From assembly GCF_006715045.1 (NCBI RefSeq), contig NZ_VFML01000001.1, forward strand, positions 1,952,501-2,016,500: a DNA stretch of 64,000 bases, in the 5' to 3' direction. Of the stretch, positions 1-64,000 are shown piece after piece. The notes beneath the pieces are model-generated. The model was not told where the DNA came from. It ran no database searches and saw nothing but the letters and a program-made list of their open reading frames with translations. The DNA comes from Amycolatopsis cihanbeyliensis (lineage in GTDB: Bacteria > Actinomycetota > Actinomycetes > Mycobacteriales > Pseudonocardiaceae). The stretch's first letter is position 1. Each line of letters starts with the position of its first letter. The translations under genes and the position numbers were made by a program.

Positions 1-2870
1 CCGTCCGGCCGCTGGCCGGAGAGACCGACCGCAACCTCTGGGTGGCGGACGGCTCCGGTGCCGAGTATGTACTCAAGGTCTGCGCTGCCGCCGAGGAGCG
101 GGCGGTGCGGTTCCAGGCCGAGTTGCTGCGGCACCTGGCCGAGCGGGACCCGGAACTGGCGGTACCGCGGGTGGTGCCCGGCACCGCGGGCGCCGATGTG
201 GTGGCCTGCCAGGACGGGAGCCTGGCCCGGCTGCTGACCTGGCTGCCGGGCACCCCGCTGGCCGAGGTCTCCAGGTACTCGCACGAGCTGCTCACCGACG
301 TCGGCACGGCCGCGGGCCGGCTGGCGGCGGCGACCGGCGCCTGGCAGCCCGCGCACGCACCCCAGCCGCACTACTGGGAGTTCCCGCACGCCGTTACCGT
401 GCTGGCCGACTCGCTGCCCCGCCTCGCCGATGCGGACCTGCGGGCCGCGGTCACCGGCATCCACGCCGAGTTCGTGCCGTTGCTGGACCGGCTACCGGAC
501 CTGCCGCAGGCTGTGGTGCATCACGACCTCAACGCCTTCAACGTGCTGGTCGAGCGGCGCGGTCAGCGGCGCAGGGTCTCCGGGCTGATCGACTTCGGGG
601 ACGCGCTGCGGACCGCGCGGGTGGCGGACCTCGCGGTGCTGCTGTCCAGCGCGATGCGCGGCAGTGCCCGCCCGCTGCGGGTCGCCTCCCTGCTCACCGC
701 CGCCTACCACGCGGCATGCCCGCTCACCGAGGCCGAACTCGACCTGGTGTTCCCGCTGGCCGCCATCCGGGCGGCGGCGGTGGCGGCCACCACGGCGCGG
801 CTGGACTCCTCCGGGGAGCACGGCGACCCCCGGCATCGCTCCCCCGCGGCCGCCGCGCTGGTCCGCACCCTCGCGCAAACCCCGGCCGCCGTCGGCACCG
901 GCGTGATCCGGCGGGCGTGCGGGCTCCCGGCAGGCCCGGACACGGCCGCGGTCACCGGATGGCTCGCGGACAACGCGGGCACCTTCCGCGGGGTGGTGTG
1001 CGCGCGGACCCGGCCGGTGGACCTTTCCGCCGGCAGCCCGGTCTTCGACGAGGCCGACCCGCGCGATCCCGCCACGCTGCGGGCCGCGGCCCAGGCCGCG
1101 ATCGTGGCGGCCCGGCCCGCGGTGCCGGTCACCCGCTACGGGGAGCCACGTTTCCTGGCACCGGCACGACGTGGCACGGCGACCGGGGAGCCCGCGAACG
1201 TACCGACCGGCGTCGAGCTGTTCCCCGCCGGGGACGAACCGGTCTTCGCCCCGGTCGCCGGTACGGTCGAGGCGACGGACCCGGACCTCGTGCTCCGGCA
1301 CGAACCGGTGCGCGGCGTCCGGTTCTGGACCGGCTACTCCGGGCTGGCAACCGGGCTCGAGACCGGCGCCGAGGTTGCCGCGGGCCGGCGGATCGGGACC
1401 GTCCGCGCGGACGCGGGCGTCCCGTCCCCGCCGCGCCTGGGGATCCGGCTGTCGACCGTGCCGGTCACCTCGTGGTCCGACATCCCCGCGCTGGTGCCGC
1501 CTTCCGAGGCACCGGTGTGGCAGGAACTGCTGCCCGACCCGACGGCGCTCACCGGTCAGCCGGAACCGGCCGCGTGGTCTCCCGTGCTCGACCGCGTACT
1601 GGGCACCAGGGCCGAGCGGCTGCCCGCCACCCACCCGACCTACTACGACGAGCCGATCACCATGGTGCGGGCACGGGACTGCTGGTTCTACGACGAGCAC
1701 GGCCGGTCCTACCTGGACTCGCTGAACAACGTGACACTGCTCGGCCACGGGCACCCGCGGCTGGTCGACGCGGCGACCCGGCAGCTGCGCAGGCTCAACA
1801 CCAACAGCCGGTTCGTCTACCAGTCGCTGACCGAGTACGCGGACGCGCTCACCGCGACCCTGCCGGAAGGCCTGGACGTGGTGTACTTCGTCAACTCCGG
1901 CAGCGAGGCGAACGACCTCGCGCTGCGGATGGCGCGCTACGTGTCGGGACGCCAGGACGTGGTGATCATCGACGACGCCTACCACGGCTACACGGCCGCG
2001 GTCTCCGACGTGAGCCCCTCGCGGTACCGCCACTACGGCAAGCCGGGTACCACCCACCCCACGCCGGTACCCGACCGGTATCGCGGACCGTACGGTTACG
2101 CCGACCCGCGGGCCGGCGCGAGGTACGCCGGGCACGTGATCGACACCTTCGAGCGGCTCGCAGGCCAGCGCCGCGCTCCCACGGCGTTCCTGTTCGAGTC
2201 CCTGCTCGCGGGCGCGGGCCAGATCGTGCTCCCGCCCGGGTACCTGGAAACCGTCTTCGCCGCGGCGAAGCGGCACGGCGCGTTCACCATCGCCGACGAG
2301 GTGCAGGTCGGGTTCGGCAGGCTGGGCGAGGCGTTCTGGGGGTTCCAGACCCAGGGCCCCGAACTGGTGCCCGACTTCGTGACCATGGGCAAGTCGATGG
2401 GCAACGGGTTCCCGGTGGCGGCGCTGGTGACCACAAGGGCGATCTCCGAGGCCTTCGACGCAAGCGGCCGGTTCTTCTCCACCTACGGCGGCAACCCGGT
2501 CGCCTGCGCGGTGGGCCTCGAGCTGCTGCGGGTGCTGGAGGACGAGCGCCTGCAGGACAATGCCCTGCACGTCGGCCGGTACTTCCGGGACCGGCTGGCC
2601 GAGCTGGCGAGCACGCACGAGTTGGTCGGTGACGTGCGCGGGCAGGGCTTCTACAGCGGTGTCGAGCTGGTCCGTGACCGCGGCACCAGGGAGCCCGCCC
2701 CCGCGGAGACGTTGCTGGTCTGCGAGCGGCTCAAGGACGAGGGCATTCTCGTCTATCCGACCGGCCCGCACGGCAACGTCCTCAAACTCAAACCACCGCT
2801 GACCTTCACCAGGGCGCACGCGGACGAGTTCACCTCTACTTTGGACAACATACTGGAAGCGGGTTGGTGA
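1..2870 (+). CDS. Trimodular phosphotransferase / M23-like / class III aminotransferase fusion (5' partial)
   Basis: The reading frame is already open at base 3 and kinase-like sequence is visible before the first possible start (GTG at 42), so the true start lies outside the window. The N-terminal third is an APH/choline-kinase-like fold with the Brenner motif HHDLNAFN and a DFG-type IDFGD. The middle resembles an M23 peptidase/lipoyl-like beta domain (APVAGTVE, later RLGIRLS). The C-terminal ~440 residues are a class III PLP aminotransferase with the Schiff-base lysine in MGKSMGNGFP near visible residue 797. Similar fusions occur in actinobacteria and resemble the animal ethanolamine-phosphate phospho-lyase/AGXT2-like family; the substrate is unknown. 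The stop TGA shares one base with the ATG of the next gene, implying translational coupling. Confidence in the domains is high, in the physiological role low. Confidence 0.88.
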   Translation, partial: VRPLAGETDRNLWVADGSGAEYVLKVCAAAEERAVRFQAELLRHLAERDPELAVPRVVPGTAGADVVACQDGSLARLLTWLPGTPLAEVSRYSHELLTDVGTAAGRLAAATGAWQPAHAPQPHYWEFPHAVTVLADSLPRLADADLRAAVTGIHAEFVPLLDRLPDLPQAVVHHDLNAFNVLVERRGQRRRVSGLIDFGDALRTARVADLAVLLSSAMRGSARPLRVASLLTAAYHAACPLTEAELDLVFPLAAIRAAAVAATTARLDSSGEHGDPRHRSPAAAALVRTLAQTPAAVGTGVIRRACGLPAGPDTAAVTGWLADNAGTFRGVVCARTRPVDLSAGSPVFDEADPRDPATLRAAAQAAIVAARPAVPVTRYGEPRFLAPARRGTATGEPANVPTGVELFPAGDEPVFAPVAGTVEATDPDLVLRHEPVRGVRFWTGYSGLATGLETGAEVAAGRRIGTVRADAGVPSPPRLGIRLSTVPVTSWSDIPALVPPSEAPVWQELLPDPTALTGQPEPAAWSPVLDRVLGTRAERLPATHPTYYDEPITMVRARDCWFYDEHGRSYLDSLNNVTLLGHGHPRLVDAATRQLRRLNTNSRFVYQSLTEYADALTATLPEGLDVVYFVNSGSEANDLALRMARYVSGRQDVVIIDDAYHGYTAAVSDVSPSRYRHYGKPGTTHPTPVPDRYRGPYGYADPRAGARYAGHVIDTFERLAGQRRAPTAFLFESLLAGAGQIVLPPGYLETVFAAAKRHGAFTIADEVQVGFGRLGEAFWGFQTQGPELVPDFVTMGKSMGNGFPVAALVTTRAISEAFDASGRFFSTYGGNPVACAVGLELLRVLEDERLQDNALHVGRYFRDRLAELASTHELVGDVRGQGFYSGVELVRDRGTREPAPAETLLVCERLKDEGILVYPTGPHGNVLKLKPPLTFTRAHADEFTSTLDNILEAGW

Positions 2871-4537
2871 TGAAGGCCGATCTGGTGTTGCGTGGCGGTC
2901 GCGTACTGACCGTCGACGAGAACTTCACGGTCGCCTCGGCGGTGGCCGTCGCGGGGCAGCGGATCATCGCGGTCGGCGACGACGAGTCGACCAGCGCGCT
3001 GATCGGCCCGGAGTCCACAGTGGTCGAACTGGACGGGCGCGCGGTACTGCCCGGAATCAACGACGCGCACCTGCACCTGGCGATGTTCGGCCAGTCGATG
3101 TCCTCGGTCGACCTCACCGGGATCGAGTCGGCCGCGGCCTTGCGCGGCGCGCTGCGGGACGCGTCCACGACCCTGCCGGACGGGCGGTGGCTGGTCGGCG
3201 AGGGCTGGCGGGAAGCCAACATCGCCGAGTTCGGCGCATCGGGGCCGGGGCCGCACCGCGCGGTGCTCGACGAGGTCACCGGTAGCCGGCCCACCGTGCT
3301 GCACCACGCGTCGCGGCACTCGGTTCTGGTCAACAGCGCGGCGCTGCGCGTGGCCGGGATCGACCGGGACACCCCGGACCCGGCAGGCGGCGCCATCGTG
3401 CGTGACCCGGACGGCGAGCCGACCGGGATGTTGCTGGAGTCGGCGGGGATCCTTGTCACGCGGCACCTGCCCGCGCAACCGCGGCGGCAACGGCTGGACG
3501 CGATCGCCACCGCGATGCGCACGCTGAACTCGCTGGGCATCACCAGCGTGACCGATCCGATCGTCTGGCCGGAACTGCTGCGCGACTACACCGCGCTGCA
3601 CCAGGCAAGCCGCATGACCGTCCGGGTCAACGCCCTGCTGCACTGGGAGTGGCCCTCGCCGTCGACCTCGGTGCGTAGGCTCGAGTCCGCGCTGGCGGAG
3701 GCCGGGCTGTCCACCGGGCTCGGCGACGACTGGTTGCGGGTCGGCGGGGCGAAGCTGTTCGCCGACGGCGTGCCGAGCCACGGTACGGCCTGGCTGCACC
3801 AGCCTTACCCGGACGGCGGACACGGGGGCCTGGTCACCCCCGGCGCGGACGACGACGCCCGCTATGCCGAGTTGCTGGACTCCATCGAGACGGTGCACCG
3901 GCACCGGTTGCAGGCGCAGATCCACGTGACCGGGGACCGCGCCGCCGACGCCGCCATCGACGGGATCGTCCGCGCCCAGCGGGGCGACCCCTGGCCTTCG
4001 GCACGGCACGCCCTGATCCACGGGACGCTGCTGGCGGAGGAATCGTTGCCACGGCTGGCGGAGCACGGTATCGGGGTGATCACCAGCTCGCTGATGAAGT
4101 CACACAGCGGGGCCACGATCAGCGCGGCGATCGGGACGGACCGGTGGGCGCGCGCGTTTCCCGCCGGCGCCCTGCTCGGGCACGGGGTGCCCGTGGCGGA
4201 CAGCTCCGACGCGCCGGTCTGCTTCCCGGACTGGCGACGTGGCCTGGCCACTTTCCTCGGCGCCGCACCGCATCCGCTCGCCGAGATCCCGCCGGAACTG
4301 CGACTCACCCGCGAGCAGGGCATCCGGCTGTGGACCAGCGCCGGCGCCTACTTCGAGCACGCCGAGCGGCGCAAGGGCACGATCGAGCCCGGCAAGCTGG
4401 CCGATCTCGTCGTGCTGGACGGCGATCCGATGACCGCTCCCGCCGAGCGGCTCGCCGAACTCCGACCGAACCTGACCATCGTGGGCGGTCGCACGGTCTT
4501 CGACGCCGACACCCCCACCCCACCGGACATGCCCTGA
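2870..4537 (+). CDS. Amidohydrolase (YtcJ-like metal-dependent hydrolase)
   Basis: A protein of 555 residues. The N-terminus has the amidohydrolase beta-sandwich start (LVLRGGRVLTVDENF), followed by the metal-binding HxH in INDAHLHLAMFG. The C-terminus has the usual PGKLADLVVLDGDP strand. Length and motifs fit the YtcJ/exoenzyme-like amidohydrolase group, which hydrolyses amides of unknown nature. I chose ATG 2870, which overlaps the upstream stop as TGATG; TTG 2864 and GTG 2867 are in-frame alternatives. Coupling to the kinase/aminotransferase fusion suggests both act on the same amine-containing compound (inference). The stop codon lies inside a long palindromic repeat that may double as the transcript end. 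Confidence 0.88.
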   Translation: MKADLVLRGGRVLTVDENFTVASAVAVAGQRIIAVGDDESTSALIGPESTVVELDGRAVLPGINDAHLHLAMFGQSMSSVDLTGIESAAALRGALRDASTTLPDGRWLVGEGWREANIAEFGASGPGPHRAVLDEVTGSRPTVLHHASRHSVLVNSAALRVAGIDRDTPDPAGGAIVRDPDGEPTGMLLESAGILVTRHLPAQPRRQRLDAIATAMRTLNSLGITSVTDPIVWPELLRDYTALHQASRMTVRVNALLHWEWPSPSTSVRRLESALAEAGLSTGLGDDWLRVGGAKLFADGVPSHGTAWLHQPYPDGGHGGLVTPGADDDARYAELLDSIETVHRHRLQAQIHVTGDRAADAAIDGIVRAQRGDPWPSARHALIHGTLLAEESLPRLAEHGIGVITSSLMKSHSGATISAAIGTDRWARAFPAGALLGHGVPVADSSDAPVCFPDWRRGLATFLGAAPHPLAEIPPELRLTREQGIRLWTSAGAYFEHAERRKGTIEPGKLADLVVLDGDPMTAPAERLAELRPNLTIVGGRTVFDADTPTPPDMP

Positions 4538-4610
4538 ACGTGGCGATCAGGACGCCCACCGTCGCGAACGGCACTATTGGGACGTCTGACGTCGCGAAAG
4601 CCACGTTCAG
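4534..4610. repeat. Palindromic REP-like element, 77 bp
   Basis: Perfect 11-bp terminal arms (CTGAACGTGGC at 4534-4544 and GCCACGTTCAG at 4600-4610) enclose a shorter repeated core (GTCGCGAA at 4561 and 4591, and a double GACGTC). The left arm contains the stop codon of the amidohydrolase. The element sits between convergent genes, so it could act as a bidirectional terminator or be a genome-wide repetitive extragenic palindrome. I see only one copy in this window. Confidence 0.6.
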
Positions 4611-4627
4611 GGTCCTCGGGGGTGGGG

Positions 4628-5644
4628 TTAGCTGACTTCTTCGGGGGTGGCCGTCCAGGTGTTGCAGGCTGCGGTGCCCTCGCCCTCGAAGCCGGCCCGG
4701 GCCCAGGTGACCTGGTTATCGAGCGAGCCGTGCGTGTCGTCACCATCGGTGTTGCGGAAGTCCACCATGGCGGCCTCGCTCAGCGAGATGGTGACCGAAC
4801 CACGCCCGGCGGCGCTGGCGATGAACAGCCCGGCGAAGCAGTTCGCCTGCAACTCGACCCGCCTGCTCATCTCCAGTTCCTCGGGACTGCCCTCGGGCAT
4901 CGCGAAGGACACGTCGGCGACCGCGTACATGATCCCGCTCAGCGACTGCACATGGTGCCCGTACTCGTGCGCCAGCACCGCGAGATGGGAGGCCCGGTCC
5001 ACGCCGACGGTGTCGAGCAACCGGTTCTCCGGCATGTAGATGACCTCGTCCAGCGGGCAGTAGTAGGCCGTGGCCTCCGATTCCGGCGGGGCTTCGCCAC
5101 ACCGGGTGGCCGCGTCCGCGGTCACCTCGAGCCCCGCCGCGAAGAACGGCTCGTTCACCTGCCGCAGCACCGGCTCCCACGCCTCGTCCAGGCAGCGCAT
5201 CCCGGCCTCGTAGAAGGCGACAAGCTGGTCGGTGGACCGGCCGATCCGTGGCAGGTCGCAGGTCACCGCGGGCAGTACGACGCCGTCGTCCAGCAACGGG
5301 TTCGTGCCCAGCTCCCATACCGGTTCCGGCCCCTGGTCCTGGCTCGGCTCGCCGGGGGTCTTCTCGCTGAGCCCCGGTATCGCCACCGCCGTGCCCTCGA
5401 CCGGATCCGCTGACCTGCCTGCCACCGCCACCACCAGCACCAGGCCGAGCACGATCACCAGGGTTCCGAGCAGGGCGACCGGTGAGTTGCGCGGCGGGGC
5501 CTGCGGGGGCGCCGGGGCGGGGTAACGCGGCGGGGGCGGCATGATGGCCCCTTGCCGCGGGTCCTGCCATGAGGACGGCGTTGCCCCGGGTACGGCCGGC
5601 TCCTCCGGCCGGTCGGCTCGGTACGGATCATCGGCACGGTCCAC
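4628..5644 (-). CDS. Membrane-anchored neutral zinc metallopeptidase
   Basis: A protein of 338 residues with a Pro-rich cytosolic N-terminus, one membrane helix at about residues 56-76, and an extracytoplasmic peptidase domain. The catalytic zinc motif HEYGH is at 226-230 inside LAVLAHEYGHHVQS. A downstream ELQANCFAG segment probably supplies the third ligand. This matches the Zn_peptidase family (YpfJ-like) common in actinobacteria; substrates are unknown. The start is GTG at 5644. It is transcribed divergently from the prolyl oligopeptidase across a 184-bp spacer with an AT-rich patch near 5735-5770 that probably holds the promoters. It converges with the amidohydrolase on the palindromic repeat. 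Confidence 0.85.
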   Translation of the reverse strand: MDRADDPYRADRPEEPAVPGATPSSWQDPRQGAIMPPPPRYPAPAPPQAPPRNSPVALLGTLVIVLGLVLVVAVAGRSADPVEGTAVAIPGLSEKTPGEPSQDQGPEPVWELGTNPLLDDGVVLPAVTCDLPRIGRSTDQLVAFYEAGMRCLDEAWEPVLRQVNEPFFAAGLEVTADAATRCGEAPPESEATAYYCPLDEVIYMPENRLLDTVGVDRASHLAVLAHEYGHHVQSLSGIMYAVADVSFAMPEGSPEELEMSRRVELQANCFAGLFIASAAGRGSVTISLSEAAMVDFRNTDGDDTHGSLDNQVTWARAGFEGEGTAACNTWTATPEEVS

Positions 5645-5828
5645 TGATCACCCTCGGTCGCTCCTGCACGGCGCGCGGACCTGCCGTGGTCCCCCCAGGA
5701 TCGCAGCACAAAACCCCTCAAAGCCCGCGTCAAGTAAGGATATATGTCCGTTCAACGACATGCAGTCACAATCCGGGAACGGTCGGGGACCATGCACGGT
5801 CGCACCGGCAGGGGTACAGACTGTGGCC

Positions 5829-7886
5829 ATGAGTGATCCCACCTCCCCGGTCCCCGCCGCAGCAGAACCCGACGACCCGCACCTCTGGCTGGAAGAGGTC
5901 ACCGGCGAGCGGGCGCTGGGCTGGGTACGGGAGCGCAACGCCGAGACGATCGAGGAACTGACCGGCACCGAGTCCTTCGGCACGCTGGAACGCGAGATCC
6001 GCGAGGTGCTGGACGCCGACGACCGCATCCCCTACGTGCGGCGGCGCGGCGCGTACCTCTACAACTTCTGGCAGGACGCCACGCATCCGCGCGGGCTGTG
6101 GCGCCGAACCACCCTGGAGGAGTACCGCAAGCCCGTACCGGACTGGGATGTGCTGCTGGACGTGGACGCGCTCGCCGAGCAGGAGGGCGAGAACTGGGTG
6201 TGGCAGGGCGCCACCGTGCTGCGGCCTGGCCTGAACCGGTGCCTGGTCGAGCTGTCCAGGGGCGGCGCCGACGCCACCGTCGTGCGCGAGTTCGACCTGG
6301 AGAGCCGGTCGTTCGTCACGGACGGTTTCGAACTGCCCGAGGCGAAGAGCGCGGTGTCCTGGATCGACGAGGACCGCATCTATGTCGGTACCGACTTCGG
6401 CCCTGGCTCACTGACCAGCTCCGGTTATCCCCGGCTGGTCAAGGAATGGCGGCGGGGCACCCCGCTGGAGCAGGCCGGTCTGGTCTACGAGGGCAAGCCG
6501 GACGATGTCGCGGTGTACGGCCTGCACGACCCCACCGAGGGCTTCGAGCGGGACGTGGTCGTGCGCAGCATCGACTTCCACCACTCGGAGTTGCACCTGC
6601 GCACCGCGGACGGCCTGGTGAGGCTGGACGTGCCGGACGACGCGAAGGCCTCGATGCACCGCGAGTGGCTGCTGGTGCGCACCCGCTCGCCATGGACGGT
6701 CGGCGGTACCGAGTACCCCGCGGGGGCGCTGCTCGCCGCCGACCTGGCGGCGTACCTCGCCGGCGGGCGTGAACTGACCCTGCTGTTCGCGCCGGACGCG
6801 CACACCTCGCTGGACTCCTACAGCTGGACCCGCAACCACCTGATCCTGGACACCCTGTCCGATGTGCAGACGCGGCTCCGGGTGCTCACCCCGGACCCGG
6901 ACGGCTGGCGGGACGAACCGCTGCCGGTGCCTGCCTCCGGCGCGGCCACCATCACCGTCAGCGACACCGATCCCGAGCAGAGTGACGAGTACCTGGTCAA
7001 CGCCAGCGGGTTCACCGAGCCCTCCACGCTGGCACTCGGGCGGGTCGGCGGCGAACTGGAGACGCTGAAGCGGGCGCCCGCGTTCTTCGACGGCTCCGCG
7101 CACACCGTGGAGCAGCATTTCGCCACCTCGGCCGACGGCACGCGCATCCCCTACTTCGTCGTCGGCGACCGGGGCGATCGGCCCGCGCCGACGCTGCTCA
7201 CCGCGTACGGCGGCTTCGAGCTCTCACTGACGCCCTCCTACAGCGGGGTCGTCGGCCGCGGCTGGCTGTCCCGCGGGGGCACCTACGTGGTGGCCAACCT
7301 GCGCGGCGGTGGGGAGTACGGGCCGGAGTGGCACACCCAGGCGGTCAAGGCGAACAGGCACCGGGTGTACGAGGACTTCGCGGCCGTCGCCGCCGACCTC
7401 ACCACGCGGGGCATCACCACCCCCGAGTCGCTGGGCATCCAGGGCGGCAGCAACGGCGGGCTGCTGATGGGCGTCATGCTCACCCACTACCCGGAGCTGT
7501 TCGGGGCGGTGGTCAGCCAGGTCCCGCTGCTGGACATGCGCCGCTACCACAAGCTGCTCGCCGGAGCCTCCTGGATGGCCGAGTACGGCGACCCGGACTC
7601 CGAGGCCGAATGGGCCTACCTCAGCGAGTACTCGCCCTACCAGAACGTGGAACCGGGTCTGCACTACCCGCCGGTGCTGTTCGTGACGTCCACAAGGGAC
7701 GATCGGGTGCACCCGGCGCACGCCCGCAAGATGGTGGCACGCATGCGGGACTACGACTACCGGACCGTGCGGTACTACGAGAACATCGAGGGCGGCCACG
7801 GTGCGGCCGCCGACAACGCGCAGCTTGCCTTCAAATGGGCCCTGGTGTTCGAGTTCCTGTGGCGGACGCTCGGCACGGGGTCATGA
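5829..7886 (+). CDS. Prolyl oligopeptidase family serine peptidase (S9A)
   Basis: A 685-residue cytosolic-type enzyme. The N-terminal strand DPHLWLEEV and a ~400-residue beta-propeller precede an alpha/beta-hydrolase domain. The nucleophile is Ser541 in GGSNGG. The catalytic Asp lies in STRDDRVHP and the His in EGGHGAAADN. No signal peptide is visible. I chose ATG 5829 because similarity to the family begins shortly after it; the frame stays open upstream to 5541 but that part is low in family signal. The family cleaves peptides after proline, but S9A homologues from actinomycetes vary in specificity. The 3' end overlaps the convergent amidohydrolase by 6 bp. Confidence 0.9.
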   Translation: MSDPTSPVPAAAEPDDPHLWLEEVTGERALGWVRERNAETIEELTGTESFGTLEREIREVLDADDRIPYVRRRGAYLYNFWQDATHPRGLWRRTTLEEYRKPVPDWDVLLDVDALAEQEGENWVWQGATVLRPGLNRCLVELSRGGADATVVREFDLESRSFVTDGFELPEAKSAVSWIDEDRIYVGTDFGPGSLTSSGYPRLVKEWRRGTPLEQAGLVYEGKPDDVAVYGLHDPTEGFERDVVVRSIDFHHSELHLRTADGLVRLDVPDDAKASMHREWLLVRTRSPWTVGGTEYPAGALLAADLAAYLAGGRELTLLFAPDAHTSLDSYSWTRNHLILDTLSDVQTRLRVLTPDPDGWRDEPLPVPASGAATITVSDTDPEQSDEYLVNASGFTEPSTLALGRVGGELETLKRAPAFFDGSAHTVEQHFATSADGTRIPYFVVGDRGDRPAPTLLTAYGGFELSLTPSYSGVVGRGWLSRGGTYVVANLRGGGEYGPEWHTQAVKANRHRVYEDFAAVAADLTTRGITTPESLGIQGGSNGGLLMGVMLTHYPELFGAVVSQVPLLDMRRYHKLLAGASWMAEYGDPDSEAEWAYLSEYSPYQNVEPGLHYPPVLFVTSTRDDRVHPAHARKMVARMRDYDYRTVRYYENIEGGHGAAADNAQLAFKWALVFEFLWRTLGTGS

Positions 7887-9425
7887 GCGGGTTCCGCAGC
7901 AGGCCGCGGGCGCCGCGGTGCCCGCGGCCTCGGATGCCGCCTTCTTGATGTCGGCGAGCATCTCGGTGCGCTTCTCCGGCGAGAGGTAACGGCCACGGCT
8001 GACCACCGAGTGGATGCGCTGGGTGTTGCGGATGTCGGCGAGCGGGTCGTCCTCCAGCACCACGAGGTCGGCGACCTTGCCGGGGGCGACGGTTCCGGCC
8101 GTGCGCTCCCGGCCGAGGTAGCGGGCGGCGTCCCTGGTCGCGAGCTGCAACGCGCGCATCGGGGACAGCCCGGCGTCCACCAGCAGCGCCAGCTCGTCGT
8201 GCAGCCCGAAACCGGGATAGCAGAACGGGTTGTTCGAGTCGGTGCCGGCGATCAGCTGCACACCGGCCTCGTCCAGGTCCCGCACCATCCGCTGCTGCGC
8301 GGCGAACAACCGGCGGAGGTTCTCGATCTCCTCCGGGGTGGAGGGCGCGGTGTAGCGCAACTGCTCCAGCCAGAACTCGGCGGTGCCCGGGGGCAGGTAC
8401 TCCAGCCGCGGGTCCGCCAAGTCGAATTCCTCGATCGGCAGGGACTGGGCGTGCAGCACGTTCAACGTCGGTGACTGCCAGGTGCCGTTGCGCCGCAGGT
8501 GGTGGAAGAACGCGGCGGCGCGGCGCGGGCTGTGGCTGGCCAGCGACTGCCGCTCCAGTTCGCGGGCCAGCGCCATCCATGCCCACGGCTGTTCCGGATC
8601 CACCGGAACCGAGGTGAGCCGGCGACGCAGCTCGCCCTCCTTCGTGGAGGTAGCGAAGAACGTGCCGAACAGGTGCTCGAAACAGTCGAGGCCGGTGCTG
8701 CTCGCCGTCCAGGCGGAGACCCGGTCGGGCACGTGGCCGGCGAACGGCAGCCCGACCCGCCGTGCCTCCTCGGCGAGCGCGGCGAAGGGTTCCGGGTGCA
8801 GGAAGGAGTACCCCTTGACGAAGTCAGCGCCCTTGTCCACGGCGGTGCGCACGGCGGCCCTGGCCTCGGCCGCGGTTTCCACGACGGCCGCACCGCTGGA
8901 CTCGTGGATGGAATGCGGCCCGTCGATGATGGTGCTGGCGATGACCATCCGCGGTCCGAGCAGGGAGCCGCTCTCGATCCGGTCGCGCAGGTCGTGCAGC
9001 GCGGGCGAGAAGCCGTACATCTCACGGATCCCGGTGACGCCGTTGACCACGTACAGCGGCGGGTAGATCTCCGGGATCGGCGAGGTGTGCACGTGCATGT
9101 CCCACAGTCCCGGGATGACGTACTTGCCGTGCAGGTGCACCACCGTGGCCCCGGCCGGGATGGCGGTGCGGTCCAGCGACCCGACGGCCACGATCCGGTC
9201 GTCGGCCAGTACCACGGTGGCGTTGCGACGCGGCGGGCGGCCGGTGCCGTCGATCAGGGTGGCGCCGGTCAGCACGGTGATCCGCGGAACCGCGCCCGTG
9301 GCCTGGCCGGAAAGCAGGGGCAGCGCGCCGCCCGCGACGGCGAGACCGGCGCCGCCCCTGGCCAGCCGGCCGAGGAACTCCCTCCGACTCGGACCCGTAC
9401 CCGCCGATCTGTCTACTGTGGACAA
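7881..9425 (-). CDS. Tat-exported amidohydrolase family protein
   Basis: A protein of 514 residues. It begins with a twin-arginine signal (SRREFLGRLARGGAG followed by a hydrophobic stretch ending near GQATGA), so it should be folded with its metal before export. The mature part shows the amidohydrolase start TVLTGATLIDGTG, the HxH pair in WDMHVHTSP, a later His in FAGHVPDRV, the AGTDSNNP segment and the C-terminal PGKVADLVVLEDDP strand. The start is TTG at 9425, unusual but supported by the strong ribosome-binding sequence AGGGGGAA just upstream (9428-9435). An ATG inside the signal would destroy the Tat motif. The substrate is unknown; relatives include prolidase- and imidazolonepropionase-like enzymes. 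Confidence 0.86.
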   Translation of the reverse strand: MSTVDRSAGTGPSRREFLGRLARGGAGLAVAGGALPLLSGQATGAVPRITVLTGATLIDGTGRPPRRNATVVLADDRIVAVGSLDRTAIPAGATVVHLHGKYVIPGLWDMHVHTSPIPEIYPPLYVVNGVTGIREMYGFSPALHDLRDRIESGSLLGPRMVIASTIIDGPHSIHESSGAAVVETAAEARAAVRTAVDKGADFVKGYSFLHPEPFAALAEEARRVGLPFAGHVPDRVSAWTASSTGLDCFEHLFGTFFATSTKEGELRRRLTSVPVDPEQPWAWMALARELERQSLASHSPRRAAAFFHHLRRNGTWQSPTLNVLHAQSLPIEEFDLADPRLEYLPPGTAEFWLEQLRYTAPSTPEEIENLRRLFAAQQRMVRDLDEAGVQLIAGTDSNNPFCYPGFGLHDELALLVDAGLSPMRALQLATRDAARYLGRERTAGTVAPGKVADLVVLEDDPLADIRNTQRIHSVVSRGRYLSPEKRTEMLADIKKAASEAAGTAAPAACCGTRS

Positions 9426-9696
9426 GACTTCCCCCTGTGTCGCCGATCCTGTGTCTCGACGATCACACTAAAGGCTCTCCCCACGGGAGGGTCAACCGTC
9501 GATGCCCGGGTGCCCAGGGGCTCGGGCCGCTGCTCGCCCCGCCGGCCCGGCACCAGCGCGAGCAGGCCGGACTCGACCTGGAACGGATCACTCATGGCAG
9601 GTCAGGGGCTACGGGCGAGACCGCGCGGCCCGCTGGACGTGACCTCCGGAGGGACACCTGTTCGGGCGCTCGGCGGGGCAAGGCACACTGTCCCCC

Positions 9697-10161
9697 GTGG
9701 GAGGTAAGCAGAGCGCGGGAATTCTCCTGTTCCGCGGGACGGGTCCGGAGGCCGAGGTACTCCTCGGGCACATGGGCGGCCCGTTCTGGGCGAAACGGGA
9801 CGAGGGCGGATGGTCCATACCCAAGGGTGAGTGCGATCCGGAGGAGGATCCGCAGGCAGCGGCGGAGCGTGAGTTCCGCGAGGAGCTGGGGGTCCCGGTT
9901 CCGGACGGCGAGTGGGTCGCCCTCGGTACCGCACGGCAGTCCGGCAGCAAGACGGTGACCATCTGGGCGGTGCACAGCGACCTGAATCCGGACCTGGTGA
10001 CGCCGGGGACCTTCGAGCTGGAGTGGCCACGAGGTTCCGGAAACGTGCAGGAGTTCCCCGAGCTCGACCGGGTCGCCTGGTTCGACCTCGCGCAGGCGGA
10101 GACGAAGCTGGCCAAGGGGCAGCGGGTGTTCCTGGACCGCCTGTCCGAGCAGCTCGCCTAG
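9697..10161 (+). CDS. Nudix hydrolase
   Basis: A 154-residue protein with a complete Nudix box spanning residues 44-66: Gly44, Glu50, then Arg58-Glu59 and Glu62-Glu63 and Gly65 in the required spacing. It hydrolyses nucleoside diphosphates linked to another moiety; the exact substrate cannot be inferred. The start is GTG at 9697 (GTGGGAGG...), which puts family-like sequence (SAGILLFRG) at residue 6. It converges with the PNPOx-family gene; the 94 bp between them hold no clear gene. Confidence 0.87.
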   Translation: MGGKQSAGILLFRGTGPEAEVLLGHMGGPFWAKRDEGGWSIPKGECDPEEDPQAAAEREFREELGVPVPDGEWVALGTARQSGSKTVTIWAVHSDLNPDLVTPGTFELEWPRGSGNVQEFPELDRVAWFDLAQAETKLAKGQRVFLDRLSEQLA

Positions 10162-10255
10162 GCCAGTTCCCGCTCGGCCCGGCGGGTGAACGCCAGGCGA
10201 GGTCGGCGATGTGGGTGAGCACACGCCCGCTCGACCAGCCCGGCGGGGGTCATGG

Positions 10256-10888
10256 TCACAGCAGCCCCCTCGTCCATGCCGAGCCCGCCCGGGTGTAGCT
10301 CAGCCGAGTGTGCCTGCGCCCAGGGTCGCCCTGCCAGAACTCCACCTCCTCGGCTTCCACCACGTAGAGCGTCCAGTCCGGGGCCACCAGCTCCGGGTCC
10401 CGCGCGATCCGGTCCTCGGCACGCTCGAGTTCGGCGGCCAGCTCCGCGCTGCCGGACAGCGGCTCGCTCTGCCTGCCGAGCAGCCCCACCGCCCGGGCTC
10501 CCGGCGAACGGTTCCGGTAGTCCCGCGCACTCGCCGTGCCGCCGGCGAGGTGAACCGGGCCACGCACGCGTACCTGCCGGCCCAGCGCCGCCCAGTAGCA
10601 GGGGAGCGCGGCCCACGGGGTGTTCGCCAGCTCCTTGCCCTTGCGGCCGGCCGAGCTGGAGGCGAACCACCAGCCCGTGCCGTCGACGTCCCTGAGGATG
10701 AGTACGCGGGCCGAAGGCAGACCACCGGGATCAACGGTGGACAGCGTCATCGCGTGTGGCTCCACGACCCCCGCCTCGATCGCGTCGGTCAGCCAACGCG
10801 CGAACAGCGTCGCGGGCTCGGCGGGCGCGTGATCCGGGTCGAACGCGGGCAGGTCCCCGGCGAGTGAAGGCAACCCGCAACAGGCCAC
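10256..10888 (-). CDS. Pyridoxamine 5'-phosphate oxidase family protein
   Basis: A 210-residue protein with the FMN-binding split-barrel signature: MTLSTVDPGGLPSARVLILRDV, then SSSAGRKGKELANTPWAAL, and the C-terminal RRHTRLSYTR. These are the segments that bind FMN and PLP in PdxH. Length and motifs fit PdxH/PhzG-type oxidases, which oxidise pyridoxamine or pyridoxine phosphate to PLP or a related substrate. The N-terminus is shorter than in E. coli PdxH and the start ATG 10888 is the first available. It is divergent from the CGNR regulator. A PhzG-like oxidase of another substrate is the main alternative. Confidence 0.82.
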   Translation of the reverse strand: MACCGLPSLAGDLPAFDPDHAPAEPATLFARWLTDAIEAGVVEPHAMTLSTVDPGGLPSARVLILRDVDGTGWWFASSSAGRKGKELANTPWAALPCYWAALGRQVRVRGPVHLAGGTASARDYRNRSPGARAVGLLGRQSEPLSGSAELAAELERAEDRIARDPELVAPDWTLYVVEAEEVEFWQGDPGRRHTRLSYTRAGSAWTRGLL

Positions 10889-10995
10889 GCAGGCCGTTCA
10901 CGCCCTCACCAATGGATGGCGACTCCGGTGACATCAGGCGACCGTGGCCAGCCTTGTCACATGGAATCAAGACGAGAAACCATGAGGATCGGGCC

Positions 10996-11577
10996 GTGGA
11001 ACATCTGGCACTGGCACTGGCACTGGCCGCGACGATCCGGCACGGCGGCCAGAGCGGGGTCGCCGACGACCTGGCCACCCTGACCGGGTTCGCCGGGTGG
11101 ATCCGGCAGCGAAGCGATCGCCTCGGGGAGGACGTATCGCACGTGGACGATGAGCAGACCTGGCACCAGGTCCTGGACCTGCGGCGTGCGCTTCGTTCGC
11201 TGTTCGCCAGGGCGGCGCGGCCCGGGCCGCCGAGCGGGGCGGACGCCGACCGGTTGCTGGACCCGGACATCGCGCTGCGGCAGGTGAACGCCGCGTCCGC
11301 CGTGGCTAGGGCGCCGCAGCTCGCCTGGCCGGAGGGCGGCGCCCCGCGGGTGTGGCACCGGACCGCGGCGGCGGACCCACGGACCCGGTTGGTCGCGGCG
11401 CTGGCCAGCGCGGCGATCGACTTCCTCGGCAGCGAGGAGGCGTCCCGACTGCGAGCCTGCCCCGCCCCGCGCTGCGTGCGCTACTTCGTGCGGGAACATC
11501 CCCGGCAGACCTGGTGCAAGCCCTCCTGCGGGAACCGGGCCAGGGTCAGCCGCTATTACCGGCGGCACCGCGAGTGA
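10996..11577 (+). CDS. CGNR zinc-finger protein (ABATE-type putative transcriptional regulator)
   Basis: A 193-residue protein whose C-terminal ~45 residues carry the CGNR zinc finger: CPAPRC, then a spaced Cys, then CGNRARVSRYYRRH. This is thought to bind DNA. The N-terminal helical region fits the ABATE/stress-induced ligand-binding domain of this family. I chose GTG 10996, in front of EHLALALALAATIRHGG; the frame stays open upstream, but that stretch overlaps the promoter zone of the divergent PNPOx gene. Its targets are unknown, though autoregulation and control of the divergent neighbour are plausible. Confidence 0.78.
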   Translation: MEHLALALALAATIRHGGQSGVADDLATLTGFAGWIRQRSDRLGEDVSHVDDEQTWHQVLDLRRALRSLFARAARPGPPSGADADRLLDPDIALRQVNAASAVARAPQLAWPEGGAPRVWHRTAAADPRTRLVAALASAAIDFLGSEEASRLRACPAPRCVRYFVREHPRQTWCKPSCGNRARVSRYYRRHRE

Positions 11578-11705
11578 GGCGGCGCGGCGCGCTCGGACGG
11601 CAATGCGGCCGGCTGTGAGCGGTGTACGCGATCAGCACTCACCCGCACCCGGTAGGCGTGGTCGGTCACCAGCACGATGGCCGTCGCGGCGATGACCGCG
11701 CCGTG

Positions 11706-11741
11706 AGGCCTGATGCCGGAGTCACGCCCGGCATCAGGCCT
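11706..11741. terminator. Stem-loop terminator downstream of nrdJ
   Basis: A perfect 14-bp inverted repeat (AGGCCTGATGCCGG / CCGGCATCAGGCCT) with an 8-nt loop, 15 bp past the nrdJ stop. No T-run follows, which is usual for actinobacterial terminators. Confidence 0.7.
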
Positions 11742-11755
11742 GGTGCACGTTCGGA

Positions 11756-14700
11756 TCAGCTACAGCCGGAGGTGGCGCCGCAGCCTTCACAGGCGTAGCA
11801 GGAACCCGCGGGGCGCATCTTCGTCCCGCAGGTCATGCACAGCGGCGCGTCGGCGGCCTTGCCCATGTGCAACTCGGCCAACTCGGCTGTGGTGTGTGCC
11901 TCCCGCATCGTCTCCCGGTCCTCATCGGCGGGGGCGCCGCGCGGATCATCCGCGTACACGCTGCCGCGCAAGGCGTCCAGGTCCACGTTCTCCTGTTCAC
12001 CGGTGCCGTTGCCGTAATCGGACTCCACCTGCGCGGACCGTTCGTCCGCGGTGAAGATGCCCAGCTGGACCCGCTTCTCGTAGGGCAGGTAGTCCAGCGC
12101 CAACCTGCGGAACAGGTAGTCCAGCACGCTGGTGGCGATCCGCAGGTCCGGATCGTCGGTCATACCCGCGGGCTCGAACCGGAGGTTGGCGAACTTGGCG
12201 ACGTAGAACTCCAGCGGGATGCCGTACTGCAGGCCGACCGAAATGGACATGGAGAAGGCATCCATCACCCCGGACAGGGTGGAGCCCTGCTTGCCGAGCT
12301 TGACGAAGATCTCGCCGAGCCCATCGTCCGGATAGGAGCCCGCGGTCAGGTACCCCTCGGCGCCACCGACGGTGAAGGACACCGTCTGGCTGGGGCGCTT
12401 CTTCGGCAACCGCTTGCGGACCGGGCGGTACTCCACCACCGTCTCCGGCTCCTCGGTCTCCTTGTCCCGCTTCGCGGTGGACAGTGGCTGGCCGACCTTG
12501 CAGTTGTCACGGTAGATCGCGAGCGCCTTCAGCCCCAGCTTCCAACCCTGGAAGTAGATCTCCTCGACATCCGCCACGGTCGCCTGCTCCGGCATGTTCA
12601 CCGTCTTGGAGATGGCCCCGGAGAGGAACGGCTGTACCGCGGCCATCATCCGCACGTGTCCCATCGGGGCGATGGAGCGTTCACCGACCGCGCAGTCGAA
12701 CACGTCGTAGTGCTCGGGGCGCAGGCCCGGCGCGTCCACCACGTGCCCGTGCTCGGCCACGTACTCGACGACCGCCTCGACCTGCTCAGGCTGGTAGCCC
12801 ATCGAGGTCAGCGCCCCGGGCACGGTCTGGTTCACGATCTGCATGGACCCACCGCCGACCAGCTTCTTGAACTTCACCAGCGAGAAGTCCGGCTCGACCC
12901 CGGTGGTGTCGCAGTCCATCATGAATCCGATGGTGTTGTGACTGACGAAGCCGTTGGCGACATACGTGACGTTGTCCGGAACTGACAGGTCGTAGGTGGG
13001 CTGGACACCGCCGTCCTCGTTGGCGGCCACCGCCTCGAAAAGGTAGTTCAGCGCACGCGCCAACCGCTCGTCCCCGGTGTCCCCGAGCAACTGCCGAGCG
13101 GCCATCCTGGCCACGCCGCCGGTCGTGCGCAATGACGCCAGCACAGCAGCACGCTGCGGGTGACCAGCCGGCACGATCTCCTCCCACACCTCGCGGGGGA
13201 GATACACCCGGTCGCGTTCGGCCGAACCCTTCGGCTCGAGTGCCCCCATCAACCGCGACTTGCGCTCACCGATGAAACCGATGAGCTCGTCGAAGTCGAG
13301 CGCATGATCGATGTTGCGCAGGCACACCTGGTGCGACGCTCCACCCCGACCGCTCTCGGTCACGCGAGTGGTCGTGGCCAGCCCGAGCGGCAACAACATG
13401 CTGCGAACATCGTCGGCGAACGACTCCGAAGCGGTCGACAGGCTCGGCACACCCTCGCGCACCGAGCCACCGGCCTCGAACAACCCACGCAGGAAGGCGG
13501 TGTACACCGCCCCGTCATTGGTCTCGCGGACGGCGGCTGGCACACGCGGCGTCCGTCCCTTGCCGGTGTGGTCCACGCCGGGGAGGTCCTTGGCGAACCC
13601 TGCCGCCTTCCACCACCTGGCGAGCCGGACGGACTGAATACTGACCTCGTGACAGCCGGCACGCGAGGCGACCGCTGGTTCGAGTCCGAACAGCTCCTTC
13701 GACAGCACGCTCAGCCGGGCGACCACATCCAGGTCGGTGTCGGCAACGCAGAGCCGGATGCCCTCGGCATGCAGACTACCGTCACCCATGAAGTAGCCGA
13801 CCAGCTCGGCGAGGTCCTGGTCGACTGCGTCGGGGACCTGGACGTCCCGGTCGACGGCGTAGTAGGCCTGGCCCAAGACGGGCAGCGGGATCCGCCGTGG
13901 TTCACCGACCAGACCGTTCAGCTGGATCGGTACGACATCCGATGCCTCGATGTCGGCGAGCCGCTTCCACACCCAGGTACCGGTAGCCGGGTCGACGATC
14001 TTGACCCGATGAGTGAGAGTGCCCTGAATCCGGTAACCGCCGTCGGTCACGATGCGGCGCGTCGGTTCCTCACCGTTGATGAAGAACTTCGTCGCCGAGC
14101 GAGGCCCGTCATCGGTCGAGACGGCCAGGTCCAGGTGCTGCCACCGGTCACCGTAGGGGTCGCCCAGCTCCGAAAGCCGGGTCAGGCCGCGCTCGGTCGT
14201 CACCACCGTATCGCCGGTCAGGCAACCGGTCGGAGCGAGCACGCTGGCCTGGGCGTTGCGCCAGCCGTGCTGGCCGCCGATCTCGATTCCGCGCTGCCAC
14301 TCCTTCGTGGCCAGATCGCGCACCGCGACATCGTTGACGTGCATGGTCCGGATCTCGTCGTTGGCCGCGGCGTGCTTGCGCATCACCCGCTGGTGTGCCT
14401 TGGCATTGCGGGAATAGCCCTCGTACGGCCCGACGGCGGCGGCCAGCTCGGCGGACCGCCGGTAGGACACACCGGTCATCAGGGAGGTGATGGCCCCGGC
14501 CAGCGCGCGCCCGTCCGGGGAGTCGTAGGCGTGGCCGGTGGCCATCAGCAACGCACCCAGGTTCGCGTAGCCGATGCCGAGCTGCCGGAACTTCCGGGTG
14601 GTGTCGCCGATCGCCTCGGTCGGGAAGTCCGCGAAGGAAATGGAGATGTCCATCGCGGTGATCACGAACTCCACGGCCTTGGCGAACAACTCCGCGTTGA

Positions 14701-15880
14701 ACATGCCGTCCTCGCCGAGGAACTTCATCAGGTTCAACGAGGCGAGATTGCAACTGGAGTTGTCCAGATGCATGTACTCCGAGCATGGATTGGACGCGGT
14801 GATCCGGCCGGACTCGGGGCAGGTGTGCCAGTCGTTGATCGTGTCGTCGTACTGCAGGCCGGGGTCGGCGCACTCCCATGCCGCCTGAGCCATCGAGCGG
14901 AACAGCGGTTCGGCGTCCACCTCCTCGACGACCTCACCGGTCAGCCGGGTCCGCAGGCCGAACTTGCCCTCCGCCTCCACGGCTCGCATGAACTCGTCGG
15001 ACACCCGCACCGAGTTGTTCGCGTTCTGGTACTGCACCGAGTTGATGTCCGCGCCGCTGAGGTCCATGTCGAACCCGGCGTCGCGGAGCACCCGGATCTT
15101 CTTCTCCTCACCGGCCTTGGTCTGGATGAACTCGTCGATGTCGGGATGGTCCACGTCGAGCACGACCATCTTGGCGGCGCGCCGGGTCGCACCGCCGGAC
15201 TTGATGGTGCCCGCGGACGCGTCGGCGCCACGCATGAAGGAGACCGGGCCGGAGGCGGTACCCCCGGAGGAGAGCAACTCCCGCGAGGAACGGATCCGGG
15301 AGAGGTTGAGGCCGGCGCCGGACCCGCCCTTGAAGATCAGGCCCTCCTCCCGGTACCAGTTGAGGATCGACTCCATGTTGTCGTCCACGGCGAGGATGAA
15401 GCACGCCGATACCTGTTGCTTCGACGGCGTGCCGACGTTGAACCACACCGGGGAGTTGAAGCTGAACACCTGATGCAGCAGCATCCAGGTCAGCTCGTGC
15501 TCGAAGATCTCGGCATCGGCCTTGGTGGCGAAGTAGCCGTGCTTCGTACCGGCGTCCACATAGGTCAGTACCACGCGGTCGATCAGCTGGCGCAGGCTGT
15601 GCTCGCGCTGTGGTGTGCCGAGCGCGCCACGGAAGTACTTGCTCGCCACGATGTTGGTGGCGTTGACCGACCAGGACTCGGGAAACTCCACGCCGCGCTG
15701 CTCGAAATTCACCGTGCCGTCGCGCCAGTTGGTCATCACGACGTCCCGGTGCGCCCAGGTCACCTCGTCGTAAGGGTGCACACCCTCGGTGGTGAACACC
15801 CGCCGCAGGCTCAACCCGCGCTTGCGCCGCTTTCCGCCCTTGCCAGCGGCTTCCGCATCGGTCCCGACGGTTTCCGTCAT
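11756..15880 (-). CDS. nrdJ: Class II (adenosylcobalamin-dependent) ribonucleotide reductase with intein
   Basis: This enzyme reduces ribonucleotides to deoxyribonucleotides with a coenzyme-B12 radical, independent of oxygen. The precursor is 1374 residues. Removing an in-frame 430-residue intein (residues 553-982) leaves 944, the normal NrdJ length. Extein landmarks are NPCSEYMHLDNSSCNLASLN, the split APTG/TIGFMMDCDTTG active-site strand, and a Cys-rich C-terminal tail (CMTCGTKM...CYACEGCG) thought to bind zinc or shuttle electrons. The gene follows nrdR by 32 bp in the same direction, so the two form an operon repressed by NrdR. The start is ATG 15880. I did not recognise a cobalamin riboswitch in front of the operon. 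Confidence 0.95.
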   Translation of the reverse strand: MTETVGTDAEAAGKGGKRRKRGLSLRRVFTTEGVHPYDEVTWAHRDVVMTNWRDGTVNFEQRGVEFPESWSVNATNIVASKYFRGALGTPQREHSLRQLIDRVVLTYVDAGTKHGYFATKADAEIFEHELTWMLLHQVFSFNSPVWFNVGTPSKQQVSACFILAVDDNMESILNWYREEGLIFKGGSGAGLNLSRIRSSRELLSSGGTASGPVSFMRGADASAGTIKSGGATRRAAKMVVLDVDHPDIDEFIQTKAGEEKKIRVLRDAGFDMDLSGADINSVQYQNANNSVRVSDEFMRAVEAEGKFGLRTRLTGEVVEEVDAEPLFRSMAQAAWECADPGLQYDDTINDWHTCPESGRITASNPCSEYMHLDNSSCNLASLNLMKFLGEDGMFNAELFAKAVEFVITAMDISISFADFPTEAIGDTTRKFRQLGIGYANLGALLMATGHAYDSPDGRALAGAITSLMTGVSYRRSAELAAAVGPYEGYSRNAKAHQRVMRKHAAANDEIRTMHVNDVAVRDLATKEWQRGIEIGGQHGWRNAQASVLAPTGCLTGDTVVTTERGLTRLSELGDPYGDRWQHLDLAVSTDDGPRSATKFFINGEEPTRRIVTDGGYRIQGTLTHRVKIVDPATGTWVWKRLADIEASDVVPIQLNGLVGEPRRIPLPVLGQAYYAVDRDVQVPDAVDQDLAELVGYFMGDGSLHAEGIRLCVADTDLDVVARLSVLSKELFGLEPAVASRAGCHEVSIQSVRLARWWKAAGFAKDLPGVDHTGKGRTPRVPAAVRETNDGAVYTAFLRGLFEAGGSVREGVPSLSTASESFADDVRSMLLPLGLATTTRVTESGRGGASHQVCLRNIDHALDFDELIGFIGERKSRLMGALEPKGSAERDRVYLPREVWEEIVPAGHPQRAAVLASLRTTGGVARMAARQLLGDTGDERLARALNYLFEAVAANEDGGVQPTYDLSVPDNVTYVANGFVSHNTIGFMMDCDTTGVEPDFSLVKFKKLVGGGSMQIVNQTVPGALTSMGYQPEQVEAVVEYVAEHGHVVDAPGLRPEHYDVFDCAVGERSIAPMGHVRMMAAVQPFLSGAISKTVNMPEQATVADVEEIYFQGWKLGLKALAIYRDNCKVGQPLSTAKRDKETEEPETVVEYRPVRKRLPKKRPSQTVSFTVGGAEGYLTAGSYPDDGLGEIFVKLGKQGSTLSGVMDAFSMSISVGLQYGIPLEFYVAKFANLRFEPAGMTDDPDLRIATSVLDYLFRRLALDYLPYEKRVQLGIFTADERSAQVESDYGNGTGEQENVDLDALRGSVYADDPRGAPADEDRETMREAHTTAELAELHMGKAADAPLCMTCGTKMRPAGSCYACEGCGATSGCS
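12935..14224 (-). other. NrdJ intein with degenerate LAGLIDADG endonuclease
   Basis: The in-frame insertion runs from Cys553 (TGC codon 14224-14222, after APTG) to Asn982 (codon 12937-12935, in FVSHN), followed by Thr as the +1 residue. Block A is CLTGDTVVTTERG. The C-terminal blocks F/G are TYVANGFVSHN. A homing-endonuclease domain lies between, with first motif ELVGYFMGDGSL. The second motif reads FLRGLFEAGGSV, where the family has aspartate before the last glycine. That single substitution should remove a catalytic metal ligand, so the intein probably still splices but may no longer home. Confidence 0.93.
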
Positions 15881-15912
15881 ATCTTCTCCCCGCTCCGTGC
15901 GCGCGACTCGCG

Positions 15913-16425
15913 CTACTCGGTGTCCTTTGGGTCCTCCGGTTCACGCCCCTCCGGAGCACCGTCCGGCTCGGTCGAACCGGCGATGGCCTCGCGTAGATCC
16001 GCGATTTCTTTCTCGAAGTCCTCGATCGAGGAGAAGGAACGGTAGACGCTCGCGAAGCGCAGGTACGCCACCCCGTCGAGCTCGCGGAGCGGACCGAGGA
16101 TGGCCAGCCCGACCTCGTGGCTCGGAATCTCCGCGACCCCGGCCGAACGGATCGACTCCTCCACCCGTTGCGCGAGTTGCTGCAACGCGTCGTCATCGAC
16201 CGGACGGCCCTGGCAGGCACGACGCACTCCCCGAACCACCTTGTCCCTGCTGAACTGCTCGGTGACCCCGGACCGCTTGACCACGGCGAGCACCATCGTC
16301 TCCGAGGTCGTGAACCGACGTCCGCACTCGGAACAGGAACGGCGACGCCGGATGGCTTGCCCTTCATCGACCTCCCGGGAGTCGACGACCCGGGAGTCGG
16401 CATGGCGGCAGAACGGGCATCGCAT
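15913..16425 (-). CDS. nrdR: Transcriptional repressor NrdR
   Basis: A 170-residue protein. It starts with the zinc ribbon (Cys3, Cys6, Cys31, Cys34; MRCPFC...CSECGRRF) and continues with an ATP-cone domain ([15 protein letters not shown] ... [13 protein letters not shown]). NrdR senses ATP/dATP and represses ribonucleotide reductase genes. The C-terminal tail is an acidic, probably disordered extension. It is the first gene of the nrdR-nrdJ operon. A palindromic CTACATGTAG lies about 130 bp upstream and is the likely operator. Confidence 0.95.
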
Positions 16426-16555
16426 CCGCCCATCACCTTCCTCTCCGCGCCGGACTCACGGCGGGTCTCCGCGGACACCCGGTGGGCAACGCGTGCAACT
16501 GGGACAACTACCGCAAGTCTACCCCAACCTGTGGACCAACTACCGATGTGTAACT

Positions 16556-16567
16556 ACTACATGTAGG
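16556..16567. promoter_or_regulatory. Probable NrdR box in the nrdR-nrdJ promoter
   Basis: The segment contains the perfect palindrome CTACATGTAG (16557-16566), which matches the core of NrdR boxes in actinobacteria. On the minus strand a TACACA -10-like hexamer follows a few bases downstream, which would place the box between -35 and -10. NrdR boxes usually come in pairs. The only partner I see (ACTACCGCAAGT, 16507-16518) is weak, so confidence is moderate. Confidence 0.5.
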
Positions 16568-16647
16568 GGTTGACCTTAAGCCGACCCTCGCGCCCGCGCA
16601 ACGGCGGGACGGCAGATCCTACAACCGGGTGACAACGGCCGCCCGGC

Positions 16648-17217
16648 TCAGCCCCCCACCGGCACGACGCCCGACTGGTGCGGCACGGCGAGCGGGGTAC
16701 CCGCGGGCACCGTACCGCCGGTGAGCTCGTTCAACTCCTGGATCCGCCGGATGACCGCATCGGGTTCGCTGTCCGGGGCGAACCGGTCCGCGACGTCCCG
16801 CAAGGTCTCCCCCGGCGCCACGGCCACCAGCGTGGTCTCCGTGGGAACCGGGGCCGCGCCACCCACTCCCTCGGCAAGCAGGCCGAGCCCTGCCACGCCG
16901 ATGCCCGTCGCGACCGCGAGCGCGACCAGCCACGGCCAGCGCCGCGGCACCCGCCGGGGCGCGCAGCCGACCACCGGCGGCACCCGGCGGCCCGCCACCA
17001 CCCTGGCGCGGGTCGGTGGTCGTCGCGGCTCACCCCGCCGCCGGGCGGGCACGCCGGTACGCACGGGGCGCATGCCGATGCGACGTCCGGGGTCGACCCG
17101 GATGCTCCCGCCACCGCCGGGCGCGGTGTCGTTATGGGGTATCACCTCGCCATGGGGCGCGTCGTCCTGCGCGACGCCACCGACGGCACGTCCTGCACGG
17201 TCCACGACCAGCGACAT
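16648..17217 (-). CDS. SOS-linked LysM-domain membrane protein
   Basis: A 189-residue protein with a basic, Pro/Arg-rich cytosolic N-terminus, one membrane helix (WPWLVALAVATGIGVAGLGLL) and an extracellular LysM-like domain (TLVAVAPGETLRDVADRFAPDS ... IQELNELTGGTVPAGTPLAVP), which binds peptidoglycan. I chose ATG 17217 because GGAGGAGGCC precedes it; the open frame extends to 17391 but that would run through the LexA boxes. The divergent position opposite lexA and the operators match Rv2719c of M. tuberculosis, a DNA-damage-induced cell-wall/division protein, so this gene probably halts division during SOS (inference from synteny). Confidence 0.82.
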   Translation of the reverse strand: MSLVVDRAGRAVGGVAQDDAPHGEVIPHNDTAPGGGGSIRVDPGRRIGMRPVRTGVPARRRGEPRRPPTRARVVAGRRVPPVVGCAPRRVPRRWPWLVALAVATGIGVAGLGLLAEGVGGAAPVPTETTLVAVAPGETLRDVADRFAPDSEPDAVIRRIQELNELTGGTVPAGTPLAVPHQSGVVPVGG

Positions 17218-17256
17218 CACGGCCTCCTCCGGCTCTCGGTCGAGGGCTCGACCAGA

Positions 17257-17288
17257 TCGAACACTCGTTCTATCGAACGCCCGTGCGA
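17257..17288. promoter_or_regulatory. Tandem LexA (SOS) boxes for the LysM gene
   Basis: TCGAACACTCGTTCTA (17257-17272) fits the actinobacterial SOS consensus TCGAAC(N)4GTTCGA with mismatches only in the last two bases. It is followed immediately by a second copy, TCGAACGCCCGTGCGA (17273-17288), with one mismatch in the right arm. The pair lies 40-71 bp upstream of the LysM gene start. Confidence 0.75.
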
Positions 17289-17416
17289 ATGTGTACCACC
17301 TGGCACCGACAAAATCGAGTAGCCGGAATCGGCCGTCGTGTCCGGCCGACCGCGTGAAACCGCCCCGACCAGGGCACTCGATGGGTGACAACTACCTGAA
17401 GGGCACGGCGTGTCGG

Positions 17417-17432
17417 TCGAACAGATGTTTGA
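17417..17432. promoter_or_regulatory. LexA box of lexA (autoregulation)
   Basis: TCGAACAGATGTTTGA matches the SOS consensus with one change in the right arm and lies 77 bp upstream of the lexA ATG. A small GC hairpin (CCCCC-GCTC-GGGGG, about 17435-17449) follows directly. Confidence 0.78.
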
Positions 17433-17508
17433 AATCCCCCGCTCGGGGGGCTAACGTCGGAGATCAGAACGGTGGGCCCACACCGAACGAACCGGAAGGC
17501 GGTGCCGC

Positions 17509-18246
17509 ATGGCCGAGAAGAAGTACGGGAAGGGTGTCAAGATACGCCCGCTTCCCGAGGTAGACCCTCCCATTCCCGACATGCTCGAGGATCCCGACGA
17601 CAGCCTGACCGTACGCCAGCAGCAGGTGCTGGAAGTGATCAGGGCCTGGGTCGACCGCTTCGGCTACCCCCCGAGCGTACGGGAGATCGGCGAGGCTGTC
17701 GGGCTCAACTCCACATCCTCGGTGTCGCACCAACTTCGTGCGCTGCAGCGCAAGGGTTACCTGCGCCGCGACGCCAACCGCCCGCGCGCGGTCGGCGTGC
17801 TCACCGCGCAGGCCGAGCCCCCGGCCGTGGTGCCGGTGGCAGCGGCGTCCGCGGAGGTCGAACAGCTGCCGCAGCCGGCGTTCGTGCCGCTGGTCGGGCG
17901 GATCGCGGCCGGTGGTCCCGTGCTGGCCGAGCAGGCCATCGAGGATGTGTTCCCGCTGCCGAAGGACATCGTCGGCGAAGGCGAGGTGTTCCTGCTCAGC
18001 GTCACCGGTGACTCGATGGTCGACGCCGCGATCACCGATGGCGACTGGGTGGTCGTCCGGCAGCAGCCGACCGCGAACAACGGCGAGATCGTGGCCGCGA
18101 TGATCGAGGGCGAGGCCACGGTCAAGACGTTCAAGCGCACCGACGAGCACGCTTGGCTGATCCCGCAGAACGAGGCCTACGAGCCGATCCCGGCCGACGA
18201 CGCGACCATCCTGGGCAAGGTGGTGGCGGTGTTGCGCCGGCTGTGA
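17509..18246 (+). CDS. lexA: SOS repressor LexA
   Basis: A 245-residue protein. The N-terminal winged helix ([20 protein letters not shown], with [21 protein letters not shown]) binds SOS boxes. The C-terminal S24 domain has the Ala134-Gly135 self-cleavage site (GRIAAGGPV) and the Ser169/Lys206 catalytic dyad ([14 protein letters not shown]). RecA filaments trigger self-cleavage. ATG 17509 gives the usual basic N-terminal extension of actinobacterial LexA. An upstream LexA box indicates autoregulation, and the divergent LysM gene carries its own boxes. Confidence 0.96.
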
Positions 18247-18250
18247 CTCG

Positions 18251-18291
18251 GCCGACCCAGCCGACCAGCCGACCCAGCCGACCAGTCGGCT
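18251..18291. terminator. 17-bp tandem duplication ending in a hairpin, between convergent genes
   Basis: The 17-mer GCCGACCCAGCCGACCA occurs twice in tandem (18251-18267 and 18268-18284). The second copy plus following bases forms AGCCGAC-CA-GTCGGCT (18276-18291). It lies just after the lexA stop and before the end of the convergent gene, so a bidirectional terminator is likely. Confidence 0.5.
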
Positions 18292-18308
18292 CCGCCCACT
18301 CAGCCAGC

Positions 18309-19385
18309 TCAGCGCCGACGGAGCTTGTCGATGCCGAAGACGAGCGCGAGGGCCACCCCGAGCGCCACGGCGACGGCGGGCAACGTGGGCAACCCTTCCT
18401 CGGCTTCCGGGTCCTGCTCCGCGGCCTCGGCTCCCGCCGCGGGTGAGGCGGCCGCGGTACCGGCCGTTCCGGCGGCACCAGGCTCCGCGCCGCGCGCCGT
18501 GGCCAGTGCGCTCGCGTCGCGGACGGCCCGCACCGGCTGACCGACGCCCTCGCTCGCGGACAGCAAGGTGCCTTCCGGGTCGAAGGCGATCGCCTCGCCC
18601 TGCCGCTCCTCCGGCAACGGTATCCGCAGCGGTTCGCGCTGCAGGGCGGCGAGCACGTCGCCCTCCGGCGCCGGGTAGAGGTAGGCGTCGGTGTAGGTGC
18701 GCAGAGCGAACACGGTCCCGTCCACGCTCGCCGCCGCACCGGTGACCAGCATCGACCCGACCGTCCCCACCGGACCACCCGGGGTGTCGGTGGCGTCGAT
18801 GCGCAACGAGCCGACGTGCTCCAGCTTGGTCGGGCCGGGGCTGTCGAGCTTCCCCGACGGCCGGTAGACCTCGGCCTTGCCCAGCACGTGCTTGGTGATC
18901 ACATGCGGGGTACCGGCCCGGTCCAGCAGCAACGCCTCGGCATCGTGCTGCCCGTCCGGGTAGGTCAACCGGTACAGGGTGGCGCCGCCCTCCGGGGAGA
19001 CCGCGTGCAGCGCGATCGTCTCCCTGCGCTTGTCGTTGTCGCCGGTGTCGGACAGCCACAGGGTGCCGTCGGCCGCGCGCGCCATGTCCTCGACGTCGAA
19101 CGGGTCGGTCGGATCGGTGAGCACCCGCTCGACCCGGCAGTCGTGGCCGAGTACGAACACCTCGATCCGGGTGCCGCCGTCGTTGACGGCGTACCAGTGG
19201 TCCTCGTCGGCGGCCAGCCCGGACAGCTCGGCCAGCCGCTCGTCCCGAACCGTGCACAGTGCCTCGGCCCGCGGTACCGCCGCCGTCGCGGCCGGCGTGA
19301 ACACCATCGTGCTGACGCCCACCGCTATCGCACCCACCATCGCGCCGAGCCGCCCGTGCCGTGTCACGGGCATTACGGTACTCAC
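18309..19385 (-). CDS. Secreted beta-propeller-like protein with C-terminal membrane anchor
   Basis: A 358-residue protein. An N-terminal signal peptide (about residues 10-38, hydrophobic, ending ATAAVP) is followed by repeated WD/NHL-like strands such as HWYAVNDGG, GTLWLSDTGDN and GEAIAFDPEGTLLSASE. An Ala/Pro/Glu-rich linker leads to a C-terminal helix (TLPAVAVALGVALALVFGIDKLRRR) ending in positive charges. It should be held on the outer face of the membrane. The position between lexA and hflX is that of the Rv2721c-type conserved exported proteins. The function is unknown. The start is GTG 19385. Confidence 0.75.
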   Translation of the reverse strand: MSTVMPVTRHGRLGAMVGAIAVGVSTMVFTPAATAAVPRAEALCTVRDERLAELSGLAADEDHWYAVNDGGTRIEVFVLGHDCRVERVLTDPTDPFDVEDMARAADGTLWLSDTGDNDKRRETIALHAVSPEGGATLYRLTYPDGQHDAEALLLDRAGTPHVITKHVLGKAEVYRPSGKLDSPGPTKLEHVGSLRIDATDTPGGPVGTVGSMLVTGAAASVDGTVFALRTYTDAYLYPAPEGDVLAALQREPLRIPLPEERQGEAIAFDPEGTLLSASEGVGQPVRAVRDASALATARGAEPGAAGTAGTAAASPAAGAEAAEQDPEAEEGLPTLPAVAVALGVALALVFGIDKLRRR

Positions 19386-19424
19386 CGGGGACGCGCGTAG
19401 CGGTGCGGACCCGCGGGGCGGGTG

Positions 19425-20858
<1,434 letters not shown>

Positions 20859-20961
20859 CGTGCTTTCATCGTCCCACGATTTCCTGGAATCGCCGAGCGA
20901 GTTATCGCGCCGGACCCGACGTGGGTCAGGCGAACGTTGCGTGGCCTGACTACGGGCACGG

Positions 20962-21783
20962 TCAGCGCGCCGCCCACCAGGCCTCGTCCAGCTCCCCCCT
21001 GGCGACCATCTCGGCCGGGCCGGTGAGCGTCGCCACCCCGGCCTCGACGGCCACGTCGACCATCCCACCGGGTACCTCGACCGTGGACCGGCCGGTGTCC
21101 GTGCCGCGCAGGTGCAATGCCGCCGCCACCACGGCCACGGTTCCGGTGCCACAGGACCGGGTCTCGCCGACACCGCGCTCGTACACCCGCATTCGCAGCA
21201 TCCCCTCACCGAGGGAGTTCACGAACTCCAGGTTCACCCCTTCGGGGAACACGTCCCGGTCGAACACGGGCTGCTCGAGCAGGTCGAGGCCGGTGACGTC
21301 GGCGTCCACGAACGACACCAGGTGCGGGTTCCCGACATCCACCGCGACACCGGAGAACTCGTTGTCGCCGACCGCGGTGACCGAGCTCCCCACGATCCGC
21401 GCCTCTCCCATGTGGACGGTGACGGACCGGTCCGGGTGCACCCGCACCCGACGGTCTCCCGCCCTGCTGCCCACCACGAACTCGGTCGTCGTGACCAGGC
21501 CCGCGTCCACCAGGTAGCGGGCGAACACGCGCACCCCGTTGCCGCACATCTCGGCGAGCGAACCGTCGGCGTTGCGGTAGTCCATGAACCACTCGCCCGC
21601 GGACTCCACATCCATCGCCGCCGGGCGGGTCACCCTGAGCACACCGTCGGCACCGAGCCCGCGCCTGCGATCGCACAGCGCCGCGACCCGCGTCGGGGTC
21701 AGGTCCAACCGTCCGGCCGCGTCGGGCAACACCACGAAGTCGTTCTGTGTGCCGTGCCCTTTGCGGAACTCGATGCCACCCAT
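20962..21783 (-). CDS. dapF: Diaminopimelate epimerase
   Basis: A 273-residue enzyme that converts LL- to meso-diaminopimelate for lysine and peptidoglycan synthesis. The start MGGIEFRKGHGTQNDFV is typical. The two catalytic cysteines are visible in AEMCGNGVRVF (Cys80) and TRSCGTGTVAV. ATG 21783 was chosen for match to the family; GTG 21789 is 6 bp upstream. The gene begins 9 bp after the miaA stop, so the two are co-transcribed. Confidence 0.95.
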   Translation of the reverse strand: MGGIEFRKGHGTQNDFVVLPDAAGRLDLTPTRVAALCDRRRGLGADGVLRVTRPAAMDVESAGEWFMDYRNADGSLAEMCGNGVRVFARYLVDAGLVTTTEFVVGSRAGDRRVRVHPDRSVTVHMGEARIVGSSVTAVGDNEFSGVAVDVGNPHLVSFVDADVTGLDLLEQPVFDRDVFPEGVNLEFVNSLGEGMLRMRVYERGVGETRSCGTGTVAVVAAALHLRGTDTGRSTVEVPGGMVDVAVEAGVATLTGPAEMVARGELDEAWWAAR

Positions 21784-21792
21784 GAGCACAGG

Positions 21793-22713
21793 TTACGGGC
21801 CGAGCGCCGCACGCACCCGCCCGGCCAGGGACTGGTCGGCCCCTTCGAACCAGTGGATTCGACGGTCGCGGCGGAACCAGGAGCGCTGCTTGCGGACGAA
21901 CCTCCGGGTGGCGACCACGGTCGCGGTGGCGGCGGCCGTGAAGTCGCCGTCCCCGTCCAGCTCGGCCAGCACCTGCTGGTATCCCAGCGCCCGGGAGGCC
22001 GTGCGACCGGACCGCAGGCCACGCGCCTCGAGCGCGCGCACCTCGGCCACGAGCCCCCGCTCGAACATCCGCCGCACCCGCTGTTCCACCAGGGTGTCCA
22101 GCTCGGTCACCTCCCGGTCGACGCCGACGAGGCGGGTGCCGTACCGGGGCTCACCCGGGCGGGGAAAGTTCGCCGAGAAGGGCTGCCCGGTGAGCTCGAT
22201 GACCTCGAGCGCGCGCACGATCCGGCGAACGTTGGAGGGCAGGATGGCGGCCGCCGCGTCCGGATCCAGGCGGGACAGCCTGCCGTGCAGCGCCTCGGCA
22301 CCGACCTCGGCGGCCTCGGCCTCCAGCGCGGCACGCACCTCCGGGTCGGTACCCGGAAACCGCAGGTCGTCGAGGACGGCCTGGACGTAAAGGCCGGACC
22401 CGCCGACCAGCACCGGCACCCTGCCCGCGGCCAGCAGCCGCTCGATCTCGGCGCGGGCCTGCCGCTGGTAGGCCGCCACCGAGGCGGTCTCGGTCACCTC
22501 CAGCACGTCCAGCAGGTGGTGCGGCACCCCGCGACGCTCCCGCGGAGTGGCCTTCGCGGTGCCGATGTCCATCCCCCGGTACAACTGCATGGCGTCGGCG
22601 TTGATCACCTCCCCGCCCAGCTCGAGCGCGAGCCGCACGCCGAGGGCGGTCTTGCCGGTCGCGGTGGGGCCCACGACCGCGATCGGTCGGCTCGGTCGGC
22701 CGGGCCGGTTCAC
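21793..22713 (-). CDS. miaA: tRNA dimethylallyltransferase MiaA
   Basis: A 306-residue enzyme that adds the isopentenyl group to A37 of tRNAs reading UNN codons; MiaB, encoded 30 kb away in this window, then methylthiolates the product. The P-loop GPTATGKT is at residues 15-22, followed by the [15 protein letters not shown] motif and the tRNA-contacting [15 protein letters not shown] 22713 was chosen because it overlaps the upstream stop as GTGA. The longer open frame to 23631 runs through the neighbouring gene and is spurious. Confidence 0.95.
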
Positions 22714-23420
22714 CGGCGCTCCCAGGTCGCCACGTGATAGCCGACGCCGAACGGGGCGCCGGAATAGAGCAGCTCGGTCCGCCACCGGAAGCCGTCCGCG
22801 AAGGCCGCGAGCACCTGCCAGGGCACCCTGCCCTGGGCACCCAGCTCGGCGGCCGACTCGGAGTCGAGGGCGAGCAGCGTCGCGGTGTCCGCCGTGCCGA
22901 GCGCACGCCCCGCCACCTCGTCGAACCCGGCCGCCCGGTCGTCCTGGCCGCCGGGAGAGCGTGGCCCGTGCCGGTGCGAGCCGTCCCCGAGCACCAGCAG
23001 CCCGAGCTCCCCGTCCAGCTCGGCGAGCTCGGCGCCGGCACGCACGCAGTCCTCGACGCCCGTACCGGGGGCCAGCAGCCGCACCTGAACCGCGGTGGCC
23101 GCCGCCCGTTCCCGCAGCCAACCCGCGATCAGCGCGGGCAACGGTAACTCGGCCGGGTCGTCCTCCGCGGTGTCGGACAGCGCGACCCGCACGTCGGCCC
23201 CGTAGCCGCGGAACCGTCCCCGCGCGCCGGGCTCCACGATGGTCGGGGTGGACACGGTCGGGTCCGCGCCGATCGCGATCCAGTGCCGCGCGGCCGCGGC
23301 GAGGAAGTCGGCCGCGGCGAGGCAGGCCCTGCGCACCGGAGCGGTCGATTCCACCGAACCGGGCACCAGTTCGGGTACCAAGAGGGGAGGATGGGGCACC
23401 ACGACAGCACGCGCGATCAC
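22710..23420 (-). CDS. Class III extradiol dioxygenase-like protein
   Basis: A 236-residue protein starting [18 protein letters not shown], the N-terminal strand and His motif of the LigB/MEMO-like extradiol dioxygenase superfamily. A second conserved stretch is [20 protein letters not shown]. Homologues (Rv2728c type) sit directly upstream of miaA in many actinobacteria; their reaction is unknown. GTG 23420 is used because family similarity begins there, although the frame is open upstream. The 3' end overlaps miaA by 4 bp (GTGA). Confidence 0.8.
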
Positions 23421-23473
23421 GCTCCCCGACGTTACCCGGAGGCTCGACCGGCACACTGGAGAACGTCGGGGAA

Positions 23474-23606
23474 CGCCGTTCGGAGTACCGCGAACGGCGC
23501 TGACCTGTTTGAATGCCGCCAGGGGACAGCTCGTCCCTCGCAGCACGACGACCAAGCGCATGCAGGACCCGGCCCCACAGGTGTGGGGCGCCCGCCACCG
23601 GCGGGC
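23474..23606 (+). promoter_or_regulatory. Highly structured leader upstream of the DUF349 gene
   Basis: Three inverted repeats precede the gene: 9-bp arms CGCCGTTCG/CGAACGGCG at 23474-23499, an 8-bp stem GCCCCACA-GG-TGTGGGGC at 23572-23589, and directly abutting it GCCCGCC-ACC-GGCGGGC at 23590-23606. The last hairpin ends 24 bp before the ATG, and an AAGGAG ribosome-binding site lies in between. The layout suggests a cis-acting RNA or attenuator; no known Rfam class was recognised. Confidence 0.45.
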
Positions 23607-23629
23607 CGACAGGCAAGAAGGAGCCGGCC

Positions 23630-24952
23630 ATGGCCGATCACAACACACCCGAGGGCACGGGAGTCCCGGCACCGCACCAGGTGCCCCGTTCAGCCGCCGG
23701 GGCAGGGCCCGCCGCGCCCACCGTGCCGGCTGCCGAGCCGAGCCCGGCTCGCTGGGGCCGGATCGACGACGAGGGCAAGGTCTACCTCAACGACCCGGAC
23801 GGCGAACGAGTGATCGGCGTCTGGCAGGCGGGTACCGCCGAGGAGGGACTGCTGCACTTCGCCCGCCGGTTCGACGACCTGCGGACCGAGGTGGAACTGC
23901 TGGAGACCAGGCTGTCCTCGGGGGCCGGTGACCCCAAGCAGGCGCTCACCAGCGCCACCCAGTTGCGGGACGGGCTGCCCGGCGCGGCCGTGGTCGGGGA
24001 CATCACGTCGCTGCGGGCGCTGATCGAGCATGTGATCGCACACGCGGAGCGGGCACAGGCAGCGGTGAAGGAGGAGCGCGAGCAGGCGCGGGCCGACGCG
24101 ATCGCCCGCAAGCAGGCGCTGGCCGAGGAGGCAGAGCGGATCGCGGCCGAGTCCACCCAGTGGAAGTCGGCGGGTGACCGGCTACGGACGATCCTCGACG
24201 AGTGGAAGACCATCAAGGGCGTCGACCGCAAGACCGACGATGAGCTGTGGAAACGCTTCTCCAAGGCACGGGAGTCCTTCAACCGGCGGCGTGGCTCGCA
24301 CTTCGCCGAGCTGGACAAGCAGCGGGCGGCGGCCAAGACCCGCAAGGAGGAGCTGATCGACGAGGCGGAGTCCCTTTCCGAGTCCGAGGACTGGGGCCCC
24401 ACCGCGGGCCGGTACAAGGAGCTGATGGCCGAGTGGAAGGCGGCCGGGCGCGCCCCCAAGGACAGTGACGAGGCGCTCTGGCAGCGTTTCCGCGCCGCGC
24501 AGGACAAGTTCTTCGCCCGCAGGTCTGCGGTGTTCTCCGAACGGGACGCCGAGTTCGCCACGAACGCCGCGAAGAAGGAGGAACTGCTCGCCGAGGCGGA
24601 GAAGATCGACCCGTCGGCGAACCTGGGCAGCGCCAAGGCCCAGCTACGCAAGATCCAGGACAGCTGGGACGAGATCGGCAAGGTGCCGCGGGAACGCATC
24701 CGCGAGCTGGACGGCAGGCTCAAGGCCGTGCAGGACCGGGTCCGCAACGCCGAGGACAGCAAGTGGCGGCGTACCGACCCGGAGGCGCAGGCCCGCGCCG
24801 CCCAGTTCCGCGAGCGGGTCGAACAGTTCGAGTCGCAGGCTGCGAAGGCAAGGGCAAGCGGCGACGAGCGCAGGGCGAAGAAGGCCGAGGAGCAGGCCGC
24901 ACAGTGGCGGGAGTGGATGGAGGCCGCCGAGAAGGCCGTCGCCGACCGCTGA
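23630..24952 (+). CDS. DUF349 repeat coiled-coil protein
   Basis: A 440-residue hydrophilic protein. A short Ala/Pro-rich N-terminus leads to a beta segment ([22 protein letters not shown]), then several ~70-residue helical DUF349 repeats, each with a W-K/R-R-F core: [36 protein letters not shown], and [19 protein letters not shown]. It ends in a charged coiled coil. DUF349 proteins are conserved in actinobacteria (Rv2731 position) but have no settled function. ATG 23630 is preceded by AAGGAG with 8-nt spacing. Confidence 0.88.
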
Positions 24953-24991
24953 GGATTCTCCGCGGTAAGTGGCTCCGCTGCCTGCGAAAGA

Positions 24992-25015
24992 CGCGGCGAG
25001 CGGGCACTCGCCGCG
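24992..25015. terminator. Bidirectional terminator between the DUF349 gene and the aldehyde dehydrogenase
   Basis: A perfect 9-bp stem CGCGGCGAG/CTCGCCGCG with a 6-nt loop, in the 67-bp gap between two convergent stop codons. Confidence 0.65.
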
Positions 25016-25019
25016 GGGC

Positions 25020-26561
25020 TCAGGCCGGTGGGTACAGCGTGTACGAGGGGAAGTGCCCGTACGGCCGCTCGCCGGGCGGCCCGGCCGTGACCGCCTGCAC
25101 CAGCAGCTCGCCGCCGACGAAGGCACCCCGCCAGGACGCGCCCCTGCCGCCGAAGACCTCCGCCCGGTCACCGCGCGAGCGGGGCCGGTTGATGCCGACC
25201 TTGAACGCCTGCACCTCGCCCGCGATCCGGTGCGCGGTGGCCTCGTCGTCGCAGGCGAGCGAGGACACCAGCGCCCCGTTGCTGGCGTTCATGGCGGCCA
25301 CCAGCTCGGCCTCCGTGTCCACCAGCACGATGCTGTCCACCGGGCCGAACGGCTCGACGTGGTGCAGTGGCGAGGAAGGCGGCGGCTCCAGGACGCACAC
25401 CGGCGCGAAGTAGGCGGAGGTCTCCTGCCCGGGGAGGAAGCGGCCCGAGGCGAGGTCCCCGCGATGGATCGGTACCCCACCCCTCCCGATCGCCTCGTCC
25501 ACCGTGTCCCGCAGTTCCTTCGCCTTGGTGTCGCTGATCAGTGGCCCGAAATCGAGTGTGGGCAGCGGATCGTCGGGCGCGGCCACCGCGAGCGGGTGCC
25601 CGAAGGTCAGCCGTTGCACCGCGGGCAGGTAGGCGGCGAGGAACTCGTCGAACAGGGAGCGCTGCACGACATAGCGCGGATACGCGGTGCACCGCTGCTT
25701 GCCGTACTCGAAGGAAGAGCGGATGTGCTCGGACAGCGCGGGCCAGTCGCTGAACTCCCACACGCCCCAGCAGTTCAACCCCTCCTGCTCGAGGATGTGC
25801 CGCTTGCCGGAGTCGAGGAGGTCGGCCGCGATCGCGCCGCCGGTACCACGGCCGCCGACGAAGGAAAGGCAGCCGATCATCGGTGAACGCACCAGCGCGT
25901 CGGACAGCTCCGCGCCGCTGCCGCTGACCAGCGTCAGCGGCAGCCCGTGCCGGGCGACGAGCGCGGTGGCCAGGGTCAGGCAGTTCACTCCCCCGTCGGT
26001 CGGCGCCTTCGCGATCGCCGCGTTGCCCGCCAGCGCCTGCACCAGCATGGCGTGCATCAGCACGCTCATCGGGTAGTTCCAGCTGGCGATGTTGCTGACC
26101 GGACCGCGCAGCGGCCGGCGCCCGGCGAGCATGCCGTCGATCTCCGCGCAGTACCACCGGACCCCGTCCAGGCACCGGTCCACGTCCGCGGTCGCCGACT
26201 TCCAGGTCTTGCCGATCTCCCATACCAGCAACAGGGCGAGCAGGTCGCGCCGCGCGGCGAGCTCGTCCAGCGCCGCGAGCACCCGCTGCTTCCGCTCCGC
26301 GAGCGAGGCCGTGGACCAGGTGCGGTGCTCGTTCAGGCCGGCCCGCACCGCCCTGGTCGCGTCCGGGGCCGCCAGCTTGGGTGGGCCGACGATGGCACGC
26401 CCGTCCAGCGGCGAGGTGGCCTGGCTCGGCGTCCCCTCCGCACGCCAGCGCCCGCCCCAGTAGTTGAGCAACCGTTCGGAGTCGAATGCCTCCGGTGCGG
26501 CCGCACGGGCCCGGCCGTACACGTCCGTCCACGACGTGCCGGGCTTACCGGCCAGGGTCAT
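25020..26561 (-). CDS. Aldehyde dehydrogenase superfamily protein (divergent)
   Basis: A 513-residue NAD(P)-dependent dehydrogenase. The cofactor region SNIASWNYPMSVLMHAMLVQ corresponds to the PWNFP motif. The catalytic Cys lies in YGKQRCTAYPRYVV. The general-base strand reads ILEQEGLNCWGVW instead of the usual ELGGKNP, so the enzyme is atypical and could be an acyl-CoA reductase or semialdehyde dehydrogenase rather than a broad ALDH. It starts 21 bp after the stop of the PanE-like gene on the same strand, and is therefore expressed from the promoter carrying the first regulon operator. In the proposed pathway it would process an aldehyde or acyl-CoA product. Confidence 0.82.
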   Translation of the reverse strand: MTLAGKPGTSWTDVYGRARAAAPEAFDSERLLNYWGGRWRAEGTPSQATSPLDGRAIVGPPKLAAPDATRAVRAGLNEHRTWSTASLAERKQRVLAALDELAARRDLLALLLVWEIGKTWKSATADVDRCLDGVRWYCAEIDGMLAGRRPLRGPVSNIASWNYPMSVLMHAMLVQALAGNAAIAKAPTDGGVNCLTLATALVARHGLPLTLVSGSGAELSDALVRSPMIGCLSFVGGRGTGGAIAADLLDSGKRHILEQEGLNCWGVWEFSDWPALSEHIRSSFEYGKQRCTAYPRYVVQRSLFDEFLAAYLPAVQRLTFGHPLAVAAPDDPLPTLDFGPLISDTKAKELRDTVDEAIGRGGVPIHRGDLASGRFLPGQETSAYFAPVCVLEPPPSSPLHHVEPFGPVDSIVLVDTEAELVAAMNASNGALVSSLACDDEATAHRIAGEVQAFKVGINRPRSRGDRAEVFGGRGASWRGAFVGGELLVQAVTAGPPGERPYGHFPSYTLYPPA

Positions 26562-26582
26562 CGGGTTCCCCCATCGTTCGGT

Positions 26583-27557
26583 TCAACCGCCGGTGTTGCC
26601 GTCCTCGAGCAGGCCGGCGAGGGCGTTCACCACGCGCAGCGTGGGCACGGGAACCTCGGCCAGCCCGGCCAGCTCGACCACGGCGGTGAGGATGGCCTCG
26701 AGCTCGAGCGGCTTTCCGCGTTCGAGGGATTGCAGGGTGGATGTCTTGTGCTCGCCGACCCGTTCCGCGCCGGCGAACCGCCGCTCGATCGACACGTCCG
26801 GGTACACGCCGAAGGCCGCGGCCACCGCGAGCGTCTCCCGCATCATGTCCACCACGAGTCCCCTGGTACCGCCGTGCCGGCAGATGCCGGCCATGGTGGC
26901 CCTGGTGAGCGCGCTGATCGGGTTGAAGGCGATATTGCCCATCAGCTTGATCCAGATGTCCCGGCGCAGGTCCGGTTCGACCGGGCACTTCAGACCTCCG
27001 GCGACCATCGCGTCGGCGAACTCGTTACACCGTGCCGAGTCCGTACCGTCCGGCTCGCCTATGGACAGCCGGGTCCCCTCGAGGTGCCGGATCCGCCCCG
27101 GCGCGACGATCTCGGTCGCGGCATACACCACGCAGCCGATCGCCCGGGACAAGGGCAGTGCCGCGCTCACCGCACCGCCGGGATCCACGCTCTCCACCCT
27201 GCGCCCCTGGAACGGGCCCGGCAGCCGGTGGAAGTACCACCAGGGAATCCCGTTCTGCGCGGCGATGAGCGTGGTCCGCTCGTGCAACATCGGCGCGACC
27301 AGCGGCCCCGCCTGCGCGTACTGGTCGGCTTTCAAGCCGAGAAAGACATGATCCACCGGACCGACCTCGTTCGGGTCGTCGGTGGCCCGCGGCCTGCTTT
27401 CGAAGTCACCACGTGGACTGTGCACCCGCACGCCCGACTCGCGGATCGCCTGCAGGTGTGCGCCACGCGCGACGAGGAAGACCTCGACTCCGGCGCGGCA
27501 GAGGCTGGCGCCGACATACGCGCCGATGGCGCCGGCACCGAGAACAGCGACTCTCAC
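26583..27557 (-). CDS. PanE/ApbA-family reductase (2-dehydropantoate 2-reductase-like; possible oxalyl-CoA reductase)
   Basis: A 324-residue NAD(P)H enzyme with the Rossmann motif VAVLGAGAIGAYVG at the N-terminus. The ketopantoate-reductase C-terminal domain shows IWIKLMGNIAFNPISALT, where the Lys and Asn are the catalytic pair of PanE. True PanE serves pantothenate synthesis, but an enzyme annotated PanE2 in Methylobacterium extorquens reduces oxalyl-CoA to glyoxylate. The neighbouring CoA-transferase and ThDP enzyme make that type of role attractive here (inference). GTG 27557 is preceded by GGAG at good spacing. Operator A lies 39-51 bp upstream. Confidence 0.82.
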   Translation of the reverse strand: MRVAVLGAGAIGAYVGASLCRAGVEVFLVARGAHLQAIRESGVRVHSPRGDFESRPRATDDPNEVGPVDHVFLGLKADQYAQAGPLVAPMLHERTTLIAAQNGIPWWYFHRLPGPFQGRRVESVDPGGAVSAALPLSRAIGCVVYAATEIVAPGRIRHLEGTRLSIGEPDGTDSARCNEFADAMVAGGLKCPVEPDLRRDIWIKLMGNIAFNPISALTRATMAGICRHGGTRGLVVDMMRETLAVAAAFGVYPDVSIERRFAGAERVGEHKTSTLQSLERGKPLELEAILTAVVELAGLAEVPVPTLRVVNALAGLLEDGNTGG

Positions 27558-27595
27558 GGCAGCTCCGTCCCTGTGCGTTCGGACGAACGTATTCA

Positions 27596-27608
27596 GTATA
27601 CAGTATGG
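27596..27608. promoter_or_regulatory. Regulon operator A (GntR-type motif)
   Basis: GTATACAGTATGG; reverse complement CCATACTGTATAC. It matches the 13-bp motif found at four other island promoters (NNATACTGYATAC). It lies between the divergent PanE-like gene and the small ORF at 27649 and can serve both. Confidence 0.65.
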
Positions 27609-27648
27609 CACTCTCCGGTCAATGCCGCCGCGCACCGCGGGAGGAACG

Positions 27649-27795
27649 ATGAACGCACTCGCGGAATGGACCTCGGCGGCGTGCTCCGATCTCGACCTCA
27701 CCGAGGAGCCGGACTGCGCGCTGATCGCGGATATCGCGGCGTACCGGCTCACCGCACTGGCCGCACGGCGGCCCGGAATCGACTGGCGCGACTGA
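27649..27795 (+). CDS. Small hypothetical protein, 48 aa
   Basis: A short acidic-helical protein (MNALAEWTSAACSDLDL... ending GIDWRD) with no family I recognise. It is supported by a strong ribosome-binding site (GGGAGGA, 4 nt before ATG 27649), GC-rich third positions and a position between operators A and B. It would be transcribed with the ThDP enzyme downstream, or separately. No membrane or metal-binding feature is visible. It could be a leader peptide or a small accessory protein. Confidence 0.5.
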   Translation: MNALAEWTSAACSDLDLTEEPDCALIADIAAYRLTALAARRPGIDWRD

Positions 27796-27861
27796 AGAAC
27801 CAGCCCGTCGACGATCACCCCTGGACAAGCGGGCAAGGGCGGAGCACTATAAGCACATATC

Positions 27862-27874
27862 GTATGCAGTATTC
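27862..27874. promoter_or_regulatory. Regulon operator B
   Basis: GTATGCAGTATTC; reverse complement GAATACTGCATAC, matching the shared island motif. It lies 35-47 bp upstream of the ThDP-enzyme ATG, inside an AT-rich promoter-like stretch. Confidence 0.65.
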
Positions 27875-27908
27875 GGTAGCCACAATGCGTGAGGAGATGA
27901 GGACGCAC

Positions 27909-29591
27909 ATGGCAGTCGACGGCGAACCAGAGCTGATCTCCGGCGGCCACCTGGTGGCGAAGGCACTGAAGGCCGAGGGCGTCGAGGTCGTCTTCACCCT
28001 CTGTGGCGGGCACATCATCGACATCTACGACGGATGCGTCGATGAGGGCATCGACGTGCTCGACGTACGGCACGAGCAGGTGGCGGCGCACGCGGCCGAC
28101 GGCTACGCGCGGATCACCGGCAAACCGGGCTGCGCCGTGGTCACCGCCGGCCCGGGCACGACCGACGCGGTGACCGGTGTCGCGAACGCGCTGCGCGCGG
28201 AGAGCCCGATGTTGCTGATCGGCGGCCAGGGGGCGTTGACCCAGCACAAGATGGGCTCGCTACAGGATCTGCCGCACGTGGACATGATGAATCCGATCAC
28301 CAAGTTCGCCGCGACCGTGCCGGCGACCGAACGCGTCGCGGACCTCGTCTCGATGGCCTTCCGCGAGTGTTACCACGGCGCGCCCGGGCCCTCCTTCCTG
28401 GAGATCCCGCGGGACGTGCTGGATGCCGAGGTGCCTGCCGCGACGGCACGGGTTCCCGCGGCAGGCCACTATCGCGCTTCCACCCGCAGCGCCGGTGACC
28501 CCGAGGCGATCGAGCGGCTGGCCGATCTTGTGGTGCGGGCGGAGAAGCCGTGCGTGTTGCTGGGCAACCAGGTGTGGACCTGCCGGGCCACCGAGGCGGC
28601 GACCGAGTTCGTCCGCAGGCTCAACGTTCCCGCGTTCATGAACGGGTCCGGGCGCGGCACGCTCGCCCCCGGCGACCCCCACCACCTACAGCTCGCCCGC
28701 AGGTACGCCTTCCAGAACTCGGACCTGATCATCATCATCGGCACCCCCTTCGACTTCCGGATGGGATACGGCCGCAGGCTCTCGGGCGAGGCCACGGTGG
28801 TGCAGATCGACCTCGACTACCGCACGGTGGGCAAGAACCGGGATGTCGACCTGGGCATCGTCGGGGATGCCGGGCTGGTGCTGTCCGCGGTCACCCAGGC
28901 GGCCGGCAGGGTGGACAACGGTGCCGTGGCCCGCAAGGCCTGGCTGGACGAGCTGCGCGGGGTGGAGACCCAGGCGTACGAGAAACGGCTGCCCCGCCAG
29001 CTCTCCGATTCCACCCCGATCGACCCGTACCGGCTGGTGCACGAGATCAACGAGTTCCTCACCCCCGACTCGATCTACATCGGTGACGGCGGGGACATCG
29101 TGACCTTCTCCGGTCAGGTCGTACAGCCGAAGTCGCCGGGACACTGGATGGATCCCGGTCCACTCGGGACACTCGGTGTCGGTGTCCCGTTCGTACTGGC
29201 CGCCAAGTACGCCAGGCCGGAGAAGGAAATCGTCTGCCTGTTCGGCGACGGGGCGTTCAGCCTCACCGGCTGGGACTTCGAGACGCTGGTGCGGTTCGAC
29301 CTGCCGTTCATCGGCATCATCGGGAACAACTCCTCGATGAACCAGATCCGCTACGGCCAGATCCAGAAGTACGGCGAGGGCAGGGGCAGGGTGGGCAACA
29401 CCCTCGGCGACGTCCCCTACGGCGAGTTCGCCCGGATGCTGGGCGGCTACGGCGAGGAGGTGACCGATCCCGCCGGCATCCGGCCCGCGCTGGAACGTGC
29501 CCGCGAGTCCGGCAAACCGTCCCTGATCAACGTCTGGGTCGATCCCGAGGTCTACGCGCCGGGAACGATGAACCAGACCATGTACAAGTAG
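27909..29591 (+). CDS. Thiamine-diphosphate enzyme of the acetolactate synthase / oxalyl-CoA decarboxylase / 2-hydroxyacyl-CoA lyase superfamily
   Basis: A 560-residue enzyme. The N-terminal pyrimidine-binding domain has the catalytic Glu56 (DVRHEQVAAHAADGYAR), a central domain follows, and the C-terminal diphosphate-binding domain has GDG at 446-448 and ...NN about 25 residues on (GIIGNNSSMNQ). It splits or decarboxylates alpha to a carbonyl. The neighbouring family III CoA-transferase points to a CoA-ester substrate such as oxalyl-CoA or a 2-hydroxyacyl-CoA, both of which yield formyl-CoA. The sequence is not a close match to O. formigenes Oxc from memory, so a lyase or carboligase remains possible. 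ATG 27909 was chosen; ATG 27897 and ATG 27885 are in frame. Confidence 0.85.
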   Translation: MAVDGEPELISGGHLVAKALKAEGVEVVFTLCGGHIIDIYDGCVDEGIDVLDVRHEQVAAHAADGYARITGKPGCAVVTAGPGTTDAVTGVANALRAESPMLLIGGQGALTQHKMGSLQDLPHVDMMNPITKFAATVPATERVADLVSMAFRECYHGAPGPSFLEIPRDVLDAEVPAATARVPAAGHYRASTRSAGDPEAIERLADLVVRAEKPCVLLGNQVWTCRATEAATEFVRRLNVPAFMNGSGRGTLAPGDPHHLQLARRYAFQNSDLIIIIGTPFDFRMGYGRRLSGEATVVQIDLDYRTVGKNRDVDLGIVGDAGLVLSAVTQAAGRVDNGAVARKAWLDELRGVETQAYEKRLPRQLSDSTPIDPYRLVHEINEFLTPDSIYIGDGGDIVTFSGQVVQPKSPGHWMDPGPLGTLGVGVPFVLAAKYARPEKEIVCLFGDGAFSLTGWDFETLVRFDLPFIGIIGNNSSMNQIRYGQIQKYGEGRGRVGNTLGDVPYGEFARMLGGYGEEVTDPAGIRPALERARESGKPSLINVWVDPEVYAPGTMNQTMYK

Positions 29592-29612
29592 CGGCCCGAG
29601 AGGAGAACCGCC

Positions 29613-30842
29613 ATGCGAAAAGCGCTCGACGGTGTTCGCGTTCTCGACATGACACATGTCCAGTCCGGGCCGTCCTGCACGCAGATCCTGGCCTGGCTCG
29701 GCGCGGACGTGGTCAAGCTGGAGGCGCCGGCCGGCGACATCACCCGCAAGCAGCTACGTGATCTACCCGATGTGGACAGTCTCTATTTCACGATGCTGAA
29801 CTGCAACAAGCGCAGCATCACGCTGAACATGAAGAGCGACCAGGGTAAGGAACTGTTCACCGACCTGGTCTCCCGGTTCGACATCCTCGCCGAGAACTTC
29901 GGCCCCGGTGCCGTGGACCGGATGGGGTTCGGCTGGGAGCGGCTGCGGGAGATCAACCCGAGACTGATCTACGCCTCGATCAAGGGATTCGGCGAGGGCC
30001 CCTACACCCACTACAAGGCCTACGAGGTGGTGGCGCAGGCAATGGGCGGGTCGATGAGCACCACCGGTTTCGAGGACGGCCCCCCGCTGGCCACCGGGGC
30101 CCAGATCGGTGACTCCGGTACCGGAATCCACACCGTGGCGGGCATCCTCGCGGCGCTGTACCAGCGCGAGCACACCGGCAGGGGCCAGCGGGTGACGGTA
30201 GCCATGCAACACGCGGTGCTGAACCTGTGCCGAGTCAAGCTGCGCGACCAGCAACGGCTCACCCACGGGCCACTCGCGGAGTACCCGAACGACGAGTTCG
30301 GCGACGAGGTCCCCCGTTCCGGCAACGCCTCGGGCGGCGGCCAGCCGGGCTGGGCGGTCAAGTGCGCGCCGGGCGGCCCCAACGACTACATCTACGTCAT
30401 CGTCCAGCCCACGGGCTGGGAGCCGATCAGCAAACTGATCGGCAGGCCGGAACTCGCGGACGACCCGGAGTGGAACACCCCGAAGGCGCGATTGTCCAAG
30501 CTGGACAAGATGTTCCAGATGATCGAGGAGTGGAGCATCGGGCACGGCAAGTGGGAGGTGCTCGCGAAGCTCAACGAGCACAACATCCCGTGCGGTCCGA
30601 TCCTGTCCACGAAGGAGATCATCGAGGACGAGTCGCTGGCCGCGAACGACATGGTCGTGCGTGTCCCGCACCCCGAACGCGGCGACTTCGCCACGGTCGG
30701 ATGCCCGATCAAGCTGTCCGAGTCCTCGGTCGACGTCACCCCCTCACCGCTGCTCGGCGAGCACAACGAGGACGTCTACCTGCGCGAGCTCGGCCTTGCC
30801 CCAGGCCGGATCGCGGAGCTCGAAGCGAATGGAGTGATCTGA
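29613..30842 (+). CDS. Family III CoA-transferase (formyl-CoA:oxalate CoA-transferase-like)
   Basis: A 409-residue protein with the CaiB/BaiF fold. It starts [21 protein letters not shown] and has the catalytic Asp167 in [15 protein letters not shown], the residue that forms the aspartyl-CoA anhydride. Family members move CoA between carboxylates. Being 21 bp behind a formyl-CoA-producing-type ThDP enzyme suggests formyl-CoA as donor and oxalate or a 2-hydroxyacid as acceptor. It has a good ribosome-binding site (GAGAGGAGAA). Specificity cannot be proved from motifs alone. Confidence 0.86.
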
Positions 30843-30845
30843 TCG

Positions 30846-32987
30846 ATGACCGTAGACAGGAACGAGGCCGCCGTACGGGCGACCCTTGACGAGGTCCGCG
30901 CCGAGGGACGGCAGGCGCTGACCGCGCCCGAGGCCAGGCGGGTCTGCGACGCCTACGGCATCACCACCCCTGCCGAGGGTCTGGCCACCACGGCGGCGGA
31001 GGCGGCGAGCCTGGCTGAGGAGATCGGCGGGCCGGTGGTCTGCAAGATCGTGTCACCGCAGATCCTGCACAAGACCGAGGCCGGTGGCGTACTCGTCGGC
31101 GTCGAGGGTGCGGCAGCGGCACGGGAGGCGTTCGAGACGATCGTGGCGAACGCCACGCACTACGACTCCTCCGCCACGATCACCGGCGTCCAGGTGCAGC
31201 GGTTGCTCGCCGGTGGCCAGGAGGTCATCATCGGCGCCACCACCGATCCGACCTTCGGTAAGGTCATGGTCTTCGGGCTCGGCGGCGTGCTGGTCGAAGT
31301 ACTCAAGGACGTCACCTTCCGGCTCGCCCCGCTCCAGCGGGCGGAGGCTCGGGCCATGGTCGAGGACATCGAAGCCGCCGAGGTCCTGCGTGGAGCCCGC
31401 GGTGCCGATCCGGTCGACCTTGACGCGCTGGCCGAGATGGTCCGCACGGTGTCGGAACTGGTCACCGACTTCCCGGAGATCAGCGAGATCGACCTGAACC
31501 CGGTGTTCGCCACCGCGGGCGGCGCGAGCGCGGCTGATGTCCGGATCCTGGTCGAGACCGGTGAGGTGACCCGGCCGGTGCGCCACCCGCGGGAGGAGAT
31601 CCTGCGGGTGATGGACCGGATGATGAACCCCCGCTCGGTCGCCGTCATCGGGGCCTCCGCGGAGGAGGGCAAGATCGGCAACTCGGTGCTGAAGAACCTG
31701 ATCAACGGCGGGTACGCGGGCGAGATCTACCCGATCAACCCCAAGGCCGACGACATTCTCGGCCGCAAGGCCTACCCCTCCATCACCGACGTGCCCGGTG
31801 AGGTGGACGTGGCCGTGTTCGCCGTGCCGGCGAAGTTCGTGCCGGACACCCTGGAGGCCTGCGGGCGGAAGGGGGTGCCGGCCGCGGTGCTGATCCCCTC
31901 CGGGTTCGCCGAGACCGGCAACGTGGAGTTGCAGAACACGGTGGTGGAAATCGCCCGACGGAACGGAGTCAGGCTGCTCGGCCCGAACATCTACGGCTAC
32001 TACTACACGCCGCGGAACCTGTGCGCGACCTTTTGCACGCCATACGACGTGCGTGGCGGGGTGGCGCTGACCTCACAGAGCGGCGGCATCGGGATGGCGA
32101 TCCTCGGCTTCAGCCGGACCACCAAGATGGGCGTCTCGGCCATCGTCGGGCTCGGCAACAAGTCCGATGTGGATGAGGATGATCTGCTGACCTACTTCGA
32201 GCAGGACGAGAACACCCAGTGCGTGGCCATGCACCTCGAGGACCTCAAGGACGGCAGGGCCTTCGTCGACGCGGCCAAGCGGATGACGAAGAAGAAGCCG
32301 GTGGTGGTGCTCAAGGCCGGCCGCACGGCGATGGGCGCGCGGGCGGCCGGCTCGCACACGGGCGCGCTGGCCGGCGACGACAAGGTGTACGACGACGTGC
32401 TGCGCCAGGCCGGGGTGGTCCGCGCGCCCGGCCTGCACGAGATGCTCGAGTACGCCAGGGGCCTGCCGATACTGCCCACCCCGCAGGGAGAGAACGTCGT
32501 GATCATCACCGGCGCGGGCGGCTCGGGGGTACTGCTCTCCGACGCCTGCGTGGACAACGGACTGTCCTTGATGGATATACCGCCGGATCTCGACGAGTCG
32601 TTCCGGCGCTTCATCCCGCCATTCGGTGCGGCCGGTAACCCGATCGACATCACCGGCGGGGAGCCACCCTCGACCTACGAGGCGACGATCCGGCTCGGCC
32701 TGGAGGATCCGCGGATCCATGCCCTGATCCTCGGGTACTGGCACACGATCGTCACCCCGCCGATGGTGTTCGCGGAGTTGACCGCCAGGGTGGTCGGGGA
32801 GGCGAGGGCACAGGGAGTCGACAAGCCGGTCGTCGCCTCGCTCGCCGGTGACACCGAGGTGGAGAAGGCCTGCGAGTACCTGTTCGATCACCGGATCGTG
32901 GCCTACCCGTACACCACGGAGCGGCCGGTGGCCGTGCTCGGCGCGAAGTACCGGTGGGCCCGCTCCGCCGGGCTGCTCGGCCGCTGA
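30846..32987 (+). CDS. ADP-forming acyl-CoA ligase (fused beta-alpha acetate-CoA ligase type)
   Basis: A 713-residue protein. The N-terminal ~230 residues are an ATP-grasp domain (GPVVCKIVSPQILHKTEAGGV). A CoA-binding Rossmann domain (NPRSVAVIGASAEEGKIGNS) and succinyl-CoA-ligase-like domains follow, with the phosphorylated His504 in GSHTGALAGDDKVYDD. It interconverts acyl-CoA + ADP + Pi with acid + CoA + ATP, so it could conserve energy from formyl-CoA or activate the substrate. It begins 3 bp after the CoA-transferase stop and belongs to the same operon. The domain order (ATP-grasp first) is the reverse of the Pat/AcdA type. Confidence 0.87.
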   Translation: MTVDRNEAAVRATLDEVRAEGRQALTAPEARRVCDAYGITTPAEGLATTAAEAASLAEEIGGPVVCKIVSPQILHKTEAGGVLVGVEGAAAAREAFETIVANATHYDSSATITGVQVQRLLAGGQEVIIGATTDPTFGKVMVFGLGGVLVEVLKDVTFRLAPLQRAEARAMVEDIEAAEVLRGARGADPVDLDALAEMVRTVSELVTDFPEISEIDLNPVFATAGGASAADVRILVETGEVTRPVRHPREEILRVMDRMMNPRSVAVIGASAEEGKIGNSVLKNLINGGYAGEIYPINPKADDILGRKAYPSITDVPGEVDVAVFAVPAKFVPDTLEACGRKGVPAAVLIPSGFAETGNVELQNTVVEIARRNGVRLLGPNIYGYYYTPRNLCATFCTPYDVRGGVALTSQSGGIGMAILGFSRTTKMGVSAIVGLGNKSDVDEDDLLTYFEQDENTQCVAMHLEDLKDGRAFVDAAKRMTKKKPVVVLKAGRTAMGARAAGSHTGALAGDDKVYDDVLRQAGVVRAPGLHEMLEYARGLPILPTPQGENVVIITGAGGSGVLLSDACVDNGLSLMDIPPDLDESFRRFIPPFGAAGNPIDITGGEPPSTYEATIRLGLEDPRIHALILGYWHTIVTPPMVFAELTARVVGEARAQGVDKPVVASLAGDTEVEKACEYLFDHRIVAYPYTTERPVAVLGAKYRWARSAGLLGR

Positions 32988-33087
32988 ACCGGCGGGCCCA
33001 GGGGCGGTCTCCTCACCGATCAGGAAGAAACGCGAAACGTAGGGATCCCCACGCGAAACGGCATGAGTCCTACGATCAGGAGGTCCA

Positions 33088-34635
33088 ATGGTGGATTCCT
33101 CGAACGCCCCTGCCGCGGGCTCGTCCAGACGTGACTCCGGGCATGACTCCGGAAATGACACGGCCACCGAGGTGGCGTCCGGCACGGACGAGTCCGCACG
33201 GGTGTGGCGAGCGGGCCGGCTCGACCCGATGCCCATCCGCAAACTGCCCGAGGCTCCGCCCGCCATCCACCTGCTCGGCCCGACGGTCTTCCTGGTCGCG
33301 CTGGGCGTGGGAATGGGCGAATCCTACATGTGGCCGAGACTCGTGCTGGTCTTCGGTCCCGAGATCCGGTGGCTGTTCCTCGTCGGCGTGACCCTCCAGG
33401 CCTTCGTGATGCTGGAGATGGCGCGCTACGCGATGGCCACCGGGGAGAGCATCTTCACCGGCGCGGCGAGGGTGTTCAAACCGATCATGTGGTTCTTCTT
33501 CGTGGTGGCGATACTGGTCTATATCTGGCCGGGTCACCTGTCCGCTGGAGCCGCCGCGCTGGAGGAGATCACCGGCATACCGTGGGTGGTCAGCGCCTGC
33601 GTGGGGCTGGTGCTGGTCGGCATCGTCTTCAGCCTTGCCAGGGTGATCTACAACCTGCTGGAGAACGTGCTGTCCGTCCTGATCGGGACACTCGTCGTCG
33701 GTACCGCGGTCGTCGCCTCCCTTGTCGGTAGCTGGGGCGACCTGGCGAGCACCCTGAGCGGGATGTTCCACTTCGGGTACTTTCCCGCCGAGGCGATGTC
33801 CGGCGCGTGGTTCCCGATCCTGGTCGGCTCGGTCGCCTTCGCCGGCCCCTCCGGTATGCAACAGATGTGGTACACGCTGCACCTGCGGGACAGTGGTGCC
33901 GGCATGGGCGCGCACATCCCCCGAGTGCGTGGGTTGCGGCACGCGGGTGAGGAAGAGGCGATGCCCTCCCGTGGCTTCATGTTCGACACCGGTGACCCGA
34001 AGGAGATGACCAAGTGGCGGGGCTGGCGCCGCTGGGTCACCTTCGACGCGCTGCTGCTGTTCTGGGGTATCACGATGCTGGTGACGGTCTCGTTCACCGT
34101 GCTCGCCCAGGCGGCGAACCGGGAGAACCCGAACGTCAAGGCGCTGATCGAGGGCGGCGACCGGGATGCCGCGCTGGGCGCGATGTCGGACGCGTTCGCC
34201 TCGGTCGGCGGCCCGGTGCTCGGCGGGGTGTTCTTCGGGTTCATCGCACTGATCGGGGTCAACGCCACGCTCGGGTTGTTCGACTCGTTCTCCCGCGGGC
34301 AGGCGGACATGACGTACTTCTTCGTGCCCGGCGCCCGCAAGTTCAAGATGTCGCACCTCTACGCCGGGTTCCTCTGGGGTGTGATCGTCTTCGGCATCCT
34401 GATCCTGCTGTTCGGGCCCGCCGAAGGACCGAGCAGCGTGCTGGACATCCTGGCGTTCCTCTCCACTTTCGCGATGGGCGCGTACTGCGTCGTGCTGCTG
34501 CTGGTGAACAACCGCATGTTGCCGAAACCGATCCGGCCGAGATGGTGGGCCAACGTGATCATCGGCTTCGGCGCGTTGTTCTACCTCGGCATGCTGTTCT
34601 ACAGCCTGATCCGCTTCGGCGTCGTGGTGAGTTGA
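33088..34635 (+). CDS. Nramp-related transporter lacking the metal-binding motif
   Basis: A 515-residue protein with a ~60-residue hydrophilic N-terminus and about 11 membrane helices of the Nramp/LeuT fold. In true Nramp proteins helix 1 carries DPGN and helix 6 MPH, both metal ligands. Here helix 1 reads LVALGVGMGESYMWPRL and the helix-6 region reads FAGPSGMQQMWYTLHLRD, so neither is present. I therefore doubt manganese or iron transport. Its position behind the CoA-ligase gene suggests uptake of the organic acid or of Mg2+ (inference). ATG 33088 has an AGGAGG ribosome-binding site. The 100-bp gap upstream may hold a secondary promoter. Confidence 0.8.
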   Translation: MVDSSNAPAAGSSRRDSGHDSGNDTATEVASGTDESARVWRAGRLDPMPIRKLPEAPPAIHLLGPTVFLVALGVGMGESYMWPRLVLVFGPEIRWLFLVGVTLQAFVMLEMARYAMATGESIFTGAARVFKPIMWFFFVVAILVYIWPGHLSAGAAALEEITGIPWVVSACVGLVLVGIVFSLARVIYNLLENVLSVLIGTLVVGTAVVASLVGSWGDLASTLSGMFHFGYFPAEAMSGAWFPILVGSVAFAGPSGMQQMWYTLHLRDSGAGMGAHIPRVRGLRHAGEEEAMPSRGFMFDTGDPKEMTKWRGWRRWVTFDALLLFWGITMLVTVSFTVLAQAANRENPNVKALIEGGDRDAALGAMSDAFASVGGPVLGGVFFGFIALIGVNATLGLFDSFSRGQADMTYFFVPGARKFKMSHLYAGFLWGVIVFGILILLFGPAEGPSSVLDILAFLSTFAMGAYCVVLLLVNNRMLPKPIRPRWWANVIIGFGALFYLGMLFYSLIRFGVVVS

Positions 34636-34636
34636 C

Positions 34637-35173
34637 ATGGCTGTGCACCGCACCCGGCTACGCCGGAACGCCGAGCTCGCACTTCCGGGTGGCACCGTCG
34701 GTCTCGTCGCCGGCGCCGCGGCCGGTGGGCTGGCCGCACTCGTCGGCCAGCCCGCCGGGTGGGCGCTGGTCACCGCGCTCTCGCTCGGCATCCCGCTCGC
34801 GCTGCTCGGCGGGGGCTACGGGTTGCTGATCGCCTACGGCCGGGTCCGGCTCGGCGGTTTCGCCCCTGTCGCGCTGTTCTGGCTGGTGGGGTTCCCGCTG
34901 GCCAGGCTCACGCACGAAGCGTTGACGCACCTCGTGCTGACCGGACGACCAGCGCTACCGCCCGACCTGCTCGGTTTCCTCGCCTATCAAGGCCTGGTGA
35001 GTGCCGGGTTCGCGATCGGGTTCCTGTGGCTGCACGAACGGATCGCGCCCCGGTGGTGGTTGCGAATCGCTCGACACAACCCGTATGCCGAGCGGATTCT
35101 GGCCGCCTACGCCGCGCATGCCTCAGCGCTGCGCAACGCGAAACAGGCCCGGCGGCGTACGAAGGTGTCCTGA
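34637..35173 (+). CDS. Small integral membrane protein, unknown function
   Basis: A 178-residue protein with about four hydrophobic helices (GTVGLVAGAAAGGLAALVG; ALVTALSLGIPLALLGGGYGLLI; APVALFWLVGFPLARL; YQGLVSAGFAIGFLWLHERI) and a basic C-terminal tail. The ATG follows the stop of the Nramp-like gene after one base, so the two are translationally coupled. It is probably a partner subunit of that carrier. No family was recognised. Confidence 0.72.
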   Translation: MAVHRTRLRRNAELALPGGTVGLVAGAAAGGLAALVGQPAGWALVTALSLGIPLALLGGGYGLLIAYGRVRLGGFAPVALFWLVGFPLARLTHEALTHLVLTGRPALPPDLLGFLAYQGLVSAGFAIGFLWLHERIAPRWWLRIARHNPYAERILAAYAAHASALRNAKQARRRTKVS

Positions 35174-35251
35174 CCACCTGCCCACCGTCATCTCCTCACC
35201 ACGCCCCGTCCCGCGTCGGGCGCGTGCTGACCCGACCCTGCCGAGGTGAGC

Positions 35252-36229
35252 ATGAACGTTCCCGTCTGGCTGTGGCTGGCCACGATCGCCGGCCTGTGCG
35301 GCATCATCGGTTTCGACTTCTACCTGGTCTCCCGGAAACCGCGGGAGCCGTCGATGCGGGAGTGCACCGCGTGGGTGTGCGGCTACGTGAGCCTGGCCAT
35401 CCTGTTCGGACTCGGCGTGCTGCTCACCGCCGGAGCACAGCGTGGCGGCGAGTTCTTCGCCGGCTGGATCACGGAGTACTCGCTGTCGGTGGACAACCTG
35501 TTCGTGTTCGTCATCATCATGAGTACCTTCGCGGTGCCCCGGATGTACCGGCAGCAGGTGTTGTTGATCGGCATCGTGCTGGCCCTGGTGATGCGCGGCG
35601 CCTTCATCGCCGTGGGCGCGCAGGCGATCGCGCGGTTCGAATGGCTCTTCTATCTTTTCGGCGCTTTCCTCATCTATACCGCGTGGAAACTGCTGCGGCA
35701 CAAGGACTCCGAGGACGACGAGTTCTCGGAGAACGCCGTACTCCGCACCGTCAAGCGGGTGCTACCCGCGACCGAGACCTACCACGGCACCTCGCTGGTC
35801 ACGAAGCTGAGCGGGCGCCGCGTGGTGACCCCGATGCTGATCGTGATGGTGGCGATCGGCACCACAGACCTGCTGTTCGCGCTCGACTCCATTCCGGCGA
35901 TCTTCGGCCTCACCAAGGAGCCCTACCTGGTCTTCACCGCGAACGCCTTCGCGTTGATGGGCCTTCGGCAACTGTTCTTCCTGATCGGCGGGCTGCTGGA
36001 TCGGCTGGTGTACCTCAGCATCGGCCTGGCCGTGGTACTCGGCTTCATCGGCGTCAAGCTGATCCTCGAAGCGCTGCACCACGATGGTGTCGGCTGGGCA
36101 CCGGAGATCCCGATCCTCGGCTCGTTGGCCGTGATCGTCGGCACTCTCGCCGTCACCACCGTGGCGAGCCTGGTGAAGGGCAGGCTCGAGCGCGGCCGCA
36201 TGAGGGATCAGGACGATGCGGTCGTGTGA
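35252..36229 (+). CDS. TerC/Alx family membrane protein (probable Mn2+ exporter)
   Basis: A 325-residue protein with about nine helices. The family signatures are both present: EYSLSVDNLFVFVII and GTTDLLFALDSIPAIFGLT, whose acidic residues bind metal. TerC/Alx proteins export manganese or load exported metalloenzymes. ATG 35252 was chosen because GAGGTG lies just upstream; GTG 35246 is in frame. I see no yybP-ykoY riboswitch in the 78-bp gap before it. It may relate to metal balance during growth on a metal-chelating acid such as oxalate (speculative). Confidence 0.87.
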   Translation: MNVPVWLWLATIAGLCGIIGFDFYLVSRKPREPSMRECTAWVCGYVSLAILFGLGVLLTAGAQRGGEFFAGWITEYSLSVDNLFVFVIIMSTFAVPRMYRQQVLLIGIVLALVMRGAFIAVGAQAIARFEWLFYLFGAFLIYTAWKLLRHKDSEDDEFSENAVLRTVKRVLPATETYHGTSLVTKLSGRRVVTPMLIVMVAIGTTDLLFALDSIPAIFGLTKEPYLVFTANAFALMGLRQLFFLIGGLLDRLVYLSIGLAVVLGFIGVKLILEALHHDGVGWAPEIPILGSLAVIVGTLAVTTVASLVKGRLERGRMRDQDDAVV

Positions 36230-36405
36230 AAGCCACCGCGTGTCTCGCGGGCCCGCTTGCGCAGGAACTCCTCGACATCCACCGTGGGGTTCCGCCGCTG
36301 CCGTTCCAGCGCGGTGGCGAGGCCGAGGCCGAGCCTTCTGCCGTCGGCACTGGTACCCCGCGGCGTGCTGGTCAGCCAGGCACGGAACTCGTTCCAGGTA
36401 CGCAT
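36208..36405 (-). CDS. Small conserved-looking hypothetical protein, 65 aa
   Basis: A short soluble protein starting MRTWNEFRAWLTSTP and ending GGFHTTASS, rich in Arg and Trp at the start. It is preceded by a near-perfect ribosome-binding site (GGGAGGTGA, 6 nt before the ATG) and has GC-biased codons, so it is likely expressed. Its 3' end overlaps terC by 22 bp on the opposite strand. The function is unknown. The 102-bp repeat R1 lies 54 bp upstream of its start. Confidence 0.62.
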   Translation of the reverse strand: MRTWNEFRAWLTSTPRGTSADGRRLGLGLATALERQRRNPTVDVEEFLRKRARETRGGFHTTASS

Positions 36406-36458
36406 TCGCTGTCACCTCCCTTTCCTTCGGGACAACCCTGTTCAGCACAACATCGGGA

Positions 36459-36560
36459 GGGCTGTTCAGAACGACCCAGCGACCGCGGGCCGCCAGGCCC
36501 GTGCGAGCGGTCGTCGCAGGCCACAGCGCTGGCGAATCATACCGCGAATCTGCACAGCCC
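36459..36560 (+). repeat. 102-bp structured repeat, copy R1
   Basis: Terminal arms GGGCTGTTCAG (36459-36469) and CTGCACAGCCC (36550-36560) pair 10 of 11. An inner stem CGACCGC/GCGGTCG encloses GGGCC/GGCCC. The segment 36470-36524 matches copy R2 (41244-41345) at 52 of 55 positions, with identical total length. It is intergenic, between gntR and the small ORF. Confidence 0.7.
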
Positions 36561-36626
36561 GACTATTGAATAAGACACCGGGTAGCCGCGCGCCGCCACT
36601 CGGCGCCGGCGAAAATAGCGGAAAAC

Positions 36627-37370
36627 TTACACCCGCGGGCCGGTTCGCCTGCGCCGGGTACGGACCTGCGTCGGCTGCTCCCCTGCGGCACGGTTCTCCC
36701 GCTGCTCGAGGTAGGACTGCCGGGTTCGCTCGGTATGCTCGCGCATGACCTGGGCCGCGGCCTCGGTGTCACCCCGCTCGATGGCGTCGACCAGCTTCTC
36801 GTGCTCTTCCCAGGACGTCTGACCGCGATGGCGGGCGATCGGCGTGTAGTACCAGCGCACCCGGCGGTCGACCTGATTCACGAAGTCGATCAGAACCCCG
36901 TTGCCGGACAGTTCGGTGACCGCCCGGTGCAGCTCGGCGTTGGCCGCGACCATGGAATCGACGTCGTCGGCGGCCACCGCGGCCTCGCCCCGGGAACAGA
37001 TCTCCTTCAACAGCCGTACGCCTTCGGAACCCGCCTGCTGCGCCGCCAGGCGCGCCGACTCGCCTTCGAGTACCGAACGCACGGCCAGCAGCTCGTCGAC
37101 CTCGGCGTCCGTGGGTGCGTGGACGAAAGCCCCGTACCCGGGGCTCAGGTCCACCCAGCCCTCGGAGTTCAGCAACTGCAGGGCCTCACGGATCGGCTGG
37201 CGTGACACACCCAGCCTCTCCGCCAGCTCGCTCTCCACCAGATGCTGCCCCGGGGCGAGTTGACGAGAAATGATCATCTCTTGCATCGCCTGGTAGACAC
37301 GCTCGCGCAGGGGCGCCGGCCGATTGATCCTGTGTGCCGACATATCCTGTGGCAACTCACTCGGGGGCAT
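36627..37370 (-). CDS. GntR-family (FCD) transcriptional regulator
   Basis: A 247-residue protein. The N-terminal winged helix has LRERVYQAMQEMIISRQLAPGQHLVESELAERLGVSRQPIREAL (shown here only as a landmark at residues ~20-63). The C-terminal FCD helical domain contains ELHRAVTELSGNGVLIDF and HEKLVDAIERGDTEAA, with the metal/ligand-binding Asp/His pattern. Such regulators respond to small organic acids. I chose ATG 37370 (GGAG upstream) because the longer frame to 37466 would cover operator E. Located at the centre of the region with five copies of one operator, it is the obvious candidate regulator. Confidence 0.88.
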   Translation of the reverse strand: MPPSELPQDMSAHRINRPAPLRERVYQAMQEMIISRQLAPGQHLVESELAERLGVSRQPIREALQLLNSEGWVDLSPGYGAFVHAPTDAEVDELLAVRSVLEGESARLAAQQAGSEGVRLLKEICSRGEAAVAADDVDSMVAANAELHRAVTELSGNGVLIDFVNQVDRRVRWYYTPIARHRGQTSWEEHEKLVDAIERGDTEAAAQVMREHTERTRQSYLEQRENRAAGEQPTQVRTRRRRTGPRV

Positions 37371-37442
37371 TGCGAACTCCAAGAACTCGCGGCGGAACCC
37401 GGCTGGTCCGGGAACAAAGTCCAGCCGACCACGACGTCGACT

Positions 37443-37455
37443 GACTACAGCATAC
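37443..37455. promoter_or_regulatory. Regulon operator E (weak), gntR promoter
   Basis: GACTACAGCATAC matches the island motif NNATACTGYATAC at 9 of the 11 defined positions. It lies about 75 bp upstream of the gntR start, consistent with autoregulation. Confidence 0.4.
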
Positions 37456-37544
37456 AATGAACTCAATGTACGGAATGTGCACTTCGGGTGATGTCTACCA
37501 CTCCCCGTAGTTGTTCACCCGTTCCGGGCATCCCCGGTGGACCT

Positions 37545-37557
37545 CCATACTGCATAC
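37545..37557. promoter_or_regulatory. Regulon operator C, sucC promoter
   Basis: CCATACTGCATAC, a full match to the island motif, ends 17 bp before the sucC ATG. It is followed by the near-palindrome TACACT-CA-AGTGTA (37562-37575) that runs into the start codon. No clear ribosome-binding site is visible, so translation may use a very short leader. Confidence 0.62.
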
Positions 37558-37574
37558 AGTCTACACTCAAGTGT

Positions 37575-38912
37575 ATGGACCTCTACGAGTACCAGGCGAA
37601 GGATCTCTTCGCTGCCCATGGAGTGCCGGTGTTGCCGGGTTCTGTGGCGGAATCTGCCGAGCAGGCGCGGGTCGTGGCCGAGGGGATCGGTGGCCCGGTG
37701 GTGGTGAAGGCGCAGGTGAAGACCGGTGGTCGGGGTAAGGCCGGTGGGGTGAGGTTGGCTGCGGATGCGGTGGAGGCCGAGGCGAAGGCCGCGGCGATTC
37801 TGGGGATGGATATCAAGGGGCACAGGGTGCGTCGGGTGTTGGTGGCCGCGGCTTCGGAGATCGCGGAGGAGTATTACTTTTCGTTCTTGTTGGATCGGGC
37901 GAATCGGACGTTTTTGGCGATGGCCTCGGCTGAGGGTGGGGTGGAGATCGAGCAGTTGGCTGTGGAGCGTCCGGAGGCGTTGGCGCGGGTGCCGGTGGAT
38001 CCGCTGAGGGGGGTGGACGGGGATCGTGCGCGGGAGATCGTGCGGCGGGCGCGGTTCCCGGAGGCGGTGGTTGAGGAGGCCGCGGGGGTGGTGGTGCGGC
38101 TGTGGGAGACGTTTGTGGCGGAGGATGCCACGTTGGTGGAGGTGAATCCGCTGGTGCGGGATCCGGAGGATCGGGTGATCGCGCTGGATGGCAAGGTCAC
38201 GGTGGATGACAATGCCGCGTTCCGTCAGCCCGGGCATGCGGGGTTGGTGGATGAGCGGGCGGAGGATCCGTTGGAGGCCAGGGCCAAGGCCAAGGATTTG
38301 AACTATGTGAAGTTGGAGGGGCAGGTCGGCATTATCGGTAATGGTGCCGGGTTGGTGATGTCCACGTTGGATGTGGTGGCGTATGCGGGGCAGCGGTATG
38401 GGGGTGTGGCGCCGGCGAACTTCCTGGACATCGGGGGTGGCGCCTCGGCGGAGGTGATGGCCGCGGGTCTGGATGTGGTGTTGCATGATCCGGATGTGCG
38501 GTCGGTGTTTGTGAACGTGTTCGGTGGGATCACCGCGTGTGACGCGGTCGCGACGGGGATCGTGGAAGCCCTGAAGATCCTCGGGGACGACACGGCCACG
38601 CACACGGCCGGAGCCGAGTCGGCCGCAGCAACCCGCGGCGCGCGCTCCCGGCCGGAGGCCTCGCGAGCCCGGCTGCGGGCCGCAAACCTACCCGAGGCGC
38701 CGAGCGTTCACCAGGACACGGCCCGTAGACGGGATCGTCGACCGCGCGCTGGTGGACCGCAGTCGAAACCGCTGGTGGTGCGGCTGGATGGCAACAATGT
38801 CGAGCAGGGTCGGCGGATCCTGGCCGAGGCGGCGCACCCGCTGGTCACGGTGGTGGACACGATGGACAATGCGGCGGACAAGGCCGCCGAGCTGGCAGCG
38901 GCAGGAGCCTGA
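37575..38912 (+). CDS. sucC: Succinate-CoA ligase (ADP-forming) beta subunit with 57-residue insertion
   Basis: A 445-residue protein. The ATP-grasp start [30 protein letters not shown], and the C-terminal [17 protein letters not shown] and [16 protein letters not shown] identify SucC. A typical SucC has 388 residues. Here residues 340-396 are an extra Arg/Ala/Pro-rich stretch with no family similarity, and removing it restores 388. The codon use is odd for this window: many TTG, GAT, GGT and GGG codons, in contrast to C-ending sucD. Partner SucD starts 5 bp later. This copy sits in the regulon, so it probably handles an acyl-CoA other than, or in addition to, TCA-cycle succinyl-CoA. Confidence 0.9.
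38592..38762 (+). other. In-frame 171-bp insertion within sucC
   Basis: It adds 57 codons between ILGDD and SKPLVVRL. The encoded segment is low-complexity and basic (contains [13 protein letters not shown] and [13 protein letters not shown]), likely a disordered surface loop. Base composition is more C-rich than the flanking sucC sequence. No terminal repeats or splicing motifs are visible. Confidence 0.7.
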
Positions 38913-38917
38913 ACACC

Positions 38918-39826
38918 ATGGCGATTTTTCTCAACAGTGACAGCAAGGTGATCGTGCAGGGCCTGACCGGCTCGGAGGGGATGAAGCACGCCACCAAGAT
39001 GCTGGCCTCCGGCACCACGATCGTGGGTGGGGTCAACGCCCGCAAGGCCGGGCAGAGCGTCACCGTCAACGACCGGGACCTGACGGTGTACGGCACGGTG
39101 GCCGAGGCCATGACCGCCACCGGCGCCGACGTCAGCGTGATCTTCGTGCCCCCGACGTTCGCCAAGGACGCGGTGATCGAGGCCATCGACGCCGGCATCG
39201 GCCTGGCCGTGGTGATCACCGAGGGCATCCCGGTGCACGACGCGGCCGCCTTCTGGGCCCACGCCGTCGCCACCGGCAACACCACCCGCATCATCGGCCC
39301 CAACTGCCCCGGGATCATCTCCCCCGGCCAGTCCAACGCCGGCATCATCCCCGCCGACATCACCGACACCGGCCGCATCGGCCTGGTGTCCAAGTCCGGC
39401 ACCCTGACCTACCAGATGATGTACGAACTGCGGGACATCGGGTTCTCCACCGCCATCGGCATCGGCGGCGACCCCATCATCGGCACCACCCACATCGACG
39501 CCCTGGCCGCCTTCGAGGACGACCCCGACACCGACGTCATCGTCATGATCGGCGAGATCGGCGGCGACGCCGAAGAACGCGCAGCCGACTACATCCACCA
39601 CCACATCAGCAAACCCGTCGTGGGCTACGTCGCCGGCTTCACCGCCCCCGAAGGCAAAACCATGGGCCACGCCGGCGCCATCGTCTCCGGCTCCAGCGGC
39701 ACCGCCCACGCCAAAAAACAAGCCCTCGAAACCGCCGGCGTCAAAGTCGGCAAAACACCCACCGAAACCGCCGAACACGCCCGCGAACTGATGGCCGAGA
39801 CCCCTCGCCCACACGGTGGCCACTAG
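38918..39826 (+). CDS. sucD: Succinate-CoA ligase alpha subunit
   Basis: A 302-residue protein that binds CoA and carries the phosphohistidine. It shows [32 protein letters not shown], and the catalytic His251 in [14 protein letters not shown]. Length is normal. It starts 5 bp after sucC. Third codon positions are almost all C in the distal half, opposite to sucC. It forms the alpha-beta enzyme with SucC. Confidence 0.94.
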
Positions 39827-39941
39827 GTATATCCGGGAACGGCCACCGGGACAGCCCGGATTGCTACGCGGCGCGCCGGCCAAGAGACTGGGAGACGTGT
39901 CCCGGGAGATCCCCGGACCGTGGTGGCGCGAAGGAGCGGCG

Positions 39942-41114
39942 ATGCGGCTCGCCCGTCGGATGAATCGTCTCGGCACAGAATCGGCCTTCGAGGTGCTGGC
40001 CAAGGCCAGAGCGCTGGAAAAGGACGGCCGGAAAATCATTCACCTTGAGATCGGTGAACCGGATTTCGACACGCCGGCCCACATCATCGCCGCCGCGCAG
40101 CAGGCGTTGAGCGAGGGGCATACCCACTACGTTCCCGCTCCCGGAATCCCCGAGCTACGAAACGCTGTCGCTGACTTCTTGACACGCAACGAGCGGCTGG
40201 CGGCCGCACCCGAGCAGGTCGTCGTCACGCCCGGCGCCAAGCCGATCATGTTCTTCACCATCCTCGCGCTGTGCGAGGAAGGCGACGAGGTACTTTATCC
40301 CGACCCGGGTTTTCCCATGTATGCCTCGATAGCCCGGTTCGCCGGTGCCACACCGGTCGCGATACCGCTGCGCGAGTCCCACGACTTCACCATCGATCCC
40401 GAAGAGCTGGACTCGCTCGTCACCGACCGCACGAAGTTGCTGATCCTGAACTCCCCGCACAACCCGTGTGGCAGTTCGCTCACCAGGGAGCAGGTCGAGG
40501 CCATCGCCGAGATCGCGCTTCGCCGGAACCTCCTCGTTCTCTCCGACGAGGTGTACTGGGCGCTCCGGTACGGCGGCGAGCAGCACAGCGTGCTCGATGT
40601 CCCCGGCATGGCCGAGCGGACGATCCTGCTCGACGGCTGGTCGAAGACATTCGCGATGACCGGGTGGCGGTTGGGATTCGGGGTGTTCCCGACCGCCTTG
40701 GTGGAACCCATCACCAGGCTCGCGATCAACTCGGTCTCCTGCACCTCGGCCTTCAGCCAGCACGCGGCGATCGCGGCGTTGACCGGCCCGTGGGACGAGG
40801 TGGAAAGGATGCGGTCGACGTTCGCCCACCGGCGCGAGGTGATCACCTCCGGCCTGAACGCCATTCCCGGGATCTCCTGCGTACGTCCGGGGGGTGCGTT
40901 CTACGCCTTCGCCAACGTCACCGAGCTCGGCAGGACGGCCGCGGAACTGTCCGACCTGTTGCTCGAGCGGGCTGGGGTGGCCGTCACGCCGGGAACCGCG
41001 TTCGGTGGGTACGGGGAGGGCTATATCCGGTTCTCCTACGCCAGTTCCACCGACAACATCTCGGCCGCGCTCGCCGCCGTCGAACGAGTCGTGCGCGCTG
41101 AACTGCCCGGTTGA
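39942..41114 (+). CDS. Class I PLP aminotransferase (aspartate/aromatic type)
   Basis: A 390-residue enzyme with fold type I motifs: IHLEIGEPDFDTPAHI, NSPHNPCGSSLT, LSDEVYWALRYG, the Schiff-base Lys235 in DGWSKTFAMTGWRLGF, and the carboxylate-binding Arg in GYIRFSYASS. ATG 39942 was chosen for its AAGGAG ribosome-binding site; the longer frame from 39816 overlaps sucD. In context it may aminate glyoxylate or another 2-oxo acid made by the island's enzymes, but specificity is not visible. The 115-bp gap to sucD carries no operator copy I can find. Confidence 0.85.
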   Translation: MRLARRMNRLGTESAFEVLAKARALEKDGRKIIHLEIGEPDFDTPAHIIAAAQQALSEGHTHYVPAPGIPELRNAVADFLTRNERLAAAPEQVVVTPGAKPIMFFTILALCEEGDEVLYPDPGFPMYASIARFAGATPVAIPLRESHDFTIDPEELDSLVTDRTKLLILNSPHNPCGSSLTREQVEAIAEIALRRNLLVLSDEVYWALRYGGEQHSVLDVPGMAERTILLDGWSKTFAMTGWRLGFGVFPTALVEPITRLAINSVSCTSAFSQHAAIAALTGPWDEVERMRSTFAHRREVITSGLNAIPGISCVRPGGAFYAFANVTELGRTAAELSDLLLERAGVAVTPGTAFGGYGEGYIRFSYASSTDNISAALAAVERVVRAELPG

Positions 41115-41430
41115 CGCGGGATGGGGAGCATGCCTGCTCCCTGCCACTTTCAATATATAGCGCACTGGGGGACTTGTGGCAAGCCCCGGTCGTACCGCAG
41201 AATCACCGGCCGAAGCCAGAACCCGCGGAAACGGTTTCCTCGAGGGTTATTCAGAACGGCCCAGCGACCGCGGGCCGCCAGACCCGTGCGAGCGGTCGTT
41301 GCAGGCCACCGCACTGACGAGGCGAATTGCAGACCTGAATAACCCGACCGCAGAATAAGGCACCTCGTGGTCCGCGCGGGACTCGGCATAGGTGGACGAC
41401 AAATTTCAGTTTAAACGCCGTGAGGGGAAT
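41115..41430. other. 316-bp intergenic region between the aminotransferase and helD-like genes
   Basis: It contains an AT-rich patch (AATATATAG, ~41153) that may be promoter DNA, the repeat R2 (41244-41345), and the helD ribosome-binding site. No gene is supported. Confidence 0.5.
41244..41345 (+). repeat. 102-bp structured repeat, copy R2
   Basis: Terminal arms GGGTTATTCAG (41244-41254) and CTGAATAACCC (41335-41345) are perfectly complementary. Relative to copy R1, several arm positions changed on both sides while pairing was kept. The inner stem CGACCGC/GCGGTCG is identical to R1. It has the same orientation and exactly the same length as R1. Confidence 0.72.
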
Positions 41431-43668
41431 GTGTCTACTCAGGGGTACGACGATGAATTGCGGTCCGAGCGGAGCTACGTGGCCGGGCTCTACGCGCGAC
41501 TCGACGCCGAGCGCGCGCGAGTGAGGGGCGAGTACAAGGCGGCACTGCGGGGAAACGGCGAGACACCCATGGAACGGGACGTCCGGGTGCGTGCGCTGGC
41601 CACGGAGGCGCGGCGGCTGGACGTCGTGGACAACGGGCTGTGTTTCGGCCGGTTGGACACCGTTTCGGGCGAACATTCGTATATCGGCCGGATCGGCCTT
41701 TTCGACGAGGAGAACGAGTACGAACCGGTGTTGCTCGACTGGCGGGCACCGGCCGCGCGGGGGTTCTACGTCGCCACCGCCGCGACACCGGAGAACATGC
41801 GCAGGCGCCGTCAGTTCCACACCCGCGGGCGCCAGGTGGTCGATTTCACCGACGAGGTGCTCGGCCGACCCGGCGGCGACGATCGGGGGGACGCGGCGCT
41901 GCTCGCGGCGGTCAACGCGCCGCGCGGTGACGGGATGCGCGACATCGTGGCGACGATCCAGGCCGAGCAGGACGAGATCATCCGGCTCGATCACCCAGGG
42001 GTCCTGGTGGTCGAGGGTGGCCCGGGTACGGGGAAGACCGTGGTGGCGCTGCACCGCGTCGCGTACCTGCTCTACACGCACCGGGAGCGGATGGAACGTC
42101 ATGGCGTGCTCGTGGTCGGGCCCAACCCGGCGTTCCTGAACCACATCGGCCGCGTACTGCCGTCGCTGGGTGAGTCCGACGTGGTGTTCATGACCACCGG
42201 CGACCTGGTGCCCGGCCTGCGCGTCACCGCGGAGGACCCCCCGGAAGCAGCGCGGCTCAAGGGTTCGCTGAAGATGCTCGACGTGCTCGCGGCGGCGGTC
42301 GCCGACCGGCAGCGGCTGCCGGAGTATCCGCTGCCCATCGAGCTGGCGGACGTCACGGTCCGGATCGACGCCGAGACCGCCGAATGGGCCAGGGAGGAAG
42401 CGCGCGCGAGCGGGCTGCCGCACAACGAGGCCCGCGCGGTGTTCGGTGAGATCGTCACGTGGGTGCTCACCGAACGGGCGATAGGCCGGATCGGCCGGGG
42501 CTGGCTGACCCGGGAGGACCGCGAAGCATGGGAGGAGCTGCGGGCGGACCTGCTCGAGGAGCTCGCGGAGGACGACATGTTCGCCGCGGCGCTCGACGAG
42601 CTCTGGCCGATACTGACGCCGGAGGCGCTGCTGGCGTCGCTGTACTCCTCCCCCGACCGGCTACGGGCGGCCGGAGCCGACCAGTCGTTGTCGCGGGCAC
42701 GCGGCGACGCCTGGACGGTATCGGACATACCGCTGCTCGACGAGCTGGTCGACCTGCTGGGCCGCGACAAGTCGGCCGACCGGGCCGCCGAGCGGGCCCT
42801 CGAGCGGGAACGGAAGACCGAGGCCGAGTACGCCGCCGGCGTGATGGACCTGCTCGTCGACCGCAAGGACTCGATGGACGACGAGGACCACCTGTTCGCC
42901 ACGGACCTGCTCTTCGGCGAGGACCTGGCCGACCGGTTCGGCGAGCGCGACACCCGTGAACTCGTCGAGCGCGCCGCCGCGGACCGGGACTGGACCTACC
43001 GGCACGTCGTGGTCGACGAGGCCCAAGAGCTGTCCGAGATGGACTGGCGGGTGCTGATGCGGCGCTGCCCCGGCCGATCCTTCACGGTGGTCGGCGACCT
43101 CGCCCAACGCCGGTCGGCGGCCGGAGCGACATCGTGGGACACGATGCTGGAGCCGTACGTGCCGGGCCGTTGGGTCTACCGGTCGCTGTCGGTGAACTAC
43201 CGCACCCCGGCGGAGATCATGAGCGTCGCCGCCGCGCTGCTCGCCGAGTTCACACCCGCGGTCCAGCCACCGGAGTCGGTCCGCGCGTGCGGCGTCCGGC
43301 CATGGTCCAGGCGGGTCACCGAGGACGAGCTGCCCGCTGCCGTCGAGGAGTTCGTACGGGACGAAGCCACACGCGAAGGCACCAGCGTCGTGATCGGGCC
43401 ACCGGGTATGCCGGGCGGGATGGCGACTGTGCCGCCCTCGGAGACGAAGGGCCTGGAGTTCGACTCCGTCCTGGTCGTGGAACCGGCGAGGATCCTCGCC
43501 GGCGGCCCGCGCGGCGCGGCCGAACTCTACGTCGCCCTCACCCGCGCCACCCAGCGGCTCGGCGTCCTGCACCACGGCCCATTGCCGCGGCCCCTGACCG
43601 GACTCGCCGATATCGGGACACCCACGAGGCAGGAACAACCGCTCACCCGCGGCCTACCCCGCGGGTGA
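41431..43668 (+). CDS. helD: HelD-like RNA polymerase-associated helicase (UvrD/Rep superfamily)
   Basis: A 745-residue protein. The N-terminal coiled-coil arm (ELRSERSYVAGLYARLDAERARV) is followed by the GRIGLFDEENEYEPVLLDWRAPAA segment typical of HelD. Walker A GGPGTGKT is at 196-203, and the Walker B line is VVVDEAQELSEMDW. Motif V/VI sequences are TKGLEFDSVLVVEP and YVALTRATQRLGVL. Actinobacterial HelD frees stalled RNA polymerase and can protect from rifamycins. GTG 41431 follows GAGGGG closely; GTG 41392 is the alternative. The stop overlaps the convergent MFS gene by 15 bp. Confidence 0.87.
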   Translation: MSTQGYDDELRSERSYVAGLYARLDAERARVRGEYKAALRGNGETPMERDVRVRALATEARRLDVVDNGLCFGRLDTVSGEHSYIGRIGLFDEENEYEPVLLDWRAPAARGFYVATAATPENMRRRRQFHTRGRQVVDFTDEVLGRPGGDDRGDAALLAAVNAPRGDGMRDIVATIQAEQDEIIRLDHPGVLVVEGGPGTGKTVVALHRVAYLLYTHRERMERHGVLVVGPNPAFLNHIGRVLPSLGESDVVFMTTGDLVPGLRVTAEDPPEAARLKGSLKMLDVLAAAVADRQRLPEYPLPIELADVTVRIDAETAEWAREEARASGLPHNEARAVFGEIVTWVLTERAIGRIGRGWLTREDREAWEELRADLLEELAEDDMFAAALDELWPILTPEALLASLYSSPDRLRAAGADQSLSRARGDAWTVSDIPLLDELVDLLGRDKSADRAAERALERERKTEAEYAAGVMDLLVDRKDSMDDEDHLFATDLLFGEDLADRFGERDTRELVERAAADRDWTYRHVVVDEAQELSEMDWRVLMRRCPGRSFTVVGDLAQRRSAAGATSWDTMLEPYVPGRWVYRSLSVNYRTPAEIMSVAAALLAEFTPAVQPPESVRACGVRPWSRRVTEDELPAAVEEFVRDEATREGTSVVIGPPGMPGGMATVPPSETKGLEFDSVLVVEPARILAGGPRGAAELYVALTRATQRLGVLHHGPLPRPLTGLADIGTPTRQEQPLTRGLPRG

Positions 43669-45009
43669 CGGAGGCAGCAACGTCGGCATCCCCGGGCGGC
43701 GGAGCGTGCGAACCAGCGCCGCGCCCGCAAGGCTCAGCACGGCCACGATGGGAAAGGCCAACGTCGGCCCCACCGGATCCGCGAAGATCATCGCCAAGCC
43801 GATACCCACCAACCCGCCGGAGGCCTTCGCGCCGTAGAACAGGCTGAAGATGGGTAGCCCTGGATGTTCGCCGAAATGCGCTTCGGCCAGGCCGGGCAGG
43901 ACCGCGTAGCACGTGCCCGCACTCGCTCCCGCGACGAACGCACCGGCCAGCAGCAGCCACCACAGGCCATGCAGGCCGGCGAACAGCAACACCAGTTGGG
44001 CCACGGCCCCCGCCGCGAGCGCGCGCCGAACCAGCCGCGCCCGGCCGAGCCGCTCCCCCGCCCATCCCGCGGCCAGCCGCGCGAGCCCGCTCGCCCCGGC
44101 CAGCGCCCCGACGGCGGCGGCCGCTATCGGTAGCCCCGCGTGGTCCCGCGTGGCCAGCAAGGCCAGGTAGGCCAGATCGAAAAGGGAGACCGATGCGGTG
44201 CACGCCACCGCGAGGTAGAGCAGGGCCGACACCCGGGTCCGCAGCACCTCGCGGGGGGTGTACCGGCGCACGGCGGGTTTGTTGTTCCGCAAGCCGGGGT
44301 TGACCGATTTGTCGACCGCCCACAGTCGCGGGTCGATGTGCGCGGGCCACCAGCCGTCCGGCGGATCACGGAGCACGGCGGCGGCCGCACCGGCCACCAG
44401 CAGCACCGCTGTCCCGGACAGCACGAGCAGCAGATCGACCCCGCCCGCACCGACGAGCCAACCCGCCACCACCAGGAACGGAATCGAGCCGTATGCGAAA
44501 GCCCCGCTCACGAACGAGGTCCGCGCCGGTCGCTCCGGGTACCACTTCGCGACGACGCCCAACGCCGTCCCGTAGATCAGCCCGGCCCCGAGCCCACCGA
44601 GCACGGCATGGCTCAGCACGGCCACCAGAAAACCACCCGAGGCGCCGAGCGTGATCAGGCCGTTCGCGGTGAGCACCGCGCCCGCGGCCATCGGCACCAC
44701 CGGAGCCAACCGCAGCCGGTGCCGCAGCCTGGCCACGGGATACACGGTGAGGCTCTGGCAGCAGGTCCAGATCGCGAGCACGGACAACGCGTGGGTGACC
44801 GTCCAACCGTGCCGGTCGCCGAGCACCGGAACCAGCGCACCGTAGCCGTACTGCCCGAGACTCGCCACCAGCATCGCGGCCCACGCCGCCCACAGCATCC
44901 AGCGCCGGGACTTCCCGAGCAGCTCCCGGTCGCTCACGCCGACGCGATGCCGCCTGCCGTAGAAGTCGCGCACCTCATGCGGGACGGAAGGAGAACTCGA
45001 CCCACGCAT
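43654..45009 (-). CDS. MFS transporter, OFA (oxalate/formate antiporter) type
   Basis: A 451-residue protein with 12 predicted helices and a large cytosolic loop. It begins with a hydrophilic segment (RVGVSDRELLGKSRRWMLW). Signatures of the OFA group are GAGLIYGTALGVVAKWYPER, the loop DPPDGWWP...VDKSVNPGLRNNKPAVR, and TPREVLRT. OFA carriers exchange organic anions such as oxalate and formate. ATG 45009 is preceded by GGGAG. Operator D lies 18-30 bp upstream, tying the carrier to the catabolic genes. Substrate assignment rests on family and context. Confidence 0.83.
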   Translation of the reverse strand: MRGSSSPSVPHEVRDFYGRRHRVGVSDRELLGKSRRWMLWAAWAAMLVASLGQYGYGALVPVLGDRHGWTVTHALSVLAIWTCCQSLTVYPVARLRHRLRLAPVVPMAAGAVLTANGLITLGASGGFLVAVLSHAVLGGLGAGLIYGTALGVVAKWYPERPARTSFVSGAFAYGSIPFLVVAGWLVGAGGVDLLLVLSGTAVLLVAGAAAAVLRDPPDGWWPAHIDPRLWAVDKSVNPGLRNNKPAVRRYTPREVLRTRVSALLYLAVACTASVSLFDLAYLALLATRDHAGLPIAAAAVGALAGASGLARLAAGWAGERLGRARLVRRALAAGAVAQLVLLFAGLHGLWWLLLAGAFVAGASAGTCYAVLPGLAEAHFGEHPGLPIFSLFYGAKASGGLVGIGLAMIFADPVGPTLAFPIVAVLSLAGAALVRTLRRPGMPTLLPPSPAG

Positions 45010-45026
45010 AAGAGCTCCCGTAGTTC

Positions 45027-45039
45027 GTATACTGTATTC
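45027..45039. promoter_or_regulatory. Regulon operator D, MFS promoter
   Basis: GTATACTGTATTC matches NNATACTGYATAC at 10 of the 11 defined positions. A further GTATAC half-site lies at 45048-45053. The segment sits in an AT-rich promoter region. Confidence 0.58.
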
Positions 45040-45098
45040 TGTAACTTGTATACCATTGTGACACGGAACACGCCAGCCCGCGATCCTGATGCCCGACG

Positions 45099-45138
45099 CG
45101 AACCGGCCCCGGCGGTCGCTGCCGCCGGGGCCGGTTCG
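45099..45138. terminator. Strong 17-bp-stem terminator
   Basis: A perfect 17-bp inverted repeat with a 6-nt loop; the arms start CGAACCGG and end CCGGTTCG. It lies 13 bp past the stop of the ALF/LGFP gene and insulates the MFS promoter. Confidence 0.82.
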
Positions 45139-45151
45139 GATGCGTATTCGG

Positions 45152-47530
45152 TTATCCGTAGTGCACGGTGGTCCGGCCGGTCTCCTTGTCGTGCTCGATC
45201 CGGCCACCCTGGAACCGCTGGGTCAGCACACCCCCGGATTCGGTCTGCCCGGCGACTGGGTAGCCCAGCCGCGACCTCTCCCAGCCGAGTGCGGACCACT
45301 TGTCCCGGATCTTGCCCCGCACCGCATGCGCCCCGCTGTTCGGGGACCAGTAGATCGAGGCGCCATCCGGGTGGGTGAGGTGGTTGTACCGCCCGACCCC
45401 GTCCGGGGTCTTGGTCTCATCAGTGGTCGGGTAGCCGAGCTCCTGTTCGGCACCGAGCCGCTTCCAGATGCTCCGGATCGCGCCGTGGATCTCATGCGCT
45501 CCGCTGTCCGGGGACCAGTAGATCGAGCCACCGTCCGGGTAGTCGAAGTCGTTGTACCGGCCGACGCCATCGGAGGCAACGAGCTCATCGGTGATCGGGT
45601 AGCCGAACAGACCCTTCTCCCAGCCGAGTTCGGCCCACTTCTTCCGGATCGCGCCGTGGATCAGGTGCGCCCCGGTGTCCGGGGACCAGTAGATCGAGGC
45701 GCCGGGTCCGTGGCTGAAGTGGTTGTACCGGCCGATACCGTCCGGGGTCTTGTGTTGGTCGGTGATCGGCACGCCGATCGCCGTGCGGTGCCCGCCGAGG
45801 TCGACGTACTTCGTGAGGACGGGGCCTTCCATCTGCTTGGCCCCGGTTTCACCGGTCCAGTACATCCGGCCGTGCTCGTAGTCGCGCCACCGCACGTCGC
45901 CGTCCGCCTGCTCCTCGTCCACCGGCCAACCAAGACGCCCCCGTATCTGGTCGTCGTTCAGCCACCGCAGCAGCAGGCCGGTGCTCACCGGGTTCTCGCC
46001 GTGTACCCGCCAACTGGCGTCGTAGATGAACAAACCGGCGTTGTCGAACCAGTGCTCGCCACTGTCGTTGGCGGCCCACAGCTGGCCGTCGATATGCCGC
46101 AGGTACCGGCCGGGCTGGCCGAACGACTCCAGCGAGACGCCGCCACCCTGCAGGCCAAGCTCGGAGCACCAGGTCGCGTCCGCGCGGAACTGGTCGCTTC
46201 CGTCGCTGGGCTGCACCTTGACCCGCAGATCCTGCTGCCGCAGGTAGACCCCCGGCCGGCCGACGACCTCCATCGAGTGGCACTCCGGGTCGGCCAGGCC
46301 GCGGATGACCTTCCAGTTGGCGTCCGTGCCGACCTCCGGGCCGGGAACCGGCTCGCCGGGATGGATCGAGGCGGGCCCGTCCTCCCCGTTACGGATGTAC
46401 CAGCCGCGCACGCCCCGGGTGTCGGCCTGCAGGGACTGCACCAACGCGTCGTACTGACCGTAGCGTAGGAAATGCGACACATCGGCGGGTCCGGAATCCA
46501 ACGCCGTCTGCGCCGCGTGCGCCAAGCCCGGGTGCACCAAGCTGTTCTCGGCCCAAGTCTTGATCTCCAGGACCCGCTTGCGGTCGGCCTCCTCCTGCTC
46601 ACGCAGTTCGTTGGCCTTGTCTCGCTCGTCGGCATCGTAGATACCGACCTCGATGAACTGCTTCCACACCGCCGGGTCCGAGCTGCGCAGCGCCGCGACC
46701 GCCGCCGCCTGCACCTCGGTGTCCGGTTCGGCGCGGTCCCACACCTCACGGATGAAGTTGTCGTCGGAGAGGTCGAGCATCCCCTCGGTGGGCACCACAC
46801 CGAGCACCGAGCGCATCGCCCTGTCCTTGGCGGCGCGGGCGCGCTGCCGGGCCTTCTCCTCCTCCGAGGCCTGCTCGTCCTCCTCGATCGCGTCGAGTTG
46901 GTCCTGCTCGTGTGCCTCGCGGATACCCTCGGCGAGGAACTGCTTCTGCGCGGCCTCGTCCGCCCCGAAAGCCTCCAGCGCCGCGGCCTTCACCCGCTCG
47001 CCCTCGGCCCGATCCCACAACTCGTAGACGAAGTCCCGGTAGCCCAGCACCAGCATCTCCGGTGGCGGTTCGATCCCGATCACCATCGCGCCGTTGCGTT
47101 TCAGCTCACGCGCGATCCGCGCCTTCTCCGCGTCGCGCAGCTCGTCGGCCTGGTCCCGCTTGACCGCCTCGTGCACACCGTTCTTGATCCACGCCGTGCA
47201 GGCGGCGTCCGAGTCCGTCTCGCCCAGCGCCAGCTCCGCCGAGGCGCGCACCTCTTCACCTTCGGCCCGGCTCCACAGCTCGAACACGAAGTTGCGGTCG
47301 CCGAGCACCAGCAGCTCATCGTCGGCCACGATCCCCAGCGCCGAGGCCGCCCGGACCTTGTCCTGCAGGGTGGCGTCCGGCACCTCGGCTGCCTCCGCCT
47401 GCTGGGCGGCCGGGGCGCCCTGCGCCGGATCGGCCGTCGCGACCGGGCTCAGCAGTCCCGCCGGGACCGCACAGATCGCGACCGCGACGACCACACGTCT
47501 CCATCGTCTTGTCGGTCTTTTCAACATCAT
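45152..47530 (-). CDS. Exported ALF-repeat / AbfB / LGFP-repeat cell-wall protein
   Basis: A 792-residue protein. A signal peptide (RRWRRVVVAVAICAVPAGLLSPVATA) precedes four ALF-type repeats (~residues 50-390; e.g. RVKAAALEAFGADEAAQKQFL, EVQAAAVAALRSSDPAVWKQFI). A beta-trefoil AbfB-like domain follows (~residues 425-525; SLESFGQPGRYLRHIDGQLW). Then come five LGFP-like repeats with GxYNHF..GPGASIYWSPDTGAHLIHGAIR units. LGFP repeats bind the actinobacterial cell envelope. I chose ATG 47530, after AAAGG; the frame extends to 47548. It is related in its repeats to the next two ALF genes. The function is probably surface anchoring or a carbohydrate-binding adhesin. Confidence 0.83.
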   Translation of the reverse strand: MMLKRPTRRWRRVVVAVAICAVPAGLLSPVATADPAQGAPAAQQAEAAEVPDATLQDKVRAASALGIVADDELLVLGDRNFVFELWSRAEGEEVRASAELALGETDSDAACTAWIKNGVHEAVKRDQADELRDAEKARIARELKRNGAMVIGIEPPPEMLVLGYRDFVYELWDRAEGERVKAAALEAFGADEAAQKQFLAEGIREAHEQDQLDAIEEDEQASEEEKARQRARAAKDRAMRSVLGVVPTEGMLDLSDDNFIREVWDRAEPDTEVQAAAVAALRSSDPAVWKQFIEVGIYDADERDKANELREQEEADRKRVLEIKTWAENSLVHPGLAHAAQTALDSGPADVSHFLRYGQYDALVQSLQADTRGVRGWYIRNGEDGPASIHPGEPVPGPEVGTDANWKVIRGLADPECHSMEVVGRPGVYLRQQDLRVKVQPSDGSDQFRADATWCSELGLQGGGVSLESFGQPGRYLRHIDGQLWAANDSGEHWFDNAGLFIYDASWRVHGENPVSTGLLLRWLNDDQIRGRLGWPVDEEQADGDVRWRDYEHGRMYWTGETGAKQMEGPVLTKYVDLGGHRTAIGVPITDQHKTPDGIGRYNHFSHGPGASIYWSPDTGAHLIHGAIRKKWAELGWEKGLFGYPITDELVASDGVGRYNDFDYPDGGSIYWSPDSGAHEIHGAIRSIWKRLGAEQELGYPTTDETKTPDGVGRYNHLTHPDGASIYWSPNSGAHAVRGKIRDKWSALGWERSRLGYPVAGQTESGGVLTQRFQGGRIEHDKETGRTTVHYG

Positions 47531-47840
47531 TCGCCTTTCATCGAGCACCGGAACTGTCTAAGTGAATCGACTGGACAATGCCCATCTGGAGACCCCCCTC
47601 AAAGGTTTATCGATCTGGAATAGCACATGTACAACGTCTGGCTTTACGGAAGAAAGGAAGCCTGCGACACTCCGCGCGGAGCGTCGCCGGACCAAATGTC
47701 GTATCCATTAATCACAACCGATGCACCTGGACTTAACCCGCGGCACCACCCGGTCATCCGCCTCAACACCCCACCCACCGCGAACAAGGCCGCCGCGGCA
47801 AGAACAACATCAAACCACCGCAATGGCTGAACTCAAGGGG
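47531..47840. other. 310-bp AT-richer intergenic region
   Basis: No convincing gene. It holds a 12-bp perfect palindrome CTCCGCGCGGAG (47670-47681, extended by GAC/GTC arms) and AT-rich tracts that probably form the promoter of the ALF/LGFP gene. The lower GC than the rest of the window fits acquired DNA. Confidence 0.5.
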
Positions 47841-48107
47841 TCACCCACAGCGGTCGGCTCGGCGTCTGGCAAGGGCGAGGAACACCGCGAGTCCGGCGGT
47901 CAGAGTCATCCCGGCGTACAGGGCGGGCCAGCGCCCGAAGCGCCAGGCGACCACCAGATAGCCAATCACGCCGAGCGCAAGGCCAATGAACACGAGGACG
48001 TACCGCATTCGGGACTTCCCATACCGGTGAATCGCATACATACCGAGCAGATAGGCTGTGATCCAGCTCAGCCAACTCGCGGTGTCGACCAGGGTCAGCG
48101 TGAGCAC
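47841..48107 (-). CDS. Small three-helix membrane protein (candidate immunity protein)
   Basis: An 88-residue protein with three hydrophobic helices: TASWLSWITAYLLGMYAIH, MRYVLVFIGLALGVIGYLVVAW, and PALYAGMTLTAGLAVFLALA. It has a basic tail. GTG 48107 lies within the last codons of the large ALF-coiled-coil gene, giving a 13-bp overlap and tight coupling; AGGAAGG is the likely ribosome-binding site. The small size, location and membrane nature are those expected of an immunity protein for an upstream toxin, but no family was recognised. It could equally be an export helper. Confidence 0.62.
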   Translation of the reverse strand: MLTLTLVDTASWLSWITAYLLGMYAIHRYGKSRMRYVLVFIGLALGVIGYLVVAWRFGRWPALYAGMTLTAGLAVFLALARRRADRCG

Positions 48108-51100
48108 CTCCCTTCCTGCTGCGGAGTGCACATTGCCCGAGCGTATCGTGCCCCTGCTGAGTTAGGACCGAAGCCGTGCTCGTGTATGTTCTGCCCGAGA
48201 GCCTCGCGGAATGAGTCCCACTTGGTAAGCGCGACCTGCTCGTTGATGAAATCCGGCGCCGATGGGTCCGACACCCTGGCGTCAACCTCCATCACCAACA
48301 TGCTTTTGCTGTTGGTGTAGAACCGGAAGTCGATAACCGATCCTGCGCCATCGAAGTGGCCTTCCTGCGCGATGAAGCGGAATCCGGCCCACTGGCCGTT
48401 CTCCTTGAGAGTGTAGGCCTTGACCGGGGCATCCATGCAGATGAACCCGAGGATCGGCAGGCAGGCGTCCAACGGGATGTGCTGCCCGTCCACGGGAAAG
48501 TCAGCCGGTGCACCGTCAATCGGAAAGCTGCAGTTGAAGCAACGTTTTAGCTCGCGCAGGACCTCCTCAGCAGTGACATGCAACGGCAGATCTTGATCGG
48601 TGGTGACCAGGAACTGCTTGTTGTAGAGATGCCGCAGGTTGCTGCCCGGCTGGCCGGCGGCCCGCCGCTCGGCCTCGGCCCGCTCGGCTGCCTCGCGTGC
48701 CCGCGCTTCCGCAGCCTCAGCGGCTCGTTGCGCATCCACCGCGCTCTGCCGGGCGTTCTTGGCGGCTTCGGCGGCCTCCTCGGCGTGTTGCTGGGCGCTC
48801 TTGGCAGCGGCCTGGGCTGCCGCGGCGTCGCGTTGCGCTTGGGCGGCGGCATTACGCGCGGCCGCGGCGTCCTGCGCGGCCGCGTTGGCCGCGGCCCGTG
48901 CGTTGGCCGCCTCCTGCTCGGCGGCGTCGGCGGAACGACCGGCCAGTGCGGCGTCCCTTGCCGCGGCGTTGGCGGCCGCTCGTGCCTTGCGGGCGTCCTC
49001 CTGAGCCTGCGCGTCGGCGCGGTTGGCGCTGGCGGCGGCCTCCCGTGCCTTGGCACCCTCGGCCGCGGCGTCCGCCGCTGCCCGCTGCGCCCGCGCGGCG
49101 GAGTCCGCGGCGGCGGATGCCGACTCGGCCGCCCTGGCCGCGGCGTCGAAGGCCGGTTTGACCTCCTTGTCCGCCTCGTCCGCGGCCTTGCGTGCGGCCC
49201 GTGCCGCGGCCACGGCTTCGTCGGCGCGCTGCTGCGCCGCCGCGGCCTGCTCCTCGCCGACCTGCTGGGCCTGTTCGGCCACCAGGGCGGCGAAGTCCGC
49301 GTCGATGTCCTCCCCGGTGAACGGGGCCACGATGGTGATCGCCGTGTTCGCCGGGTCGGTGATGCCCTCCGAGGAGGACCGTGCCGACATGGCCGCCCGC
49401 ACCGCGATCCCGGCCTGGGTCGCGGCCGATACGGCCTCGGCCTCCGCGGCGGCAGCCTCGTCCTTGGTGCGCTGCGCAGCCCACAACGCCCGCATCGCCT
49501 CGTCGGCCGCCTGCCGCGCCAGGTTTGCCGCGTTACGGGCATGCTGCGCCGCGCGTGCCTCGGCCGCGGTGGCCTCCTTGGCCTTGGCGTTGGCCTCCGT
49601 CGCCGCAGCATGCGTCTCGGCCGCGGCCGCCTCGGCCTCATCCGCGGCCGCATCCGCCCGCGCCGCGGCCGCTTCGGCCTCCCGCGCGGCCGCCCTGGCC
49701 CGCGCAGCGGCCCGGGTCGCCTCCGTCGCGTACATCCGCGCCGTGGCTGCCGCCCCCGTAGCGAGGTGAGCTGCGTTACCCGCATCGGTCGCGGCACCAG
49801 CGGCCGTATTGGCCTCCGCGCGGGCTTGATTCGCTGCCCTACGCGCGGCTTCTTCGTTCTCGCTGCCTTCGGCCGATGCCGCGATGGCCTCGAGTGCCCT
49901 TGCCCTTGCCTGTTTCGCATTGTTGGCGTAGTTCGCCCGCACCGCACGCTGCCTTGCCTGCGCTGCCTTGCGCTCCTGTTCAAGTGCGTGATTCTTGGCC
50001 TGGCCCGCGACGCGGTCCTGCTGCTCGGCCCGTGCCCGTGCCCCGGCGGCGACACTGGCCTTGTACTCGGCGGTGGACCGCGCCCGGGCCGCGACCGCGG
50101 CCTGCTGCTGGGCCCGCTGCCGCGCCGCGGCGGCATTGGCCCGTTCGGTCTCGGCACGCTGCCGCGCCTCGGCCGCCTTGCGCTGCTCCGCCTCCGCGGT
50201 CAGCCGGGCCTGCCGGGTCCGCTCCGCCGCCGCCCAGGCCCGCTGCTCGGCCTCCTGCGCCTGGATCCGCGCTCGCCTGGCCTGATCCGCCGCATGCCGG
50301 GCCGCCACGGCCTGCGCCTGGGCGGCCTCGGCCAGCGACGCGGCCGAGGCCGCGTGCTCCTCGGCGTGCTGGCGCCACCGGCGGGCCTGCTCGGCATGCG
50401 CCTCGGCCTTCTCCTGACCCTCGTTCGCCTTGTCCGTGGCCTCCGTAGCCACCACCGCATGCTGCGCGGTCTGCACCGCACCCACCGCGGCCTGCGCGGC
50501 AGCGGCCATCCCCTCGGCAATATCCGCCCAGTCCGCTCCGTAGGTCAACCCGGTCTCGATAAGGATGTCGGCCTCGCCCCGCGCCCGAGCGGAGGCGGCA
50601 TCAGCCCGCTCGGCAGCGCTACCGGCATAACCGAGCTGCCGCTCGACCTCCCGCTTCACCTCGGAGAACGACCCGTTGTGGTGCCCACCGGCCTCGTTCG
50701 CGGCCAGGATCTGCGCGGCCTCCCGCGCCTCATTGGAGGCCAGGGTCATCGCGTTCGCGGCCCGTTGCAGCGCCCGGACCCCGTCCCCGTGCGCGGACAG
50801 CAGGTTCCGCCGCGCCTTGGAAGCACGCTCGGCCTTCTTGGCCAGCTCGCTGAGCTCCTCGGCCGCCTTCTCCCGCTCCCGCTGCTGTCGCAGGTACTCC
50901 TCACGGGCAGCCGCGTCCCGCTCGGCCGCCGTCAGGTACCCGGTCTCCAGGAACTCCACGATCGCCGCGTCGGTCCCGGCATCCAACGCCGCCTGCGCGG
51001 CAGCCGACACCTCCGGCCCCGCGGAGCCCACCAGCAGTTGCACCCGCGTCCGCAGCGCAGCCATCCGCTCCGCGTCCCGCTCGGCGGTCTGCTCGTCCCG

Positions 51101-51613
51101 CGCCCTGGCGATATCCGCCCCATAGTCCAGGAACACGGCCCGGTCGTAGTCCGACCCGGCGAGCACCCGCTCCACCTCGGCGTTGAAGTACGGCCCACCC
51201 GTGCCGACCATCTCCTCGATGGCCTCCCGGTTCAGCCGGGCGGTCTCCTCCTTGCGCTCCTCCGCCCGCGCCTTCGCCTCCGGATGCCCCGTCTCCAGGA
51301 ACTCCATCACCGCCGCGTCGGTGCGCGCGTCCAGCGCGGCCTGCGCCGCCTCCCGCACCTCCACGTCCTCGTCCAGCTCGGCGATATCCGCCACCAACTG
51401 GCGCAACCGCGGATCGAAATCCGGTAAGCCGGTTTCGCCGTCCCACTCCTCATACTCGGATTCCGGCATCGGGCGGTCGGTCTCCGTGGCCGTGGTTTCC
51501 GCGGCCGCTGTGAGACGCCACGGCGCGGGGGCGGTCGGATTGACCAAGGTCGCCAGAACGGCGAGCACCAGTGCCAGAATGAGGGTTCTTCGCGCATGCC
51601 AGACTACGCGCAC
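48095..51613 (-). CDS. Large exported ALF-repeat, alanine-rich coiled-coil protein with globular C-terminal domain
   Basis: A protein of 1172 residues. An N-terminal hydrophobic export segment (RTLILALVLAVLATLV) precedes ALF repeats (VREAAQAALDARTDAAVMEFL; EVSAAAQAALDAGTDAAIVEFL). A ~700-residue Ala/Glu/Arg heptad-rich coiled coil follows. The C-terminal ~185-residue globular domain has several Cys and a GAGSVIDFRFYTNSKSMLVM strand. I chose GTG 51613 because GGAGG precedes it by 6 nt; the longer frame to 51640 adds a poly-Phe artefact. The architecture recalls polymorphic toxins, in which ALF repeats carry a C-terminal effector. The C-terminal domain itself is unidentified. An 88-aa membrane gene overlaps its end. 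Confidence 0.78.
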   Translation of the reverse strand: MRVVWHARRTLILALVLAVLATLVNPTAPAPWRLTAAAETTATETDRPMPESEYEEWDGETGLPDFDPRLRQLVADIAELDEDVEVREAAQAALDARTDAAVMEFLETGHPEAKARAEERKEETARLNREAIEEMVGTGGPYFNAEVERVLAGSDYDRAVFLDYGADIARARDEQTAERDAERMAALRTRVQLLVGSAGPEVSAAAQAALDAGTDAAIVEFLETGYLTAAERDAAAREEYLRQQREREKAAEELSELAKKAERASKARRNLLSAHGDGVRALQRAANAMTLASNEAREAAQILAANEAGGHHNGSFSEVKREVERQLGYAGSAAERADAASARARGEADILIETGLTYGADWADIAEGMAAAAQAAVGAVQTAQHAVVATEATDKANEGQEKAEAHAEQARRWRQHAEEHAASAASLAEAAQAQAVAARHAADQARRARIQAQEAEQRAWAAAERTRQARLTAEAEQRKAAEARQRAETERANAAAARQRAQQQAAVAARARSTAEYKASVAAGARARAEQQDRVAGQAKNHALEQERKAAQARQRAVRANYANNAKQARARALEAIAASAEGSENEEAARRAANQARAEANTAAGAATDAGNAAHLATGAAATARMYATEATRAAARARAAAREAEAAAARADAAADEAEAAAAETHAAATEANAKAKEATAAEARAAQHARNAANLARQAADEAMRALWAAQRTKDEAAAAEAEAVSAATQAGIAVRAAMSARSSSEGITDPANTAITIVAPFTGEDIDADFAALVAEQAQQVGEEQAAAAQQRADEAVAAARAARKAADEADKEVKPAFDAAARAAESASAAADSAARAQRAAADAAAEGAKAREAAASANRADAQAQEDARKARAAANAAARDAALAGRSADAAEQEAANARAAANAAAQDAAAARNAAAQAQRDAAAAQAAAKSAQQHAEEAAEAAKNARQSAVDAQRAAEAAEARAREAAERAEAERRAAGQPGSNLRHLYNKQFLVTTDQDLPLHVTAEEVLRELKRCFNCSFPIDGAPADFPVDGQHIPLDACLPILGFICMDAPVKAYTLKENGQWAGFRFIAQEGHFDGAGSVIDFRFYTNSKSMLVMEVDARVSDPSAPDFINEQVALTKWDSFREALGQNIHEHGFGPNSAGARYARAMCTPQQEGRCSR

Positions 51614-51666
51614 CACAAACCTCCAGAAGAAAAAAAACAAAAATAGACTCGGCTGAGCTGTCGGTT

Positions 51667-52719
51667 CTACTGGAGCATGCGCCGCTCACCGGCAAGCGCT
51701 TGTTCCAACAATTCGTTCCAGAATCGCGCCTGCTCGGCGATCGTGTCCCGCTCGGTGGTCCACTGCTGTTCGTTCTCGGTAGAGAAATCGACGGCGGCGG
51801 CCCAGTTCGGCCCGGTCGCTTCGCGCGCGGCCTCCGCGACGGCATGCCAGTTCGCCGCCTGTTCCCGTGCGATCTCGCCTGCCTCGGCCCAGGCGGTCCT
51901 GGGCTCACCGGTGTTGTCGGCGGCCGTGCGCCATGCCCTGGCGGCCGCCGCCCTCGCCTGCTCGGCAGCCTCGCCGGCGGCGTCCGACGCGGCCTGTTCC
52001 GCGGCCTGTGCCTCGGTGATCAGCCGGTTGACGGTGGCGCGCCATGCGACGTCGTTGTCCGCCATGCGCAGGCGATGCGCTTCGAGGTCCAGTCGCGCGG
52101 CGCTGGCCCAGTCATAGGCGAAGAACTCGACGAGGTCACCATCGTCCGCTGCGGGGCGAGCGGCCCACTGCGCCGCGGCGCGGACCTGGCCCCCGGGATC
52201 GTTCGATGCGAGGTGACGGACGTACGCCCGGTCGGCCTCGACCAGCGCCTCCTCCTGCTCGCCGGACTTCTCGCGGGCCAGCCGGTCGCGTTCCTCGGCT
52301 TCGGCATACCCGGTGTCGGCGAACCAGGCGCGGTCGGCATCGGTCCCTTCCACCGCGCGTTGCGCCGCGGCATGCACCTCGGGCGCGAACTCGGCGGTGT
52401 GCGTCTCCAGCACCCTGCGGGCGAAGTCCGCATCGCGTGCCGCACGTTGCCCGGCCAGTTCCCTGGCGTAGTCGTACTCGCTGATCAGGAAACGCTCGAT
52501 CGCGGCGTCACCGTTGGTCGAGGCCACCGCCCGCAACGCGGCGACCCGTACCACCGAGCGCGGGTCCCGGCGCGCGATCCACCACACGAACGCGCGGTCG
52601 GCCTCCGAAATATCGGCCGCCGCACTTTGCGTCTCGGCTGATTCATTCGCCAACACCGGGGGCGGACCGCTAACTGAGATCAAGGACAAAAGAACAGCAA
52701 CGAACGCGCATCTTCGCAC
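51667..52719 (-). CDS. Exported ALF-repeat protein
   Basis: A 350-residue protein. A signal peptide (CAFVAVLLSLISVSGPPPVLA) precedes three ALF repeats (SVVRVAALRAVASTNGDAAIERFL; EVHAAAQRAVEGTDADRAWFA; QVRAAAQWAARPAADDGDLVEFF). A helical C-terminal half is rich in Ala and Trp (AAEQARAAAARAWRTAA, ATGPNWAAAVD). GTG 52719 follows a G-rich ribosome-binding site. It is first in a run of ALF genes on this strand; the gap to the next is 53 bp and contains an unusual T-tract. The function is unknown. Confidence 0.76.
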   Translation of the reverse strand: MRRCAFVAVLLSLISVSGPPPVLANESAETQSAAADISEADRAFVWWIARRDPRSVVRVAALRAVASTNGDAAIERFLISEYDYARELAGQRAARDADFARRVLETHTAEFAPEVHAAAQRAVEGTDADRAWFADTGYAEAEERDRLAREKSGEQEEALVEADRAYVRHLASNDPGGQVRAAAQWAARPAADDGDLVEFFAYDWASAARLDLEAHRLRMADNDVAWRATVNRLITEAQAAEQAASDAAGEAAEQARAAAARAWRTAADNTGEPRTAWAEAGEIAREQAANWHAVAEAAREATGPNWAAAVDFSTENEQQWTTERDTIAEQARFWNELLEQALAGERRMLQ

Positions 52720-52872
52720 GAAACCCCCCGTCGATCAGAAACTCCCCCGATTTTACAACCGCTCATCTCGCGGATTAACGCGAACCTCACGCAGAGGCTA
52801 TCTTCCGTGCCGGTAAGTGTCACTACGCCGAACGCAGCAACGAATGGTGAGCAGGGCCACCAATATTACCGG

Positions 52873-53355
52873 TCAGGTCCGCGACCAGGCGGTACGCAAC
52901 CACTGCGCGGCGAGCACGACCATCGCGACCACCGCGACGATCATCCCGATCCCGGGGCCGTCCCCGGCGACGCCGGTGGCCGGTGCGGACTGCTGCGACC
53001 AGATCGCCAGCAGCCCGTCCACGGAGGCGAACCACCCGCCGACGGCGCAGACCCAGGCCAGCCACCACCGGCGGGTGATCAGGGCGAGGGCGGAGGCCAG
53101 GATGCCGAACCCGGTCGAGGTGGTGGCGAACAGCCGGGGAAGCCAGCCGGCCTCGCCGGCGAGCACCTGCCAGCCCGTGTGGTCACCGACCCAGGGCAGC
53201 AGCAGGCCGACGATCAGCACGAAGGTGGCCACGGCGATCACGAACCCGCGCCTGCCGAACTCGACCGTGCGCGCGGCTCTGGTCACCACCCGGTCGACGT
53301 CGGCGGCCAGGTCGTCCAGTTCCGGGTTCCGGTTGCTACCCGCTTCCTCGCTCAT
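52873..53355 (-). CDS. Conserved membrane protein downstream of miaB
   Basis: A 160-residue protein. A hydrophilic N-terminus with [20 protein letters not shown] precedes four helices ([81 protein letters not shown]). ATG 53355 overlaps the miaB stop as ATGA. The same pair occurs in mycobacteria (Rv2732c-miaB). The function is unknown. Confidence 0.83.
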
Positions 53356-54830
53356 CGCGAGCACCCGTCCTGGGCCGGGGCGGGCTGCGCGGCCGGCTGA
53401 CCGAAGGACGGCAACCCGAGGGTCACCCCGCTGGTCTTCGGGCGCGTTCCCGCCTCGGTGTTGTCCCCCGCCCTGGTACGGCGGTGCGTGAGCAGGTCAC
53501 CGTCCGCGACCAGGTAGTGCGGCGCACCGTAGGTGACCACGGCCTCCACGATGTCGCCGGGACGGACGGACCGGTCCACGGCGGGGCCCCGCGGGGTGAA
53601 GTGCACCAGCCTGCCGTCCCTGGCGCGGCCACTCATCCGGAGGGTCTCGGTGTTCTTCCGGCCCTCCCCGCTGGCCACCAGCAGCTCCACCTTCCGGCCG
53701 ACCAGCTTCCGATTCTCCGCCCAGGCGATCTCGTCCTGCAGCTCGACCAGCCGGTCGTAGCGTTCCTGCACGACCTCCTTCGGCAGCTGCCCTTCCATCT
53801 CGGCGGCGGGCGTGCCCGGCCGCTTGGAGTACTGGAAGGTGAACGCGCTGGAGAACCGGGCCTGCCGGACCACATCCAGGGTTTGCTGGAAGTCCTCTTC
53901 GGTCTCCCCGGGGAAGCCGACGATGATGTCGGTGGTGATCGCCGCGTCCGGCATCGCCGCGCGAACCTTGTCCAGGATGGAGAGGAAGCGCGCCGCGCGG
54001 TAGGAGCGGCGCATCCGCTTCAGCACCCGATCCGAGCCGGACTGCAGCGGCATGTGCAGCTGGTGGCACACGTTCGGGGTCTCGGCCATCGCGTCGATCA
54101 CGTCGTCGGTGAAGGCGGCGGGGTGCGGCGAGGTGAAGCGCACCCGCTCGAGTCCGTCCACCGCGCCGCAGGAACGCAGCAGCCGGGAGAAGGCCTGGCG
54201 CTCGCCGAACTCCACGCCGTAGGAGTTCACGTTCTGCCCGAGCAGGGTCACCTCCAGCACGCCCTCGGCCACCAGCGCGCCGACCTCGGCCAGGATCTCA
54301 CCGGGGCGGCGGTCGCGTTCCTTGCCGCGCAGCGAGGGCACGATGCAAAACGTGCACGTATTGTTACAACCGACCGAGATGGACACCCAGCCCGAGTAGG
54401 CCGAGTCGCGCCGGGCGGGCAGGGTGGAGGGGAAGGTCTCCAGCGACTCGAGGATCTCGACCTCCGCCTCGGCATTGTGCCGGGCCCGCTCCAGCAGCAC
54501 CGGCAGCGAACCGATGTTGTGCGTGCCGAAGACCACGTCCACCCAGGGCGCGCGCTTGACGATCTCGCCCCTGTCCTTCTGCGCGAGGCAGCCGCCCACC
54601 GCGATCTGCATCCCGGGGTTGGTGCCCTTGACCTGCCGCAGGTGGCCCAGGTTGCCGTACAGCTTGTTGTCCGCGTTCTCCCGGACCGCGCAGGTGTTGA
54701 ACACGACGACGTCGGGCGTCCCGCCGTCCGCAGGAACGTAGCCCGCGTCCTCCAGTTGGCCGGCCAGGCGCTCGGAGTCGTGCACGTTCATCTGACAGCC
54801 GAACGTGCGGATCTGGTAGCTGCGGGTCAC
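53352..54830 (-). CDS. miaB: tRNA-2-methylthio-N6-dimethylallyladenosine synthase MiaB
   Basis: A 492-residue radical-SAM methylthiotransferase acting on i6A37, the MiaA product. The N-terminal cluster cysteines are Cys12, Cys47 and Cys81. The radical-SAM CxxxCxxC is at 155/159/162 (GCNNTCTFC). The TRAM domain is at the C-terminus ([16 protein letters not shown]), followed by a variable tail. GTG 54830 places the TFGCQMN motif at the usual distance. It is co-transcribed with the membrane gene after it and divergent from gluABCD. Confidence 0.95.
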
Positions 54831-55122
54831 CCGAACTCCTGGTCAACGGCGATACCGGTATTGCATCCTCCAGGGTAGGCTGCCGCTCCCCCATGGGCGT
54901 GACGCGGGCCGGCCTGCGCACCCCGCGCGACCTGCCCTGGCATAGTTGAACGGACGGTGACTACAGTCTCCCCACGGTTCGCCGGATCACCCGTTAGGCC
55001 GATTCGGCGACGCCAGGGTTGCGTTTTGACCCGACCCGTATGCGTCGGGGGCCGCTCGGTGTTAGATGCCGATCATGCCTACCGGGGCATCACCGACCAG
55101 TGCGCGCCGCCATGGAGGCCAG

Positions 55123-55872
55123 ATGACCGCAGCGACGCCGCCGATGATCAAGGCGGCAGCCGTGAACAAGTTCTTCGGCGACCTGCATGTGCTCAAGGAC
55201 ATCAACATGGAGGTCCCGCGAGGGCAGGTCGTCGTCGTGCTCGGGCCTTCGGGCTCCGGCAAGTCCACCCTGTGCCGGGCGATCAACCGGCTGGAGCCGA
55301 TCGACTCCGGGGACATCGAGGTGGACGGCCAGCCGCTGCCGGCGGAGGGCAAGGCGCTCGCGGCGCTGCGCGCGGACGTCGGGATGGTGTTCCAGCAGTT
55401 CAACCTGTTCGCGCACAAGACGATCCTGGACAACGTCACGCTCGGGCCGGTCAAGGTACGCAAGGTGTCCGGCGAGGAAGCCCGCACGACCGCGATGGAA
55501 CTGCTGGAGCGAGTCGGCATCACGAACCAGGCGGAGAAGTACCCCGCCCAGTTGTCCGGTGGTCAACAGCAGCGGGCGGCGATCGCCAGGGCGCTGGCCA
55601 TGCAGCCGAAGGTGATGCTGTTCGACGAGCCGACCTCGGCTCTCGACCCGGAGATGGTCCAGGAGGTACTGGACACCATGACCGGCCTCGCCAAGGACGG
55701 AATGACCATGCTCGTGGTCACCCATGAGATGGGTTTCGCCCGGAAGGCCGCGCATCGGGTCATGTTCATGTCCGATGGTGAGATCGTCGAGGACTCGACC
55801 CCGAGCGAGTTCTTCACCGCGCCGAAATCGGATCGCGCGAAGGACTTTCTCGGCAAGATCCTTACCCACTAG
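55123..55872 (+). CDS. gluA: Glutamate ABC transporter ATP-binding protein
   Basis: A 249-residue ATPase: Walker [10 protein letters not shown] at 41-49, signature LSGGQQQR at 144-151, Walker B VMLFDEP at 164-170, and the H-loop in VTHEMGF. It belongs to the polar amino acid (GlnQ/GluA) class. ATG 55123 is preceded by GGAGG; the longer frame to 55066 lacks family similarity. It is the first gene of gluABCD, adjacent to miaB as in corynebacteria, where GluABCD imports glutamate. Confidence 0.93.
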
Positions 55873-55927
55873 TTCCGATCCGACGCCCGCGGGGCGTCAC
55901 ACCACAAAGGAAACAGGAGAGGTGCAC

Positions 55928-56845
55928 ATGAGGATCCGCACCCTGGCGGCGGGACTGATGGTCGGCGCCCTCGCGCTGACCGCGTGTGGCAAGGAAGGCA
56001 GCCCTTCCGACGCGGGCAACGAGGACGGCAACGGCAACAGTGCCGCCCAGCTTCCCACTTACGACGTTGCGCAGGACGTCACCGTCGAGGGGTCACCGAC
56101 CTTCCAGCAGATGCAGTCCGCAGGCCATCCGATCATCGGGGTCAAGCAGGACCAGCCGGGACTCGGCTACCTGGACCCCACGACCCAGGAGTACAGCGGT
56201 TTCGACATCGAGATCGCCAGGCTGATCACCGCCAAGCTGGGTTTCCAGCCGGACAGCATCGAGTACAAGCCGGTCCCCTCGGCCGGGCGCGAGCAGGCAC
56301 TCATCAACGGTGACGTGCACTACTACGTCGGTACCTACACGATCAACGACAAGCGCAAGGAGCAGGTCGGCTTCGCAGGGCCGTACTTCGTGGCCGGCCA
56401 GGGCCTGCTGGTCGCCGAGGACAACAGCGACATCACCGGGCCGGAGACGCTGAAGGGCAAGAAGGTGTGCTCGGTAAGCGGCTCGACGCCGATTCAGCGG
56501 GTCCGCCAGCAGGGCCTCACGGAGGACGGCAACATCGTCGAGCTGCAGACCTACTCGCAGTGCGTCACCCAGCTCAGCCAGGGCAAGGTGGACGCGGTCA
56601 CCACCGACGACGCGATCCTGAAGGGCTACGCCGCGGAGGAGCAGGACAAGTTCAAGGTCGTCGGCGAGACCTTCTCGGAAGAGCCCTACGGCGTCGGCGT
56701 CCCCAAGGAGGACACGGCGCTGCGGGAGAAGGTGAACGACATCCTGCAGTCGGCACTGGACGACGGCACCTGGGACCAGATCTACGATGCCACGCTCGGC
56801 AAGTCCGGCGCGCCCGCCGATAAGCCGACCATCGAACGGTACTGA
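55928..56845 (+). CDS. gluB: Glutamate-binding lipoprotein
   Basis: A 305-residue solute-binding protein with a lipoprotein signal (lipobox LTAC, lipidated Cys20). The mature SBP type 3 fold shows YSGFDIEIARLITAKLG, the ligand-binding RKEQVGFAGPYF, and QLSQGKVDAVTTDDAIL. It delivers amino acid to GluCD. Its ATG has an AGGAGAGG ribosome-binding site. Confidence 0.93.
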   Translation: MRIRTLAAGLMVGALALTACGKEGSPSDAGNEDGNGNSAAQLPTYDVAQDVTVEGSPTFQQMQSAGHPIIGVKQDQPGLGYLDPTTQEYSGFDIEIARLITAKLGFQPDSIEYKPVPSAGREQALINGDVHYYVGTYTINDKRKEQVGFAGPYFVAGQGLLVAEDNSDITGPETLKGKKVCSVSGSTPIQRVRQQGLTEDGNIVELQTYSQCVTQLSQGKVDAVTTDDAILKGYAAEEQDKFKVVGETFSEEPYGVGVPKEDTALREKVNDILQSALDDGTWDQIYDATLGKSGAPADKPTIERY

Positions 56846-56947
56846 TCTCCATTCTCGGCCGGCGGCGGCACGCGGTGTCCCGCCGGCCGAGTCCGTACTC
56901 ACCGCCACCATCAGGCGCTTGCGGCATGAGGAAACGCTGGAGTCCTA

Positions 56948-57595
56948 ATGGAAGTCCTGCTCGACAATCTCGACCTGTACGGTCCCGGGTTTCTCACCAC
57001 CATCGAGCTGTTCGTGCTGGCCGCGATCGGTTCACTGGTGCTGGGCACTGTGCTGGCGATGCTGAGGGTGAGCCCGGTCCCGGTTTTGCGCGCGGCGGGC
57101 ACGACGTATGTGACGCTGTTCCGCAACACCCCGTTGACGCTGATCTTCTTTTTCTTCGCCTTCGCGTTTCCACTGCTGAAGGTCGTCGACATCTCGTTCT
57201 TCACCGCCGCCGTGGTCGCACTGACGCTGTACACCTCGGCGTTCGTCTGTGAAGTGGTGCGGTCGGGTATCAACACCGTCCCGGTGGGACAGGCCGAGGC
57301 CGGTCGTGCCGTAGGGCTGACCTTCGGCCAGATCTTGAGCAACATCGTGCTACCACAAGCGACCCGCTCGGTGGTGCCGCCCATGGTGAGCACGATGATC
57401 GCGTTGATCAAGAACACCACGATCGCCTCGGGCTTCTCCGTGGTGGAGGCGGGCTCGATCCAGTACTACCTTTCCGAGCGCGGGTACAGCGTCATGATCG
57501 GACTGCTCTGGGTGGCGCTCGGGTTCGTGATCCTGGTCATTCCGATGACCCTGCTGCAACGTAGCCTCGAGAAGCGGTGGAGCGTGGCCCGATGA
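56948..57595 (+). CDS. gluC: Glutamate ABC transporter permease
   Basis: A 215-residue protein with about five helices. The EAA loop is EAGRAVGLTFGQILSNIVLPQA, the contact for the ATPase. It belongs to the HisMQ-type permease family and pairs with GluD. It starts 102 bp after gluB and overlaps gluD by 4 bp. Confidence 0.92.
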   Translation: MEVLLDNLDLYGPGFLTTIELFVLAAIGSLVLGTVLAMLRVSPVPVLRAAGTTYVTLFRNTPLTLIFFFFAFAFPLLKVVDISFFTAAVVALTLYTSAFVCEVVRSGINTVPVGQAEAGRAVGLTFGQILSNIVLPQATRSVVPPMVSTMIALIKNTTIASGFSVVEAGSIQYYLSERGYSVMIGLLWVALGFVILVIPMTLLQRSLEKRWSVAR

Positions 57596-58446
57596 GCTCA
57601 GTCCTGTTCGACGCGCCCGGGCCGAAGGCGCGGATACGGCACTGGATCTACGCGGGTGGCGGAGTGCTCGCCATCGTCGCGATCGTCGGCTTCGTCGTGC
57701 TGCGGTTCGCCGACGAAGGGCAGTTCGACGGCAAGCTGTGGAGCTGGCTGGAGTACGAGACCATCCAGCTCGAACTGCTGCGCGCGCTCGGCGCCACGCT
57801 GCGCGCGTTCGCTGTCGGCGCGGTGCTCGCGCTGGTGTTCGGTGCGATTTTCGCGGCCGGGCGGCTGTCCGACCACGCCGCCGTCCGGATACCCGCGACG
57901 ATCGTCGTCGAGTTCTTCCGCGCGGTGCCGCTGGTCGTGATGATCTTCTTCTTCCACTTCGGGATCAGCCTCGGCGCGCCCTTCTACTCCGTCGTGCTCG
58001 GCCTGACGCTCTATAACGGTTCCGTGCTGGCGGAGGTGTTCCGGGCCGGGGTCCTGTCCCTGCCGGCCGGGCAGAGCGAGGCGGCGTACGCGGTGGGGAT
58101 GCGCAAGACCCAGGTCATGCAGACCGTACTGCTCCCCCAGGCCCTCCGGGCCATGCTGCCCGCGATCATCAGCCAGCTCGTGGTACTGCTCAAGGACACC
58201 GCGCTCGGTTTCCTCATCACCTACGAGGAACTGCTGCGCTATGCCCGCTACCTCGGTGGCATCGTCGACTTCGGGCGCCCGCTGGTACCGATCACGATCG
58301 TGGTCGCGGCCATGTACATCGTCATGTGCCTCGCACTGACCGGTCTGGCAAAGTACCTGGAGGGCCGCAACCGGCGTAACAAGAAGGCACCCGTCCCGGC
58401 CAAGAAGGCGGACGAGATCGTCCTCACCAACGAGCCGATGAACTGA
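57592..58446 (+). CDS. gluD: Glutamate ABC transporter permease
   Basis: A 284-residue protein with five or six helices and EAA loop EAAYAVGMRKTQVMQTVLLPQA. The Lys-rich C-terminal tail is cytosolic. ATG 57592 overlaps the gluC stop as ATGA. It completes the transporter; its stop lies 6 bp from the convergent sdhB. Confidence 0.92.
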   Translation: MSSVLFDAPGPKARIRHWIYAGGGVLAIVAIVGFVVLRFADEGQFDGKLWSWLEYETIQLELLRALGATLRAFAVGAVLALVFGAIFAAGRLSDHAAVRIPATIVVEFFRAVPLVVMIFFFHFGISLGAPFYSVVLGLTLYNGSVLAEVFRAGVLSLPAGQSEAAYAVGMRKTQVMQTVLLPQALRAMLPAIISQLVVLLKDTALGFLITYEELLRYARYLGGIVDFGRPLVPITIVVAAMYIVMCLALTGLAKYLEGRNRRNKKAPVPAKKADEIVLTNEPMN

Positions 58447-58452
58447 CCTCGG

Positions 58453-59202
58453 TCAGCCGCGGCGGAAGAGCTTGTTGCCCAGCCAGACGATGGGGTCGTA
58501 GCGCTTGTCGGCGGCGCGTTCCTTCATCGGGATCAGCGCGTTGTCGGTGATCTTGATTCCCTCGGGGCAGACCTCGGTGCAGCACTTGGTGATGTTGCAG
58601 TAGCCGAGGCCGTGCTCGGTCACCGCCTCGTCCCTGCGGTCGGCCACGTCCAGCGGGTGCATCTCCAACTCGGCGATACGCATCAGGTAGCGCGGGCCCG
58701 CGAAGGACTCCTTGTTCTCCTCGTGGTCACGCACCACGTGGCAGGTGTCCTGGCACAGGAAGCATTCGATGCACTTGCGGAACTCCTGCGAGCGTTGCAC
58801 GTCCCGCTGCTGCATCCGGTAGTCACCGGGCTCGAGGTCCGCGGGCGGGGTGAACGAGGGGACCTCCCGCGCCTTCGTGTAGTTGTACGACACGTCGGTC
58901 ACCAGGTCACGCACGATCGGGAAGGCGCGCAGCGGGGTGACGGTGATGACCTCGTCCTCGGCGAAGGTGGACATCCGGGTCATGCACAGCAGCCGCGGCC
59001 GCCCGTTGATCTCCGCGGAGCACGAGCCACACTTGCCCGCCTTGCAGTTCCAGCGCACCGCCAGGTCCGAGCACTGGGTGGCCTGCAGGCGATGGATCAC
59101 GTCGAGCACGACCTCGCCCTCGTTCGCCTCCACCGTGAAGTCCCGCAGCTCGCCCGAGTCTGCGTCGCCCCGCCACACTCGGAACCGGGCCTCGTACCCC
59201 AT
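58453..59202 (-). CDS. sdhB: Succinate dehydrogenase iron-sulfur subunit
   Basis: A 249-residue protein. Plant-type 2Fe-2S ligands are Cys53, Cys58, Cys61 and Cys73 (CKAGKCGSC...C). C-terminal cluster motifs are CIECFLCQDTCHV and CNITKCCTEVCPEGI. It passes electrons from FAD in SdhA to the membrane subunit. ATG 59202 is 2 bp after the sdhA stop. The type matches mycobacterial Sdh1 (Rv0247c). Confidence 0.93.
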   Translation of the reverse strand: MGYEARFRVWRGDADSGELRDFTVEANEGEVVLDVIHRLQATQCSDLAVRWNCKAGKCGSCSAEINGRPRLLCMTRMSTFAEDEVITVTPLRAFPIVRDLVTDVSYNYTKAREVPSFTPPADLEPGDYRMQQRDVQRSQEFRKCIECFLCQDTCHVVRDHEENKESFAGPRYLMRIAELEMHPLDVADRRDEAVTEHGLGYCNITKCCTEVCPEGIKITDNALIPMKERAADKRYDPIVWLGNKLFRRG

Positions 59203-59204
59203 TC

Positions 59205-61124
59205 TCAGGCCTTCCTCTCCGGATGCCCAGCGAGCTCGGCTTCCGTGTAGTACTTCTCCAGTTCCGTCAACTCGAACAGTTCGAGCAGATCCGCGCGCAT
59301 CGGTTCCTGCTCCTTGCTGCTCACGTCGATGTCCGGAACGGTTTCCTGCCCGTCCGCGTCGGCCGGGCCGCAAGCCAACAACCGGTTGCGCCACTGCGCG
59401 TCCAGCTGCGGGTGGTCGTCCCGGGTGTGACCGCCGCGGCTCTCCGTACGCATCAGCGCCGCCTTGGCAACGCATTCGCTGACCAGCAGCATGCTGCGCA
59501 GGTCGATCGCGAGGTGCCAGCCGGGGTTGAACTGTCGGTGCCCCTCCACGGTCACCCGGGGCATGCGTTCCCTGATCTCGCCGAGCTTCTCCATCGCCTG
59601 CTCGATCTCGTCCGCCTTGCGGATGATGCCGACCAGGTCGTTCATGGTCTGCTGCAACTCGGACTGCAGGGCATACGGGTTCTCCTCGTTTCCGCTCGCG
59701 GGCGGATCGAACGGGGAGAGCGCCTGCCGGGCCGCGACATCCACATCGGACTGGTCCACATCCGGCCTCGAGTCCATGGATTCCACATAGGACGCCGCAC
59801 CGAGTCCGGCACGCCTGCCGAACACCAGCAGGTCGGACAGCGAGTTGCCGCCCAGCCGGTTGGAACCGTGCATCCCGCCGGAGCACTCACCCGCCGCGAA
59901 CAGGCCCGGCACCTCGGACACCGCCGTGTCCGGATCGACCTCGATCCCGCCCATCACGTAGTGGCAGGTCGGGCCGACCTCCATCGGCTCGGCTGTGATG
60001 TCCACATCGGCGAGTTCCTTGAACTGGTGGTACATCGAGGGCAGCCGACGCTTGATCTCCTCGGTCGGCAGCCTGCTGGCGATGTCCAGGAACACGCCGC
60101 CGTGCGGCGAACCGCGACCTTCCTTCACCTCCGTGTTGATCGCCCGCGCGACCTCGTCCCGCGGCAACAGGTCCGGGGTGCGCCGGTTGTTGTCGGCGTC
60201 GGTGTACCAGCGGTCCGCCTCCTCCTCGCTGTCCGCGTACTGTCCTTTGAAGACGTCCGGGACGTAGGAGAACATGAACCGGTCACCCTCGGAGTTCTTC
60301 AGCACCCCACCATCGCCGCGCACGCCCTCGGTGACCAGGATGCCCTTGACGCTGGGTGGCCAGACCATCCCGGTGGGGTGGAACTGGACGAACTCCATGT
60401 TGATCAGCTTCGCGCCGGCCCGCAGGGCGAGCGCGTGCCCGTCGCCGGTGTACTCCCAGGAGTTCGAGGTGACCTTGAACGACTTGCCGATCCCGCCGGT
60501 GGCCAGCACCACGGCCGGGGTCTCGAACAGGATGAACCGGCCGGACTCGCGCCAGTACCCGAACGCCCCCGCGATCCTGCCGTCCTGCTTGAGCAGCTCC
60601 GTCACCGTGCACTCGTGGAAGACCTTCAGCTTGGCCTCGTAGTCGCCATAGGTCCGGTAGTCCTCCTGCTGCAGGGAGACGACCTTCTGCTGCATGGTGC
60701 GGATCAGCTCGAGACCGGTGCGGTCACCGACATGCGCCAGCCGCGGGTAGGTGTGCCCGCCGAAGTTGCGCTGGCTGATCCGGCCGTCCTCGGTGCGGTC
60801 GAACAGCGCGCCGTAGGTCTCCAGCTCCCAGACCCGGTCCGGCGCCTCCTTCGCGTGCAGCTCGGCCATCCGCCAGTTGTTCAGGAACTTCCCGCCTCGC
60901 ATGGTGTCCCGGAAGTGCACCTGCCAGTTGTCGCCGGAGTTCACGTTGCCCATGGACGCCGCGCAGCCGCCCTCGGCCATCACGGTGTGTGCCTTGCCGA
61001 ACAGGGACTTGCACACCACCGCCACGCTGAGTCCCCGCTGCCGCGCCTCGATCACCGCACGCAGGCCCGCGCCGCCGGCACCGATCACCACAACGTCGTA
61101 GCTGTGCCGTTCGACCTCGGTCAT
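59205..61124 (-). CDS. sdhA: Succinate dehydrogenase flavoprotein subunit
   Basis: A 639-residue protein: FAD-binding VVVIGAGGAGLRAV, covalent-FAD His46 in GKAHTVMAEGGCA, the catalytic EFVQFHPTGM segment, TEGVRGDGG, and GGNSLSDLLVFGRRAG. It oxidises succinate to fumarate. It resembles the Rv0248c-type (Sdh1) enzyme more than the classic proteobacterial SdhA. It lies centrally in the operon hypothetical-sdhC-sdhA-sdhB. Confidence 0.94.
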   Translation of the reverse strand: MTEVERHSYDVVVIGAGGAGLRAVIEARQRGLSVAVVCKSLFGKAHTVMAEGGCAASMGNVNSGDNWQVHFRDTMRGGKFLNNWRMAELHAKEAPDRVWELETYGALFDRTEDGRISQRNFGGHTYPRLAHVGDRTGLELIRTMQQKVVSLQQEDYRTYGDYEAKLKVFHECTVTELLKQDGRIAGAFGYWRESGRFILFETPAVVLATGGIGKSFKVTSNSWEYTGDGHALALRAGAKLINMEFVQFHPTGMVWPPSVKGILVTEGVRGDGGVLKNSEGDRFMFSYVPDVFKGQYADSEEEADRWYTDADNNRRTPDLLPRDEVARAINTEVKEGRGSPHGGVFLDIASRLPTEEIKRRLPSMYHQFKELADVDITAEPMEVGPTCHYVMGGIEVDPDTAVSEVPGLFAAGECSGGMHGSNRLGGNSLSDLLVFGRRAGLGAASYVESMDSRPDVDQSDVDVAARQALSPFDPPASGNEENPYALQSELQQTMNDLVGIIRKADEIEQAMEKLGEIRERMPRVTVEGHRQFNPGWHLAIDLRSMLLVSECVAKAALMRTESRGGHTRDDHPQLDAQWRNRLLACGPADADGQETVPDIDVSSKEQEPMRADLLELFELTELEKYYTEAELAGHPERKA

Positions 61125-61162
61125 TGAGTAGCCACCTCAGAAGGTTATTTCGCGAGTATCGC

Positions 61163-61972
61163 TTAATTGATGAAACGCAGATCCGTGATCGTCCCACTGG
61201 CCACCAACCACACGTACAGGTCGGTGAGAACCAGCGTGCCGAGGGTGATCCAGGCGAACGCCATGTGCCGGGTGTTCAGCGTGGACACCTTGGTCCAGAT
61301 CCAGTACCGGACCGGATTGCGGGAGAAGTGCTTCAGCCTGCCACCGGTGACGTGCCGGCAGGAATGGCAGGAAAGGGTGTAGCACCACAGCAACACGACA
61401 TTGCCCAGCAGGACCACGTTACCCAGCCCGATGCCGAACCCGTTCTCACCGCCGAAGGCGAGGATCGCGTCGTAGGTGTTGACCAGCGTGACGACCAGCG
61501 CGGCGTAGAAGAAGTACCGGTGCGCGTTCTGGATGATCAGCGGCAGCCGGGTCTCGCCGGTGTACTTCTGGTGCGGCTCGGAGACCGCGCAGGCCGGCGG
61601 GGAGAGCCAGAAGGCGCGGTAGTAGGCCTTCCGGTAGTAGTAGCAGGTCAGCCGGAAACCGAGCAGGAACGGCAGGGAGAGGAAGGCGAGCGGGATGAAC
61701 CCGGGCAGCTCCCCGAACCAGATGCCGAAGTGGCTCGACCCGGCGACGCAGGACTCACTGAGGCAGGGCGAGTAGAACGGGGTCAGGTAGTGATGCTCGC
61801 CGACCCAGTAGTCCACTCGCATGAACGAGCGAACGGTCGCGTAGATGACGAAGACGGCGAGCCCCGCCGCCGTCAGCGCCGGTGGCAACCACCACCTGTC
61901 CTTGCGCAGGGTGCGCGCGCCGATGCGCGCACGGGACGGGGCATGGACACCGGTGTCCAGCTGAGTTGTCAC
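61163..61972 (-). CDS. sdhC: Succinate dehydrogenase membrane (cytochrome b-like) subunit
   Basis: A 269-residue protein with five or six helices (e.g. WWLPPALTAAGLAVFVIYATV; LPGFIPLAFLSLPFLLGFRL; GLGNVVLLGNVVLLWCYTL). His residues in QNAHRYFFYAA and CHSCRHVTGG could bind haem. It corresponds to the Rv0249c-type anchor. I chose GTG 61972, after AAGGAG; ATG 62029 is in frame but overlaps the upstream gene by 41 bp. Confidence 0.83.
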   Translation of the reverse strand: MTTQLDTGVHAPSRARIGARTLRKDRWWLPPALTAAGLAVFVIYATVRSFMRVDYWVGEHHYLTPFYSPCLSESCVAGSSHFGIWFGELPGFIPLAFLSLPFLLGFRLTCYYYRKAYYRAFWLSPPACAVSEPHQKYTGETRLPLIIQNAHRYFFYAALVVTLVNTYDAILAFGGENGFGIGLGNVVLLGNVVLLWCYTLSCHSCRHVTGGRLKHFSRNPVRYWIWTKVSTLNTRHMAFAWITLGTLVLTDLYVWLVASGTITDLRFIN

Positions 61973-61988
61973 GCTGTGGCTGTCTCCT

Positions 61989-62282
61989 TCACCGCTGGTG
62001 ACGTTGGTAACCGCCGACGCCTTCGTCATCGGCACCCTGCCACAGCGAGGGATCATAGGGGGTATCCGGTACCACCACCACGTTCTCCCGGTCGGCCGAC
62101 TTGGACTGCGCGGGAACCGGGGGCGCCTCCCCGAGCTCACTGGCGTCGATGTCGAGCCGTTCCAGGTCGTTGGCCAGCCTGCGCACCGCCGGAGCCTCGC
62201 CGTAGCGCGCCCGCAACGCGCCCACACACTGTCGCAACTGCCCGATCGTGCGCCGAAGCTCGGTGATTTCAGTGGTGGTCAT
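61989..62282 (-). CDS. Small hypothetical protein leading the sdh operon
   Basis: A 97-residue soluble protein (MTTTEITELRRTIGQLRQCV..., with ARYGEAPAVRRLANDLERLDID and TPYDPSLWQGADDEGVGG). A protein of this kind precedes sdhCAB in mycobacteria (Rv0250c). The function is unknown; it is perhaps an assembly or regulatory factor. Its stop overlaps the ribosome-binding site of sdhC. Confidence 0.78.
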   Translation of the reverse strand: MTTTEITELRRTIGQLRQCVGALRARYGEAPAVRRLANDLERLDIDASELGEAPPVPAQSKSADRENVVVVPDTPYDPSLWQGADDEGVGGYQRHQR

Positions 62283-62388
62283 CGTGCTACCTCCCGAGTC
62301 AGTTCGCCGGCAGTGCCGTGTGCCGGGGGACCGAGTGACGTGGTGGGCCCGGTCCCGTGCAGTGCCGACTCTGCCTTGATCCGTGTGG

Positions 62389-62404
62389 TGTGACAAGTAG
62401 CACA
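62389..62404. promoter_or_regulatory. CRP/GlxR-like site upstream of the sdh operon
   Basis: TGTGACAAGTAGCACA fits the CRP-family consensus TGTGA(N)6TCACA with one mismatch. It is nested in a longer inverted repeat TGGTGTG(N)8CACACCA (62386-62407). It lies about 107-122 bp upstream of the first sdh-operon gene. GlxR, a CRP homologue, is known to control sdh in Corynebacterium. Confidence 0.55.
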
Positions 62405-62423
62405 CCAGCAGGTTCGCCCGTGA

Positions 62424-62438
62424 TCGGGGTCACCCCGA
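62424..62438. promoter_or_regulatory. Perfect 15-nt palindrome between the sdh operon and edd
   Basis: TCGGGGT-C-ACCCCGA in the divergent promoter region; operator-like, regulator unknown. Confidence 0.4.
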
Positions 62439-62565
62439 ATCTCTTCTGTATCGATTTTGATTCGAGCGCTCCCGGCGGTTACTGTGCTGGGTGTCACTGC
62501 CGAGCGACGCCAGCGCCGCCGTTCTCGCTCAAGACCACCACGAGCCAGACCCGGGAGACCGACGC

Positions 62566-64000
62566 ATGCGCGCTGCCCGACCCGCCATCCATCCCGTCAT
62601 CGCCGATGTCACCGAACGCATCGCCGCCCGCAGCCTGCGCACGCGGACCACCTACCTGGACCGCATCGCGGCCGCGAGCGCGGAAGGTCCGGTCCGGGCC
62701 GGGATGGCCTGCAGCAACCTCGCGCACGGCTTCGCCGCCTGCGCCGGATCGGACCGGCTGGCTGTGCGGGGCCGCAGCAAACCGGGCGTCGCGATCGTGT
62801 CCGCCTACAACGACCTGCTCTCGGCGCACCAGCCGCTGGCCGAGTTCCCCGAGTGGATCAAGGATGCCACCCGGGAGGCCGGCGGGGTAGCCCAGTTCGC
62901 GGGCGGCGTCCCCGCCATGTGCGACGGCATCACCCAGGGCCGCTCCGGCATGGAACTGTCCCTGTTCAGCCGGGACGTGATCGCGATGGCCACCGGGGTC
63001 GCGCTGTCCCACGAGATGTTCGACGGCGCCCTGCTGCTCGGGGTGTGCGACAAGATCGTGCCCGGCCTGCTGATCGGCGCGCTGTCCTTCGGCCATCTGC
63101 CCGCGATCCTGGTGCCCGCCGGGCCGATGGCCTCCGGCCTGCCGAACAAGGAGAAGGCGCGGGTGCGGCAGCGCTATGCCGAGGGCCTGGCCAGCAGGGA
63201 GGAACTGCTGGACGCGGAGTCGGCTTCCTACCACTCCCCCGGCACCTGCACCTTCTACGGCACCGCGAACTCCAACCAACTCGTGGTCGAGGTGATGGGG
63301 CTGCACCTGCCGGGAGCCAGCTTCGTGCACCCCGGCACCCCGCTGCGGCGGGCGCTGACCGAGGAGGCAGGCAGGCGGATCGTGCGGATCGCGGACGAGG
63401 AACACACACCGCTCGGCGAGATGATCGACGAGCGGTCGATCGTGAACGGGGTGGTGTCCCTGCTGGCCACCGGCGGGTCCACCAACCACACCCTGCACCT
63501 GGTCGCGATCGCCGCCGCCGCGGGGATCCAGCTCACCTGGGACGACTTCGCCGAGCTGTCCGCTGTGGTGCCGCTGCTGGCCAGCGTCTACCCGAACGGC
63601 AGCGCGGACATCAACCACTTCCACGCGGCGGGTGGCGTGCAGTTCCTCGTCGGCACCCTGCTGGACGCGGGGCTGCTGCACGAGAACGTGCGCACCGTCG
63701 CCGGGGACGGGCTGCACCGCTACCGGCGGGAGCCGGTACTGGCCGAGGACGGCACGCCGACCTGGCGCGAGGTGCCGACGCGCAGCCTGGACATGTCGGT
63801 GTTGCGGCCGGCGCACGAGCCCTTCTCCGCGGACGGCGGGCTGCGCATGGTGTCCGGTAACCTCGGCCGCGCGGTGCTCAAGGTGTCGGCGGTGGCGCGC
63901 GAGCACCGCACGGTGTGCGCCCCGGCCCGGGTGTTCACCACCCAGGCCGGGTTCGACGCGGCGTTTCGGGCCGGGGAACTGGACGGCGATGTCGTGGTGG
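62566..64000 (+). CDS. edd: 6-phosphogluconate dehydratase (3' partial)
   Basis: The open frame runs from ATG 62566 to the window end without a stop, about 478 visible residues of a usual ~610. It has the dihydroxyacid-dehydratase-family cluster cysteines in [24 protein letters not shown] and [11 protein letters not shown]. The start [19 protein letters not shown] is typical of Edd rather than IlvD. It is the first enzyme specific to the Entner-Doudoroff pathway and makes KDPG. GGGAG precedes the ATG. It is transcribed divergently from the sdh operon. Confidence 0.9.

Follow-up and report, generated by a model that had tools for sequence, protein, structure and literature searches.

Introduction

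GntR/FCD regulators of acid catabolism, such as LldR, PdhR and GlcC, act through palindromic promoter operators, including one at the regulator's own promoter. A protein with the same two domains, likewise adjoining catabolic genes and accompanied by palindromic operators and a site at its own promoter, is encoded in the window, by which we mean the whole 64-kb stretch of Amycolatopsis cihanbeyliensis DNA analyzed here. It differs from those regulators in scoring below every named NCBIfam model and in its apparent target set, which is of an oxalate type and includes a second sucCD pair.

The gene content invites comparison with E. coli yfdXWUVE, in which a CoA-transferase (Frc) likewise stands next to a ThDP enzyme of the same superfamily (Oxc). 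The FRC of the cluster is 58% identical to E. coli Frc; its ThDP enzyme is 25% identical to Oxc and is without the presumed active-site residues of Oxc. Relative to yfdXWUVE, the cluster adds a PanE-like protein, an ACD, SucCD and an MFS carrier. In Methylobacterium extorquens, PanE2 is described, in passages of two papers, as a PanE-family reductase that acts on oxalyl-CoA (PMC8411744, PMC12686821), and we liken the PanE-like protein to it by fold family and description, which would imply a similar activity here. The nearest solved sequence to the ThDP enzyme, over 539 residues, is an actinobacterial 2-hydroxyacyl-CoA lyase (7pt1-7pt4), from which it differs by an Ile at a variable Glu position; the cluster also has a canonical FRC.

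In the open-access literature that our search covered, we found no GntR regulator of actinomycete oxalate genes, no GntR matched to this operator sequence and no case of sucCD gene conversion; a single paper brings up oxalate, GntR and formyl-CoA transferase together (PMC5987411). The five transcription units considered here very probably make up a genuine control circuit that regulates itself, a kind already familiar. Taken further, the sequence evidence makes it probable that a GntR/FCD dimer on operators of about 21 bp represses all five as one autoregulated, local, oxalate-type regulon. For oxalate-type catabolism in actinomycetes, this puts forward a regulator, an operator and a set of targets as candidates, and it aids role assignment for a GntR and a ThDP enzyme.

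Five operators in the window

The features of the locus are listed below.

27592..27612, minus strand: operator of the panE-like gene, core 27596-27608, second register centred on 27595; 21.5 and 22.1 bits
27595..27622, minus strand: panE promoter TTGACC-16-TATACT, -10 within the operator
27858..27878, minus strand: operator before the ThDP gene, core 27862-27874; 32.6 bits
37439..37459, plus strand: operator variant upstream of gntR, core 37443-37455; 14.6 bits; almost unchanged in relatives
37541..37561, plus strand: operator before sucC, core 37545-37557; 23.7 bits
45023..45043, plus strand: operator before the MFS gene, core 45027-45039; 26.0 bits
36627..37370, minus strand: GntR/FCD regulator (Pfam domains), proposed from motif co-occurrence to bind the five sites
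26583..27557, minus strand: PanE/ApbA-family reductase (family match), possible oxalyl-CoA reductase
25020..26561, minus strand: member of the aldehyde dehydrogenase family, 21 bp downstream of panE and presumably in its operon
27909..29591, plus strand: ThDP enzyme of the HACL/OXC superfamily (profile and structure-sequence matches)
29613..30842, plus strand: FRC, formyl-CoA:oxalate CoA-transferase (TIGR03253; 58% identity to E. coli Frc)
30846..32987, plus strand: ADP-forming acyl-CoA synthetase-like protein (ACD), scoring below equivalog cut-offs
33088..36229, plus strand: Nramp-like transporter, small protein and TerC/Alx-like protein, neighbours kept in many relatives; judged by gene order, these may close the ThDP operon
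37575..39826, plus strand: sucC and sucD, the second of two genomic copies; the other, near-identical, is at C1:3155131-3156299 and onward
43654..45009, minus strand: MFS carrier, weakly OFA/lactate-transporter-like, below cut-offs

All five sequences named in the original prediction occur at the positions it gave, upstream of the panE-like, ThDP-enzyme, sucC, MFS and gntR genes as it claimed. Its description of the sites as near-identical suits four of them, which carry an exact ATACTGYAT; at 37443-37455 stands a variant, with one mismatch to the centre-neutral ATACWGYATAC. The operator is shared as predicted, but the proposed 13 bp understates it: what is conserved is a palindrome some 21 bp long, and a second, overlapping register lies 7 bp away at several promoters. 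The prediction was silent on operator geometry and on the oxalate-type pathway.

A chance origin had been called improbable, and it is: VNATACTGYATNB has four matches in the window against 0.03 expected, and none of 100 shuffles reached at least four. Because this pattern derives from the sites themselves, we added independent tests. A matrix built from 71 sites of relatives, with the window excluded and the best register counted per place, ranks the five places first in the 64 kb (32.6, 26.0, 23.7, 22.1 and 14.6 bits), ahead of a next-best place at 5.1 bits. The top score over 20 first-order Markov simulations was 13.1 bits, so the gntR-upstream site taken alone is marginal. We initially doubted this site as noise, an idea dropped because the site is conserved before gntR in relatives: GACTGNCTACAGCATACARTG or a near-copy stands before gntR, at a distance of 32-90 bp, in every one of the loci L051-L062 but L062 (11 of 12), and in others. 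The site that had been called weaker is thus low-scoring, as that word implied, and by nature a conserved variant.

Genome-wide, ATACTGYATAC occurs four times, three of them in the studied stretch, and the reversed control pattern does not occur. The looser ATACWGYAT occupies 10 distinct genomic places, four of them inside the 17-kb stretch studied here; its genome-wide total (13 strand matches vs 15 for the reversed control) shows no enrichment, so the evidence is one of placement rather than total. When 150 of 361 first-look candidates were scored with the relatives' profile, five genomic matches appeared at E of at most 10, with weak E-values (0.13-1.04). Four are the panE, ThDP, sucC and MFS operators and one lies elsewhere, which speaks against random scatter for these four; the gntR variant was not among the matches. 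The relatives' matrix, the genome scan and conservation together rule out chance AT-rich sites.

Conservation in relatives

Comparison of orthologous promoters strongly supports the claim that five units share one motif. Across 41 related loci, scored leave-one-out, a site precedes the ThDP gene in 35 of 35, panE in 28 of 28, sucC in 22 of 22, gntR in 33 of 41 and the MFS gene in 17 of 24 (MFS paralogues included), these loci being related by descent and their counts therefore not independent events. Genes internal to operons in the same loci are without a site (FRC 0/37, ACD 0/36, Nramp 0/25, hyp178 0/25, TerC 0/21, sucD 0/17), and 125 of the 146 sites found over 741 kb fall in 31 kb. In loci of another family (f19) the same promoters carry sites; of 18 loci from other families, three (L218, L220 and L223) have no site above 15 bits. 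Locus L225, with a ThDP-FRC-ACD order, has no site above 15 bits in a sequence that stops about 180 bp past the ThDP gene. Streptomyces orthologues of the regulator, which have a near-identical HTH, have no frc nearby and no site above 12.4 bits near gntR.

Substrate of the pathway

Judged from its gene content, the cluster looks like one for oxalate catabolism. In the proposed route, the acid would be imported and then loaded with CoA by FRC, with SucCD or ACD supplying the CoA; the ThDP enzyme would split the CoA ester, and the PanE-like enzyme would reduce part of it. FRC itself is canonical, scoring 673.6 bits with TIGR03253 (cut-off 504.2). The residues listed for Frc are Q17, Q/W48, D169, G259 and G260 (PMC10192776); in an alignment with E. 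coli Frc, the protein carries Q17, Q47, D167 and GGG at 241-243, presumably equivalent to the O. formigenes positions, and so passes as an Frc by residues as well. The PanE-like protein belongs to the PanE/ApbA fold family and, by analogy, is a possible oxalyl-CoA reductase.

The regulon may be real and its substrate not oxalate: with a ThDP enzyme of the 2-hydroxyacyl-CoA lyase type, the cluster would degrade another short acid, a reading that we consider rather unlikely. Among solved proteins, the ThDP enzyme matches a 2-hydroxyacyl-CoA lyase best (7pt3, 269.1 bits), but an entry named oxalyl-CoA decarboxylase follows by a small margin (8vzc, 261.7 bits), and the Glu position that varies among 7pt1-type entries, which we take to be catalytic, is Ile here. 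The enzyme also falls short of the Oxc cut-off (TIGR03254, 228 bits vs 739.4), which no gene of this genome reaches. In an alignment at 25% identity with E. coli Oxc it retains E56, and the presumed equivalents of Y120, E121, Y483 and S553 are replaced by L, Q, I and N. The MFS carrier, earlier called OFA-type, resembles that subfamily below cut-off and fails the subfamily test (TIGR00890, 92.3 bits vs 374.85). Against these points, a canonical frc lies directly 3' of the ThDP gene, and Methylobacterium is described as having an oxalyl-CoA reductase of the PanE type (PMC8411744, PMC12686821).

The second sucCD copy also calls for comment. In six of the eight genomes compared, the regulon pair is 98-100% identical to the other genomic copy, and the copies are apparently kept alike by gene conversion. 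It is a tentative suggestion, somewhat more doubtful than not, that the regulon sucCD serves as a private succinyl-CoA source that primes CoA transfer, with gene conversion leaving in effect only the promoter different, and with a non-canonical ThDP enzyme replacing oxalyl-CoA decarboxylase. If true, sucCD would offer a clear natural example of how a central enzyme can gain a second promoter by duplication while its coding part stays uniform.

Regulator and mode of control

The regulator scores 70.5 bits with PF00392 (cut-off 27) and 108 bits with PF07729 (cut-off 24.3). With every named NCBIfam model its score stays far under the cut-off, the best being phnR_burk with 114 bits vs 271.5. Aligned by eye, three FCD histidines, presumably metal ligands, match His of 7xp0 at all three places. 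From co-occurrence and position we infer that this protein binds the five operators. A dimer would sit on the roughly 21-bp palindrome (TACNGNATACWGYATNCNGTA-like), repressing gntR, panE-like(-ALDH), ThDP-frc-ACD(-Nramp-TerC), sucCD and the MFS carrier gene. As effector, oxalate or an oxalate product is the likeliest candidate among small acids and their CoA esters; it would dock in the FCD domain and free the operators.

Repression is likely because the panE operator overlaps the -10 of TTGACC-16-TATACT, a strict pattern found in 16 of 32 panE promoters, the window included. With the operator on the -10 there and near the start elsewhere, bound protein would block RNA polymerase. A sigma-70 scan found a match at panE and none at the other four operators; a missing -35 at four of five sites is as expected of activated promoters, and an IclR-type regulator is discussed as having such a dual role (PMC11323563). 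Nevertheless, activation by this GntR, by itself or combined with repression, seems unlikely to us, given the covered panE -10 and the spacing of 6-48 bp between MFS operator and start codon, which places the site further downstream than activators usually bind.

Assignment of the sites to this GntR draws on its distribution. Among family genomes, 53 of the 61 that encode this GntR have the 11-mer, vs 6 of the 89 that lack the regulator, and 88 of 141 family motif matches lie at most 25 kb from gntR. That some other DNA-binding protein reads the sites would account for the eight GntR genomes without the exact 11-mer and for a 90%-complete draft (G103) that has operators at ThDP and panE and no GntR match, but it is improbable, since the motif tracks gntR across genomes, adjoins it and is kept as a variant before gntR itself. 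Least probable is that the elements are merely AT-rich core promoters of co-expressed genes: the panE site does contain a perfect TATACT, but the palindrome arms beyond the -10 are conserved, the distance to the start codon varies widely, and the element is rare in genomes without the GntR.

Sites elsewhere in related genomes

Of the 141 family matches, 45 are in gntR-bearing genomes but distant from the gene. We examined 40 of these, together with 6 of 8 in genomes without the GntR, and rejected a wide regulon, as many far sites fall inside predicted ORFs or have no recurrent neighbour. One neighbour does recur, an SSADH-like aldehyde dehydrogenase gene directly downstream of a site in eight genomes with five genus labels, identified by family scan in G060, G115, G027 and G148 (all below equivalog cut-offs) and by position and tblastn in G035, G132, G141 and G114. 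Its closest homologues in the present genome, among the best matches, are just 31-37% identical, so it is not a target here. Separately, TerC genes lie near a site in two genomes (L107 and L108).

Operator sites in the window and the genome

On its sequence evidence, the predicted regulon is real and of a kind that is already known; the sucCD pair and the thiamine diphosphate (ThDP) enzyme are of greater interest than the regulon itself. All five operator sequences of the original prediction, placed before the panE-like, ThDP-enzyme, sucC, MFS and GntR/FCD regulator (gntR) genes within a 17-kb stretch, are present at the positions it gave. The 11-mer core ATACTGYATAC matches four times in the 7.4 Mb genome, three of them in this stretch, and its reversed control not once. 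The looser ATACWGYAT shows no genome-wide excess (13 strand matches vs 15 for the control), and the stretch holds 4 of its 10 distinct genomic places. The remaining six comprise three within long ORFs (L009-L011), one directly upstream of eccD, one adjoining a stretch judged by eye to be tRNA-like, and one, C1:3102299 in contig coordinates, in a real intergenic region.

We built a matrix from 71 distinct sites of relatives, the window excluded (12 loci, L051-L062, and 20 family-genome loci, L077-L096). All its top scores in the window fall at the five places, in overlapping registers, and the best other place reaches 5.1 bits. The variant operator before gntR (core 37443-37455) scores 14.6 bits and the other four 22-33, against a maximum of 13.1 in Markov simulations (n=20). 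A profile made from 62 of the 71 sites, with 150 of 361 candidates scored, gave five genomic matches at E<=10 (E 0.13 to 1.04). Four are the panE, ThDP, sucC and MFS operators; the gntR variant was absent at this threshold among the candidates scored.

The fifth match, at C1:3102294-3102310 (L018:4991-5011), is a strong, sixth operator-like site (27.5 bits on the relatives' matrix). On one side of it is a gene for a BMP-type lipoprotein and on the other an sdhCDAB-like operon, where the sole Sdh_cyt match was located. No such site was seen in any relative among those examined. Eight other genomes carry a site away from the cluster, directly upstream of an SSADH-like aldehyde dehydrogenase gene (L110, L111, L118, L122, L127, L133, L134, L137). 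G081 alone has an operator (L103:3937) where a gene for a TupA-like tungstate-binding protein begins, adjoining a MoeA-type gene, a single case that fits W/Mo-dependent formate oxidation.

Conservation among related loci

Comparison of orthologous promoters upheld the predicted targets. In 41 loci that share descent (leave-one-out matrix, >12 bits, <=250 bp upstream, two duplicates removed), sites recur upstream of ThDP in 35/35, panE in 28/28, sucC in 22/22, gntR in 33/41 (including three >200 bp distant that may belong to a neighbouring gene), MFS in 17/24 (paralogues included) and ALDH in 1/5. None precedes FRC (0/37), ACD (0/36), Nramp (0/25), hyp178 (0/25), TerC (0/21) or sucD (0/17) in these loci, and 125 of the 146 sites are concentrated in 31 of 741 kb. 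Gene order shifts between loci, with sucC beside MFS or panE beside gntR, and the site keeps to its gene.

Across the class, GntR matches at E<=1e-60 occur in 40 of 394 genomes, A. cihanbeyliensis counted. Among 18 loci scanned from two other families, all five from f19 in which ThDP is linked to FRC and its upstream DNA is present (L214, L216, L217, L219, L231) have a site before ThDP, and the panE and sucC/MFS promoters of f19 likewise bear sites. Those of f21 are weaker, variant or absent; L218, L220 and L223 held nothing >15 bits.

Association with GntR

A gntR orthologue occurs in 61 of 150 family genomes at E<=1e-60 and >=53% identity, the next tier being <=39%; this cut was set in the identity gap after data inspection. 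ATACTGYATAC is found in 53 of these 61 genomes vs 6 of the 89 without an orthologue, and 88 of its 141 matches lie <=25 kb from gntR; the reversed pattern has 19 matches in the same 150 genomes by hand tally. Counting against the link, the exact 11-mer is missing from eight genomes with an orthologue, G103 has operators and no GntR match, and Streptomyces orthologues share the same helix-turn-helix, yet neither frc nor a good site lies near gntR.

GACTGNCTACAGCATACARTG or a near-match stands 32-90 bp upstream of gntR in 11 of 12 non-Streptomyces loci (L051-L061; absent from L062), and also in L077-L081, L084 and L088. That the regulator's promoter keeps a site of low score would agree with autoregulation, and we infer a low affinity for it.

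Promoter geometry

At panE, TTGACC-16-TATACT is the sole sigma-70 match of its region (0.1 expected), with its -10 within the operator. TTGAC(C/G)-16-TATACT appears in 16 of 32 hand-picked panE promoters, the window's own and those of 15 of 31 relatives; one more has TTGACT. TANNNT lies directly 3' of the sucC operator in the window and 4 of the 12 relatives shown, and the MFS operator-to-start distance is 6-48 bp. On the simplest reading, a bound operator would occlude the promoter and cause repression.

Two further features were observed:
37421-37444, minus strand: a hairpin resembling a terminator, directly 3' of the operator in the leader of gntR, which may be chance
27649-27795: a putative ORF of 48 aa, with no Pfam match, in the interval that separates the panE operator from the ThDP operator

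The length of this panE-ThDP operator gap varies among relatives: some have 90 bp, others 350-470 bp.

The second sucCD copy

The window sucCD (37576-39789) and the other genomic copy (C1:3155131-3156299 onwards) are 99.7-99.9% identical across the coding region, with unrelated upstream DNA. Not counted in that identity is a 168-bp in-frame insert, at about 38597-38764, which window sucC carries and the other copy lacks; some 110 bp of the insert is similar (79% identity) to repeats dispersed over other parts of the genome.

Six of the eight genomes compared have pairs at 98-100% identity, including 98.2-100% across about 2.05 kb in G014, G041, G106, G077 and G044; the G115 pair is 84% identical, and for G086 no alignment between copies was reported. 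In a sucC tree (about 1 kb), copies pair by genome in 8/8, with support of 83/84 for G041 and starred or identical in the rest. Gene conversion is the simplest account because different species have the cluster position in common. The assignment of the housekeeping copy is assumed. Five loci (L053, L055-L058) stop inside or right before sucC, and a sucC match at E<=1e-60 is missing in 4 of 12 genomes queried, as collapsed repeats would cause.

Pathway enzymes

FRC is canonical. The ThDP enzyme may be a divergent oxalyl-CoA decarboxylase (OXC) or else belong to a different pathway, because it retains E56, lacks the presumed Y120, E121, Y483 and S553, scores 228 against the OXC model (cut-off 739.4, reached by no gene in the genome), and has as its nearest solved sequences a 2-hydroxyacyl-CoA lyase (269.1 bits) and then an entry named oxalyl-CoA decarboxylase (261.7).

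Also in the window, 41392-43668 encodes a HelD/HelR-type RNA polymerase recycling factor (NCBIfam 1447 bits vs a cut-off of 1051).
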